Source: Rugalucina vietnamica (taxonomy: Eukaryota; Mollusca; Bivalvia; Lucinida; Lucinidae). From it: a stretch of DNA of 64,000 bases. Within the stretch, counting starts at the first letter, position 1. Every line of letters begins with the position of its first letter. The translations under genes were made by a program, and so were the position numbers. Location of the stretch: positions 565,501-629,500 of the forward strand of contig OZ024884.1 in NCBI GenBank assembly GCA_964017185.1, in the 5' to 3' direction. Under the pieces are notes generated by a model. It was not told the DNA's origin. It searched no databases and worked only from the letters and a program-made list of their open reading frames with translations. Positions 1 through 64,000 of the stretch are shown piece after piece.

Positions 1-706
1 TGAGAAGCTGTTTATTTACCATTGGCTATTACCTAGCATAATTGTGTGTTACAAACGATGTCACTTAATAATATGCAGGTGTCCTTTTATAAAGATTTTT
101 TGTCAGGTGCATACATTCATTGAGGCATACGATTGTACAGCACCATTTTACAATGATAGAATTTCAGATTATAACTGTACATACATAAGATTTATGTTTC
201 AATGTGGAAACTAGGTTTGAAGTTGAACAATGGCAGATTCATAGTTAAATACATCAGTCCTTCATCTTATACTGAGTTGATCATCTTTACCATGAATATG
301 TTAAATAACTTTGAAGTACCGAATCGGCGATGTATGATAGTTGATTAAATGTTCAATGAAAATACATGTACAACCCATCATTTCACTTGGTCAATGCCCT
401 ATCGCAAAAGTAATCTGAAATCTAATGTCAGTGCCAATGCATTATGTTGTCTAATAATGCTAATGCCAATGCATTGTTTTTATAAACTAGATAATGCCAA
501 TGCTAATGTCAGTGCCCCAAATTAGTTTTAATGCTAATGACAATGCATTACTTGCTAACTAATGCTACCCAAGCCTGGTATATACATATTAGATGGGTGA
601 CTGATAGCTATAAACATTTTGTAATCTTGACCATACACAAGTTCGTGTACATATGGTTTAATGTTTAATGTTGCCATATACAGCAAAACGTCTTACTGCA
701 AATACA
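1..706. other. AT-rich spacer with no gene recognised
   Basis: I see no coding exon or RNA gene here. From about 432 to 560 the sequence carries a loose, degenerate repetition of TAATGCCAATGC-like words, probably a decayed simple repeat. Confidence 0.5.
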
Positions 707-946
707 TGTGAGCCTTCGCATGAGGAAACCAACAATTTGCATATGCGAAAACAAAGACGCAGATCAGCTGTGCAGTAACTGCACAGCTGATCAGCATCTT
801 TGTTTTCGCCACTCGGATAGTACAATTCCTCTACTTTCTAAATCCAAAATTTCCAGCCTCTGACCATCTTCTGTGACTGTACAGCCCAGTTTGTGTCGGG
901 CCTGGTCGGAACCCAAATTGTTGGTTTTCTCACGCACAGGCTCATG
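707..946. mobile_element. Fold-back MITE, family F2, copy 1
   Basis: The ends are inverted copies of a GAGCC...GAGGAAACC-like sequence. Just inside the left end is a perfect stem whose arms contain GCGAAAACAAAGACGC and AGCTG. The same layout recurs at 10,940-11,175, 25,492-25,726, 37,026-37,212, 38,668-38,840 and 55,811-56,033. There is no coding capacity. Inference: a non-autonomous DNA transposon family. Confidence 0.75.
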
Positions 947-1118
947 TGTACTTTTTCTTACGAAAGTGACTGATAAGGAAATAATACGAGTAATGCTTTC
1001 TTTTGAACTCCAGTCGTGTCCTAGTTTCATGATCAGAAACACAACTCAACCAAAATGCAACTAACCTGAAAGATTTTATTTTGAAAACAAAATATTTTTA
1101 AAGCATGATTGTCATTAT

Positions 1119-1217
1119 TTATACAATAGTAAAATAGACATTAGAATCCTTTGTGAATATGCCACCGGTTTCAAAGTGTACAACCGTAGGGCCTTTGTCG
1201 CAGTCTTGGACACCAAA
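1119..1217 (-). pseudogene. Stranded terminal exon for an amidase-like domain (paralogue of the last exon of gene C)
   Basis: A 99-nt exon with an acceptor (CTTATAG before 1217), 32 open codons and a TAA. It matches the terminal exon of gene C (26,051-26,149) in length, phase 0 and all but about 5 of 32 residues, including the VQDC, GPTVVH and GGIFTKD words. The intron and flank, out to about 1.36 kb, also match those of gene C. No partner exons for the linker or the rest of the amidase-like domain were found between 1.2 and 4 kb, and the preceding gene A ends in its own stop. Phase 0 does not fit the phase-1 exons of gene A. I read it as the remnant of a lost C-terminal module; alternative splicing from exons I failed to see is the other option. 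Confidence 0.6.
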
Positions 1218-1439
1218 CTATAAGAATAAAACACAAATGATTAGGTCAAATAGTAGCACAATAAAAAAAACAACTTTTGAATAGTGTTTCTAAGGTACAC
1301 CATTCATTAAATATTAAAGATAAAGATAAAGGCAATTTGAAGAAAGGCACATTGACCTATTTAATATAAAAAAAAACTCATCTCATCTCCAAACACTCCC
1401 ATATGGAACATGGGCCATGGAAAGTAGGTACATCCATTT

Positions 1440-1885
1440 TTATAGTTTATAGTTTTTAACCTCTAGCCCCAACCCCAGTGTTCCGATTCCATGAAATAAA
1501 ATTCAACGCTACATCTGGAGTACCTATGGGTTTAACTATGAAAGCCCTCTGATGAAAGGTTTTCAAGATATAGACTTCTAGAATACTATACCATAGAAAA
1601 GCCATTATTAATGGTGTTCTAGATTTTAACCTCTAGCCCCACCCCCCAGACGTGGACCCAGAGATTCGATGCAATAGAATGAAAGCCGACCCTACAGGGT
1701 ATCAATGGCCCATGTATCAATTATTTCTGATGAGTGGTTGTCAAGATATGGACTTCTAGAAAACTATACCACATAATAGCCATTTTTGAAGGTGTTCTAG
1801 ATTTTAACACCTCCAGTCCAACCCTCTGGCCTGGACCCAGGGGCCATAAAATGAAAGCTAACCCGACAGAGTATCTATGGTCCAA
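1440..1885. repeat. Degenerate tandem repeat, about 170-bp unit, 2.5-3 copies
   Basis: Successive blocks begin with TTTTAACCTCTAGCCCC-like sequence near 1457, 1625 and 1801 and share the order 'tcaagatat(a/g)gacttctaga..actatacca..gccatt..ggtgttctaga'. This may be an old satellite fragment or an internal repeat of a transposon. Confidence 0.6.
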
Positions 1886-2233
1886 GTATGAATGCTTTCT
1901 CTCACTTTAGAAAACAGACATACGCCACTGGATCTTGCATATGTAGTCTTTTCAAAAACTTATGATTACGCAATCGCTCTGCTGCTTACGATTCAGTGTG
2001 ACCGGCACTTAATATACGTGAATAGTAACGTTAGCACATTAGTAGAATAACGTCAAAAGTATACGATTGTGTGCTTGGCTGTCATTGCGAAAATTAAAGC
2101 TGGTGGAAAGCCGGAACTATCAAGCTCAATACTAGTTTAAATGAATGAGATATATATTGGTATTAGCTGTGAAACATATGAATGGGTCTTATTAGTGGTC
2201 TATGGGAACGATAATTAGTTTAAACATATAAAT

Positions 2234-2239
2234 TTTATT
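2234..2239 (-). terminator. Poly(A) signal AATAAA of gene A
   Basis: AATAAA on the minus strand lies about 65 nt past the TAA of gene A at 2303, in an AT-rich tract. It fits the 3' end of the short form of gene A. Confidence 0.5.
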
Positions 2240-2302
2240 CAAATAAATACATACATAAATCATACATTTACATACAATACAAACTAGGATTAGAATTGAA
2301 GC

Positions 2303-5300
2303 TTAAAACTTATTTAAATCTTCTCCAGACAGGCCTCTGCCCACTATAGGAGGGGTTGGTGTCGGTGAAGTAGTGTGGACAACTGATCCTGGAAAAATAA
2401 TGGCACTTTATTGGTACACAGTAATATAAAACAATCTAATATTTGTATCAATTGTAGACTTATAGCTACCAAATAATTAGAACATTTTCATTTATAGGTG
2501 TAAAGACTCAGCCCACTATAGGAGGGGTTGGCGTGGGTGAGATGGTGTGGACAACTGATTCTGGAAAAAAAATAATGGCACTTTAGTTGTACACTGTAAA
2601 ATAAAACAATCTGATATTTTGTATCTATTGTAGACTTATAGCTAGTTGTCAATTTGGGTTTTTCCCACCACGGTTTTTGGAGTGGAAGTTTCAGTCTGAT
2701 TGCGCCTTTTCCTGATCACTGTTTTCTTGTACCTTTGTATAGCTACCAAATAAGTAAAACATTTGAATAGAATTTGCACAGAGCGCTTTACCATTCATTT
2801 AAAAGGCTTTACGACTCAGAAATTGGCTTCTACATATATCCATAAACTTCAAAACTACGAAAACATTAAGCGCCACAACGGTTTGGTTTAACTCAGTTTT
2901 TTTTTTTAAATTAATAGCCTGGCGTCCCTTTCATGGGACATAGACAAACAGAATAGCCCCAAATGGGACGCCGCAGAACGCGGCGTCCCATCTGGGGATA
3001 TTCTGTTTGCTTGGAGGAATTTCATCGAAAAATGCTATGAAAATTAAACATCACTCCTAACACCCCTAAAAATTAAAGTGGACTCACCCAATGATAATGA
3101 TGGGAAAATGCATTCGTTAAATATGGGTTAAGTAACCACAATTGGACAAATTTACCTTTGCAGCGTTTATAACAGTATCGTGCATTACGTTATTGTAACT
3201 TACTGGCTTTGGTCATTCCATAAAGGACATATTACACAAACAAATTGCTTTATAGTGGTTCAGTCAGGCTCTGTAACTATAGTGAACGACGGAAAGAGAC
3301 AAACAGATAGCTGGTATTCAAACGAAAAAGACGTAAACTTTAACGCTCAACTCAATGCGCGCTCACAAAAAGTCAGAGAAAATCATTTAAGGTGAAATAA
3401 ATAATACAACATAAATCAATAAATAGATAGAGGATATTTACTTTTTTGAGTTGAACACCAAATATATTTCATCGAGTGAGTTGAAAACATGAAAATTTTC
3501 TCGAGTGCGTAGCACGAGTGAAAATTTAGATGTTTTCAAGTCACGAGATGAAATATATTTGGTATTTACCGATAAAAAGTAAATTTTCTTTTTATTTTAT
3601 ACAATACACGGGCATTTTCCTATTCACATTTAGCAGGCGGTGAAAATGCAAAAGACAAAAATTTTTGAAAACACAAATAATTTTGGTACCACATTGTTCC
3701 TAACGTTCTAACTAAGAAAATGAATACCCACACTTTATGTTTTCGTTCGTAAATAACGGAGTTATAGGCATTTAAATTTCTGAAGTGAGGCACATTTAAT
3801 GACGTCAAGTGAATGGAAACGTCAGAAGTAATCCAAACTCTACAGTGAAAATATCGGCTGATATCAATCACTAGTGAAAATATCAATATCAATTCTGCAG
3901 TGAAAATATCACTTTTATCCATTTTTGATATACATTAATTTCACTGCTAAGTATAAAATAAAAGAGTATAATAAATGACAAACCTGCTGATATTGTCTGG
4001 CATGTGCAGTCATTACGCTGTTTGGAATCTGAAAAGAAAGGAAAAGGTACAAGTAGGCAATGACATATAAAAAAAAGTACAAGTAGGCAACGATCAGGAA
4101 AAGACGCAATCAGAAAAAGATTCCCACTCCAAAAACCGAGGTGGGAAAAAACTATATTAACAATCAGGTACTTATACCATGAAAACATATCAAGTATCAT
4201 TGCCTAAAAGAAGAGTGTACAACGTTATAGTCAAACGGCCTAAAAGAAGAATGTACGTAGACCCATGCATAAATTAACCGTGTAAATATGCATCATATAT
4301 CTGGTTTTGTGGAATATGAACAGATACTTCATTCATAACTAAATTGTAAAATCTTTGAAGAGGGTACATGCTGCAAATATTGTTTTTATTTTTTCAATAT
4401 GTTGCTCCGACTTCAGAATTCCTATTCTGAGAAATTCATTATCGGGTTAGATTCATTTTCTAACCGGCGTTTTATATATTCGGTTCTGTTTGGATAACGC
4501 TAGTCCTTGTATCGACTATCCCGTAGAAAGTTGCAAAATTAAAGTATTTTCCTTTGGCTCCATTTCGCCAAATATAAAGGGTCACTAAAGAGGCTTAAGT
4601 AGCCGAAACCATGGTATGGCCCATCCCTTCTCTCATTAATATGCTCACTGATCTCTGTTTTATTTTTACTTGCTATTTCTGCAGCTGATGTTGTGCCGTG
4701 TGGCGGCCCTAAAAAGTCTCGCCGCACATCATCCATAGCGCAGATTATATTTTCCTTTTGATTTTTTGAGATCAGCGAGGTTATTCTGAGAAATTAGAAA
4801 TTCATTATCGGTTTAGATTCATTTTCTAACCGATGTTTTATATATTTGGCTCTGTTTGGATTAATGCTCACTGCTCTTAAAGGATCTCTTTTTTATTTTT
4901 GTTCATTTCCATAAATATATATAAAGTGAGTGAATATGTTTTGCTCACGGAAACAAACCAGTGGCCGTGGGAATCGATCTTATTACCCTATTATGCGTCC
5001 GGCGCACGCACTTGTCATTAAGCCACCACGACACCCTATGTGCTACTTTGACATATTCAATAGTCGACTTATATACATACACATGGGTATTTTAAAGCAA
5101 ATTACGATGTAAACCTTTGAAATTGCAGTATATTTATCTTGCAATCGTCGGCGGTTTATAAAGTGTTACTTATCAGGGTTCAGTACCCGAAACTGCGCAA
5201 TATGGCCCATACCACCCCCTTTGAACGTTTTCACTGCTCCTGAAGGATCTTACATTAATATGTCATTTACATGTACGGACCATCACCAGGGACAAGTTAA

Positions 5301-8300
5301 AATCGACTACTCACACGTATGGTCCACATGCATAACGAAAGCTAACGGACAGTCATATGTTCCCAAAGGCATATTATGTAAATCTGTCCAAACTGAAATT
5401 TGAAAAAAAATATCTTTTATAATATCAAATGATTCCTCTGTAGCATACAAGTATACTTAAGGAATGAAGAAACGCAACAAACACTTCGGGGTATTGTACG
5501 CTGGTATACAAGTATACCTAAGGAATAAAGAAACGCAACAAACACTTTGGTGTATTGTAGGCTGGCATACAAGTACACTTAAGGAATAAAAGAACGCAAC
5601 AAACACTTTGGGGTATTGTAGGCTGACTTTGTAATACAAGCCTGTGGTGTAACCGATCTTATTACATGAAACCAGCAGGTAAAGTCACTATGTCGGCTAC
5701 GTATGATTGATGGCGCGCAAATTACCTCAATGACCCGCAAGAAACATGATAAATTAAAATCAAAATTTTAACCAAAAAAACATTTTTATTGATTTGTTCA
5801 GGGGCCTGGATAGCGTAGTGGTTATCATAATCGCTTATCATCTTTACTTTGCGGTCTTGGTTTGATTCCGAGTTAATGAACGTGGCAGGATAGTGGTAAA
5901 CAATCTAAGGTCGAATTTTCTACACCGCATATGATCACAAATCGCTGTCAATCGAGCCTTCATGAACGCGTTATTCAAATAAATTCTGCGATTTTCCCAT
6001 GGCATGAAGTTTAGAACCGTAATTAAACTTACTGGATTTTTGTGAAAAACATCCTAAATGGTGTGGTTGGCCAGCCTCTAGGTAAAATTTGCTGTAAAGC
6101 TCTGGAATATAGCGAACATTGGTATTACATAAGACAGTGACAAACATGGTGTCTCCTTTATTCAGTATCAATAAATTCTTATATTTTTCTAACCCTATAC
6201 CTAATAAATGAAACCCAGATCAAACCAGTTCCGGGAGGTAAGCATATTTGACAAGTTCTTTATATTACCTTCAAGATTTATCTACACTCAAGTGATATTC
6301 AACTCAATGAAGTAAAAATTGTATAATGTATCAACATTCAATTAGGTTAACTAAAGACTTTTCATGCGTTTAATAACATTATTGGATCCGAAGTTTAAGT
6401 AACCTTTTTGTTTTATTTGTGTTTATTTATGGCTGAATGAGCATGATAATAAATAAAAATGCAGCATTTTTATCACTTTTTCTGTAGCATAATTATGTTT
6501 ATAAACATAATAAAATTTAAAAGTTAAGAAATGGTTGGTAAAACCTTAAACGGGATCTTCCCATCGGTGTTTCGTGATACCTTCACGGAAGGGGAACGAG
6601 GTACCAAACTGGAGCGGAGAGAAGGCTAGCCAGCTGATATATGAAAACCTTTGAGAAGCTCCTTAAGTTAAACATTACAATGCTATTTCAGCTGGGAATT
6701 TGGATTAATAGTGGAAAGGTCAAATAAAAAATGATTCATTGACTAGTTTCGGTAGACAAAAGGATTTATCTACAATCAAAATAATATTCACCGAACAATC
6801 AAAATAATATTCACCGGGTGAATATTATTTTGATTGTTTGGTGTAACCGAAGCCGAGCGGCATCACTGAATATATTTTTAGGTAGATAAATCCTTATATC
6901 TATAGGTAGCTGTACCTCGTTGAAGTCAATAATTGAATAATGTCAGCATTCACTAGAGTAGTATGCGAAATACTGACATGCATTGTAAAGGCATGAACGT
7001 CAATCTCATTAACTTAACCAATTGTCATTGTTGTTTTTATTATTGCTACTAGTTAATTATTATTTTAATTTACTTACGTTGGAAGTTATAATTCGCTCCA
7101 CAGTGATCTTTGGTGTTCGGAAATTCTGTGAATAAAAATGTGTTTAATACAAATCATATGAACCGCATTAATCTCAAACGTATATTTTATCTATACACAA
7201 AAGGAATGACTTCTGTCTAAACGTGGGACTAGTTTGACCGCCAGCGATATTCCGCATTCGTTCTAATTAGCGCACAGTGCGCCTAACTTTTCAAAATGAT
7301 TTAAAGTTAATGTAACAAAAATATCATTCTAATAAGCGCACTCTACGAACCAAACCAACACATTAACTTACAAAATAAACATGTCAAAATAATCAATTTC
7401 ACTGCCATTTTAGTGTTCCAATCGTATCCAAATAGCGTTTGACCATTTAATGTTACGTTTTAATGTGGTAAATGGGATATTTTTGTGTAAAAATTCTGTA
7501 AATATACCAATATGCTAGTCGAGCAGTGTGCGCTTATGCACACATTTTTCGGAAACCAGGGTGTGCGCTTATTGGAGCATGTGCGCGAATTAGAATTAAT
7601 ACTGCATTGTGTGCTTTTATACAATTGATTTGTCATCATGTAACTTCAATAGCTGCATTTGCATGTTAAAACATGGAGCGTGTTTCACATGCCATATTCT
7701 GCTAATGTGAACTGAGCACAACCTAATCCCCTGAGGTCAACCGAAAGGGTCAAATTTTTTCATTGATCTTTGTATGGCAAAGATATTTTGTTGTATACCC
7801 CATTTTGTTGTAACCGTTCGAACGTTTAAAACTGGGGTACCAGTGGTTGATGGTTATTCCGGAAGAACTAAAATACTCACTATAAACTTGACTATTAACC
7901 CTTTTTTACTATTTTCATTTGATATTAAACAAATTGTTAGATGTATATTAGTCAATGATTCTTCCCAAAGCTAGATTTTATACCAATTTTGTGGTTGCTA
8001 GGCAACTGTTAGGCTTGAAACGGCTTTTTGACCATGCACTCTTCTTGCTTAGCATCCACGCATGTTGCAAATCAAAAAACAATCGACATAAGTGATATAG
8101 CTGCACATGTGGTCTATTAATCAAAAGACACAACTGATAAGAAGACTGTTCCAAGTGATGATTGAACTCGTTTAACATAAATGTGCATTTTTTTTTCGAA
8201 TCCATGGACACATCAGGGGTTATAATATTGTACAGATAAGCATACTGTCAAATCTAGCCATCACAAAACACTAACACTTAATGCTCGGAGCCTGTGCTGA

Positions 8301-11300
8301 CGTGCGTTTGTGCATATGACTTCATTGCACCGAGTGTGTTAGCGGACATTACGAAAACGTGTCCATGTTATATACAGATGTTTCCTAAGTTGTAAAAATC
8401 AATAATTTTCAGAAGAAATACAAATTGATATTTTTTATAATATTTTAGCTCAAAACATACATTGTGGGTACTCGTTATAACCGCCTGGCCGAGGCGGTTC
8501 TAACATGTACCCACAATTTATGTTTTGAGCAAAAATAGAGTTTTAACTGAAAATTTTCATTTTTACATATGAAAAAGTTTTGTATATTGCATTGGCAAGT
8601 TTTCGTAAAGGGACTTACCACGTAGCATAGTGAACCGAAACTTGAAAATTTCGCCGTGGCATCTACACGTGGGCAGGGTTCCGGAGGCTGCAGCTGGAAA
8701 GGTTATCATCATTGAACATAACTATATATTATTCGGCCACTGGGCTACTCTCATGAATACTTTATTAGATTTATACTACTTTTAATGTAGGTAAAAGCTA
8801 AAGGTATTCAACTTACAGTTTTCCGTTAGAAAATTAGAATGATATAGGAATTTGCCCAATTCACTGGATTGGACAACATACATTTCTAACGGTAAATATG
8901 TGACAGCGGTCAACGCTGACTCAGTTTGCCTTTTTCTATAATCTCCCTACTTGAACAGATGGACTAGCCGACCACGCCCAAATATTAATATTAAAGTTGC
9001 CACCAATACAGTAACCCATTTGCCAAATAATATACACATGGAAATAAGTTAGTGAACCCCTTTTATATCCAAACTGATATGAAAATTATACGTGACAATA
9101 AGCGATCCCTCTTCTGAGCTGAGTGCAAATTGTGGGATTAAAAATGCTTGTCTGAGAAACTGGTTAAATTTCCAATACCAGTGGATTCACACTGAATACA
9201 TAGATTACATAATTATATTGACAGGAATGTTTTATGCCAATTTGAGTCGGCATTGAGTTATAAAGAATATTGTACTGTCTTCGAACTTTTTAACACCCTA
9301 TATACGTTCATATCAGCGTAATTTCGGACCTTTCAACTCTTGAAGTTCGATTTAAAAATGATAAAGCCAAACCATATATTTAGTAATACGTATGTCAGAA
9401 ATGTTTGTTGATTTTAAGGATGCCGCTGCCAGTGTATTTCTTACAGCGGTGGTGGACGCGGGCTCGATATAGTGGAAGCTTACCTTCAGCCATTTTCTGT
9501 ATGGCAAGTGTCACACAACCATGCCCTTCCGAATTGTGATGGTGCTGGTACAGGTCAGCGATAAGTCTAAATGCTGGAATAAGAAACAAATATTTGGCAG
9601 GTCATAGCATTTAAGTTTATTATCCAGATGAAAAGCACATGCAGGTTTTTTGATATCAGGTATCTCTCAGTTTTGAGAGCAACGTGTATTTCATAACGAC
9701 CGTAGCTAAGTATGGTGGGTAATATTTTTATAGGGTAAATTAGAGGTCCATACGATCTGTTACTCGCTTGACAGAACGCAGTTTCTTACCAGTATAGAAA
9801 TACAAGTCAAAACGTTTGACAAGATGACGGGCACCCTTCATTATCATTTAACCCATTTTTGACGAATGATCTTGCCCACCATCATCGTCTGGGCGAGTTC
9901 ACTTCCATTTTGAGGGGCGTCAGGAGAGATTTTGTTTTCTCATTTTTCGATGACAATTTCTCTACTCAAAGAGAATAGCCCCAGATGGATCGCTGCGTCC
10001 AGCGGCGCACATCTGGGGCTATGCTGTTTGCCTATGTTAAACAAACCAAAACGGACAGCAGGGCCCAGTTGATCAAAATTAACGATGTAACAATTCGTCA
10101 AAGTTTTAAATGGCAATATCACAAATCCACTGTTATTTTTGTTGAATCATGTGAGAATCCTTTGCATTTGGGAATGCAAAGGATTCTCACATTTTAGCAA
10201 AAAAAAATAACAGTGTATTTGCTTATGTAGTCAGCATTTATTTCACGAGTTGAGGTCTTAGCGATGATGTTAAGCTAACGCAGTTTTGAACAACTGGGCC
10301 CATGCTTATTTAAGAAATGAATTTCATTTTTCTGATGTTCATGGAGCTATGAACCGCAGTGGGTCGCGTGCAAAGTGAACCGCAGTGGGTCGCGTGCAAA
10401 GTGAATGACCCACTGCTAGCGACCAACTGCGGTTCATAGCTCCATGAACACCAGAAAAATAAAACTCATTGCTTATATTTACATTCATTCCTCTCTGTCG
10501 CTTGTTGAAAAATCACCAAGGCGGTCACATTTACCAGCAAACAGAGAATCTAAACACAGTGTGTGTTCAAACAGCGGAACGGCGTCGACGTTTACAACGT
10601 CCAATCAAATTGGCGAGATTCATGTTTTTTGACGTCAATGTTTGGATTACGTCACGTCGCGTGACACAATGTTGTTCATGGAAGTATGAACACAGATGAA
10701 CATCTAATGGTTCATCTATGGAGGTTTTAGAAAAATGTAAATATTACATTATGAACAGGTTCAATAAAAAGTACCTGAAATAACATCCATACATGGGTTG
10801 TCCCTCCATATATTCAAGATTTCTGAAATAAAAAATCAAATCAACAAAATATTGTAATGCCTATAATCTGAACGTTTCTTTTTAGACTAACATGTTTCCA
10901 AATTTATATCGTATACACTATGTATTGATTTCATTAAATGAGCCGCATCGTGAGAAAACCGGATTTTTGTCTATGCGAAAACAAAGGCGCACATCAGCTT
11001 CGCGGTAACCGCGAAGCTGATCAGCGCCTTTGTTTTCGCCACTCGGATAGTAAACTTTTTTTTTCTTTCTAAATCCGAAATTTCAAGTTTCTAATCATCT
11101 TCTGAGACTGTACAGCCCGGTTTGTGTCGGACCAGGTCGGAAATCCCGAAGCCCGGTTTTCTCACGTCGCGGCTCAAATGTAGGTTTAAAGGCGCTTTTA
11201 CGTGAAGGCATCTCGGAAACAAAATTTTATGGTGACTTGGTTTACAAATTTAAGAAACTTATAGAAAGGAATGATTTTTCTTTTCAGTTCAGAAAACAGA

Positions 11301-12057
11301 CGTATAGGATAAACTTTAATGTTATGCGACAGTTTGCATGCTTAGTTTTAATCCAATCATGGTTAATAACTATGCTGCTTCCTTTAATTGCACACCGGTG
11401 GGTCGGGCGTCAGACTCTATAATGGCTCCGACTTAAATCGTTGGGGTCGGAGCTTCTTGTCTGTTGCTTGGCACACCGGGGTTCAACTGGTGTTTTTCTT
11501 TTTCTCCGGAATTTTAGTAAATGGATCTCCGTCGTCGAGCAGCTTACTGAATCTGTAAGTCCTCGTTTTTGATTAATCAAGGTGGTTATAATGATTTATT
11601 TGTTTGTCCTTGATGATTCATTGACTAGTTTTAAAGATTCACCACGAGGACCGAACAACTAACTAAATGCTGTGCATAACTGCACAAGCTGAGGGTGAGG
11701 TTAGGCGCCTGTAAAATCTATTTAAGCCCGCCAGTAATTTTATAATACTGATCGTTCTAAGGTGATACTTGGTGGTTCTTAGTTTTCATGACATGCTGTT
11801 GAATTTTTGTGTTCTTAGTATTAGTATCTGATTGTTAATTTATTTTTCCCGCCTCGATTTTGGGTGTGGGGATTTCTTTCTGATTGCGCCATTTCCTGAC
11901 CACTTTTTTTCTACCAAATTCATTAATTTCCTGTCATGTTGTTAGCTCAAATGACAATATGAGAAATCATACATAAGGTGATAATAAAGATGGCCCAAAT
12001 GGCTCAATTTTTCATTTCCATATGAATTCATAATTCCGAATTCTGAATTCCGAATTT

Positions 12058-12107
<50 letters not shown>

Positions 12108-12629
12108 GTCAATACATACCGTCAAGAAATGACCTTGAACTTCAATACTCACCTATCTCCATTAGGTCATTTACCTGTCAACAACTACCGACAATGTCAT
12201 TTTTAATTTGTAAAAAAATGAAAATTTTCTGTATAAAATGTTTGATATTTTTCTTATTTTTGCTCAAAACATAGATTGTTGGTGCACGTTAGAACCGCCT
12301 CGCCGAGACGGTTCTAACGAGTACCCACAATCTATGATGAGCAAAAATAAGAAACATAGGTATACCCCTGCAAACCCCAGTTTTTCTATATAAAAGTGGG
12401 GTTTAAGGAGGTATACATTACACGGACGTATTTTCGTCATGGTACATTGCATGGACAAGTTTTCGTAATGTTATCAAATAACTGTGTCACCAAAACTGCG
12501 GCATACCATTGTAGTCCCTGTAGTGAGTACAATGTATGTGGTTCGTCGATTGCATGTGGTTACTTCCGGGGGTGGAGGACACTGTCTGACTTTGCCCGAA
12601 TAAATCTTGGCAAACCGTGATAATCAACC
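2303..12629 (-). CDS. Gene A: secreted-type protein with two CxC-ending cysteine modules (exons 2-10)
   Basis: Function unknown; I do not recognise the family. Exons, 5' to 3' on the minus strand, are 12507-12629, 10775-10822, 9484-9573, 8619-8693, 7078-7125, 6033-6101, 5315-5392, 3984-4028 and 2303-2388, about 220 codons. The first exon was not found. Each exon has AG and GT at its borders, and every internal junction is phase 1. The start of exon 2 (LIITVCQDLFGQ) looks like the end of a signal peptide. The body has C-x17-C-x24-C-x19-C-x-C followed by C-x24-C-x19-C-x18-C-x-C, two related halves. The last exon is a Ser/Thr/Pro tail ending in TAA. Exon lengths 3-9 are identical to gene B, and introns still align in places. 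Introns are full of MITEs, SINEs and reverse-transcriptase tails. Unlike gene C it has no ShK, mucin-like or amidase-like exons. Confidence 0.72.
2508..2560 (-). other. Duplicated, possibly alternative, terminal exon of gene A
   Basis: A 53-nt copy of the Ser/Thr/Pro tail exon lies 172 nt upstream of the 2303-2388 exon. It has the same acceptor (TTTTCCAG) and phase 1, encodes SVVHTISPTPTPPIVG and then stops with TGA. About 140 bp of the surrounding intron is duplicated with it. Either copy could serve as the 3' exon, so the tail could differ by splicing. Confidence 0.55.
2652..2746 (+). mobile_element. 3'-end fragment of the reverse-transcriptase element family
   Basis: The segment reads TTTTTCCCACC..GGTTTTTGGAGTGG..TGATTGCGCC..TTCCTGATC..TTGTACCTTT, the same 3' terminus that follows the reverse-transcriptase frames at 23.4 and 50.4 kb on the opposite strand. 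It is a short, 5'-truncated copy. Confidence 0.7.
2890..3131. mobile_element. Palindromic MITE, family F4, copy 1
   Basis: A central hairpin (GATGGGACGCCGC and its complement, flanked by AATAGCCCC and the CAAACAG word) lies between weak TTAACTC/GGGTTAA ends. Related copies are at 9,848-10,040 and 44,288-44,522. It interrupts an intron that is uninterrupted at the matching place in gene B (about 49.5 kb). Confidence 0.7.
3440..3595. repeat. Long imperfect inverted repeat
   Basis: The arms read TTTTTTGAGTTGAACACCAAATAT and so on, and return as ATATTTGGTATTTACCGATAAAAAGTA, with an inner ACATGAAAATTTTCTCG/CGAGTGAAAATTTAGATGTTTT stem. It is probably a fold-back MITE in an intron of gene A. Confidence 0.6.
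4043..4190 (-). mobile_element. 3'-end fragment of the reverse-transcriptase element family
   Basis: It carries the GTACAAGTAGGCAA..GATCAGGAAAAG..GCAATCAGAAAAAGATTCCCAC terminus in the minus orientation, running to a TATACCATGAAAACATAT boundary. A short 5'-truncated copy lying upstream of exon 9 of gene A. Confidence 0.7.
4430..4890. repeat. Local duplication plus fragment of the GATCCTTTAAGAGCAG repeat family
   Basis: A block with GAGAAATTCATTATCGG..TTAGATTCATTTTCTAACCG occurs at about 4431-4495 and again at about 4785-4860. Between and around it are minus-strand pieces of a dispersed repeat (GGCCCATCCC, CTCATTAATATGCTCACTG) also present at 5.16-5.25, 44.94-45.07, 51.83-51.96 and 58.50-58.57 kb. 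Confidence 0.5.
5445..5627. repeat. Tandem repeat, 61-bp unit, three copies
   Basis: Units begin ATACAAGTATAC at 5445 and 5506 and ATACAAGTACAC at 5567. Each contains GAA(A/C)GCAACAAACACTT and ends GTATTGTA(C/G)GCTGG. It lies in the intron between exons 8 and 7 of gene A. Confidence 0.85.
5800..5995 (+). mobile_element. tRNA-derived SINE, copy 1 (GGCCTGGATAGCGTAG family)
   Basis: Begins GGGGCCTGGATAGCGTAGTG, with an A-box-like start and a B-box-like GGTTTGATTCCGAG. A second copy with the same order of blocks lies at 52,792-52,985, ending in similar ..GATCACA..CG..AATAAATTC sequence. Inference: a short interspersed element with a tRNA-like head. Confidence 0.6.
6770..6845. repeat. Tight hairpin with AATATTATTTTGATTG arms
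   Basis: ACAATCAAAATAATATTCACC occurs twice in direct order and is followed at once by its complement GGTGAATATTATTTTGATTG. It is flanked by shorter inverted GATAAATC.. words (6765 and 6885), so the whole 6720-6900 block may be one fold-back element. Confidence 0.7.
7261..7595. mobile_element. MITE, family F3 (AATTAGCGCAC ends), copy 1
   Basis: The left end TTCTAATTAGCGCACAGTGC and the right end TGCGCGAATTAGAA are inverted repeats. The interior is AT-rich and non-coding with further GCGCAC words. A second, interrupted copy in opposite orientation is at 28,624-29,696. Confidence 0.7.
8400..8610. mobile_element. Palindromic MITE, family F1, copy 1
   Basis: Family hallmark: a near-perfect palindrome centred on CGCC(T/G)...GGCGG between GCTCAAAACATA..ATTGTGGGTAC arms, followed by GAAAATTTTCA and ending TTGCAT(G)GGCAAGTTTTCGTAA. 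Nine copies lie in this window. This one abuts exon 5 of gene A. Confidence 0.75.
9848..10040. mobile_element. Palindromic MITE, family F4, copy 2
   Basis: It starts TTTAACCC and contains ..GACGAATG..GGGCGAGTTCAC and the AATAGCCCCAGATGG hairpin with a mutated centre, ending CTGTTTGCCTATGTTA. It matches 44,288-44,522 over its whole length. Confidence 0.7.
10145..10450. repeat. Two hairpins, one containing a 27-bp tandem duplication
   Basis: At about 10,150-10,195 GTGAGAATCCTTTGCAT is followed by its perfect complement. At about 10,337-10,448 GTTCATGGAGCTATGAACCG pairs with CGGTTCATAGCTCCATGAAC, and the loop side repeats CGCAGTGGGTCGCGTGCAAAG twice. Probably remnants of fold-back elements in the gene A intron. 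Confidence 0.75.
10940..11175. mobile_element. Fold-back MITE, family F2, copy 2 (best preserved)
   Basis: Terminal inverted repeat GAGCCGCATCGTGAGAAAACC at the left and GGTTTTCTCACGTCGCGGCTC at the right. The internal stem GCGAAAACAAAGGCGC..AGCTTCGCGG is followed by its complement. It lies directly upstream of a reverse-transcriptase fragment. Confidence 0.8.
11185..11915 (+). pseudogene. Diverged 3' part of the reverse-transcriptase element
   Basis: A plus-strand relic. The first 250 bp still encode pieces matching the C-terminal end of the 24-kb frame (DLVYKFKKLIERNDFSFQFRK, NFNVMRQFACL) but with frame breaks. The downstream part matches the 3' untranslated tail of that element (TCGGAGCTTCTTGTCTGTTGC, CACGAGGACCGAAC, GCTGAGGGTGAGGTTAG), down to the TGATTGCGCC..TTCCTGACC terminus. 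It is clearly older than the 24- and 51-kb copies. Confidence 0.7.
12061..12104. repeat. Poly(T) run of 44 bases
   Basis: An uninterrupted T run; on the minus strand it is a poly(A) tract. It is likely the tail of a retroposed copy, though no parent was identified beside it. Confidence 0.85.
12190..12475. mobile_element. Palindromic MITE, family F1, copy 2
   Basis: GAAAATTTTC..TTTTGCTCAAAACATAG and the palindrome GAACCGCCTCGCCGAGACGG, followed by the TATACCCCTGCAAACCCCAG..ATATAAAAGTGGGGTTT block and GCATGGACAAGTTTTCGTAATG. It ends about 30 bp from exon 2 of gene A. Confidence 0.75.
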
Positions 12630-12877
12630 CTAAAAAGAAATGAATTGTCTGTAGTTACAGGCAAAAATCTAGGTTTTTTTTTTTTCTTTTGTTTGTCTGA
12701 TCCAATAATATGCCACACAATGGCATGGGTAATGCATTTTAAGAGAAGTAGTCCGTCTTTAATTAGCTCTGCACGATATCTTACAAACGTCTCTCTTGGT
12801 ACTTGACCCACTTAATGTCGCCTGTTATTATAGCTAGTAAATAATGACGATTTCACATTTTACAAAACATCTCTGTT

Positions 12878-13186
12878 GTACGAGTAGATCGCAAAATTAG
12901 TTGTTTACGCTCTGTTGTACGAGTAGATCGCAAAATTAGTTGTTTACGCTTCCGTAAATCACGTAACAAGGCAAATTCAGAAATCACAGAAAATGGCACT
13001 GTCCTCCCGTTACGTACAAGTTTTTGGAAGCAAATTACATACCAAATTTGATTACTAACTCCATTTCTGTGTGTGTCAATGTTCTACAGACCACTAAAAG
13101 ACTGATAAAACTTATAGTTTAAGGTCAATCATTATAAACAATGAGACACACTTAAGGTCAATCATTATAAACAATGAGACACACTT
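12878..13186. repeat. Two short tandem duplications (38 bp x2 and 37 bp x2)
   Basis: CTCTGTTGTACGAGTAGATC.. is repeated twice at about 12,880-12,957, and TTAAGGTCAATCATTATAAA.. is repeated twice at about 13,111-13,185. Both are near-perfect head-to-tail copies upstream of gene A. Confidence 0.8.
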
Positions 13187-13195
13187 AAACAGTTA

Positions 13196-13623
13196 CCGTA
13201 AAAATTTTGTTAAACGCCCGTGCGTTTATTCAAAACAGTACCTTTACAATAGAGAGCGATGGCCACTTATTGGAGGCTACACTGTACGCAAACATGCAAG
13301 AATTCATATATATGCAACTATTCCTGGATCCCAATCTGTCCCAGATAGGACTTTTGTACCATGTAGGTGTTCGGGTACCCCACGGTATTACCATTTATTT
13401 GGACTACAAAAGAAAAAAAAAGATGTGTGTGCTATTTTAAACAGCAGCGGCAAAATTAGAAATTTTCCACCTAAAATACAGGACTTTAACCCTACACTTT
13501 TAAAGTTGGCGTTTATTAACGGTTCCTGGAATTCAAAAAGTCACGGATAAAATGGCCGGTTTGGGCGTACAAATAGGGATATGGCCGTTTATTAGAGTGC
13601 GGGCGTTTAATAGAATTTTACGG
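13196..13623. mobile_element. TA-flanked TIR element with CCGTAAAA ends (428 bp)
   Basis: The left end CCGTAAAAATTTTGTTAAAC and the right end GTTTAATAGAATTTTACGG are inverted repeats, bounded on both sides by TA. It has no transposase. Inference: a Tc1/mariner-type MITE. Confidence 0.65.
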
Positions 13624-13788
13624 TATGTCCGTGGTCTCCGTACACTAAAACCAGCAAATAAGTATGAGAAAAAGAAAGTTTTTTTTTTCTGTTCGAAAAG
13701 CTTTATCCTATATTTATGATAAAAAAATCTAGCTGGCTAACCTGCACTCCGATACACTTCGTGTCATGACAGGTCTAACGGAACACCC

Positions 13789-13986
13789 ATGGAAATATTA
13801 AATAACTTGGTTGGTGATGTTAAGGCTATTCCAAGAGAATTCTATCCGTACATTAACAGTCAGAAAAAAAGATTTTCAAGGTACATGTTTAACCAATTTG
13901 AAAAAGAGAAATGGAGGTGCAACGGTGAAGCAGCCATGGTGATGCGTACTATTCTGGTTATTTTTCATTACGATTTGTCGCAATAA
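13789..13986 (+). pseudogene. Possible LINE ORF2 fragment
   Basis: A short open stretch containing AIPREFYPYINSQKKRFSRY resembles the linker between endonuclease and reverse transcriptase in CR1/RTE-like LINE proteins, where FY.YI.S words are common. Only about 30 residues support this and no further domain follows, so it may be coincidental. Confidence 0.25.
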
Positions 13987-13989
13987 CCA

Positions 13990-14732
13990 GGAGACCTTAG
14001 GACAAGTTCTTGGCTTACTGTCAGATCCTAGAAAACTTATATGCAATTTAATCTTGGATGTTCAACAATTAAATTAAAGTTTAAACCAATCACCAAGAGA
14101 AGATTAAAGTTAAGATGTGTGTACGAGTTTCGTGACAGTGTGTTGGTGCATTGTACACCCAAGCCAAAACGGTGTATTTTTTGTTCTTGTTTCTTGTTGT
14201 TTTATGTTTTTTGTGTTGAATTGTATGCTGTTTGCACCTTACGGGGGATGATCCAAAATAACTTGGATTTTTGCTTTAGCTTCTATACAGCAAGAATAGA
14301 GGGACCGGGAATCGATGCAATTAAATTTAAAGCCCCCCAACACAGGCACTAGGTGGGAAGGAAAATACATTAAACACAACAAAACATTTGTAAATGTATT
14401 AAAATGCATTACCCAGACCAATCAAATGCTTACAAAATAACATGAACATAAATCGGAATATGCACAGAATATTTTGGCAAAATATCAAGAAAATACGACC
14501 CGTTAACAATCTAGAGTCAAAATGAAGGGTCAGTATGGTCTAAACGGCGTTCGTCTTCTTTAATTTCGTAACGTCGTAGACGTTTTTATTCATTTTGAAG
14601 TAAAATTGGGCTTCACCTCAGCACTAGCAACCATCTATTCAACATGTACCACAAATAAAAGAATTTTTACTTATTTGTGCTGCGACCTTTGCAGATTTTC
14701 AATCAGTATCCAAAACTCGAAGCAATTCACAG
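13990..14732. other. Spacer with no gene recognised
   Basis: AT-rich sequence between the LINE-like scrap and the hAT left end. The open frames here are short, lack domain words and overlap one another on both strands. Confidence 0.45.
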
Positions 14733-15012
14733 CAGGCCTAGAAATTTTTCTGAAGACCTACTCGTCCTGTAAACAATTTTCACTCGTCCTTACTGCTGGT
14801 GCACTCGTCCTTAAAATCTGGATTTCAAAGGAGACAAAAATCATCAAAAACTGTTTTATTGAACTGACTAGATAATCTTGACTAGAGGAAAATGTAGCAT
14901 GACTAGCCTTTGTAATAAACATAATTACTTTTAGTTTAGCAATAAATGATCATTTACTATGATCTAAGTACAACCAAAACTGAATGTGTGTTTACTTGTT
15001 CATTTTCCCAAT

Positions 15013-17224
15013 TCACCCATCAGACGATGAATCGTCTGAATCTGACTGAGGTGCAGCAGCCCTTGGACCCCTTGGACCCCTTGGACCTGTACATCTGTGC
15101 CCTTTAGTATGCCTACTCTTTTTGCCTCTGTTCAGCCAGTTTATGATACTATCTGTGGGCCTATATGTCTTAAAATCAGGTCCATCTACCTTAATTCTTA
15201 CCAGGTTGGACAAATTTTTCTGTTTCATGCTTGTTCTTGCACTAGTTTTGATACAGTTTACTGAGCTAAACCCACGCTCACATTCAGCAGTTGTTGGTGA
15301 GATTGTCAACATGATAAGAATAAGAACCATAATGTGCTTTATGTGTTGCACCTCAGCAGAATTCTTATTTCCCACAAGTGTTTCATATGCATCAATAACT
15401 GCACGGTTTAGATTTCTTGAAATGTACATTTTAAGGTCAAACCATTCATCACTTATTGAATCCTTTTCCTCTTGGGATAAGAGTGGGGAATAGAGATCTA
15501 CAAGCTTGTCTATTTCTTCATCCCCATACACCCTGAACTCCTCTGACTCTTTATCAGGCCATATCTGAAAGTCAAAGACATTGAACAAAGAATGAGGCTC
15601 CCCTCCCAGATGTTTGATGAATCTTTCTTCTAGAAAGAACTCTGCTACTTCCAGTAGTGTGTTGATATCCGCTTTGATTCTATCAGATGTATCCCTCTCT
15701 CTCCTATTCTGTTTATGAGTCATCTCGTTACCTCTGAACTTTCCATCAGTTGATTCACTCAAAAACTTTCTGAGCATCTTTCCTCTTCTGGTTTTCATTT
15801 GGATGAACTTTTCCTTGAGTTCAGAAACCCTTTTGCCTACTTCAGAGATCAAACTCTTTTTCTGCTGAAAAAGAGTAGATATTTCAGATAAGAGGTTTGT
15901 CCAGTCTATCATAAAGTGTAAGAATGTTATAAATCTTTCAGATTTCATATCTCTCAGGTATGCACTAGCTTTTTGAGAGCTTTCGTCCCTACCAGCTAGC
16001 TATCTCAGTCAAATGATAAATTGTACTGTCATAGTTATCCAATAGTGCCTTAAGTGCCCTGTTCTGACTCGCAACCCATCTTATCTGCTGAACACCTCCA
16101 TAATGTTTCAACTCTTGGTCTAGTGAAACAGCTATCTCGTATAGTTCCCTCCTTTTCTTTGGGGAATAGTAATATAGAGCGAATATTCCTTTCAGAGATT
16201 TTTCAAAGTCAGCCAGGTAATCACATCCTTTCTTTGCATCACAAACAGCAAGTTCAAGATTGTGCGCAATACAATGCACCACAGCAACATAATCATTACA
16301 TGTTTCATTATCGTCAAGTTGCTCATTTATATCATCCAGTAACAGTTTTACAGCCCCTGCTTTCTTGCCCATGTTAACTGACGCACCATATGTATTAACA
16401 GCAACAAGTGTCTCAGCTAATACCTGTTCGGATACACCTACTGATTCTAAACCCTTCAACCAACCTTCTTTCACTCCTGTAGCATTACCCTGATCTAAGT
16501 TAACAATGTCCCCCAGCTTTGTCTGAATGTGCCCCTCACTATCAACAAAACGCACATAAACAAGTTCGTGCTCTATTATACCCTTATCCGTCGATCCATC
16601 ACCTAGTATACTAATAAATCTTGCATTTTCGCGTTCATTGGAAACATTGTCTTTGATTACATCTGAAGAACTGGCCAGAAATTTTTTGCAAGCTTTGTCA
16701 TTCAGGTAGTTAGTTCCTAAGTTTAACCCATTCTTTGTTTGTAAGGCACATAGTTTTTGGTACTTTGAGAAGGGCTCATTTTCAGAAGCAATATAATAAG
16801 CAGTGTTGAAGAGCTTTTCATAAACTTCACTGTTCTTTTCATCTTGAACTTTTGGCATAACTTGTTCCACCTGGATTTTCAAGGGCCTTCTACGATCAAC
16901 ACATGTCTGGTGTTTCACACTTTTGTCATGAAATCTCAGAGTTTCTTTTCTATAGTTTGATGTTATACCCGTAACCAGTGTGGACTTCGGGTCTGAAATT
17001 GTTGGATAATCACGACACACTTGGCAAAATAACGTATTGCCGTCAGTCCCAACCCAGTCATATTCATCCACCCAAGTGTCAATAATTGTTCGTTTTCTGT
17101 TCTTTTTATTATATGTTTGTTGCTGCAATTTCCTTTTCTCTCGCTTTTCTTGTTCTTTTGTTTGCTGTTCAGAATCAGCCCCGCCTTGCAGACAGAATTT
17201 TCTAATGTCGCCCTGCTTCGTCAT
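15013..17224 (-). pseudogene. hAT transposase, ZNF862/KIAA1586-like, split by a frame change
   Basis: Two frames in series. The first (17,224-15,989, 411 codons) begins with a Lys-rich region and a TTF/BED-like zinc finger (C67-x2-C70, H99, H105). It then has the RNase H-fold start LGDGSTD at about 208-213 and the CIAHNLELAV motif at about 318-327. At about 279, in NTYGASVNMG, the Asp normally expected in the DGA motif is Tyr. The second frame (15,948-15,013, 311 codons) continues the domain and holds the C-terminal dimerisation motif (TISPTTAECERGFSSVN), then a GPRGPRGPR and Ser/Asp-rich tail. The halves are offset by one base near 15,975-15,985, where a TAG follows IASW. No acceptor is visible that would make this an intron. 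Inference: inactive through both the frame change and the missing Asp. Confidence 0.75.
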
Positions 17225-17329
17225 TTTTGTCGTCTACTTTCGATATCAAAATTGAAATTCTCGATTATTTGACTTTTGGTGTAAGCCGTTTTATCATATG
17301 GAGATAAAACCCGGGTCGTCTTAAGTCTC

Positions 17330-17334
17330 GATAG
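17330..17334. other. Target-site duplication GATAG (left)
   Basis: Identical to 22,363-22,367. A 5-bp duplication is normal for Ty3/Gypsy integrases. Confidence 0.85.
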
Positions 17335-17489
17335 TGAAATATAACGGAGCCATTGTCGGGCTACTAATTTTTAATAATAAACCAAAATGATGACGTCATA
17401 CAAATATGTGTGTGTGCCTTGAAACCGAAGTCCGATTTTAAGTATTACGAGTTACCTAAAGTAACCCGAGTCCGATTCAGAATGTTACA
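17335..17489 (-). repeat. 3' LTR of the Ty3/Gypsy element (155 bp)
   Basis: On the element strand it begins TGTAACATTCTG and ends CGTTATATTTCA. I see no difference from the 5' LTR at 22,208-22,362. It contains TGACGTCA, a CRE/ATF-type palindrome that could serve as a promoter element. Confidence 0.9.
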
Positions 17490-17502
17490 TCCTTCTCTTT
17501 CT
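17490..17502 (-). other. Polypurine tract
   Basis: On the element strand AGAAAGAGAAGGA sits immediately before the TGTAAC start of the 3' LTR, the standard plus-strand primer position. Confidence 0.8.
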
Positions 17503-17889
17503 AAAGAAACTTAAATTGTTTTTTTTTTTTGTGCACGTTTGAATAATACAACAGGAATAATGTTCATCTCCAGTGTGTATGAGTTTATAATTGTACTGTT
17601 TTAATGGTGATTCAAGTGATTCACAATTTAAACTTGTGATACATGTACATGAAAATTCCCAATAAAGTTCCTAAACATATGGGTCACTTTGTTATGTTGC
17701 TCCTTATGTTTGAATGAAGTTTTCAAAAGGCACGACATTAATGTTTTCTCTAGAATGAATAATAAAAAAAATCAAACAAAAACATGTGATACTGATTAGA
17801 GTGACACACTTAGATGTGTATGAAACATGTGCATGTATAATATATATGTGTATATAAAAAACAAAAGCAAAACAAACATTAAACTAGAA

Positions 17890-18100
17890 TATTTACAACA
17901 GGGCTCTTGCCCTGAGGCTGGCACGGGGATTATTGTGCCCCTTAACACAGTGCACAGCCTATGTATTATACTGATAGTGATTTCTAGAATACTGAAATGA
18001 CTAGACTATATATATTGACTTAGAATGTTTAGAATATGGCTCTTGACCTGAGGCTGGCACGGGGATTATTGTGCCCCTTAACACGGTGCGCAACCTTCTA
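17890..18100 (-). repeat. Duplicated about 62-bp block in the 3' untranslated region of the Gypsy element
   Basis: The block CCTGAGGCTGGCACGGGG..ATTATTGTGCCCCTTAACAC occurs at about 17,898-17,960 and 18,037-18,098. Each copy can fold (GGCAC/GTGCC). It lies between the pol stop and the polypurine tract and may be an RNA signal; its role is unknown. Confidence 0.65.
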
Positions 18101-18115
18101 TTTACTGTATAATAT

Positions 18116-21100
18116 TTATAAGTCCAGTCGTCTTGGAGGAATTACATGTCTACCCGATCTTGTGACTTTTAAAGGTGAGCCCGAACTTGTTGCACTTGAG
18201 TCTAGTGTCCCACGATCCGGAAGATTAGGCGGAATCGTAGATTTTGGGGGTTGTTGTTCTGCAAGATCGCCAGAAGTTGACATGCGATCTGGCAAACTAA
18301 TTTCACCGAAATCATCCTGATCGAAACTATTTCCGCTGTTTGCACTTTGTGTTGATAGTCGTAGATGTTTTCGATTACGGCGGTACACCCTCTCCCCGCT
18401 GCGTACAATATATGACCGCGGTTTATCGTGTTTTTCTATGACTGTCCCAGGTTTCCAAGAAGTTGAGCCTGGTAGTGGGCTCATGCGAACACTAGTTCCT
18501 TCTGAAAGAGGCTGAAGGTCCTTAGCCCCTTTGCGTTGATCATAATACATTTTCTGCTTCTGTTTTTCTGCGTTGAAATGTCTTTTCACCAGATTTGAAT
18601 CATGTTCTTTTGGTCTCAAGACTGAATCACTTGAGGGAAGGATATTCCTTGGACGCCTTCCCATAAGCAACTGACTAGGCGACAAATTTAAACCTGGTAA
18701 TTGTGTGGTGCGATAGTCAAGAAGCGCCAAATGCTTGTCTGATGTTTTCCTCCATAAACGTTTCACTGTTTGAATGGCACGTTCCGCTTCCCCATTACTG
18801 CTTTGGAAATGGGGACTAGAGGTTTCATGTTCAATGCCATATTGTTTACAAAATGTCTTAAATTCTGAAGATGCGTACTGGGGTCCGTTATCCGTTCGGA
18901 GTATTTGCGGAATTCCATGACATGCAAACACCGATTTCATTGCATTTATTACCGCCGATGAGGTAATTTCTGACAGTTCCACAACATCCATATATTTGGA
19001 ATAGTAGTCCACTATAAGCAAGTATTTCTTGTTTTCGAAGTCAAAGAGGTCACTTCCCACCATGCTATATGGTAGGTCTGGGGTGGGGGTAGGTCTGAGT
19101 GGTTCGTGAATTTGCTGGTTTTGGTACTCTGCACATGTTAAACAATCTCTGATTAAATTTTCAATGTCTGAGTTCATATTTGGCCAGTACATGACTTCCC
19201 TACCCCTTTGTTTGCATTTGGTCATCCCTAAATGTGACTTATGTATTAATTTAAGCATGTCCACTCTGAGACTTGGCGGTATAACTATGCGGCTGCCTTT
19301 GTAGATAATTCCGTCTAGTATCGTTAGTTGGTCTTTCGAGTCCCAGTACTGACGTACTTCAAACGGTGTATCTTTCCGCTTTTCCGGCCAACCATCCTTT
19401 ATTACCGAATACAGGACTGGCAGTTCCTTTTGTGTGAGATCCTGTATTTGGAGATACTTGGATTTGCTAACTGAAATCATGTTCAAATTATCCATTATGT
19501 CATTGTCATTAATGGGGTTACTTGTTTGACATGGGAGATATGCTCTTGATAAGGCATCTGATACATGCATCTCTGTTCCTTTCCTGTATCGAAGCTCTAT
19601 GTCATACCACTGCAGTTTTAACATCATGTTTTGTATGCGCATTGGTGCTGATAGTAGCGGTTTGCGAAAAATTTGTTCTAGTGGTTTGTGATCATTATAT
19701 ATGACTGTCTGTTTGCCAAATATATATCTGTGAAACCTAGTGGTGCTGAACACGACAGAGAGCATTTCCTTTTCGATCTGAGCATATCGCTTTTCAGTTT
19801 CGGTTAATGATCGTGACGCGTACGCAATAACGTGACCCTCCTGTAATAGGACTGCTCCCAAACCATCTTTGCTAGAATCACATTCTATTTCTACAGGTTT
19901 GTTAACATCATAGTAAGCCAAGACAGGGGGTGTGCTACATAGGTGCTTCAGTTGTTGGAAACTAGATTCCTGTTCATATTCCCATTTAAAGTCATTGTCT
20001 TCTTTTAACAGAACACGTAGTGGTGCATCAACCTCGCTGAGTCTGGGTATGAACTTCGACACATACTGCACCATGCCCAGAAATCTTCGAACTCCATCTT
20101 TATCTGTTGGAGCAGGCATATTGACGATTGCGTTGACCTTTTCCGCGTCAACCTGTAAACCCTGCGAACTGATTATATGGCCCATGTAAGTCACACTTGG
20201 TTGCCTTATGCTACATTTATCAAAGTTTAGTTTCAGATTAAAGTTTGTTGCTCTTTTCACAACTTCCTTTAGAATTTGATCATGATGCTCCTCATCACGA
20301 CCCGCAATCAATATGTCGTCGATGATAGCGTAAGCGCCTTCCACGCCCTCTAGCATTTGGTCCATAATTCGTTGATAGATTTCAGACGCGCAGCGGATTC
20401 CGAACGGCAAACGTAACCACCTATAGCGTCCGACAGGTGTATTAAACGTTGTCAAGTATGAAGACTGATTGTCAAGCTTTATTTGTAGGAAACCAGATTT
20501 AGCGTCGAGGACTGAGAACACTTTTGCGTGTGGAATTTCTGTTATAATATCATCTATAGTTTTCATGGGATGGTGCTCCCTTTTAATAACTTTGTTTAGA
20601 TCTTTTGGGTCAATGCAAATTCTGATTTTATCTTTCTTGCACGACACGACCATTGAGCTCACCCATTCAGTTGGCTCTTTTACTGGTGTTATGTAACCAA
20701 ACTCTTCCATTTCACGGAGTTTTTCAATGGGGCGTGGTTTGATAGCTGCTGGAAGTCTACGAACTGGATGTATCACACCCTGGGCATTTTCTTCAATTTT
20801 TATAGAATATTCACCCGGTAATGTTCCTGTTGTTTTGACCAGGTCAGGAAAGTCTCTAGCTAACTCTTCTTCTGCTGTGATCACTGTGCTTACTCTCCTT
20901 AATATGTCTAATTTTTCTGCTAGATCACCACTGATTATGTTTTCCTGGATTAAGTCGACTATTTCAAATTTGACTTCAGTGTTTATGTCATTATATGTGA
21001 CGTTCAAATTTACGGATCCAAGTGGCTTGATTTGGTGGTTACTGTATGATTTCAGGGTCCTATTAGATTTCTCTAATTTGACATTGCCGATTTTGTCAAA

Positions 21101-22093
21101 GTCTGTTTTTGTTATGATACAACATTTAGCTCCAGTGTCTATTCTAAAATTCAGATTTTCATTATTTATTTGGAGTTTTGTTGTCCATCTGTCATGACTG
21201 ACTGTGTCTATATTTATTGGCTCTGTCTTTTTGATATACAGGATTTCATCATCATCTTCTGACTGATCACTGCTGTCACTGTCTTGTAATGCATTGATTT
21301 TACTCAATCTTTTCCTGCAAACTTTGAGCCAGTGATCCGGTTTTTTGCAATATTTGCATGTGGTTCCCTTTGCAGGACATTTGTCAAATTCATGCGTTTT
21401 GCCACATTTACCACATTTAATACTCTTCGTTTGCTGTGAGCCACTCGAGAAATTATTGTCTTTGTTATTGACTAGAGGTCTTTTCTCCTTTTTCTGAGTT
21501 TTTGACTTTGTGGCTTTTTTCTGTTTAACGCTCACTTGTAGTACTTCCTCGCCTCGGATAACTTTAAGCTGTGATTGCGATAGCTCGTATTGTCTACCTA
21601 TCTCTATGGCCTTGTTAAGAGTTAAGGTCTGTCCCTGGTCAAGTAACCTTTCTTGAACTTTCTGATGCTTTACACCACTTACTAACAGATCAACGAGAAC
21701 ATCCTCTGAGTCGCCATAGTCACAATCCAGTAACAGAAGTCTTAGGTCTTTAACAAAATTGTCAAATGTTTCACCTTCATTCTGTTTTCTCTGATGGGCT
21801 TTAAACCTAGCTATCCTTTTGTTTTCGGCAGGTTTGACATACTCTTTCAGCTTTGCAAGGACAGCGTCGGGGTCGTCTTCCTTGCCCGCTTCAAATTTGA
21901 ATGTTTTGTAGATTTCTCGGCCTTGCTGGCCAATCCACATACCAAGCCAGCCTGTACAGTCCTTTTTATCTGCTTTTGCCAGGGGCCCTTTGAAAGTGAA
22001 CTCAACGTGTTGTTGAAACCGCTGGAATTCCTGATAAACGTCCTTCGCATCCCAGTTGAAGCACGGCTGTTCGAAACTGAAGCCTGAAGCCAT
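18116..22093 (-). CDS. Gag-Pol polyprotein of a Ty3/Gypsy retrotransposon (1,325 aa)
   Basis: One continuous frame with no frameshift between gag and pol. In order: a gag capsid-like region (about 1-200); two CCHC zinc knuckles (C227/C230/H234/C239 and C246/C249/H254/C259); an aspartic protease with IDTGA at 318-322; reverse transcriptase with the first Asp in SVLDAKSGF (D530) and an IIDD active site (590-593) in place of the common YxDD; RNase H with D739, E776, D801 and D846; an integrase HHCC finger (H951, H954, C984, C987); and a DDE core D1015, D1068, E1104 with the D-x35-E spacing. The Pro/Ser-rich tail has no evident chromodomain. The start MASGFSFEQP is about 115 nt inside the 5' LTR. 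All catalytic residues seem to be present, so the frame looks competent. Fusion of gag and pol into one frame is known in this clade. Confidence 0.95.
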   Translation of the reverse strand: MASGFSFEQPCFNWDAKDVYQEFQRFQQHVEFTFKGPLAKADKKDCTGWLGMWIGQQGREIYKTFKFEAGKEDDPDAVLAKLKEYVKPAENKRIARFKAHQRKQNEGETFDNFVKDLRLLLLDCDYGDSEDVLVDLLVSGVKHQKVQERLLDQGQTLTLNKAIEIGRQYELSQSQLKVIRGEEVLQVSVKQKKATKSKTQKKEKRPLVNNKDNNFSSGSQQTKSIKCGKCGKTHEFDKCPAKGTTCKYCKKPDHWLKVCRKRLSKINALQDSDSSDQSEDDDEILYIKKTEPINIDTVSHDRWTTKLQINNENLNFRIDTGAKCCIITKTDFDKIGNVKLEKSNRTLKSYSNHQIKPLGSVNLNVTYNDINTEVKFEIVDLIQENIISGDLAEKLDILRRVSTVITAEEELARDFPDLVKTTGTLPGEYSIKIEENAQGVIHPVRRLPAAIKPRPIEKLREMEEFGYITPVKEPTEWVSSMVVSCKKDKIRICIDPKDLNKVIKREHHPMKTIDDIITEIPHAKVFSVLDAKSGFLQIKLDNQSSYLTTFNTPVGRYRWLRLPFGIRCASEIYQRIMDQMLEGVEGAYAIIDDILIAGRDEEHHDQILKEVVKRATNFNLKLNFDKCSIRQPSVTYMGHIISSQGLQVDAEKVNAIVNMPAPTDKDGVRRFLGMVQYVSKFIPRLSEVDAPLRVLLKEDNDFKWEYEQESSFQQLKHLCSTPPVLAYYDVNKPVEIECDSSKDGLGAVLLQEGHVIAYASRSLTETEKRYAQIEKEMLSVVFSTTRFHRYIFGKQTVIYNDHKPLEQIFRKPLLSAPMRIQNMMLKLQWYDIELRYRKGTEMHVSDALSRAYLPCQTSNPINDNDIMDNLNMISVSKSKYLQIQDLTQKELPVLYSVIKDGWPEKRKDTPFEVRQYWDSKDQLTILDGIIYKGSRIVIPPSLRVDMLKLIHKSHLGMTKCKQRGREVMYWPNMNSDIENLIRDCLTCAEYQNQQIHEPLRPTPTPDLPYSMVGSDLFDFENKKYLLIVDYYSKYMDVVELSEITSSAVINAMKSVFACHGIPQILRTDNGPQYASSEFKTFCKQYGIEHETSSPHFQSSNGEAERAIQTVKRLWRKTSDKHLALLDYRTTQLPGLNLSPSQLLMGRRPRNILPSSDSVLRPKEHDSNLVKRHFNAEKQKQKMYYDQRKGAKDLQPLSEGTSVRMSPLPGSTSWKPGTVIEKHDKPRSYIVRSGERVYRRNRKHLRLSTQSANSGNSFDQDDFGEISLPDRMSTSGDLAEQQPPKSTIPPNLPDRGTLDSSATSSGSPLKVTRSGRHVIPPRRLDL

Positions 22094-22189
22094 TTTCAGG
22101 AAATTTGATTTCGTCGGATCAAAGACTGATAGTCCGTGATTATAACGGCTGGATGCTGACGCTTTATTTCTTGTCGTTGGGCGGATGGG

Positions 22190-22207
22190 TTCAGATTTTT
22201 GACACCA
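22190..22207 (-). other. Primer-binding site
   Basis: Directly inside the 5' LTR the element strand reads TGGTGTCAAAAATCTGAA. The TGG start is the usual complement of a tRNA CCA end. The tRNA itself cannot be assigned by eye. Confidence 0.65.
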
Positions 22208-22362
22208 TGAAATATAACGGAGCCATTGTCGGGCTACTAATTTTTAATAATAAACCAAAATGATGACGTCATACAAATATGTGTGTGTGCCTTGAAACCG
22301 AAGTCCGATTTTAAGTATTACGAGTTACCTAAAGTAACCCGAGTCCGATTCAGAATGTTACA
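22208..22362 (-). repeat. 5' LTR of the Ty3/Gypsy element (155 bp)
   Basis: Matches the left LTR over its full length. Followed at 22,363-22,367 by the second GATAG target duplication. Confidence 0.9.
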
Positions 22363-23130
22363 GATAGAACGGCGCGCCGTAAATAAAATGACCAATGCTT
22401 TCCGGTATTTGGACCGTGTACCGGATTTTAATATTGAATTTCATTTACTGCGGACTAGAGATGTAGTGCAATCATCCGGTTGACAATCGGAAACGAAATC
22501 TTCAGCTGATTTTGCATTTACGGACATTTACTGCCTCGAGTCTGTCCCAAAAATGCTACTCGTCCTGTCGGGCGAGCCAGGGTAAATTTTCACTCGCCCG
22601 TATCGGACTTTCACTCGTAAATACGAGCGGACGTGTGGATTTTTCTAGTCCTGACACACTTTCAATTGCTTCACAAATCGCCGAACCGTCACCAGTCTGC
22701 ATGCGGTCAGTGCATATAATACGCATTAAGTCTCCGGTGTCGTCGCTATTTTCGTTTCTTTTTTTTATTTTTTTTGTCATCGTCAGATAACGGGAATATT
22801 TTTACACAACTGATTTATATACTCATCAAAAGAAGTTTTGCACCAGTTAATAGTTTTCTCATTTTTGAATAATGTCTAGTATAGATATTTTTCAAATAAA
22901 CTTTTAAAACTTAATACCATCTTAAAGATCTGGACTTCGTGAATAACAACTCAATATTTTTTTTAATATTAAATAAAAATGTGCAAAAATGCATGTTTTT
23001 GAAAACACTAAAATTTGGGATGCAGTAAAAAGCCCACATCTTTTTGTCTGGGCTTCCAAACCCGAATTCGTTTCATATCCTCATTTGAGATACTGAACGC
23101 AATCATTTAAATCAAAAAACTAAAAATTGA

Positions 23131-23162
<32 letters not shown>

Positions 23163-23372
23163 AAACACTATTGTTGACCAAAAATAACGATTTTTGAGGT
23201 TCTGTTTACTTTGTAAGTTAATGCTTCGTAACTCATCTCTCCAATAAAATGGGTTGTTTTTCTTCCAAACACAGCATGCAGCACACATTAATGTTTAACT
23301 GGAGGTACTGGTTTTCAACCCATCCAAATTCAGAATTTTTAAAAAGCTGCATATCAAAAAAGTACTTATGCA

Positions 23373-24950
23373 AAGGTACAAGTAGGCAAAGATCAGGAAA
23401 AGGCGCAATCAGAAAAAGATTCCCACTCCAAAAACCGAGGTGGGAAAAAACCAAACTAACAATCAGGTACTTATACCATGAAACATATCGTAAGCCGAAT
23501 GAGCAGCTATTTTCCCAATAGGTGGCCACTCAGTTACCTTAACTTAACTAAAAATATGAAAACATACATAAGGCGCCAACAGCACAAAAAATTTTAAACA
23601 CCAAGACATAAAACAAAAAGAACCACTACAGAAGTATCGACTTGGAACGATCAGTAACACAAAGTTACTGGCGGGCTTAAACCGGTTTTACAGGTACCTA
23701 ACCTCACCCTCAGCTTCTGCAGTGGTTCACAACATTTAGTTAGTTCTTCGGTCCTCGTGGTGAATCTCTAACTAGTCAATGAATCATCAAGAACAAACAA
23801 ATAAATCATGATAAACATCCTGATGAATCAAAAACCAGGACTCACAGATTGAGTAAGCTGCCCGACGATGGAGATCCCTGGGCGCCGAATAACCTACTAA
23901 CTCCGGAGCAAAAGAAAAACACCAGTTGGACCCCGGTGGGCCAAGCAACAGACAAGAAGCTCCGGCCCCAACCAACTAAAATGAATAGCTTTAAGTCGGG
24001 GCCATCATAGAGTCTGACGCCCGACCCACCGGCGTGCAATTAAAGAAGGCAGCATAGTTATCAACCATGATTGGGTTAAAAACTAAGCATGCAGACTGTC
24101 GCATAACATTCAAGTTATAACCTATACGTCTGTAACGTGATATGATTTTTCCGAACTGAAGAGAAAAACCATTTATTCCTTTAAGTTTCTTTAATTTGTA
24201 AACCAAGTCACCATAAAATTCAGGTTCCGAAAGGCCCTCACTTAAAAGTGTCTTTAACCCAACATTATATTTGGAAATCAATTCATAGTGTCTACGATAA
24301 AATTTAGAAAAGGTTTTTCGAAGTTTATGATACCGATAGCCCTGTTGGAGAAGTTTTGCCGTTAAACATTTATTTCGAGCGTTGAAGTCTGTAACATGAT
24401 TGCAGACTCTAGCAAACCTAATAAGTTGCGAAATGTATACACCATAAGAAGCACGACGAGGAACGTCACCATCCAAAAAAGGAAAATTTACTATATCAAA
24501 ATCAAAGTCATCGCGCTTATCATAAATTTTAGAAGAAACAAATCCATTTGCAACAGAAAGATGTAGATCTAAAAAGGGGGCTTCGGTATCTGAGATATTA
24601 GCTTTGTTCAACTGAAGTTCAGGTGGATAAATTTGATTGACCATACCTTCAAAATAAGGGTTGTCAATGTTCAAAAGGTCATCGAGGTACCTAGATGTGG
24701 AATTAAAAGCCTCGATAACATCAGCTTGATTATCATGGTTAAGAGAATCCATGAAATCTCTTTCGTAGCAGTATAAAAATAAATCAGCTACGAGAGGTGC
24801 GCAATTTGTACCCATCGGAATTCCAACAATTTGTCTGTATAACTTGGTCCCAAATCTAATATAAATATTATCAAGGAGATGCAGCATCTTTGACATGAGA
24901 TTTCCTTTAACAGAAAGAACACAGGCGGCAGGTTTTGGTGTCAAAACATC
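23373..24950 (-). mobile_element. 5'-truncated reverse-transcriptase retroelement, copy 1 (longest)
   Basis: Contains the reverse-transcriptase frame and about 600 bp of 3' tail. The 3' end (..GATTGCGCCTTTTCCTGATC TTTGCCTACTTGTACC on the minus strand) is shared by at least ten fragments in this window, while 5' ends differ. That pattern is expected for target-primed reverse transcription. The 5' break is near 24,950, inside the Tc1-type element. Confidence 0.8.
23991..24944 (-). CDS. Reverse transcriptase, C-terminal part (317 codons, 5'-truncated)
   Basis: Carries the GIPMGTNCAPLVADLFL motif at about 41-57 and the active-site box SRYLDDLLNI with YLDD at 86-89, followed by a long basic thumb-like region and the end word TPVGRASDSMMAPT. 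An in-frame TGA lies just upstream and the first codon is TTG, so the frame is cut at its 5' end and not a complete gene. The family is abundant in bivalves. It resembles non-LTR or Penelope-like reverse transcriptases, but no endonuclease (GIY-YIG, APE or REL) is visible here, so the class stays open. Confidence 0.75.
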   Translation of the reverse strand: MTPKPAACVLSVKGNLMSKMLHLLDNIYIRFGTKLYRQIVGIPMGTNCAPLVADLFLYCYERDFMDSLNHDNQADVIEAFNSTSRYLDDLLNIDNPYFEGMVNQIYPPELQLNKANISDTEAPFLDLHLSVANGFVSSKIYDKRDDFDFDIVNFPFLDGDVPRRASYGVYISQLIRFARVCNHVTDFNARNKCLTAKLLQQGYRYHKLRKTFSKFYRRHYELISKYNVGLKTLLSEGLSEPEFYGDLVYKLKKLKGINGFSLQFGKIISRYRRIGYNLNVMRQSACLVFNPIMVDNYAAFFNCTPVGRASDSMMAPT

Positions 24951-25491
24951 TCATAGTGATCCAAAATTGAAATTAATTTCGATTTTACTCATTTATTTCA
25001 GTATTTATGATTTTTTCTTAAAAATTGCAGTTTTGTCAAAAAATGATTTTTTACTAAAATTTTATGATTTTTTAAATTGTTTTAGGCATAATCATTTGCT
25101 TTGGAGCTGTTGTATGTAAATTTGGAAACAAAAATGTGTTCCTAATGCTATGGCATTTTTTGAGGAATTTTGTCGATTTTCAAATTTTCAGCATTTACAG
25201 AAAATGGGAATTTTCAATTTTTCCTAAAATCATTTCCGCAACGATTTTTTGTCTTATCACACACATTATTAAACTTTTTCAGACCGTGCAGATTCAAAAA
25301 GCTAGGTTATAAATTTGTTAGTTAAAATGTCACTTAAAAGTATGAAAAAAAAATTAAATGGTGCAAAACTTCTTTTGATGAGTATACATTGAATGTTTCC
25401 GTTTTGTCCACAGTTGTTTACTTTCGGTTTTAGTGTTGCTTTGGCATCAAACTGCATTATTCTTAATTTGCTTTCACCTCTAGCATTAAAA

Positions 25492-25726
25492 TGAGCCGTG
25501 AAACCGGCCTTCAGGATTTCCGACCAGGTCCGACAGAAACCGGTCTGTGCAACAACAGAAGATGGCTAGAAGCTCGACATTTCGGAATGGAGAAGAAGAG
25601 GAATTGTACTATCCGTGTAGCGAAAACAAAGGCGCTTATCAGCTGTGCAGTTACTGCACAGTTGATCTGCGACTTTATTTTTCGCATAAATAATGCAAAA
25701 ATCCGGTTCTCTCATGACGCGGCTTT
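25492..25726. mobile_element. Fold-back MITE, family F2, copy 3 (reverse orientation)
   Basis: Left end GAGCCGTGAAACCGG, right end TCATGACGCGGCT. The GCGAAAACAAAGGCGC..AGCTGTGCAG stem is near the right end. Confidence 0.75.
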
Positions 25727-25759
25727 ATAAAGAAAAAATTGGGGCTTGCATGGATATTA

Positions 25760-25930
25760 TTTTCAATTCAAAACATACATGTACACTGAGGGTACTCATT
25801 AGAATCGCCTGTACTCACAATGTTTGTTTTGAGCAAAAATATTAAAAAACATCAAAAATTGTCCGGTGAAATTTTCAGTTTTTGCTTTTGAAAAAAAAAA
25901 ATATTTTGCATGGGCAAGTTTTCGTAAATA
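25760..25930. mobile_element. Palindromic MITE, family F1, degenerate copy 3
   Basis: Reduced palindrome (GGGTACTCATTAGAATCGCC and CCACAATGTTTGTTTTGAGC parts) with the standard ATTTTGCATGGGCAAGTTTTCGTAA end. Confidence 0.65.
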
Positions 25931-26050
25931 AAACAATGATTTTTTTTTTTTTTTGATAAGGTAGCAATGAAAACAAACTCATTCTCGAAACAGAATTTTT
26001 TTTCATTAAATGTAATATTTAACAGTATATTTCCTTTTATATCAACAACC

Positions 26051-29000
26051 TTAAACAATAGTGTAATAGACATTTGGGTCCTTGGTGAATATGCCTCCAG
26101 TTTCAATGTGTACCACTGTCGGGCCTTTGACGCAGTCTTGGACACCAAGCTACAAAAATAAAACAAATGAATAGGTCAAATAGTAGCAAAATAAGAAACA
26201 AAAAGGTACATGTAGGCAAAGATCAGGAAAAGTTTGTAAAAACTTTATATTGTTTCCAAGATACACTATTTATTACATTAAAGATAAATGCACCTTGAAG
26301 AAAGGAACACTGAACTGTTTCAATTTTAAATATGATTATTTGTGCTTTTCCCGTCTCAAATATATTACATGTAAATGCCATGGCAGACTCGGAAGTGAAC
26401 CATCAGGAAAACATGTCCGTGCAATATATACCCCCTGAAACCCCACTTTTATATAGAAAAACTGGGGTATGCAGGAGTATACATATTTTTCTTATTTTTG
26501 CTCCAAAACATAGATTGTGGGTACTCGTTAGAACCGCCTCGCCGAGGCGGTTCTAACGTGTACCCACAATCTATGTTTTGAGCAAAAATAAGAAAAATAT
26601 CAAAATTTTTCAGGTGAAAATTTTCAATTTTTAAAGCTCAAAATAATCTCTTTTTATTGCATGGACAAGTTTTCGTAATGACATGTATGTCTATATCAAA
26701 AGATCCAGCCGGCGGAAAGTCGATACATTTTACAACTTTCCCCATTCCCCATTTAGAACATAAATGTCCTTGTTATATTCTTATCATATGCTATCTAGAT
26801 TTCACTAAATAGCCATACGTAAGAGTGTCGGACTCATAATCGAGAGGTCCTTGGTTCGATCTCCACAGGCGTCACCGTGTTGTGTCCTTGAGCAAAACAC
26901 ATTAACTCCCTACAGTACTGGTTAAACCCTGGAAGCGTTGGCTCCGTCTGACTGAAAAATTGTTGACGGGGACGTTAAGCCTCAACACAAACAAACACAC
27001 AAAACTAAATAGCAATACAAACTTTAAATCCATTCTGTATACAGCCGAGGAACACTCCCGTATTACCACCATTTGATACATACTGTCCATTGAAGAATGT
27101 GGCCACAGGTGTGTAGTTTGGTACCGTATTACAATGACCCATCACCTGATTAAAATAGAAATTTATTAATGGAGATATTTTTCTTTCATACTTTTGTACA
27201 ACTGCACAGGAATACCAAAGAAGATGGGCCTGCAAACAACGATAGAAACAAACAGCCCAAACAACTTCTTTCTCCGAAGGTACACGGGTTAAAAGCTAGA
27301 CATTCAAAAACTATGCCCTTTGTTTTCAACCTTACATTGAAGAATGTGGCAACAGGAGTGTAGTTAGGTGCTGCATTACCGTGGCCCATCACCTGATCAT
27401 AAGTTTATAAGGTAAGTCAATCGTGCTTACATAGGCAAGTCAATAGAGCTTACATAGACAAGTCAATCTAGCCTACATAAACAAGTCAGTAGAGTTATAT
27501 ACATAGACAAGTTAATCAAGTAATCAAGATTGCACGGGCAAGTCAGTCGAGCCTACATAAACAAGTAACTAGAACTTTATATAAATACAAGTCAATCAAG
27601 AAATAAAGCTTGCTTAGGCAAGTCCATCGAACTTACATGGGAAAGACAATCGAGTTTTACACACAGCCAAGTAATTCAAGTCAACTGATTATCATAGGCA
27701 AGTCAATCGAGCTAAGACGGGACAATAAACCAATCGAGCTTATTTAGGCAGGTCAATCGAGCTTGATTTATAGACAAGTCAATCAATTAAATCTAGCTTA
27801 CATAAGCCGATCGAACGTTATACACTGATAAGTCAATCATAGGAAAGTCAATCAAGTAAATCTAGCTTACAAAAGCAAATCAATATTTTACATACACAAG
27901 TTCGTCAACCCAATCAAGCGATGCAGACAACCATTTTGGGACGAGTATTCTGTCCATTTTCCTATTCCCAGCAAGTCCCCCCCATTTAATACCATTTAAC
28001 CAATTTTCTCCATTCAAATGCATGGGCGACCTAAGTTGACCTTGTTGTAAAATATATCAAGGTCATCCCAAGGTCATGTCTTATATAACTGTTGTATAGA
28101 CCCTGATACTACATGGCAAGTTTCACTAAGCTTTTGGATCTTGGGAAGAAAGGTTTTCTAAGGCTTTAGTTACTTGTAGTCCTGGCGGCCATCTTGGTCA
28201 TGTGATGTGGGCCATTTGATATACCTTTTTTCTCCTTTCCAAAGGATGATTCGTCCTTGAGGTGGAACCTTGGATTAAGTCCGTTCAGCCCGGGAAGGCT
28301 TTTAAAGCTCACTTTCTACTACTACTACTGTTACCAAAAGATGCTAACGTTTGGCTTTGATTGGCTATTGGGATTTTATAGGAGAAGATGTTTGAAAATT
28401 GTTCACGACAACAACAACGACGACGCAAGAGCATGTCCATCATGTAAACTCACCTATGAGGCTTCGACTCAAGTCGTAAACATACCGCCTTAGAGTAATC
28501 AAATACATTGTAAGTTCATGAATTTCAGAATTGTTGATATATGCTTGTACTAAACAACTACATACACGCGTTATATCGACACCTAGTATTCTCAAGCAAA
28601 TATTATTGTTTGTACCCTATACGTTCTAATTAGCGCACATGCTCCAATAAGCGCATGTGCGATTGTTTTTTTTTTTATTTTTGTATTTGTGTATTTGAAT
28701 TTCTTAATACAACAAATGTCAAGGTCACTATGAAACACTATTTTTTTAGCCAAAAAAGGTCTCGTCTCTGTCTGGTATGCCTTCTTGCCGTTTCGAGTTT
28801 TTCGTGTTGGACTTTAAGTTAAGTCTGATCTATGTCTTTTCTTTTTCATTTCGCTTCTTCTGGCTGAAGGTGTGCTAGTGGATATCTGACCTTTATGCCT
28901 TAATATTTAAATCTGATCCTAGTCAATAACTCAGCCTTAATCTAATATTTATTTACATTTAAATTATATCACTTAAGTTTTATTTTCATCAAACTTTTTA

Positions 29001-30186
29001 CAAATCATACATATATGTTGCATGCTATGATGTATAAACTTCTTTTATCTGTGATGTTCATTTTCTGTCGATAACATTGTGATAACTCGTAATGTATAGT
29101 ATTGTTTTAACTTATCTGTGATGCTTATTGCCTCCATGTACAAATGATAACCTAGTAACATGTGATAACCCCTAATTTCTTATTTTCAGCTGCAGAATTT
29201 TTTTATTAATGCTTTACTTGATACTTAATATGCTTTTCCTTTTACAGCCTTTTATACTTGTTATTAATTAGCTTTACATATGTTTGTCGGAAAATAGCTT
29301 AGATAGCTAATGTTAATTGTTATATTGAAACCGACATGAAATAAAGATTATTGTATCTTGTATCTTGTATCTTGTATCTAAGCGCACATCCAGGTCATTT
29401 CCGAAAAACACGTGCATAAGCGCACACTGCGCCAATAGTATGTCGGTATTTTACACCAATTATACACAATGATAACGTATTAGACGCGTTACAACTTAAC
29501 AGTGGGAGATCATAAACTACTTTGCAACAATAACACTTATTATAATAAATGACATCGCCATTGATATGTTTGACATGGTTATTTCAGCATTTTGAGATTT
29601 TATTTTCGTTTGTGGTGTGCGATTGTTAGAACGATATTTTCTTACCTCAACTTTAGGTCATTTTGAAAAGTTAAGCACACTGTGCGCTAATTAGAACGAA
29701 TACGGCAATCGCAATTTAAAGAACTGTGAATAAGCAACCATAGAGATATTGTTAACAAAACAGATATTTGGATATGACAATAAAACATCGGGTAAGTTGG
29801 AACTATTTTTTCTTTTATTTTTTAGAATAACACGTGTGGTAACGATGTTGGTTGCATGCAGTGCAGCAAACTGTCTTAGATCAGCTGAAAATCACTCAGG
29901 TCAAGAATCTTCAACATTTCCGTGAGTAAACCATAACGTTTGCTTGAGAATACCAGATGTCGATATAACAGTTTGTATGTAGAGAAACCATGTATTGAAT
30001 TTGTTTCGTTCATTACCTTGAGTCCTTTGGTCCACGTGTCTGGGTTCGTGACAGTGCAGTGATTCATAACGAATGCTTCGGGCGATTGATGGTTGCCAGA
30101 GGGACACGTCGAGGCGTTTAGGTTGGATGCCAAGTTGTGTTGCGCAATGTCAGTGATCGTTGATAATTTTGGACAAATGTGAAACG
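26051..30186 (-). CDS. Amidase-like (BPSL0067/NlpC-P60-type) C-terminal domain of gene C, three exons
   Basis: Exons 30017-30186, 27023-27145 and 26051-26149 join in phase 0 to give about 130 residues, ending PNVYYTIV and a stop. The order W-x-K-G, then V-M-G, Y-T-P-V-A-T-F-F-N-G-Q-Y-V, G-N-T-G-V-F-L and a final Y-Y-T-I-V resembles, from memory, the bacterial BPSL0067 family (W-x-x-G..G-T-A-I-A-T-F-x-N-G-x-Y..G-N-H-A-A..V-I-E), a papain-fold NlpC/P60 relative. Where that family has a catalytic Cys before VALVQ, this has Ala or Glu (PEAFVMNH); where it has His in GNHAA, this has Thr. If the match holds, this may be a non-catalytic or re-purposed domain. The assignment is by eye only. Confidence 0.45.
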
Positions 30187-33100
30187 CTGAAACATAATTT
30201 TTATATTTACCTCTTACATACATGCTCAGAATGACCCGAGGCGTTTATGTTGCATGGATTGTTAATGTGACACACTGGAATATATATGAGGAATGTGTCA
30301 CTACGTTTTAAAATTAACATTTAAACATTCGTTTTCTTTATTTGAGTACATCTTGAGTGCTTAATATGAAACTCAACTGATAAGCGATAACAGTAATGCT
30401 TTGGTTATCAAAATTAAATCATTCCCTGATTGCTATCCAAACAGCAAGCCGCGAGCACATTCAACTTAAAGATAAGACTGAAATGGCAGATGAAGCAAGA
30501 CTGAGAAAACATGTCCATGCAATATACAGAACCATTTTGGTTGTAAAAAATCAAAAATTTCATTAGATTTTTTTGTATTTTTCTTATTTTTGCTCAAAAC
30601 ATAGATTGTGGATACACGCCTCAGCGAGGCGGTTCTAACGAGTACCCATAATGTATGTTTTAAACGAGAATATTAACAAATCATTTTTTTTTCTTATGAA
30701 ATATAAAATTTTTATTCAGAAAAAAATCTATTTATATTGCATGGGTAAGTTTTCGTAATGAAATATTTTCAGAATGATTTTTTTTAATTCAGTTTTACGT
30801 CCCTTTCAAGCTCATTTCAGCTCATATGAGATGGGCCAATCAGTAGGTGAGGCGAACTTGACTTGTCTCACATGTGGCCAGAGCGGGGCTCAAACCCACA
30901 CCAGACACAGCAGTGAGATGTTCTATTGATTAAGAAACAGCACTCTTAACCGCTCGGCCACGGAGGGGGGGGGGGGGGGGGGCTGCATTTTTAGAATGAT
31001 ACTTCATTTTATGAATTTCCATTGAATAACGGAATTCTCTTTGTACAAGAACCTAATTGTACATGTAATTTTGTTTTTTCCCACCTTGGTTTTTAATTAA
31101 GTGAAGCTTTGGTTATGATATTGCACCAGTGCCAGATTATCGCTTACTTTAAAACTTTCATTTCGTACGGCTTATGATAAATTTAGTTCACCTGGAGAAG
31201 TTGCAGTAACTTTCGCCGTTGTTGCCGTTGTAGGCGGACGTGTTGCTGAGACGTGTGCACGTGTTGTAGTTGACGAAGTCAGTGTCGTTGTTCTCGTTGT
31301 CTGTGTCGTTGTATTCGGTGTCGGCGTCGTTGTACTCGTTGTCGTAGACGTACTTGTGGAAGTACTTGTACTTGTAGTAGTACTTGTCGCAGTACTAGGC
31401 GTATTAGTCGTTGTTGTCGTTTGCTTAGGAGGGAGGCTTGATGTTGGAGCTGATGTAACTGAACCTATGATAGTGAAATACGTTTGTTTTGTGGTTTAAC
31501 ATCACATTCAACAATTATCCAATTTTAATAAAAGGATGGCCGCTGGTAACATTTGAAACTTTTGTTTTGATCAAAAACTCTAAACATCTGCAGTTGGTAT
31601 TATTATAGGAAGAGTCTATTTACAGTCAACTGTCAGTAGCCAAAAAACGTTAAAACGGCTATTACCAGTCAACTGTCACTAGCCAAAAAACGTTAAAATG
31701 GCTATTTACAGTCAACTGGCAGTAGCCAAAAAACGTTAAAATGGCTATTACCAGTCAACTGTCACTAGCCAAGAAACGTTAAAATGGCTATTTACAGCCA
31801 GACTTGAAATTTAATTATTGCTTGAAAAGTGTTTTGACTTTTGGCTCTTATCTTCTTCTCAATATTAAGATAATGTGACAAATTAATTCAGCCTCCAATG
31901 ACGGAACTCAGTCCTCGTGGGTTTTGGCTAAACTCAAGTCAGATTACAGCCAAGCTAAAATTCGAAATAATGTTTATCGTTTGAATAAAAGCATTGCTAA
32001 CCACGGTTAACAGCTGATCTCATGTCCGGGTGTTCTGCTATACCAACCACACTGTTCATGTACAAACCATTAGGGGATTACCCGCAATTAGATCACGAAT
32101 TGGCAGCAGCTCGTATTGCAAAGCAGGAGAGAAAGAATGACTTGAAATAATGAGAGTATACATGACCAAATATTAACTCAGAAATCCTCAGTTTGTTCCT
32201 CTAGTTAATGTACATGTATCTAGGACAATGTGAAGTGTCAGTTCCCAGTCAATGCTACTAAAATATGTTTTGACAAATATGAACAAGCATGCCTGGTTTG
32301 TGTTGGTTATATTCAAGCACAAACGCGCAGATAGTGTCTTCGCTGCTCGCAGTTTACGTAATTGGACGCTTACTTGTATCATGTATGTGTTTCCTTACCA
32401 GGACGACTTCGTATAATTTAGAAAGTAGAATCGAATATCTTTGAACCATTTTAAGAAAAGCATGTTCATGTAACACGGAAGTCGGTTTTGAAAGAAGCAA
32501 ACCAATGTTATATTTCATTCACAATCAAAACAAATAACAAGATTTAATTTCACCAGCTTAAATAATGCAATGAATATCTTCAGCTTCAACTTCAGGTTGT
32601 CTACTGAAGACATAAATACAATCCTTACACCCTATCTATAAGACACATTCATCATTGGCCTGCAAGTTGTCTTTGAGACATTTCATACCAAGTAGCAAGC
32701 TTTATATAAGAAACGTCTATTACATTCTTACCAATTAGTGGGTTGTATATTGTATAAATCGAATACCGACTCGCAAGCTGCCTATTGGAAACAAGCAATA
32801 TGAGAAAGCTTTCCCTTACAAGCATCCTCTTCGCAACAGTAGTATATGTTTTGTTGGTTTGTTTTGCACAAGCTCGTTATATTTGGGGACAAGATGACAA
32901 TAGAGGGTTTGGAAGTTATTCACGGTATGGAAATGGGCTCTATCAGAACTGGAAAGGGTTTGGAGGATTGGATAAACGGTTTATTTTTGGCAGGCTAAAT
33001 GACCGATTTGGTAGTGGAGATGGACGTTTCATAGATTGGAGTCGACTTCTCGACGCACAACGAACAAAGAAGGACTTTGGAGGTTATAATTCAGATGACT

Positions 33101-34486
33101 TCGGCACATACAGAGCCTACCCTGTGGGACGTCAACAGCTTGGGTTCAGCAATGGTGATTTCAGCAAGAAATCGAATACTGCAAATTAATAAAATATCGG
33201 TCTGAAATGATACACGAAAGAGCGCTGAAAAGGGACATTTAAAAGTTAGTCATTACAATATAACTTTAATATTGTAACAAAACCAGATAAAAAGAGGAAT
33301 AAACTTTCACATGAACACTGACACTTGTGTTTTGTTAAATTTTGTTGACATGGGTAGTTAGTTTATGGACCTCTCAGTACTTTAACGTTGCTTGTACAGT
33401 CCACCAGACATTGAAAAAAGTGTTTTCAGTTTCCACTGGTACTGCATTGAAATTATGTTGTTATTATTTAATTGTCCCGACATGGAGATTCTATTAGACA
33501 CCATTGTAGGTGATGAAATGTGAAATGCTAGACGACCTTGGTCCAACTTAAACCGTAGATCAAATATTCCAATACACGTTGAAGGGTGTATGCATATCAG
33601 AAATAAACCTTGGATTGGTAACTCAATGCCATCTTAAGCTTAAGATCAACTTAGACCAACTTTAATATCTCTTATGGACTATGGTGAATAACTGAAAAGA
33701 ACCTTTAGTTACGGTGACAACTTAACAGTATCGAAACTTCACGGTTAACCGACGCCCACCTTAGTGTCATCTTATCTAACGAAGTGGCACATTTCAGAGC
33801 TTAGAGTAGCTGGGTGGTCATCGTAAGCGGCAGCAGCTCGTATTGCAAAGCAGGAGAGAAAGAATGACTTGAAATAATGAGAGTATACATGACCAAATAT
33901 TAACTCAGAAATCCTCAGTTTGTTCCTCTAGTTAATGTACATGTATCTAGGACAATGTGAAGTGCCAGTTCCCAGTCAATGCTACTAAAATATGTTTTGA
34001 CAAATATGAACAAGCATGCCTGGTTTGTGTTGGTTATATTCAAGCACAAACGCGCAGATAGTGTCTTCGCTGCTCGCAGTTTACGTAATTGGACGCTTAC
34101 TTGTATCATGTATGTGTTTCCTTACCAGGACGACTTCGTATAATTTAGAAAGTAGAATCGAATATCTTTGAACCATTTTAAGAAAAGCATGTTCATGTAA
34201 CACGGAAGTCGGTTTTGAAAGAAGCAAACCAATGTTATATTTCATTCACAATCAAAACAAATAACAAGATTTAATTTCACCAGCTTAAATAATGCAATGA
34301 ATATCGAAATTGCAGTTAAAAGAAAGAAAACTAATAAAGTTTTAAGAAAGAAAACTGATGAAGCCGATTTGATAACCAGGTTAAAATAGAAAATGTAATT
34401 ACTTGCCAAAAAATTGCCTGGTTCATTATTTTGCATTTCTACATATATACGCTACGCTATGCGTAACGGCTGTATACATATACCTA

Positions 34487-34546
<60 letters not shown>

Positions 34547-37500
34547 ATTATTTATGAAAATTTTTAGTAAAAATTAACTTTTTGATTTCGTGTGGTTGAC
34601 CAATTAATTAAGTTTTCGCCAATTTTACATGGGGCCCTCAAATACATACACACGTGGCTCTATAACAAAAGCAACAAACAAAAAATGAAAGAGAAAAAAG
34701 ATCGGAAAGAAATTTTAAAACGACTTCAGGTGGTAAAGTACACCTGATATGCGTTCAGTCAGTCAGTCAGTCAGTCTCAGCTGTTCATGGACCAAACAAA
34801 TCTCGAATACATTTATTGTTTTATACGCGGCATGCATATCTGATTTTAAATCTTTAAAATGCGTATTTAGTCAAACCCAGTCGCGGTTTATCAAATATTG
34901 GCGCAAACGAATACACCTCAAAGGTAAGTTGTCATAAAAATGCCTCAAGGTGTAAAAAGAGCAGCTCTAACACGCGTACTGTAAAAACATTTTAGGGGTA
35001 TTTTTGTGTTTTATGACACCTGAGCCGCACCACAAGAAAATATATTTAACCTTTTTTAATAAAAAAAAAGTGCGTTTTTATACAGCTTTTAGCCAACGCT
35101 CCTGTTTTGTTAATTATTAAGCACAATGCATTGTCTGTTAATCCTGATTCTCAAAACCGCCATACAGTACTGTGTCTGTCCTGTCCGGCTTCAGAGCTAA
35201 TCAGAAATCCCGAAGGCCTTTATTATGACGCGGCTCTACAGTTTGATGATATGATCGCATATAGAAAAGGTGTCATTGAATCAGGAAAGGGCCCATAAAA
35301 AGAAAACGTTATATACGCCATGCTGCTTCAAATGATAACATAATTGGCATGGTCTTCTTTGGTTACAAAACCTAAAACATCAGATTTAAGCCAGAAAAGC
35401 CGACCAAGTCAGTCACAAGTTACCATCTCTAGCAGCGAAGGCAGTTGGCTGAATAACAGCAATGTTTAAACATTTTATATACCTTGTACGTCCTTGGTCA
35501 ACAGCTAATGTAATGCCGCAACGGTCACTTGTCTTGGCCGAAGGGTGTTCGGGTGGGAATATGGGTGCCAGCCCATCAGGGCCTAAAGAAATAGATGGGC
35601 TGCTTGTACCTCTAGGCAAAGCTAATACACTACTGGCTGACCATCTGATTACTAGTTGACTGCTCTGGTCTGGTCTGGTCTGATCCTGCCCAGGAAAAGT
35701 GGTTCGTGTCAAACCATCCATACGTATAAACCTTTTGTGGCTTAGTTGGATGGTTATATTTCAAGCACTTGTTGCATGTCATCATCGTGTTGGGTAAAAG
35801 TCCCATAAAATGGAGGCAGCGTCCCGACATGACTTTAGCTGTTGACTGGGACTTTAAGCATCAATTCAAACAAAACCTTTAATCTTAGCGGATTGCCAAT
35901 ACTTAGTGCACATTAGACCACCGATCTTGGATCAGGGGAAGAGGGAGATTGATCGTATAAATATATTCATAAACAAGTTTACGTAATGTGCAGACATGGT
36001 AGTCGAACGCGATCTCGGATTCGATATTGAATCGGACACACTGCCTGACGTCTAGGATTTTTTTTTTCAATTTGGCAAAATACACATGCAAGCACACGCG
36101 CGCGCATGTTATGATTTTTTTACAGAAATTTGATGCGGTACTCATAAACGTTGCAGCAAGTTCGCATGTTTAAGGAACTTATTTCTTTTCTCAGTCTGCA
36201 ATTGCAAAATTCTTATGCACATATATTAGTTTGAACTACATGTATAGATGAAAAAATAATACAGTGTTGCTCTTTCTTTCAAAACTAAACTATGCATTAA
36301 TCTTTATAATTTTATCAAATTTTAGTAAAAAAGTCACTTTAAATTGTTGCTGGCAAATCATTTTTTCAGCATTCAGTTTACATAAGCTATTGGTTTCGGA
36401 TGAGATGAAGAAAAACAAATCAACGTCTCATTATGAAATTCAATGTTGCATGTACACGCGATCAACGAAACAAGAGCATCGTAAATTATATCATAACTAA
36501 TATATATATAAAAAATGTATTGCATTGTCAATCAATGCATTCCTAATAAACAAAATATTAAAAAGTACAAATAAGGTTTAGATCTTTATGAAACATAGTT
36601 TCACTCCCAAGTTTGTCAGAAACATGTTACCACATACTAAGTAAATAAGCATTTTTTGAACTTGACTGTAAATAGCCATTTTAACGTGTTTTGGCTAGTG
36701 ACAGTTGACTGGTAATAGCCATTTTAACGTTTTTTGGCTAGTGACAGTTGACTGGTAATAGCCATTTTAACGTTTTTTGGCTAGTGACAGTTGACTGGTA
36801 ATAGCCATTTTAACGTTTTTTGGCTACTGACAGTTGACTGGTAATAGCCACTCCGATTATTATATTTAATATCTGTACATACATTGATGGTATTTATCAA
36901 TATATATTGACGATATACATCGAACAAGCCATAGAATTTAGCCATCAAAGCATATTCTTTTACACCCATTTTCTGCATTTTATTTTTGCGAAGTCAGTAA
37001 GTGGGGTAAGGTACATCAAAATTGTGCCGCGTCATGAGAAAATAGGTCTTCGGGGTTTATGACCAAACTGTGAGCTAAGGAAAATTGCTAGAAGCTTAAA
37101 AATGCGGATTTAATAAGAGGAATTGTTCTATCTGTGTAGCGAAAACAAAGACGCTGCGAAGTTGATCTGCGCCTTTGTTTTCGCATGTGCAGATTGTTGG
37201 ATTTCTCATGATGCGGCTCCAACATAAATATTGATATTGTTAAATTAAATGCACCGCTTTAAGTCTTTTTTAAGAAATAGTCTGTACACATACAATTATT
37301 AACTGGTCTCAAACTGCGCCTTATAGTCAGGCTCAGCCAACAACCCTGTAAATTTTCTATCAGTTTTCAAATAACTTACTTGCGTTGCACCAGTTACAAT
37401 ATTTTCTGCAGTTTTGCATTGACCACGTTCTGTAATACGTATTTGTGCAGTACAATGATCCAAGACTCGGGCAGTTGGGATAATTATCAACACAACTGCT

Positions 37501-40500
37501 CTGCGTCGTAATGGCTGCTGGACTTGAAGAAATTACTCCTGTATTATAAATAAAAGCGAGAAGCCTAAAGCATGTTAAGCTCCTATAAATAACAGCGAGA
37601 AGTCTGAAGCAAGATAAGCCCCTATAAATAACAGCAAGAAGTCTGAAGCAAGATAAGCCCCGATAAATAACAGCGAGAAGTCTGAAGCAAGATAAGCCCC
37701 TATAAATAACAGCGAGGTCTGAAGCAAGATAAGCCCCTATTAATAACAGCAAGAAGTCTGAAGCAAGATAAGCCCCGATAAATAACAGCGAGAAGTCTGA
37801 AGCAAGATAAGCCCCGATAAATAACAGCAAGAAGTCTGAAGCAAGATAAGCCCCGATAAATAACAGCAAGAAGTCTGAAGCAAGATAAGCCCCGATAAAT
37901 AACAGCGAGAAGTCTGAAGCAAGATAAGCCCCTATTAATAACAGCAAGAAGTCTGAAGCAAGATAAGCCCCGATAAATAACAGCGAGAAGTCTGAAGCAA
38001 GATAAGCCCCTATAAATAATAGCAAGAAGTCTGAAGCAAGATAAGCCCCGATAAATAACAGCGAGAAGTCTGAAGCAAGATAAGCCCCTATTAATAACAG
38101 CAAGAAGTCTGAAGCAAGATAAGCCCCGATAAATAACAGCGAGAAGTCTGAAGCAAGATAAGCCCCTATAAATAACAGCAAGAAGTCTGAAGCAAGATAA
38201 GCCCCGATAAATAACAGCGAGAAGTCTGAAGCAAGATAAGCCCCTATTAATAACAGCGATAAGTCTGAAGCAAGATAACCCCCCTTTAAATGACAGTGAG
38301 AAGACTGAAGCAAGAAAAATCCCTATAAATAAAAGCGAGAAGTCTGAAGCAAGGTAAGCCCCTATGAATAATAGCAAGAAGACTGGAGCAAGATAAGCCC
38401 TATTAAATAACAGCAAGAAGACTGAAGCAAGATAAGCCCCGATAAAAACAGCGAGAAGTCTGAAGTAAGATAAACCCCTATAAATAACAGCGAGAAGTCT
38501 GAAGCAAGATAAGCCCCTATAAATAACAGCGAGGTCTGAAGCAATATAATGCCCTATACATAACAGCGAGATGTCTGAAGCAAGATAAGCCCCTACACAT
38601 AACAGCGAGAAGTCTAAAGCAAGATAAGCCCCTATAAATAACAGCAAAAAGTCTGAAGCAAGAAAAGCAGTCACTCCGAAGCTGACCAGCGTCTTTGTTT
38701 TCACTATACGGATAGTACAATTCATCTACTTTTAAAATCCAGTTATTCCAGCCTCTAGCCATCTTCTGTGGTTGTACAGCTCGATTTGCGTCTGACTTGT
38801 TCGAAGACCACATTGTTGGGTTTCTCGTCACGCAGCTCGTATTATTTTATCAATGAACATACCTGATGATTTGCTGCATGAGCAAAAGTCCCTCCATCTT
38901 TCTTGTGTGTCTATGTCAAAGAAAATGAAATAATAATATGCTGAATGTTTAAAGTAAACTTCTGAACAACGCCTCGTCAGTTCAAAAAGCTCAGAGAACG
39001 TAAACTTATTTTCTCCGCTTTGAATTACTACACGCACCGACTGATAAAACACTACTGACAATCACGTGGTATTGTATACATACAAACCGATAAATGATTG
39101 GTGACACAGCAATTGAGAACGAAGTTGAGGTCAGATTTATGAGTTTTCTCCTACAGCGTTTCTTCTACTAACTGATAGGTGCAGTCAATACAGAAATTGA
39201 ACATTTATTGAAGTTAAGTAAAAGGTTAACATTTGCCCATTGAGGCCTTGAGAAATATATCAGCTGCTTTTGCCTCCCGGTAAAGTTGAAAACTACTGAC
39301 TGATCATCCGATTACTGGTTAATCGCCTAGAAGGTCTTGGTCTGTCAAGGAAAAGTGTTCAAGTCAAACCATCCATACATATAAGCCTTAGTTGTTTAGT
39401 ACGGTGGTTATATTTTACAAGCACATTTTCGGTGTCAGTACATCCTATTGTTGGAAAGAAATTCCATAAAATGGGCGCAAATCTGACGTGACCATTGTTG
39501 TTGCCTGGGACGCTAAGCCACAAGTAGGGAATATGTATGGGATAAAAGGCATACTCCACATCCCTTGCACAATTTTTCATTGATGCCAGTTGGGCCTGAG
39601 GGACCAACTGAATGCAAACAAAGATCATACTGTTTTACCAATTTACACTTTACACTACTGAGAATCACGGCACATATTTTGTATACATACAAACCGATAA
39701 ATGATCAGTGACACACACTGCAATCGAGACCGAAGCTGAGATTAGATTTTCGAGTTTTCACCTATAGCGTTTACTCTACTGACTGATATATAGGTGAGTC
39801 AAGGCAGAAAATGAACATATATTGAAAGAAAATAACATAAAAAAGCCCGGTTATTTCGTTTACGCAAACATTTCAATGTTATTGTGTTGGAAGCACTATA
39901 TGTTCATGGGGGAGTGTTTGCGTAAACGAAATAACCTGACCACATATTTGAAAATGGCTGCTCACTCGGCTTACGATCGTTCCAAGTCGATACTTCTGTA
40001 GTGGTTCTTTTTGTTTTATGTTTTGGTGTATAAAATTTTTTGTGCTGTTGGCGCCTTATGTATGTTTTCATATTTTTAGTTAAGTTAAGGTAACTGAGTG
40101 GCCACCTATTGGGAAAATAGCTGCTCATTCGGCTTACGATATGTTTCATGGTATAAGTACCTGATTGTTAGTTTGGTTTTTTCCCACCTCGGTTTTTGGA
40201 GTGGGAATCTTTTTCTGATTGCGCCTTTTCTTGATCTTTGCCTTCTTGTACCTTTTTACGATATGTTTTTTAAGTGTTAGTACCCATTGTCAATTTAGTT
40301 TTTTCCCACTTCGGGTTTAGAGTGGGAATTTCTTTCTGATTGCACCTTTTCCTGAGCATTGCCTACTTCTACCTTCAGATATTCTAAATATATATATATA
40401 ACTTAAGGTTAATCCCAATTCATTATACAGTCATTAATGACTTGTGTTTCTTTAAAGCAAGTAAATCCATGATCTTTATTATATTTTCACTTATCTATTC

Positions 40501-43500
40501 TTTTACTAGCATTTCATCTATTTAGCCATTTCTGTAAACAGAGTAAAAAGTAAACAAACATTATAATAACTTACATGTATGGTCCACGTGCATGGCAAAA
40601 GCAAGCTGACAGTCAAGAGTGCCGGATGTTGGCATGTTGTGGAGGGTTTTCCAAACTGGAATTGCAAACAATTTATATCAGCATGCTGTTTTGTGATGTT
40701 TTAATAGCACTCCATTTTTTGCTATTGTTCTTTTTAATTTTTGGTCACTGTTTGTCTAACTAAGATTCAATACTCTTTTTACCTATATATCTACCTCCAG
40801 ACATTCATATACATGTAACGCGACAGACTACCAACAATAACATAATCATGATTTTCACGTTGACTGCATGTTATTTTGATCTGATGTAACAGCATTTAAT
40901 AAATAAATCAATGCCTTTCAGGTTTTTTTAACAACCATGTTTTCTTTATTTTTTCATTTCTGTTAATAAGTGTTTGATCGTTTTTCGTGTGTAAACATTT
41001 TATATTTATTTGTCATGTTGTTTCAAATATTTCATGTATGTTTGCAACTGGTTAGATGGCTTCATGGAAGACCTTACTTGCTTACCTACCTACCTACTTT
41101 ACTTTACTTCACTATTTTACCTTACTCTACTTTACTTTACTTTATTTTATATCTACTACAAAATATGTTCTTTTTGCATATGCGATACAGACAAGAGTTA
41201 CGTTCACGTATCGCGACACAGTATCTCGAAAACCGTATCCGTTCAAAAATTGATAAAACCCATATCACTCCCTTGGGAGAAAAAGCCGTATCACCAAATG
41301 ATTGGCTCACATACCCACGTGACCCATATCATCCCTAGGGAGAAAAAGCCGTATCACCATATGATTGGCTAATAAAATTATATTCGGTATTGTATTGAGT
41401 TCATTAGGTAGTGTACCGCTGGCATTTTAGATTTGTTTGGGTTGTGGTTTTATGTCACAGGCAACAGTATTTTGTCATGTCGAGACGAATTTTCGATTTG
41501 TGCTAATGTGGAAATAATATGCGCTCTACTGCACGCTTTGGCGGTATGTCAAAATAAACAAAAAAAAATAAAAATAAAATAAAACAAAAAAAAAAAATAA
41601 AATAAAACAAAGAAAGGGAAAAAATGGTCTTGAATAAAAATATATGATAAAAAGATTACGATATAACAATTTTCATATCGTACCCACGTATCAACCCTCA
41701 AATCCCGTATCAGCCCTCGACTCTCGCATCAGCCCTCGGGCCATCGGCCCTCGGGCTGATACGAGAGTCTCGGGCTGATACGGGATTCTCGGGTTGATAC
41801 GAGGTACGATATGAAAATTGTCATATGATAATCTCTATTTATCTATCGACTTGAATGAAAAAAATAGCAACGCCGTAGATTTGAGCAATGATGAATCTGA
41901 ATCTGAATGGTTTACTGGTAACACGCCAAATTGACAATACCTCAGGGAGATGCCCTCCCAGGGTTTTTGGGGATTCAGGGAGAAGGGCTATTTATTTTCA
42001 GGGATTTGGGTAGAAGGGTCACTTATTTTCAGGGATTTGGGGAGAAAGCCTAGTTTTAGGGAGCAGGGAGCAGGGGGCTGAGGAAAAACATTTTAGGGAG
42101 CTGGGGAGAAAGGTCATTTTTCTTTCAGGGAGCAGGGAGCAAATACCCCCCTGGGGGACCTCAGGGAAATTAGTCCCTGGCATATATATAGCATATTTGA
42201 TTTAAACTACCACGTGTACATTTTGCTTTATCATTCAAATGGAATTGAACGGAAATTATTGTAGGAGAAAATATGAGCATTTTTAAGAAAAATAGTAAAT
42301 TTTGAAATAAATCGGTATTATAAATCAATTCCCTGTGAAATATGCATTCTATATTCTGAAATTTATGGAGCCTTGCGATTTATCTAAAACCGGTAGTGGC
42401 TTCAATAATTTTCTCGTAATATGGATGTAATGACTTTGACAACAGTTTGCGCCTTTGCATCAGATTAGCACCTTTGCCAGAAATTACCACTGGTAAGTTT
42501 GTAAAATCACGCTCATTACTTAAACTTGCCCATGCAATTTACAGAGATTTTTACTGTGTAAAAAATGAAAATTTTCAGCAGAAAAGTTTCGATATTTTTT
42601 AATTTTTTTTGCTCAAAACAATGATTGTGTGTACACGTTAGAACCACCTCGGCGAGGCGGTTCTAACGAGTACCCACAATCTATGTTTTGGAGCAAAAAT
42701 AAGAATAATAAGTATGCCCCTGCAAACTCCAGTTTTTCTATATAAAAGTGGGGTGTAAGGGGGTATACATCCTGTGAAATATGCATTCTATATTCTGAAA
42801 TTTATGAAGCCTAGCAATTTATCTAATATCGGTAGTGGCTTCAATAATTTCCTCGTAATATAGATGTAATGACTTTGACAACAGATTGAGCCTTTGCATC
42901 AGGAAAACATATCACAGCATCAGGAAAACATGTCCGTGTAATATATACCCCCTTGAACCCCACTTTTATATAGCAAAACTGGGGTTTGCAGGGGTATACC
43001 TATTTTTCTTTTTTTTGCTCAAAAACATAGATTGTGGGTACTCGTTAGAACCGCCTCGGCGAGGCGGTTCTAACGTGTACCCACAATGTATGTTTTGAGC
43101 AAAAATAAGAAAAACATAAAAAAATTTCTTAAGAATTTTTCAATTTTTACAGTAGAAAAAAATCTCTGTATATTGCATGGGCATGATTTCGTAATGGTTT
43201 GCACCTTTGCCGTGACAGAAATTACTACTGGTAAGTTTGTAAAATCACGCTCATTAACTAAACTTGCCCATGCAATTTACAGAGATAAAAAATGAAAATT
43301 TTCAGCAGAAAAGTTTTGATATTTTTATTATTGTTGCTCAAAACAATGATTGTGGGTACTAACGAGTACCCACAATCTATGTTTTGGAACAAAAATAAGA
43401 AAAAATATGTGTACCCCTGTAAACCCCAGTTTTGCTATAATAAAAGTGGGGTTTAATGGGTACAAGTAGGCAAAGATCAGGAAAAGGCGCAATCAGAAAA

Positions 43501-46500
43501 TGATTCCCCACCAAAATCCGAGATGAGAAAAAACTAAATTAACATTCCGGCACCTACACCATGAAAACATATCGCAAGCCGAATGGACAGCTATTTTCCC
43601 AATAGGTGGTCACTCAGTTACCTAAACTTAACTAAAACTATGAAAACACACATAAGGCGCCAACAGCACAAAACAAAATAAACACCAAGACATAAAACGA
43701 AAGAACCACCACAGAAGTATCGCCTTGGAACGATCAGTAATATAAAATTAATGGCGGGCTTAAATCGACATGTATTCATTGCACAGACATGTTTCCTGAT
43801 GTCAGGTTAATATGTAGTAGTAAATGTTTTAAGCGGTTTTGATGGCCTACTTACTTTGAGCATGCGTAATGCAGTCAATATGCTGCTGATATTGTAAACT
43901 TGTGTCTTGATAAAACATATTGTAGAGGCCTGGAAAAGGTATGTAACGTATTAGACAATTTAGTTACTGAAATCGAAAAGACAATGCGATGGAATTCCAA
44001 GATTATCTCTTCGATAAGAGGGTATTCTTTGTTTGGCATTTCATTTAGTACTTACCAGATTTGAATGGAATTTGAATAAGATATCTCAGAAAATAAATAT
44101 AAGCTTGTTTAACTAAAAAGGTTTTCTGAAACTTACTTACTTTACATTAAAAGATATTGACAGGCAAAGGCTATAATAAAAACCTGTTTAATCATTATTC
44201 TAAAAAAGAATAAAACGGAATGAGATAGTTTTACATAAATGCATGGCGTCTGATCTAAGTCCAACTAAAGGATGTCCAGAAATAACGGACATATTAACCC
44301 ATATTTGACGAATGGATTCTCCCATCACAATCATTTGGGTGAGTCCACTTTCATTTTTAGGGGTGTTAGGAGTTATTTTTATTTTTTTTTTTCTCATTTT
44401 TCAATGAAATTTCTCTGTGCAAACAGAATAGCCCCAGATGGGACGCCGCGTTCTGCGGCTATTCTGGGGCTATTCTGTTTGCCTATGTCCCATAAAATGG
44501 ACGCCAGGCTTAAATGAGTTAAATGAAGAATAAAGAATACAAAGCACATATATGTATATTAAATCAAATCTTTATACGGTATGTCAAATATGTTCTACAT
44601 GTACATGTTTGTGTTAAATAAACTTACTCATAAAGTTTGTATCGGCTGAGCAATAACTTTTGGAGTTGGCAAAACCTAGAAAGCAAACAAAATACAGCTT
44701 GTCGGTGTTATTATGTCAAAACAAATGACTTTTTGCTAACGTGCACTTCAACTATAAATCGTTTATAATAATATAAGAACTATTATAAACAAATAAAATC
44801 GACTCATCCGCGTTTTACGAATTTAGGGTTAATATGTTTGAGGTATTTCTACAATGTTTTAGATATTATTGACTACCTCAATGTGCAGCACTATCCCAGG
44901 TACAAGTGTACATGGGTTGTTTAATAAAAACAAATCTGAGATCCTTTAAGAGCAGTAAAATATCAATTGAGAAAGGGGATGGACCATACGGTGGTTTTAT
45001 CTACTTAAGCCTCTTCTTTGGTAACACGGAGCAAAAGAGAATTACGGTAATATTTTGTATCTTTCAACGGAGAAGTCGATATTTCTTTTGAGCACATAAT
45101 CATGGTTATATACTGGCTCCTTTGTTTCGAGAAGGTATCTAACAAACATATACACCTACTCAACAAAGGAATTTTTGGCAGTAGGTGTATAAGTTTCCCG
45201 CCGTTTATTATACACCGGTGTATAATATCCGGCGGGAAACTTATACACCGGTCTCTAATATCAGGCGGGAAACTTATCAGTCCTCCTGTAAATGTATGTT
45301 ATGATTTTTATATTAGACTCAATAAAAGGTAAGTACATTATGTCATTGGTCAGATGCACCGCAAAAATTATGTTTTCGCCGTTTTCAAAGACATTAAATA
45401 TTGCCAAGGCTGATTGGAAGCTTTTTTAGCAAATCGTGGTTAAGAATCTTTCTAACGTTAAATGCATTTTCTTCCTACAGAGTATTCAAAATCCTTTGCA
45501 GTGAAAGAAAAGAAAAGGAAATTTACGGTTCCATTTATTTACAATTCCCCCAAAAATTATTGTCGCATACATTTGTGTGAATATAGCTCTTGCTCCCTGG
45601 TTCCACTGTTAGTAGAAGGTTAGGGTTAGAGTGAGTTGAATGAAAAAACCTGGCAGTAGGAGCGAACTTCACAGTTATTTTTGACCAGCTGTTTTCCCCA
45701 AAAACAGCCGGTCATAAAATGGTCGTCTATCAAGCAAGGAGATTAGCCCTTGACAGATCCATATACACTAGCTCATCAATTTAAGCACATTATGTAATTA
45801 TGTAAAATCATACTTAGATGGTATTGAATTATTTGCGTTAATCATAAGCAATACGTTTAACGACGTTTAAAAGGGAAAATACTGTGCAGGTTCTGTGTTT
45901 CCTGATCTTTGCCTACTTGTACTTTTTTCTATTTGTTCATGATTGCACGAGTAAATGTAAATATCGTTCACAATTAGTTACCTCGTAAAGCCCGTGGGAT
46001 AGTTTGGCTAATATGCTAATATGTCATGTCGCGAGAAAAGAAAGTTAAGCGGAATATAATTGGTCTAAATATGCTGCGCAAGGTTTGGCGTACAGGCTTG
46101 CTGTCTTAAGATTAATAGCAGTTGTTATAACGAAACAAAGCAGCCAGTATATAAGTCAGTTAGAGTATGTCGGTATCGGTCAATACGAAAATTATAGACC
46201 CGGCACGTGAACTTAAAGCCTCCCTCGCTGCGCTCGGTCGGCTTTTAGTTCACGTGCCGGGTCTATAATTTTCGTATTGACCTCTCCTCCATACTCTAAC
46301 TATTACTTACTGGTGACACCTACCTTGAACAAATTGATAATTATGTTTGTAGATGTAGGTATGATGTTGACAAAGACACTGGGTATAGTTTCCAGACGCT
46401 TCAACTAAAGAAATAAAAGAAATATTGTTTATTATTAGTTGTACATATACATACAGAGACGTGTAATATTTTCGTGCAGTGAGACTCCCTTACATCCCAT

Positions 46501-47966
46501 TTTCATCTTACTTGTCGCTAAATCAACTGGGTCATGCAAGTTGTTCAACCTGTCTGATGGCAAACCGCTTAAATAGGTTTAACATGTATTATTTTATACA
46601 AACCTTGCGCCATTTTCTGTATTGCCTGTGTCACACAGGCATGTCCTTGCGATGTTTGATGGTGTTGATACAGGTTAGCCAGCAGTTCAAATGCTAAAGA
46701 TAAAAGTATGAGTAATTTACTTGATACACGTAAATCCCAACGCAGACGCTGTGATTACATATGGAGGCTATACTAATTTAGATTACTAGTATAGGTCATT
46801 CTCACTGGGCTCAAGATCCCATAATATAGCTATATGATTGTTTGAATATTAGTTTGGGGTCATTTCCCTGGCGCCGATATTCAGCTTTAGAAAACAGAAA
46901 CACGTAGGAAAACATTTACAGATCTTGCATACAGGCTTTTCAAAAACTGATGATTACGCAATCGCACGATTGCTCAGGATTCAGTGTGACTGGTACTTAA
47001 ACTTCATGAATTGTAACGTTAGCACATGAGTACAACAATGTCAAAAGTACATGTGTGTTTGGCTGTCATTCAAAGCTGATGGAACTATCAATCACAATAC
47101 TGGACTGCATGGACGCGATATATATCACCATATGTTGTTGCTCATAAAGTAAAAGTTGAAGTTTTGAATAGGATAATATAATATTATCAGATTTGATTTC
47201 TATGGATAGCTGCTTATTCGATAAATAAATAGTGTCGCTACAAACATACCGCGAATAGCATCCATACAAGGGTTATCGAGCCACAAATTCATTAGGTCTA
47301 AAATGCAAAATAAAGTTAACACAATTTAAAAGACAAATTAATAAACGATACAGGAAAATCCAGGACTTGAAACATCTAAATTTAAATTTCCAACTCAGAA
47401 ATATACAATACTTATTAACAAAGACACATACTATTTGGCATTACGTATGGAACATCATATGACTACCATCGTCCCAGCAAGGTTGAAAAATATTGAAACC
47501 GCTTTCAATGAAGGTCATTGGCATGGCAGTTTATTAAGGGGATACCAATTGTCAAAATCTAATACTTGTATAATTTTTACCTGTATAAAGAGAAATGACA
47601 TTTTTCCAAGGAGACTAGATATTCTTGACACATCATTGTATGAGTCATTCAAACATCGAATACAGATTATTTAATGCCCAAAACTCAGCTCTAGAGGGCT
47701 CAGCAACAGTCTCCTTTGTAAAATTGTAATTTTTCTTTGTACAGGTTAAAATTATACAAGTATTAAATTTTGACAATTAACATCCCCTTAAGTAGAATTT
47801 TTTCTAATATTGACAATAATGATTCAAACTATACAGGCGATAGGAATGAAACATGAATAAGCATACCATTGTATTCCTTATAGGCGATAGGAATGAAACA
47901 TGAATAAGCATACCATTGTATTCCTTATAATTGGTACATTGATAGTTAGTAACCAGTCCAATCTTG
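26051..47966 (-). CDS. Gene C: CxC cysteine modules + ShK domain + mucin-like linker + amidase-like domain
   Basis: Exons, 5' to 3' on the minus strand: 47914-47966, 47250-47297, 46604-46693, 46324-46404, 44628-44675, 43855-43929, 40575-40655, 38863-38910, 37380-37538, 31192-31464, 30017-30186, 27023-27145 and 26051-26149. That is about 449 codons without the first exon, which I could not find. All junctions are GT-AG and the phases are consistent: phase 1 through the linker exon, then phase 0. The first eight exons are paralogous to genes A and B and keep C-x17-C-x24-C-x19-C-x-C plus a second CxC-ending half. Then come a six-cysteine ShK-type domain, a 91-codon Thr/Ser linker and the amidase-like C-terminus. 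Inference: a secreted effector or recognition protein, perhaps mucosal or immune. The joined model is mine and no transcript supports it. Confidence 0.65.
26400..26684. mobile_element. Palindromic MITE, family F1, copy 4 (complete)
   Basis: From CAGGAAAACATGTCCGTGCA through the ..CCCCACTTTTATATAGAAAA block and the perfect palindrome GAACCGCCTCGCCGAGGCGGTTC to GCATGGACAAGTTTTCGTAATG. It sits in the last intron of gene C. Confidence 0.8.
26812..27004 (+). mobile_element. tRNA-derived SINE with GACGTTAAGC 3' end
   Basis: The tRNA-like head has the B-box-like GGTTCGATCTCC, followed by a TTGTGTCCTTGAGCAAAACA core, which recalls Deu/Meta-type SINE cores, and a GGGACGTTAAGCCTCAACAC..ACAAAC tail. 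The tail recurs at 35.6-35.9 and 39.3-39.5 kb. It ends about 20 bp from an exon of gene C. Confidence 0.65.
27336..27392 (-). pseudogene. Truncated duplicate of the central amidase-like exon of gene C
   Basis: A 57-nt open segment with the same acceptor context (TGATCAG) as the 27,023-27,145 exon, encoding VMGHGNAAPNYTPVATFFN and ending at a GTAAGG donor. It keeps phase 0, so including it would not break the frame. It could be a decaying duplicate or an alternative exon; the loss of the second half of the exon favours decay. Confidence 0.5.
27408..27910. repeat. Degenerate tandem array, GGCAAGTCAATCGAGCTTACATA-type unit of about 24 bp
   Basis: About 18-20 imperfect units of the words CAAGTCAATCGAGC and TTACATAGGC with variable spacing. 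Intronic in gene C. The spacing is irregular and no unit is exactly conserved, which distinguishes it from a CRISPR array. Confidence 0.75.
28000..28620. other. Intronic spacer of gene C
   Basis: It contains an AAGGTCAT-rich patch (28,040-28,200) typical of diverged repeats and an open stretch at 28,257-28,493 without domain words. I support no gene here. Confidence 0.4.
28624..29696. mobile_element. MITE, family F3, copy 2, interrupted by a LINE-like 3' fragment
   Basis: The ends TTCTAATTAGCGCACATGCTCC and TGTGCGCTAATTAGAA match the 7,261-7,595 copy in reverse. About 715 bp (about 28,664-29,380) of unrelated sequence splits it. The insert has an AATAAA and ends in (TATCTTG)n, like the 3' end of a non-LTR retrotransposon. 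Confidence 0.65.
30498..30762. mobile_element. Palindromic MITE, family F1, copy 5
   Basis: GAAAACATGTCCATGCAATATACA at the left, a partial palindrome (GCCTCAGCGAGGCGGTTC), and GCATGGGTAAGTTTTCGTAATG at the right. Confidence 0.75.
30786..30982 (-). mobile_element. tRNA-derived SINE (Leu/Ser-like head) with 18-bp poly(G) at its border
   Basis: On the minus strand it starts CCTCCGTGGCCGAGCGGTTA, which looks like a tRNA-Leu/Ser A-box region, and has the B-box-like GGGTTTGAGCCCCG. Next to the head lies an uninterrupted run of 18 G (30,965-30,982), which is prone to sequencing error and could form quadruplexes. Confidence 0.65.
31192..31464 (-). CDS. Thr/Ser mucin-like linker exon of gene C
   Basis: A 273-nt exon (AG|GT at 31,464 and a GTGAAC donor after 31,192), phase 1-1, 91 codons of mostly Thr with Ser, Pro, Asn and Ala (runs such as TTSTSTSTSTSTTTSTTT). 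Likely heavily O-glycosylated if secreted. It starts SVTSAPTS..LPP, and the terminal exons of A and B start SVVHTTSP..TPP at the same phase. Those tails may therefore be shortened relatives of this exon. Confidence 0.7.
31612..31800. repeat. 43-bp minisatellite, about four units
   Basis: Units contain CAGTCAACTGTCA(C/G)TAGCC, AAAAAACGTTAAAA and GGCTATT. The inverted array of the same unit lies at 36,668-36,852 in the same intron of gene C. Confidence 0.85.
32102..32578. repeat. 477-bp direct repeat, left copy
   Basis: Nearly identical to 33,829-34,305 (I noticed one T/C difference at a GTGAAGTG(T/C)CAG site), offset 1,727 bp. It contains a tRNA-less AT-rich sequence and forms the upstream region of the small secreted-protein gene. 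Confidence 0.9.
32753..32759 (+). promoter_or_regulatory. TATA box (TATAAAT) of the nested secreted-protein gene
   Basis: TATAAAT lies about 40 nt before the ATG, with CCAAT at 32,731. A second candidate, TATATAAG, lies at 32,703-32,710 and would leave a longer leader. Confidence 0.45.
32800..33189 (+). CDS. Small secreted Gly/aromatic-rich protein, nested in an intron of gene C (129 aa)
   Basis: The ATG at 32,800 starts a clear signal peptide (MRKLSLTSILFATVVYVLLV..CFAQA, cleavage near residue 25). The mature part is about 104 residues rich in Gly, Asp, Arg, Phe and Tyr with no cysteine. One dibasic site (DKR) is followed by FIFGR, which could release a short amidated peptide, and KK pairs lie further on. 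So it might be a neuropeptide precursor, a matrix or an adhesive protein. I do not recognise the family. It is a single uninterrupted frame with a TATA box and poly(A) signal. It lies on the strand opposite to gene C, between its ShK and mucin-like exons. Confidence 0.7.
   Translation: MRKLSLTSILFATVVYVLLVCFAQARYIWGQDDNRGFGSYSRYGNGLYQNWKGFGGLDKRFIFGRLNDRFGSGDGRFIDWSRLLDAQRTKKDFGGYNSDDFGTYRAYPVGRQQLGFSNGDFSKKSNTAN
33298..33303 (+). terminator. Poly(A) signal AATAAA of the nested secreted-protein gene
   Basis: AATAAA about 110 nt past the stop, followed by a GU-rich stretch (TTGTGTTTTGTTAAATTTTGTTG). An earlier AATAAA overlaps the stop codon at 33,188. Confidence 0.6.
33829..34305. repeat. 477-bp direct repeat, right copy
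   Basis: Second copy of 32,102-32,578. The pair brackets the secreted-protein gene. The outer flanks do not form a convincing target duplication, and the ends are not TG...CA. Confidence 0.9.
34310..35610. other. Intronic spacer with a 58-base poly(A) run and (CAGT)n
   Basis: A continuous A run occupies 34,488-34,545, and a short (CAGT)n lies at about 34,755-34,777. I see no exon with paralogue support. The open frames at 34.7-35.3 kb lack domain words. Confidence 0.5.
35620..35880 (+). mobile_element. SINE-like repeat sharing the GGGAC..TTAAGC tail, copy 1
   Basis: Blocks GATTACTAGTTGACTG, GTCAAACCATCCATAC..ATAA, GGTTATAT..CAAGCAC and GTTGACTGGGACTTTAAGC recur in the same order at 39,290-39,530. 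The tail resembles that of the 26.8-kb SINE. Confidence 0.55.
36000..36660. other. Intronic spacer of gene C
   Basis: AT-rich with no exon, RNA gene or transposon end recognised. Confidence 0.4.
36668..36852. repeat. 43-bp minisatellite, inverted array, about four units
   Basis: Reverse complement of the 31,612-31,800 array (GGCTAGTGACAGTTGACTGG..AATAGCCATTTTAACG). The two arrays flank the nested secreted gene, its 477-bp repeats and the intronic poly(A) run, and could base-pair across 5 kb of the gene C pre-mRNA. Confidence 0.85.
37026..37212. mobile_element. Fold-back MITE, family F2, copy 4 (shortened)
   Basis: GCCGCGTCATGAGAAAATAGG at the left and CTCATGATGCGGC at the right. The inner stem GCGAAAACAAAGACGC/GCGCCTTTGTTTTCGC has lost most of its loop. 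Confidence 0.7.
37380..37538 (-). CDS. ShK-type (ShKT) six-cysteine domain exon of gene C
   Basis: A 159-nt exon, phase 1-1, with acceptor TATAATACAG and donor GTAAGT. About 36 residues run from CVDNYPNC through LYC, QNC and KYC to NWC. Six cysteines spaced C-x6-C..C..C-x3-C-x2-C is the ShKT pattern, found in animal secreted proteases, tyrosinases and toxins and often acting as an ion-channel or protein-binding module. The Lys-Tyr dyad seen in channel blockers is not clearly present (RKYC only), so a structural or adhesive role is as likely. In genes A and B no such exon was found. Confidence 0.75.
37552..38665. repeat. 39-bp minisatellite, about 28 units
   Basis: Unit: CAAGATAAGCCCC(T/G)ATAAATAACAGCGAGAAGTCTGAAG with higher-order alternation of GATAAA and TATTAA variants and CGAG/CAAG variants. 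It ends 13 bp from the ShK exon acceptor. Because 39 is a multiple of 3, two minus-strand frames stay open for more than 300 codons (13-residue repeat LASDFLLLFIGAY), but these are translations of the satellite. Confidence 0.92.
38668..38840. mobile_element. Fold-back MITE, family F2, copy 5 (left half missing)
   Basis: Retains AGCTGACCAGCGTCTTTGTTTTC.., the ACTATACGGATAGTACAATTC block and a right end GTTTCTCGTCACGCAGCTC. Its left part is replaced by the minisatellite, so the array begins at the break of the element. Confidence 0.7.
39048..39822. repeat. About 170-bp direct duplication flanking a SINE-like repeat
   Basis: Copies at about 39,048-39,215 and 39,654-39,822 share CATACAAACCGATAAATGAT, GTGACACA, GAG(A/T)TTTTC.CCTA(C/T)AGCGTTT and TTGAA words. 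Between them lies the second SINE-like copy (39,290-39,530). Intronic in gene C. Confidence 0.6.
40003..40378 (+). mobile_element. Two adjacent 3'-end fragments of the reverse-transcriptase family
   Basis: The first (40,003-40,253) runs from the TTTATGTTTTGGTGTATAAA block to CTTGTACC. The second, older one (40,280-40,378) covers only TTTTTCCCACTTCGGG..TGATTGCACC to ACTTCTACC. Two independent insertions of the same tail side by side. Confidence 0.7.
41095..41160. repeat. (ACTTT/ACCTT)n pyrimidine microsatellite
   Basis: CTACCTACCTACTTTACTTTACTTC.. and so on; all three plus-strand frames stay open through it, giving spurious Tyr/Leu/Phe-rich peptides. Confidence 0.8.
41672..41820. repeat. Long GC-rich hairpin, about 70-bp arms
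   Basis: TTTTCATATCGTACC..CGTATCAACCCTC..CCCGTATCAGCCCTCG..TCAGCCCTCGGGCC pairs with its complement up to GGTACGATATGAAAA around a short ATC loop. Probably a fold-back MITE. It sits in the intron between exons 8 and 7 of gene C. Confidence 0.8.
41940..42182. repeat. Purine-rich CAGGGAG/GGGGAGAA repeat tract
   Basis: Many copies of CAGGGAG, GGGATTTGGGGAGAA and GGGAGCAGGGAGCAGGGGG on the plus strand, with near-absence of G on the other. Several GGG runs could form a quadruplex. It may be the interior of an unknown element whose ends include CCTCAGGGA. Confidence 0.55.
42331..43465. repeat. Local duplication cluster with three F1 palindromic MITEs
   Basis: A non-MITE block starting CCTGTGAAATATGCATTCTA is at 42,331-42,463 and again at 42,771-42,903 (offset 440), and a TTACTACTGGTAAGTTTGTA block recurs at 42,487 and 43,223. 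F1 copies lie at about 42,520-42,770, 42,900-43,196 and 43,228-43,460; the last has lost the CCGCCTCGGCGAGGCGG centre of the palindrome. The cluster grew by duplication that carried the MITE along. Confidence 0.7.
43459..43770 (-). mobile_element. 3'-end fragment of the reverse-transcriptase family
   Basis: GTACAAGTAGGCAAAGATCAGG terminus followed by the GAGCAGCTATTTTCCCAATAGG-like block, AAGGCGCCAACAGCACAAAA and the GGCGGGCTTAAA block. Minus orientation. Confidence 0.75.
44288..44522. mobile_element. Palindromic MITE, family F4, copy 3 (complete)
   Basis: From TTAACCCATATTTGACGAATG to GCCAGGCTTAAATGAGTTAA, with the AATAGCCCCAGATGGGACGC hairpin. It shows the inverted TTAAC/GAGTTAA ends of the family. 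Confidence 0.75.
44935..46290. other. Intron of gene C with two long hairpins
   Basis: A dispersed GAGATCCTTTAAGAGCAGTA repeat copy lies at 44,938-45,070. Hairpin 1 (about 45,175-45,290) is built from GGTGTATAAGTTTCCCGCC and GGCGGGAAACTTATACACC, with a third GGCGGGAAACTTAT copy following. Hairpin 2 (46,177-46,284) has about 45-bp arms, GGTCAATACGAAAATTATAG..CGGCACGTGAAC, with a short GC-rich loop. Both look like fold-back MITEs. Confidence 0.65.
47835..47928. repeat. 47-bp exact tandem duplication including a splice donor of gene C
   Basis: The unit AGGCGATAGGAATGAAACATG..TTCCTTAT occurs twice. It covers the 3' end of the first recognised exon and its GTATGC donor, so two competing donors exist 47 nt apart. 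The exon end I use is 47,914; the second donor would add sequence and change the frame. Confidence 0.8.
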
Positions 47967-47969
47967 CTG

Positions 47970-48107
47970 AAATGAAAAGGTATACTGTCATTTAAATGTA
48001 AATTAGATAACTGTGAGTTACTTAATAACGTATTTTACTTTAGTCGCAATAAAAGGCTTTACAGAGCTTCTGTTGATTGTTTAAATAATTAAGCGATTTT
48101 ATATAAA

Positions 48108-48147
<40 letters not shown>

Positions 48148-49225
48148 TTTACGTTATGAGTTTCTATGGTCGTGATTGTAAAGTGCCGACTTAGTGACCC
48201 ACAGGTTGCCGGTTCGAATTTGGAATGGACCTTAATTTAAACGTCTACGGTTCACTGTGTGAAATCTTATGATAGATCGCTATCATGTGCATGTATTGGA
48301 GGCAACTTAAACGCATCTAAAATGTCCGTCTTTGCCATTTAAGCAATCTTCCAAAACGCTTAACCAGTGAGAAAATGGCGTAAATATTATCACATATAAC
48401 CTGGCTATAGGTTAACCAGTACATGTATTGTCACGCAAAGTGGAAATTTAAAGGCGTGGAATTAACTACATGTATATCCCTCATGTTTGAGAATTAATTC
48501 CAACATATCAAGGGGTAATGCGCAAACAAAATCAAAAACTAAATAAAAAGCGTCACATCCCCCGTTGTCAACGATTTCTTCGTTGATTATTCGGCTACCT
48601 TCAAACAGATAACTGAATTGCAGAAAAATCCAGAAATACACAGAACCTAATACTAGTATGGAATTCGATATCGAAATGTCAAACCTTGATATAAACATTC
48701 CTCGTTCCTTCGCATATTAACTTTCAATATAGAATAGAATATGCATAAAATGCAGGCATTTTAATTCCGAAATGTCGGTCTTATGTATATCAGAGGTGGT
48801 ACAATGTAGTCACAGTAACTCAAGCTCAGTACTAGGGAATAGATGCACGATCACGCTTAACGCTATTATGCCTAAAATTACACGAAACACTGGTGTATGT
48901 CACAAGCACAAGCCGTATTACGTGTAACATACTTTTCGAGTACCAACAGACGATCCAAGACCGATAGTTTTGTTAACCACCACATACAAATAAATACACT
49001 ATTCCAAAGTTTGTTGAGGAAATTTCTTGTCCATAATCATTATGGAAAAATCATATCATGATGACAATATCGATATTTCCATTCATAGCTTACTGATGGA
49101 ATATCTTCATACGAGAGACGCATCTGGATGGGCTGTTGGCAAAGTCAAACGTATCAAATGCGCGTGATGTTCTTCGCACCCAATCAAATTTGCATTATTT
49201 CAACCATATAGTATATTGTTAATAT
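47970..49225. other. Spacer between genes B and C with (TAG)n and a SINE-like piece
   Basis: Trinucleotide (GTA)n at 48,110-48,146, followed by a tRNA-like sequence with the B-box-like GGTTCGAATTTGG at about 48,210. The first exon and promoter of gene C should lie here, but I could not identify them. Confidence 0.4.
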
Positions 49226-52200
49226 TCAGTACCTAGACGCTACTGGAGGGGTTGACGTCGGTGAAGTAGTGTGGACAACTGATCCTGGAAAAATAATGAA
49301 ACTTTATCTGTACACAGTAAAATAAAACAATCTGACATGTGCATCAATTATAGACTTGTAGCTACCAAATAATCAGAACATTTTCATAACGTTTGCATCG
49401 AAAGCTTGAACATTCAGTTAAAGGTTTATAGGCTCAGAAATTGGCTTTTACGTATATCCATGAAATTCAAAACTAAGAAAACATTAAGCGCCAACATTGG
49501 TTTGGTTTAAGTAACCACAATTGGACTAATTTATCTTTTTTGTCATTTATTCTTTATCAATATAATACATTTACATGAAATGTATATATTGCACTGCGTG
49601 AGCATCTATGTAAAAATAGTTTATGATTTGCGCGCCAATTGGCTTGAGTTTGTGAATAAAATTAAGTTCTTTTCCAAATTACATAAATAAAATGTTGTTA
49701 AACAAAACTTCTCTGAAACAATTTTGCTATTTCAATAGACATGAGACAATAGACACGTACATGTATAATACGATTTCAAGATGTAATGAAAACCCATTGG
49801 ACTGGGAGTCGTCTAACTAATGGACTGGGAACATTCTAGTATGAGGAAAAATAAAAAAAGAAAAAAAATCATCTTTTAACTTGTAGGTAGAACAAATGCC
49901 TTTATTTGTCGTCCTTTGTCGTTCAGAGATTGGTCAAGAATTACTGTTCATATGGTTTGTTGCAGCGTTCGGAACAGTGTCATGCATCAAGTTATTCTAA
50001 CTTACTAGCTTTAATCATTCCTGAATGACATATTACACAAGCAAATCGCTTCATTGATGCTCTGTTAAAAAGTGAATGATAGAGACGAACAGATAGCTGG
50101 TGTTCTATCCGCATAGACGTTATTAACTTTAACATTTAACTCAGTGTGTGATCACAGAAAAAAAAACATTGTGAAATAAATAAACAAATAAACCATAAAT
50201 GAATAAGAGCGTGAATGAAATGACTCACCTGATGATATTTTCTGGCAGGAGCAGTAATTGTGCTGATGGGAATCTGAAACGAAAGAAGAATGCATAATGC
50301 TATAATGAATAAAATATAATGGTTAGATCCTTTGGATGCAGTAAAAACATGCAAAGGGAGAAATTGTTTTGCCGATACCCGTTAGGGGTGAACCCATGAT
50401 TTCCCGATATTAAAAGGTACAAGTAGGCAAAGATCAGGAAAAGGCGCAATCAGAAAAAGATTCCCACTCCATAAACCGAGGTGGGAAAAAACCAAACTAA
50501 CAATCAGGTACTTATACCATGAAACATATCGTAAGCCGAATGAGCAGCTATTTTCCCAATAGGTGGCCACTCAGTTACCTTAACTTAACTAAAAATATGA
50601 AAACATACATAAGGCGCCAACAGCACAAAACTGGCGGGCTTAAACCGGTTTTACAGGTACCTAACCTCACCCTCAGCTTCTGCAGTGGTTCACAACATTT
50701 AGTTAGTTCTTCGGTCCTCGTGGTGAATCTCTAACTAGTCAATGAATCATCAAGAACAAACAAATAAATCATGATAAACATCCTGATGAATCAAAAACCA
50801 GGACTCACAGATTGAGTAAGCTGCCCGACGATGGAGATCCCTGGGCGCCGAATAACCTACTAACTCCGGAGCAAAAGAAAAACACCAGTTGGACCCCGGT
50901 GGGCCAAGCAACAGACAAGAAGCTCCGGCCCCAACCAACTAAAATGAATAGCTTTAAGTCGGGGCCATCATAGAGTCTGACGCCCGACCCACCGGCGTGC
51001 AATTAAAGAAGGCAGCATAGTTATCAACCATGATTGGGTTAAAAACTAAGCATGCAGACTGTCGCATAACATTCAAGTTATAACCTATACGTCTGTAACG
51101 TGATATGATTTTTCCGAACTGAAGAGAAAAATCATTTATTCCTTTAAGTTTCTTTAATTTGTAAACCAAGTCACCATAAAATTCAGGTTCCGAAAGGCCC
51201 TCACTTAAAAGTGTCTTTAACCCAACATTATATTTGGAAATCAATTCATAGTGTCTACGATAAAATTTAGAAAAGGTTTTTCGAAGTTTATGATACCGAT
51301 AGCCCTGTTGGAGAAGTTTTGCCGTTAAACATTTATTTCGAGCGTTGAAGTCTGTAACATGATTGCAGACTCTAGCAAACCTAATAAGTTGCGAAATGTA
51401 TACACCATAAGAAGCACGACGAGGAACGTCACCATCCAAAAAAGGAAAATTTACTATATCAAAATCAAAGTCATCGCGCTTATCATAAATTTTGGCGCAC
51501 GCACCTGACAATGTGCTACCTCGATCCCCATGTCCTCCTAAGTTGACATAATTATTTGGGCCAATATCTGCCAAAAGGAGTCTTATCAAATTTTAATAAT
51601 CGAGTTATAAACATACACCATGGGTATATTTATGATTTTGATGGTTTACCATCACCAAGAACAAAGTAAAATCGTATACTCACAGGAATAGTCCACATGC
51701 ATGACGAAAGCTAACTGACAGTCATAGCTTCTCAGAGGCATTTTATGTAAATGTGACCAAACTGAAATGAAATGTCTGTAATATTATCTGGGTGAGTGGC
51801 TGTGTAGCAAAAAAAATAAAAAGTAAAACAGAGTTCCTTTAAGAGCAGGGATAACATTAATGAGAAAAGGGGATGGACAATACCGCGGTTTCGGCTACGC
51901 AAGCTTCATCAGTGACCCTATAAATCTGGCAACATGGAGCCAATTACTGCAATTTTACCAATTTCAACTGGGATGTCAATGTATAGACAAGCAAATCTAA
52001 ATAGAGCCAAACGATTAATCTTATTCAGATGAATGTATTTAAACTGAGAATAAATTTCTGATTTCTCAGTATATCATCGCTGATCTTAAAAGGACCAAAA
52101 TGAAAATATAATCTGCACTATGGATGATGTACGGGGAGACTGTGTAGCATACAAGTACATATAGCTGTTAACGTATTCGCTTGTCAGGTGGTTTTCGCAG

Positions 52201-55200
52201 CCACCAAACACCGCAACACGCCAGAAACCGCGTCTGTCTAGGCAATGTGGCGATATTTTGGCTGAACTCAAAAGCAAATTGCAATATTTTACTGCCACTT
52301 CTCCATACCATACTAAAATAGAGCTAGAATTGGTATGATACATGCATAAAATTTCAAATCTTCGGTCTTTGTTTAGAGAAATTCTTATTTTCAAATTTGT
52401 AGCAAGTCATTTGATTATGGTGCTGGTGATAATGTTTGTTAGTATCTTCCGGAATATCTTCTCATATTTAATACACGAAAGCTTTTAGATATCCGTGCAA
52501 TCTGTGTTTTCCAGTTATCTTCACAATTGACCTCGAGGGTTCTTTTTCAGTGTCGGTCTGGTCCCGAGGTTATAAAACTTTTTTCATGTCCAACTCAGTT
52601 GAGCATGAAATTCAAACTGCTCACTATTACTGAAATCACCAAAATTGGTTGAAATTTCAGGTTCGATTGCTAAAGAATTTAATTTATCCTGCTTTAATAC
52701 AAATGCCAACAAGTGTTGGCATTTCAACATTTATGAGCAGGTTAAATCTATTTCTCAGCTCAGCTGAGCATGAAAATTAATAACCTCGGGGCCTGGATAG
52801 CGTAGGGGCTGATGCACTAGCTTATCACCTTTGCGGTACAGCTTCGAATCCGAATCAATGCAGGTGGCAGGAAAGAAGTCGCCCGTGCAAGGTCTGGATT
52901 CTTCCAACATGTTCATGTACGATCACATAACGCTATCGACCGTTCAATCTGAACGTGCTATTGATATAAATTCCACTAGCTGTCTAGTTTTTTCCCACTA
53001 CGGTTTTTGGAGTGGGAATTTCTTTCTGATTGCGCCTTTTCCTGATCATTGCCTACTTGTACCTTTCTATGTAGTTCAAGAAAATTAATTTTAGCTCTAT
53101 AACTTAACTTACTGTATTTTTGTGAAAAACAGCCTGAATGATGTTGATGATTAGTGTCTTGGTAAAATTTGCTGAAAAGGTCTGAAATAAAAAAAGATTA
53201 TTGCAAGAACCACAAGAAGAACGTGAATAGATGAAAAAAAAAGGAAAATATATGGATATGTTTTTCACCTTTTAAACCTTAAACGGAATCCTTTTTTACT
53301 ACCTCGAGTCTGTGCGTCTGCACAGTCGTTGTGCTGTTGGGATACATGTATCTCATAAATATCGTAGTAGCATTTTCTAATAAAAATGGAATAAATTTAT
53401 GGAAATCATCAGGTAAACTCGGCGAGGCAGTTCGAACGGGTACCCACAATCAACGGCTTAAGTAAAACTAGTTCAAAAATAAAAAAAATAATGTATTTTT
53501 ATTTTACAGCAAAATAAATCTCTGTATATTGCATAGGCAAGTTTTTGTATTGTTGTGGGAGCATCCAGTGAAAAGCAATGTCATCATCCGCCTTAACTAA
53601 ACAAAGCGTCATTATTGTTTACTTACTTTGGAGTATAGCCCAAATATTTTGACTATGTCGGTTGGCCCCTGACATAGATAAACATTTCTTGATCGTTCTG
53701 CTTAAATAAGCCTGTCAATCATGTGAAGCTTTGATGGTAAACAATACGAGGGGTGTTCTTTAATTCTTGTCATTTGCTTGATTACTTTTCCCGTGGACTT
53801 ACAACGAAAATGTCGTTTATATGTGGTGAAAGTCCAATCCTTTCTGATCAGATTAGTACCAAAATTGTTGCTGTCTGACGCAGGATCCTATAGTAATCAC
53901 ATTCTTAAACAGTGCACAGTAATGACACTGCGTTATTTTCCAATTAATTTACAATATATAATTTCGATCACAAGTAAAGAAAATGCTATTACATTTGCAA
54001 CACTAAATATAGGCGCCCACTTCCATTTTACAAACAAATTTGCTATTCATGTGAGCATCAGAAAACACTTTTGTAGAATGTTTTCACTTTTACTGTATGT
54101 AATTATTGGCCCTGCTTTGTGACGTCATAACAATTTGAAAATACGCCATTTAAAATCACTGCAGAGGTAACGTAATTCAATATTTTTATATTTTTCACAT
54201 TGGATTGTCTGGTGAATATATCAAATTAATTGTTATCTTAATTTTGTCTAAAATGGCCTAAATGGACATTCGCTGTAAATTGCTAAACTCGAAATTTAAC
54301 ATTTTACGACAGGTTTAAGGAAAAGCAGGCGCACAGTTTCTAGGGGAGCTGTTCGTCTCTATCGTGATAGAATCCCAGTCAAATTTTCTGATTGAAAACG
54401 TCTGCCAAAACGCTTCTTAAGCATATCAAGTAAATAGATTTCGGGACTTTGTAGTGGTATTAGCGCATGGTTATATTGTGGTATGGACGACTCTTTTAAA
54501 GGAATTTTGTGTTCTTTTTCAAAATGTTACAACTCATAATCAAGGTTTCAGAGGATGAACAATCAAAGACTTTTATCAATGGAATAAGCAAAGGTCTTGT
54601 AAAATCAGCATTAAAAGTTTTGGATCAGTCATAACCTGGAAATGAAATTATGAGGCTTTGAAACCTCTATACCGAGCTTCTTGCAACTTAATAATTCATA
54701 ACAAACAGGTGTAGTGCTATGTTACAGTTCTCGTAAAAATTGCAATTTCTGTTTTAGGAAAATAACTTTTCGCCTATGTCTTAGTAGGGTAATGAAGACT
54801 CCGCAAGTATAAAATTGTTTTTCTAACCGTTCTAATTCAAACATTATTTTGCCTATTGTGACTGGCTGAAGTACGTGTATGCGGTGTCATAGAAGTGCCC
54901 CTCTTCAGAGACTCAGTTTGCCATGATTAATTGTATCATCTTCAAATCGTTGGGTGATTTCAATATCGTAAAGAACCTATCTATAACTACCAAGTAGTTT
55001 TCTTCTGGTAAAGATGAAGGTTTAGGAGAAAACGAGTCGATGACAAGAATTAAAGAACACCCCTCGTATATGACCACATGCCTCACAAGGCACTGGAAAA
55101 ATGTGTAAAATAAATAGGCCATGTAAAACCGGTTTAAGCCTGCCAGTAACTTTGTGTTACTGGTCGTTCCAAGGCGATACTTCTGTGGTGGTTCTTTTTG

Positions 55201-58200
55201 TTTTATGTCTTGGTGTTTAAATTTTTTGTGCTGTTGGCGCCTTATGTATGTTTTCATATTTTTAGTTAAGTTAAGATAACTGAGTGGCCACCTATTGGGA
55301 AAATAGCTGCTCATTCGGCTTACGATATTTTTCATGGTATAAGTACCTGCTTGTTAGTTTGGTTTTTTCCCACCTCGGTTTTTGGAGTGGGAATCTTTTT
55401 CTGATTGCGCCTTTTCCTGATCTTTGCCTACTTGTACCCTTTTCTAGTGTTTACAAAACTTTGTCATGTGAGGTCAAGCAGCACGGTCAAAGTATTTGCA
55501 CTAAAATTATTATAATGATTTACTTACGTTGGAAATTATAATTCGCTCCGCAGTGTGTTCTGGTGTTCGGAAAATCTGTAAAGATAAAAGCGTTCGTTCG
55601 TTCCAAGGCGATAGTACTGTTGTGGTTCTTAATGTTTTATGTTTTGTTTTGAATTTTTTGTGCTGTTTTGTATTTGCACCTTAAATACGTTTTCATAGTT
55701 TTTAGTTTAGTTCGAGTAACTGTGCGTGTGCCTATTGGGAAATAGCCGCTCACTCGTCTTACGATATTCTCTTATTATCAGAACCTGGTTGTCATTTAGT
55801 TTTTCATCTATATGAGCCAACAATCTCCAAATGCGAAAACAAAGGCTCAGATCAGCTTCGCAGTAACTGCGAAGCTGATCAGCGCCTTTGTTTTCGCTAC
55901 TCGGATAGTACAATTCCACTTCTTCTTAAATCCGAAGTTTCAAGCTTCTAGCTTTTTTCTGTGCTTGTACAGACCGGTTTGTGTCGGACCTGTTCGGAGA
56001 CCACACTGTTTGTTTTCCCACGAGGCGGCTCATATAATTGTACTAGATGTATAATAAGACTTGGCGTATGATAAGATGTACCTACCATTGAGATAAGCGA
56101 ACTGAAGCTTGTAAATTGAGCCATTGCAGTTACACGTGGGCAGGGTGCCAGAGGCTTCAGCTGGAAAGATAATCATACATCTGTTTGGATAAATTACAAG
56201 AGGACCATTGGTCCTTTAGCTCACCTGAGAGATTTGCTCATTGTAAGCTTAAAGGTCAGATGATGATACCCCGGAGCCATGTACGTATGTACCTCGGAGT
56301 CCTGCACGTTTGACCCCAGAGGCAAGATTGACAGGATTTGTAAAGATTACGATGCATTGCTACAGACAAAATATAAAAGTTCTAGAGCGCATTTTAGAGA
56401 CGAAGATATTTTATGTTGTCTTTGTTTTCATGGCAATAATTCGGGGGCTAATGATTCCTGGGGCGGGACCATTTTTGATCCCATTGGCATAATTGGCAGG
56501 ATTTATGTAAAGCTACACTTAATATTGCTGGTGCATAATAAATTTAAAAGCATTTGGTCTTGTGGTTTCAGAGAAGATTCTTTTTCAAGAAGTTCCAATT
56601 ATAAGCCTATGGCAGATAATGACGCCCCTTAGGCGTGACCTGTATGAACAACAGGGGTACGGTTGGTAGTATTTATAACGAGGAATAAGATTCTCCATGC
56701 ATTTACCATTATAAGCCTATGGCAGATAATGAACCGCCGGCGTGGCCTGTATGGACCCTCGGGGGCACATTTAGCAGGATGTATAAAGACGATTACTATA
56801 TGTAGCTACACATAAAATATAAATGCTCTAGGTCTTGTTGTTTCAGAGAAAAAAAAAGACTCATGTTATTCTCTTCCCTTTGTAAGGCTTTGTCCGGGAA
56901 GGTGGGAGCTAATGACCCCGAGGCGGTGCCATTTTTTACCCCGGGGCATGAATGGCATGAAGCTATAAATGGATGCATACTAAATATAAAAACTTTGTGT
57001 CTTGTGGTTTGAGAGGACAAGACTTTTTACATATTTCCCATTATAATCCTATGGCAGTTAATGACGCCCCAGGACGTGACCCGTATGGACTCAAGGGTTA
57101 CGATTGGCAGGATAACTATATATTGCTATACACAAAGTATGAAAGCTTTGGGCCTTGTGGTTTCGGAGAAGAACGTCTGTTTTCCAATTGTAAGTCAATG
57201 GGAGCTATGTGTTGCCATAGAAACCAAAGTTCTGACCCGACCTGGCTTAAAACCTTATGCAACCTTTCCCCTACCTCAACAATCTTCCAGATAAAATTTG
57301 ATCGTAATTGGCACATCGGCCTTAGAGATATTCATGTTTGAAAGTATTAAAGGACCCATTCGCGGACGCACTCACGGACGCACGGGCGCCAGCTCGAGTA
57401 TCATCCTATGAGATCATATTGTGAGCTTTCGGCTCAGGTGAGCTAAACAGTAATGATGAGTTTTTTTAATTGTCTGGCAACATGGAACCATAGCAAATAA
57501 CGGCGATTTTTTATATTTTAACTTGTCATTCAATACATAGATGAGCAATTAAAATTGTTCAGATGAATGCATCTAAAGTGAAAAAAACATCCACGCAAAA
57601 TCGTGAGATTTTTAGAAACACCGTGGCGGGCGTACTGTATGTAAAAAGGAAGTTTACCTTCAGCCATTTTCTGTATGGCAAGTGTCACACACCCATGTCC
57701 TCCCGAATTACGATGGTGCTGATACAGGTCAGCAATCAGTCTAAATGCTGGAAATAAGAACATATAAGGCAGTACAGTATTACTTGTGAGACGATGGACC
57801 TTATGTTATGTCTTGCCGTCATAAACTTTTTATGATAAGCATGACCTGCGAAATGTGCTTTACAATGTAAAACCCCATGTAAACAACTGAAGCTTGTATA
57901 TGTAAAGATAGTTTACCACCTTACCACTAAAGAACGCTCAGAACTTCGTAGAAGTTAGTCGGAAGTCAGGTCGTAGGTCAGTCGAGAATAAGCTTTGACG
58001 GACTGGGAGCAAAAGCAAACCATACATTTCTGAAGGCCCAAATGGGCGTGAGCCCAAGCAGAGTTTTAGATTTATGTATCACAAACAATATAAGCTGTTT
58101 AAAATGTATTATTTAGCAAGGTTTGTTTCTTAACTATCATCTTTTAAACCGCTGTCACACTATTGCGTATCGACTCACGTATCTACGGCATATCAAGATA

Positions 58201-59376
58201 CGAAAGGTACGTCGTACATACGTGGGCATTCGTAGCTCATACTCCTTGATACGTAGCTCATACGCCGAGACATAACGTTTTTTATGTGTGCACTTAAAAA
58301 TTCGTAACACGTACGTGGCAGGTCCTATACGACGTACATACGACACACACGCGATTTGTACCTGGAATGACCAAATAACTCACAGGGTGTTTCGATTTTG
58401 ACATTATTCACATGCTCAGCAGCTTAGAAGTGAAAGGCTGTGGTACATGTAAAACTAAGACGGACATGCTTATATAAAAAATATGGATAATAAAAATTAA
58501 AACTGAGATCCTTTAAGAGCAGTTAAAACATTAATGAGAAAGAGGATGGGCCATACAAATATGAAAAATATAAAAATATGGAATCTCATTTTAATAAAAC
58601 GGAGTCCTCGTCCGTCCTATATAGAGAATACCTGTAATGGCATCCATACACGGGTTGTCTCTCCATATGTTCAGTATTTCTGAAACAAAAGAATAAACGG
58701 ATTTTGCTTCAAATCGCCAATATATATTGCTGTGCCAATAAACTTGATCGTGTTTTATTGTGTTTCATTTCGACCACATTGACACCCTGCTTCAAATCTG
58801 AAACAAGCCCCATAGGGAAATTTATGTATTTGTATACAAAACTGCATGTTCCACGTTCCTATAGCCGTATGCATGTATATTAAGTAAAGTTGGCACGTAC
58901 AGTCATGTCAATGTTTTGAGCAAATATATACGACTAACATAATTAATATGTTTTTATCTGAAATTAGCAAATTATCGAATAACCGTGTCACCAAATTAAT
59001 TGTATAAAAAATTGACTAAAACTGTAGGCAACATTGATTAACATACCGTTGTATTCCCTGTAATTTGTACAATGTATGTGGCTCGTCGATTGCATGTGGT
59101 TACTACCGGAGGTGCTGACCATAACCATGTGATTGCGACCGTCCTTGACATTGGTAGAGAAGCTTGACCCTTGGCTTTGACCTTGATATTGTCCTGATTG
59201 ACCTTGACTTTGAAACTGGTATTGACCCTGTTGGTAATTATCCTGGAAGTGTCCCTGTTGGTATGAGTCGTGATATTGACCCTGTTGGTAATTATCTTGA
59301 AATTGACCTTGCTGATATGACACTTGCACTGACTGACCTTGCCCGAACAGGCCCTGGCAGACCGTTAGTATTAACC
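49226..59376 (-). CDS. Gene B: secreted-type protein with Gln-rich repeats and two CxC cysteine modules (exons 2-10)
   Basis: Exons, 5' to 3' on the minus strand: 59047-59376, 58632-58679, 57658-57747, 56086-56160, 55528-55575, 53113-53181, 51684-51761, 50229-50273 and 49226-49284; about 280 codons, first exon not found. Every junction is GT-AG and phase 1. Exon 2 starts LILTVCQGLFGQ (likely end of a signal peptide), then carries about 69 extra codons of Gln/Tyr/Gly repeats absent from gene A. The body keeps C-x17-C-x24-C-x19-C-x-C and C-x24-C-x19-C-x18-C-x-C. It ends with SVVHTTSPTSTPPVASRY and a TGA. It is the closest relative of gene A. No ShK or amidase-like exon follows. Family and function unknown; extracellular location is inferred. 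Confidence 0.72.
50416..51491 (-). pseudogene. Reverse-transcriptase element, copy 2 (5'-truncated)
   Basis: Nearly identical to the 24-kb copy from the 3' terminus to 51,491. The open frame 50,954-51,491 matches its last about 180 codons with one visible change (NGFS to NDFS). It lacks the reverse-transcriptase active-site region and an 86-bp tail segment present in copy 1. Beyond 51,491 the sequence is unrelated. Near-identity implies recent retrotransposition or a shared recent source. Confidence 0.8.
51830..52790. other. Intron of gene B with dispersed-repeat fragments
   Basis: A GTTCCTTTAAGAGCAGGG..GAGAAAAGGGGATGGAC repeat copy lies at 51,833-51,960. The rest is AT-rich, including a CCAACAAGTGTTGG short palindrome near 52,710. 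I support no gene; the 102-codon open frame at 52.1-52.4 kb has no domain words. Confidence 0.45.
52792..53067 (+). mobile_element. tRNA-derived SINE copy 2 joined to a reverse-transcriptase 3' tail
   Basis: The SINE (52,792-52,985) has GGGCCTGGATAGCGTAG and the B-box-like GCTTCGAATCCG. It is followed directly by the TTTTTCCCAC..GATTGCGCC..CTTGTACC tail (52,985-53,067). The junction suggests one inserted next to the other. Confidence 0.6.
53380..53560. mobile_element. Palindromic MITE, family F1, degenerate copy
   Basis: Retains CGGCGAGGCAGTTCGAAC, GGGTACCCACAATC and the TATTGCATAGGCAAGTTTTTG end; the left arm is lost. Confidence 0.6.
53747..55066. mobile_element. Mariner-sized TA-flanked element (1,320 bp) with perfect 27-bp TIRs
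   Basis: The left CGAGGGGTGTTCTTTAATTC.. and the right exact complement (..CACCCCTCG) are 27-bp inverted repeats bounded by TA at 53,745-53,746 and 55,067-55,068. Size and TA duplication fit Tc1/mariner. I could not read transposase motifs in either strand. The longest frame (53,778-54,122) has no HTH or DDE words, so it is either decayed or non-autonomous. Confidence 0.75.
55120..55439 (+). mobile_element. 3'-end fragment of the reverse-transcriptase family (well preserved)
   Basis: From AAACCGGTTTAAGCCTGCCAG to TTTGCCTACTTGTACC, without coding sequence. Very close to the tail of the 24-kb copy. Confidence 0.75.
55580..55810 (+). mobile_element. Older reverse-transcriptase tail fragment
   Basis: AAGGCGATAGTACTGTTGTGG..ATTGGGAAATAGCCGCTCACTC..TTACGATATT; it lacks the last about 80 bp, being cut by the following F2 MITE. 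Confidence 0.6.
55811..56033. mobile_element. Fold-back MITE, family F2, copy 6
   Basis: ATGAGCC at the left, the stem GCGAAAACAAAGGCTC..GCTTCGCAGTAACTGCGAAGC and complement, and GAGGCGGCTCAT at the right. Confidence 0.75.
56215..57447. mobile_element. 1.23-kb element with TTTAGCTCACCTGAG inverted ends and internal repeats
   Basis: Exact 15-bp inverted ends (56,215-56,229 and 57,433-57,447), with weaker pairing further in. The interior is made of about five diverged units of about 200 bp, each with words like CATTATAAGCCTATGGCAG, AATGACGCCCC and TCTTGTGGTTTCAGAGAAG. No intact frame. Inference: a non-autonomous DNA element. It occupies the intron between exons 5 and 4 of gene B. Confidence 0.7.
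59047..59376 (-). CDS. Gln-rich repeat exon of gene B
   Basis: Contains four 9-residue units of the type YQQGQFQDN (DNA unit 27 bp, about 59,215-59,330), then QSQGQSGQYQGQSQG. The paralogous exon of gene A (12,507-12,629) has the same ends (LI(L/I)TVCQ, GSNHMQST.HIHC) but lacks the repeats. The difference is exactly 207 nt, so the frame is kept. Low-complexity Gln/Tyr repeats occur in adhesive, matrix and mucus proteins. Confidence 0.7.
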
Positions 59377-59499
59377 CTAAAAATAAAGAATTGTCGGACA
59401 AGTTATCTACTTTACAGACTAAAGATATCTACTTTACAGCAAAGTCTTGGAATACGTCTTCTTTTGTAAGTCAATATATGATATTAACATAAATATATA

Positions 59500-60091
59500 A
59501 GGATAATGCATTTACGAGAATTAATAAATAGCTCTAAACTATATCTTATAAACGTCGCTTGGCACTTGGCACACTTAATGCCACCTGTTATTATAACTGG
59601 TAAATAATGGAGGGACATTTTTCTGAGTTTTTTGACAAAGAGCTTTTTCACAAAAAGCGACGTATGAAAAATGTCATCAATGTGTGTGTGTGTGTTGGGG
59701 GGGGGGGTTCTAGGTGTCTTTGTAACAGTTATGAAGTTCTTAGTCTTGGCATTAATGTTTATGGTTGTTTGCTGGTTGTTATTTTGTTGTTTTGATACTC
59801 AGGTGTCCAGACGTGTTCCGGCCGAAGTGACCTGTTTTGGCCTGAAATGACCTTGATCCATCGCAAACGCCATTATAGCATCTTGTTGACATTTTTACAT
59901 TGTCAATTACTTATATTTATTGATTAAAAGATATATATTGTTGATATCTTTTACAGGTATGTGAAACTTTTTTGTTTATTCTTTTCAATCATGTATCATT
60001 TTCCTTGAAGAGATGTTTGTAAGTTAGTTAATATTGTGGTTTTTGTATTTCAATAGAATCTGTGACTTATGTAATATTCATTTGTGTTATG
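59500..60091. other. Upstream region of gene B
   Basis: The block 59,520-59,620 matches 12,745-12,850 upstream of gene A (AACGTC.CTTGG.ACTTG.C.CACTTAATG.C.CCTGTTATTATA). On the minus strand this gives a TATAATAA word, so it may contain the promoter and first exon of both genes, but no convincing signal-peptide start could be placed. A GTGTGTGT/G11 low-complexity stretch lies at about 59,681-59,708. Confidence 0.4.
59842..59956. repeat. 115-bp direct repeat, left copy
   Basis: CTGAAATGACCTTGATCCAT..GATATCTTTTACAG, repeated at 61,154-61,268 without visible change. The pair brackets the 60.09-61.09 kb fold-back element. Confidence 0.85.
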
Positions 60092-60115
60092 CCACAGGCG
60101 CTCGACGACTGGACT

Positions 60116-60149
<34 letters not shown>

Positions 60150-61094
60150 AGTTTGCATTTTCACCCGTTTGGAGATCCTTACGATATGTTCATGCAATTA
60201 TTTTACCTTTAAAACCTTTTCTATCAATCCTCAATCAACCCTCGTCTATGGGCTACTATATAGACAAGGTCGGAAACGCGGTGTCCTAGTTTAATTGGGG
60301 TCATGGGATTCCCCGCATCTCAAACTCATACTTCACCCTTTACCGTTATTTCAATGCTGGCTGTCAACACATGAGTGTCTTTGTAAAAGGTCTCGCCCAT
60401 TGCCTTCATTCAAAGTAAGCACCACCGCCCGTAAAAACTAACAATTAAAGCATTCTACAGAATTGGAGGACATCCCGAATGAAATCGGCAATCTAGCCGT
60501 GACATTACTATAAATACACTGGTCACACGCCGTGTTACGCCAGCACGTGATATGTGTTACGTTGGTTTTCATAGGTTGCTTGATTTAATACCAGTCAAAA
60601 CACTTTGTGAACTAGTGTCATGGCAACAATGCAATACAATTATCCAGTAGGATTGATTCTTTCATACGATATTTACAGTGACCTTCCACTGATTTCTAGA
60701 AACGAAAGGTCACCATACAAAAACATTCGGGATCCCATCCAAGTAGACAGATGGTGGTATAAAATATAAGTTTACGGGCGACTATGCTTATTTTTGACGA
60801 AGGCAATGGGTGAGACCTTTAACATAGTCGCTCATAAGTAGACACTCAGCATTGAAATAACGGTAAACGGTGAAGTACGAGTTTGAGATGCGGGGAATCC
60901 CATGACCCCAATTAAACTAGGACACCGCGTTTCCGACCTTGTCTATATAGTAGCCCATAGACGAGGGTTGATTGAGGATTGATAGAAAAGGTTTTAAAGG
61001 TAAAATAATTGCATGAACATATCGTAAGGGTCTCCAAACGGGTGAAAATGCAAAAAAAAAAAAAAAATTGAGTCCAGTCGTCGAGCGCCTGTGG
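60092..61094. mobile_element. Fold-back element with about 350-bp inverted repeats and TTATG target duplication (1,003 bp)
   Basis: Ends CCACAGGCGCTCGACGACTG and its complement. The arms stay alignable for about 350 bp (to about 60,440 and 60,765), including a T/A homopolymer of different length in each arm (about 28 T versus 15 A). TTATG lies directly outside both ends (60,087-60,091 and 61,095-61,099). The short central part is non-coding. A 5-bp duplication with CAC near the end recalls Transib-like elements, but the match is weak. Confidence 0.85.
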
Positions 61095-61153
61095 TTATGC
61101 CTCCATATTTGTATGTGTAAACATACAGAATGTAAACATTGTAGTATTTTCAT

Positions 61154-61268
61154 CTGAAATGACCTTGATCCATCGCAAACGCCATTATAGCATCTTGTTG
61201 ACATTTTTACATTGTCAATTACTTATATTTATTGATTAAAAGATATATATTGTTGATATCTTTTACAG
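61154..61268. repeat. 115-bp direct repeat, right copy
   Basis: Second copy of 59,842-59,956. Both end in TTTTACAG, a possible splice acceptor, but the following sequences differ. Confidence 0.85.
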
Positions 61269-61269
61269 A

Positions 61270-62415
61270 ATAATGCTTGGCTAGATGTAGACCTATCATA
61301 TGATCATCATGCAGTAAATCATTTCATCGAGAGCTTGGCTCATTGTTTTCCATTAAGTCCAGTATAGAATCCAGAGATGTATATACGTCCTGTTACAATG
61401 GTGGCCAGTGTGATACTGGACTGACGGTGTATCATCATGATCATCTGACACATGATAATGAGAGTTCTATCATCGATGGAAATCCTGTGTAATGCCATAT
61501 GCTGTTCTAAATTTGGACAACCATGACGTCATTCGGAGTCTTGACCAATGGATATGCAGTGATTCTCGGGATTCTACATCCGCGGATATAATTGTAAACA
61601 CTGTAGTTTTTCGTACACGTGTATCGGTTTTGGGCCCATCATGGAATTGACTGTCGACCACGATCGCGAGGAGTACACGATTCGTTGCAGCAGCCGTTTC
61701 ATCAATGGATACATTTGTGCGCGTTCGGTTGATTCGAAGTGACGCTAGTGAACATTATTTTATGCTCACAATAGTGTGTTGTGTATTTTTGTGAATGTGT
61801 GTTTATATTATAGGAATATAAGGATTATTTGGATTATTTAGTTAATCAAGTAAGGTATTTTCTTATTATATTTCCTATTTTCTCTTCTGTAGACCCATAT
61901 TAGCTTTTCGTGATTTTTTTCAAGCGGAATGTTGATATGGATCATTTTTGTACTGTTTGACATATGACATTGTTTACATTCCTGTGTAAGCATAGTTAGT
62001 GATTTAAAAATGCCGGCATATTTTGTAACTGTAGTTTTGCATAGGCTTGTTCACGGACATTTTTTTCCCCGGGGATTGCGCGCTATGTCTGTAAGCAGGG
62101 CTACGCAATGCTTTAGTGATTAGAGATTAAAAAAATCTTAGATAAACCCGAACCTTTACCCCACCCCCAGTGTGTCCCGGTTTGTCGGTCTCTTTTCGCC
62201 CATGCAAACCCAATTTGTTCGGTGACACCCAAGTTCTAGGTTTAACTTGATAGTCTCTCGTTCTATTAAACTTATTCAGTTAATTTCCCCAAATTTAAAG
62301 CGATGTCGGACTTAGTCGTTTGTGTTGGAATTTTCCGATAAAATTACAGGTAACCAGTCTCTCACTGCATCGTCACGGTTTGGTTGTTATATACCTTGTA
62401 CCACACTACGATACC
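61270..62415. other. Spacer with no gene recognised
   Basis: Mixed composition, no exon with paralogue support, no transposon end identified. Short runs such as TCATCATGATCATC (61,430-61,445) are unremarkable. Confidence 0.4.
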
Positions 62416-62420
62416 ATAAT

Positions 62421-62500
62421 CCGCATTAGCTCAGTAGGGAGAGCGCTAGGCTTGTAGTACAGTGGTAGATTAGGTGCGGGTTCGAATCACGGCAGGTGCA
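62421..62500 (+). tRNA. tRNA-related sequence (pseudogene or SINE head)
   Basis: A-box-like TAGCTCAGTAGGGAG and B-box-like GGGTTCGAATC are about 45 bp apart, with a CTTGTAG anticodon-loop-like word between them. The acceptor stem does not pair, and the T stem is weak. I therefore do not call a functional tRNA. Pol III promoter activity is possible. Confidence 0.35.
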
Positions 62501-62625
62501 AATATTTTTTTTTCTTCTCTGACTTATGATTTTTTTTTCTTTCAGTGTTTGACTTATACCTTCTTTATTTATTGCAATTATTTTTGTGTGTATGTTTATT
62601 TATGTGTGTTTATTCACTGCATCCC

Positions 62626-62688
62626 TATATAAGCTGCCATATCATTCATCTTCACAGTCCAGCCCTGTTTTGCGATAGCATGACATTG

Positions 62689-62723
<35 letters not shown>

Positions 62724-62967
62724 TGACTGCTAAGCAGGTTCCCTATTCAAATAATAGAGAGTTCACAAATAAGTGGATGGAAATAAAATCGTGTTCACAT
62801 TTTTGAACAATGCGTTGGCTTTTTGCGATTCGCTTTCATGTTCTATAATTGAAAACTGCGACTCGTTTTAGTTTCCGATTTTGCTGTGTTTTGCGCGTTG
62901 TTTTCCGACTTTGACGGAGATTTTGCGGTATTTTGAAAAACATTTTCTTTTCAGCGGAATATAAAAG
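62626..62967 (+). promoter_or_regulatory. Two candidate TATA boxes upstream of the right-edge coding region
   Basis: TATATAAG at 62,626-62,633 and TATAAAAG at 62,960-62,967 on the plus strand. The second lies about 500 nt before the ATG at 63,463. A 27-base A run lies between them (62,694-62,720). Confidence 0.35.
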
Positions 62968-63462
62968 TGGTTAATATTCTACTTTAAAAAAAATAGATAT
63001 TGTGAATATAGTATATTGATTTGTGTAGTTGTTTACTGTAGTAGGTAGTGGATCATTGATGCATACTAGCGAGGAACTGTGTAGTGTGTATTATAGTCTT
63101 TCATTCATACTAGTGCGGTTATTATATACAGTGAATAGTTGTACATACGGATGTAAACACATCACAACGTGGAGTGAAAAAAAAAAAATAAACAAACAAC
63201 ACCACAATTGGAATTTATTCTTAAATTGTATGGTGACATGAAAAGTTCTTGGAACTGAAGTCGTATAGCACGGAACCAGTGAAATAGTGAATACAAGTGA
63301 AAGTTAATAGGAATTCGCAAACCAAAAGAATAAAACGTAAAAGTGTACATACTGAAACGCATCTATGCCATCATATTATTAATGTGCTCGTGATATTCTA
63401 TACATACCAGCGAGAAACATATTGTATAGAAAGTGAAAGCATTTCAGTGAACACTCAAAACA

Positions 63463-64000
63463 ATGTCTGCTTCAAAGGATTCTAGTAAGGATAGGGAACT
63501 TCGCTATTTGAGGAGAGATAGTAAGAAAGAACATGACGAAGCAATGAAGAAAATGGCAGAACTCAAAGCAGTTCAGGCTCAAAAGGAAGAGCTTCAGAAA
63601 CTAGTTCAGTCCAAGGAGGACGAACTACGAAAAACTCAAGCTTATTTAGTGTCAAGCTATAGGGACCTTCAGCAAACAGAGAGAAAACAAAGTGAACGGA
63701 CACAGGCGGGTGATCTGAAAACGCCACCTAATACACTTCAAGGAGACAACTCTGTTCAGACAAATAATCTGAATTATGAAACATACGGTGCTATGGGCAG
63801 ACATTATGGATCTGCAGTACCATTGTCAGTGTCACACACAGACGACAATACTCTCAGAAGAAAACAGCAAATTGCTAAAGAAAGAAGGATTGTATATTCA
63901 GCTGATCATAACAGTAAAAGAAAAGTGGGTACGATTAAAACACCGGAGCAAAACATGACAACACCTGACTTTTCTAAGACAATGGACAGGGAAATATTAA
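63463..64000 (+). CDS. Coiled-coil N-terminal coding region running off the window (at least 179 aa)
   Basis: ATG at 63,463 in a good context (ACAATGT) opens a frame with no stop to the last base. Residues about 10-65 are strongly Lys/Glu/Gln/Leu-rich and heptad-like (ELRYLRRDSKKEHDEAMKKM, then EELQKLVQSKEDELRKTQAY), so a coiled coil is likely. It is followed by a polar Thr/Asn/Gln-rich region. The long leader without other frames and a charged coiled-coil start would suit the gag of an LTR retrotransposon, but no LTR, primer-binding site or zinc knuckle is visible in the part present. It could equally be a host gene exon. Confidence 0.55.
   Translation, partial: MSASKDSSKDRELRYLRRDSKKEHDEAMKKMAELKAVQAQKEELQKLVQSKEDELRKTQAYLVSSYRDLQQTERKQSERTQAGDLKTPPNTLQGDNSVQTNNLNYETYGAMGRHYGSAVPLSVSHTDDNTLRRKQQIAKERRIVYSADHNSKRKVGTIKTPEQNMTTPDFSKTMDREIL

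What the first reader, a model, noticed from the sequence alone, without database searches (positions are those of the whole stretch)
1119..59376. A tandem family of three modular secreted genes with an unrecognised double CxC domain
By matching small exons between 1-13 kb, 26-48 kb and 49-60 kb I recover three head-to-tail minus-strand paralogues. Seven or eight consecutive exons keep length, order, phase and cysteine spacing (C-x17-C-x24-C-x19-C-x-C, then C-x24-C-x19-C-x18-C-x-C in A and B), while introns are filled with transposons. No single open frame betrays these genes. I know of no named domain with this pattern. Tandem duplication with variable C-termini is typical of secreted recognition, defence or adhesive families.
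Basis: partly seen in the sequence, partly recalled or inferred. Interest (0 to 1): 0.88.

Follow-up and report, generated by a model that had tools for sequence, protein, structure and literature searches.

The report
Three tandem secreted cysteine-rich orphan genes
Three neighbouring genes, each cut into many small exons, appear to make secreted proteins built on a pair of five-cysteine units that matches no domain we could find; they look like working genes of the fast-evolving, lineage-restricted kind that shellfish genomes are rich in.

Summary
Three minus-strand paralogues, A (59376-49226), B (47966-37380) and C (12629-2303), splice into unbroken frames over 27 exons; all 24 internal junctions are GT-AG and phase 1. 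The ten module cysteines are invariant. dN/dS is 0.34 for A-C: selected genes, not relics. Corrections: C ends at 2303 with its own stop, so the phase-0 exons at 1.2 and 26 kb belong elsewhere. B carries a Pfam ShK exon (25.8 bits, cut-off 20.9); A carries a Q/Y/G-rich repeat. The two CxC units share intron positions relative to their cysteines (chance about 7e-4), suggesting one duplicated four-exon module, but residue and profile similarity between them give no support. In the 1.09 Gb genome query A matched only these loci beyond chance; query B never ran. No relative appeared among 5.8 billion proteins, a collection that does hold molluscs. GDNF/GAS1 similarity is at noise level and its ten-cysteine signature is not met. 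Likely role: secreted matrix or recognition proteins with a disulfide-locked core and exchangeable ends. A real, new domain in an ordinary kind of family.

The parts
59047..59376 (-). A exon 1: end of hydrophobic leader (LILTVCQGLFGQ), Q/Y/G-rich repeat, first module cysteine
   Evidence: 27-base tandem repeat at 59223-59308
58632..58679 (-). A exon 2 (module 1, C2)
57658..57747 (-). A exon 3 (module 1, C3)
56086..56160 (-). A exon 4 (module 1, CxC)
55528..55575 (-). A exon 5 (module 2, C1)
53113..53181 (-). A exon 6 (module 2, C2)
51684..51761 (-). A exon 7 (module 2, C3)
50229..50273 (-). A exon 8 (module 2, CxC)
49226..49284 (-). A terminal exon, Thr/Pro-rich tail and stop
47914..47966 (-). 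B exon 1 (module 1, C1); acceptor and entry phase uncertain
47250..47297 (-). B exon 2
46604..46693 (-). B exon 3
46324..46404 (-). B exon 4 (CxC)
44628..44675 (-). B exon 5
43855..43929 (-). B exon 6
40575..40655 (-). B exon 7
38863..38910 (-). B exon 8 (CxC); acceptor at 38910 or 38901
37380..37517 (-). B exon 9: ShK domain, phase-1 entry; reads on to a TGA stop if not spliced
   Evidence: Pfam PF01549 25.8 bits, cut-off 20.9; sequence
12507..12629 (-). C exon 1 (end of leader, module 1 C1)
10775..10822 (-). C exon 2
9484..9573 (-). C exon 3
8619..8693 (-). C exon 4 (CxC)
7078..7125 (-). C exon 5
6033..6101 (-). C exon 6
5315..5392 (-). C exon 7
3984..4028 (-). C exon 8 (CxC)
2303..2388 (-). 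C terminal exon, Thr/Pro-rich tail and stop; a second copy of the exon lies about 175 bases upstream

Best explanation
A, B and C are intact, separately spliced genes for secreted proteins (219 to 279 residues in the parts modelled). The core is a pair of five-cysteine modules (C1, C2, C3, C4-x-C5), each spread over four phase-1 exons, perhaps from one internal duplication before the three genes split. The ten cysteines should lock a compact, probably helical extracellular core. Because the internal introns are all phase 1, whole exons can be added or lost without breaking the frame, and the paralogues differ in just that way: a Q/Y/G-rich repeat in A, a ShK domain in B, Thr/Pro tails in A and C. 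The most likely role is as matrix or surface proteins (mantle, foot, gut or egg-coat secretion) in which the core binds a partner and the appendages set cross-linking or anchoring. Shown: gene structure, conservation, selection, ShK. Inferred: secretion, fold, duplication of the module. Guess: the role (about 0.4).
For: Unbroken spliced frames over 27 exons, 24 of 24 internal junctions GT-AG and phase 1. dN/dS A-C 0.34 (bootstrap 0.20-0.56); A-B 0.22 and C-B 0.12 with saturated dS. Ten module cysteines invariant in three paralogues. Intron offsets 7, 5, 10 after C1, C2, C3 in module 1 and 7, 5, 11 in module 2, in all three genes; chance within one residue 6.9e-4, not corrected for the second register tried. 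Leader-like ends LILTVCQGLFGQ and LIITVCQDLFGQ in A and C. ShK above cut-off. Gln is 28% of the 88 residues measured in A exon 1.
Against: No start exon found. Between modules 1 and 2 the residue score with cysteines masked is no better than shuffles (180 of 500), and the partner exon scores best for 1 of 4 exons with cysteines counted and 0 of 4 with them masked; profile comparison of module 1 with module 2 gives 1 to 2% probability. No protein matched. No fold could be computed. Function is by analogy only.
Confidence: 0.5

Rival explanations
1. Secreted immune or defence proteins: the fast-changing second module is the recognition face and the trio is a small diversifying recognition set.
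For: Between A and C, module 1 shows 17 synonymous and 9 non-synonymous changes but module 2 with linker 13 and 41 (Fisher p 5e-4). Effector molecules with gene presence/absence variation are described in Mytilus (PMC10138031, title and start of abstract in a search listing).
Against: dN/dS of module 2 with linker is 0.66 between A and C, not above 1; the contrast is absent for A-B (p 0.60); query A found no further copy in the genome beyond chance.
Confidence: 0.25
2. Soluble relatives of the GDNF/GAS1 (GFR-alpha) fold that bind a secreted growth factor.
For: Pfam GDNF was the only family listed for the A core, 13.9 bits, E 0.094, over module 2. C2-x24-C3 equals the spacing in two of the eight GFR domains used (counted by eye), and an alanine follows C3 by three or four places. 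A profile of those eight domains: shuffles with cysteines fixed that reach the real score are 16, 8 and 8 of 300 for module 2 of A, C, B and 37, 28 and 77 of 300 for module 1.
Against: Below the cut-off of 22 bits; nothing for the C or B core, nor for A module 1 or A module 2 alone; nothing in five further queries including the consensus and modules of C and B; 8.7 bits, E 4.1 with the full A protein. CFEM, an unrelated family, scores better on B module 1 (E 0.031). Five, not ten, cysteines (PMC3527400 passages). Profile-profile probability 0.4 to 2.5% and 3%, where 5 of 100 cysteine-fixed and 0 of 100 free controls were as good. No GPI-type hydrophobic tail in A or C.
Confidence: 0.1
3. Decaying duplicates whose matching exons are remnants.
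For: Repeats crowd the introns; no matching protein was found in the collection.
Against: No frame break or lost splice site over 27 exons; dN/dS well below 1.
Confidence: 0.05

Closest known systems
CRP-I cysteine-rich peptide family of Mytilus
   Same: A cysteine-rich gene family of a mollusc that a mussel paper cites as an example of families restricted to Mytiloida (PMC5549309, passages and reference entry)
   Different: Not compared by sequence here; secretion and size of CRP-I are recalled, not read. The present proteins have two five-cysteine modules over eight phase-1 exons.
GDNF/GAS1 (GFR-alpha) domain, Pfam PF02351
   Same: CxC motif, similar spacing of three other cysteines in some GFR domains, tandem domains
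   Different: Five cysteines instead of ten; sub-threshold score in one of three paralogues; no GPI tail in A or C
ShK domain proteins (Pfam PF01549)
   Same: B carries one ShK exon with six cysteines, above the Pfam cut-off when scanned alone
   Different: None was found in A or C; in B it is appended to an unrelated double module

Membership tests
GDNF/GAS1 (PF02351) | Ten cysteines per domain (PMC3527400, passages seen) | tested here: not met
   Five per module in all three genes
GDNF/GAS1 (PF02351) | Pfam gathering score of 22 bits | tested here: not met
   13.9 bits in the A core, none in 4 other queries; 8.7 bits in full A, none in C and B; none in 5 queries
GDNF/GAS1 (PF02351) | Domain fold | not testable with these tools
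GDNF/GAS1 receptors | C-terminal GPI anchor signal (stated for mammalian GFR-alpha in PMC3527400) | tested here: not met
   By eye: A ends PPVASRY, C ends GEDLNKF, no hydrophobic tail; B end unresolved
ShK (PF01549), B exon 9 | Pfam gathering score of 20.9 bits | tested here: met
   25.8 bits for the exon alone; 20.7 bits, just under, inside a longer B query with misjoined junction residues; E 0.00062 in the corrected B protein, bits not shown
ShK (PF01549), B exon 9 | Six cysteines in the domain (recalled) | tested here: met
   Six in 37517-37380
CFEM (PF05730) | Pfam gathering score of 22 bits | tested here: not met
   14.7 bits, E 0.031, in 1 of 5 queries, B module 1
Secreted protein family | N-terminal signal peptide | tested here: inconclusive
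   Leader-like end in A and C exon 1; start exon not identified

The most novel reading that the evidence does not exclude
The double module is a derived, five-cysteine offshoot of the GDNF/GAS1 receptor fold that has become a free secreted binding protein in one mollusc lineage and gains new domains by phase-1 exon capture.
Probability: 0.1. Interest if true: 0.6.

Novelty: new variant of a known kind. Interest (0 to 1): 0.4.

Why it matters
It adds a cysteine framework that reached no cut-off in the libraries searched, and a clear case of phase-1 exons letting tandem paralogues carry different appendages (repeat, ShK, Thr/Pro tail) around one conserved core. Its eight small core exons show how such genes escape open-frame searches. 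Lineage-restricted families as such are reported to be common in mussels (PMC5549309, passage).

Tried and rejected
Rejected: the phase-0 exons at 26149-26054 and 1217-1122 as the 3' ends of B and C; C has its own stop before them and the phases do not join directly. Rejected as proof of relation: the GDNF/GAS1 match (weak, one of three paralogues, absent when the matching module is scanned alone, equalled by CFEM) and a STING chain in PDB (E 0.37). Residue and profile similarity do not support the module duplication; I keep it as probable, 0.6, on intron positions and the CxC alone.

Start exon: 14 candidates in A (64000-59380) and 7 in C (14600-12620) compared, phase 1 only; no convincing pair among the 12 best printed. 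Candidates at 63420 (A) and 13064 (C) look possible but were not among those pairs with each other.

Led nowhere: Pfam, PDB and protein-collection searches for the core., and the B query, used my first splice, which wrongly added residues at exon junctions; searches used the corrected sequence. Paper searches gave no paper on this architecture; two searches looked for selenoprotein retroelements and found none.

Unanswered: whole-genome searches with B, with PF02351 and with the 27/26 kb exons never ran because the machine stayed busy, so B-like or GDNF-type genes elsewhere in this genome are not excluded. Query A itself found only 2 of the 8 core exons of B, which shows the limit of that search. 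In 30 kb on either side, 17 exon queries (CxC exon 8 and tail exons not among them) found no further copy at E 0.05 save one weak exon-5 match 29 kb below the window.

Full report
What is there. Stop-to-stop frames of 120 residues or more show one piece of these genes, A exon 1, and nothing else of them. Comparing all minus-strand frames with one another gave ordered matches between 59-51 kb, 47-40 kb and 12-5 kb, and DNA comparison placed the matches on exons. Splicing at AG/GT borders gave three series of nine exons: A (59376-49226), C (12629-2303) and B (47966-37380), 27 in all, without a premature stop. All 24 internal junctions are phase 1. Four B exons too diverged for plain comparison were found by scanning for phase-1 exons of the right size; resampled sequence reached their scores in none of 60, 60, 60 and 25 trials.

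They are selected. Over 154 codons A-C dN/dS is 0.34 (0.20-0.56), with 21, 21 and 38 differences at codon positions 1, 2 and 3; A-B gives 0.22 and C-B 0.12, both with saturated dS. A and C are the close pair (73% identity over the core against 53% for A-B; dS 0.44) although B lies between them, which suggests that the array did not grow by copying neighbours in turn. Between A and C, module 1 is tightly held (17 synonymous, 9 non-synonymous changes) and module 2 with its linker is loose (13, 41; p 5e-4); between A and B there is no such contrast (p 0.60).

The core. Each gene has ten cysteines in two sets: C-x17-C-x24-C-x19-C-x-C, then C-x24-C-x19-C-x18-C-x-C in A and C, and 26-20-20-1 in B. 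Laid on their CxC ends, the sets have introns 7 residues after C1, 5 after C2 and 10 or 11 after C3, in both sets and all three genes. Random placement gives this within one residue in 0.07% of trials, not corrected for the other register tried. This suggests one duplicated four-exon module. Against it: with cysteines masked, residue similarity is no better than shuffled (180 of 500); the partner exon scores best for 1 of 4 exons (0 of 4 masked); module 1 exon 3 is most like module 2 exon 2, a register shifted by one cysteine; and profile comparison gives 1 to 2% probability. I hold the duplication at about 0.6.

The appendages. A exon 1 has a Q/Y/G-rich stretch with a nine-residue repeat. A and C end in short Thr/Pro tails with stops; C has AATAAA about 70 bases on (by eye) and a second copy of the tail exon upstream. 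B has, in phase, an exon whose product meets the Pfam ShK cut-off (25.8 against 20.9 bits). Whether B ends there or continues is open. The exons at 27.4, 27.1, 26.1 and 1.2 kb are phase 0 and are left as a separate, unnamed unit.

What it is not. No Pfam family reaches its cut-off for the core (the same with a misjoined query). PDB sequences gave nothing at E 10 with one sequence (misjoined) and one match at E 0.37 with the profile. Two searches of 5.8 billion proteins gave 4 and 892 word-sharing candidates and none at E 10 (the first misjoined). A transposase from the same window drew 43 proteins at E 1e-10 from that collection, one of them the window's own, and among the named ones Haliotis asinina and Pecten maximus. 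So molluscs are represented and the negative carries weight, though the search needs shared five-residue words and a fast-evolving family could escape it. In the window's own genome (1.09 Gb, 47 contigs) query A gave 21 matches at E 10: 19 are exons of A (9), C (8) and B (2), and two on other contigs (E 1.0 and 1.9, with stops) look like chance; the tool scores only its best candidates. Query B did not complete.

GDNF/GAS1. The CxC, the spacing and an alanine after C3 recalled GFR-alpha domains to me before the scan (memory, no call). Pfam then gave GDNF 13.9 bits (cut-off 22) for the A core, and nothing for the C core, the B core, or either A module alone, nor in five more queries. A profile of eight GFR domains, taken from letters printed and aligned on their cysteines, puts the six modules above most shuffles: with cysteines fixed 16, 8, 8 (module 2) and 37, 28, 77 (module 1) of 300 reach the real score; with all residues shuffled 5, 4, 2 and 9, 4, 18 (order A, C, B). 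Profile-profile tests give 0.4 to 2.5% and 3%, with 5 of 100 cysteine-fixed and 0 of 100 free controls as good (one row shortened). CFEM scores better on another module. The ten-cysteine signature (PMC3527400, passages) is not met. It may resemble that fold, but it is not filed there.

How it most likely works. A disulfide-rich core, phase-1 exons, and one repeat-bearing, one ShK-bearing and one plain paralogue point to secreted matrix or surface proteins with exchangeable ends. [quoted passage not shown] This is analogy, not evidence of place or role.

Noticed in passing
window 32102-32578 and 33829-34305: Direct repeats of about 477 bases, one mismatch in the 459 measured, flank 1.25 kb holding a single-exon plus-strand frame (up to 33189) with a signal-like start, a Gly/Tyr/Phe-rich product, a TATA-like stretch upstream and AATAAA at the stop; no Pfam match.
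   Followed up: partly
window 23949-24016 and 50912-50979, minus strand: Rfam SECIS_1 matches (39 bits, cut-off 35) at the 3' ends of two nearly identical reverse-transcriptase fragments; in the first copy the frame ends in TAA, so no selenocysteine codon is implied there.
   Followed up: partly
window 27392-27315, 27145-27023, 26149-26054; paralogue 1214-1122: Phase-0 exons of an unnamed protein, with two neighbouring copies of one exon; no Pfam match.
   Followed up: partly
window 37545-38668: A 39-base tandem repeat, about 29 copies, directly upstream of B's ShK exon.
   Followed up: no
window 18116-22243 and 15989-17233, minus strand: A long retrotransposon-type polyprotein frame and a ZNF862-like transposase frame lie between C and B.
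   Followed up: no
L022 (G000:C16:629501-639500), 2036-6208: A long open retrotransposon-type polyprotein frame just upstream of the window.
   Followed up: no
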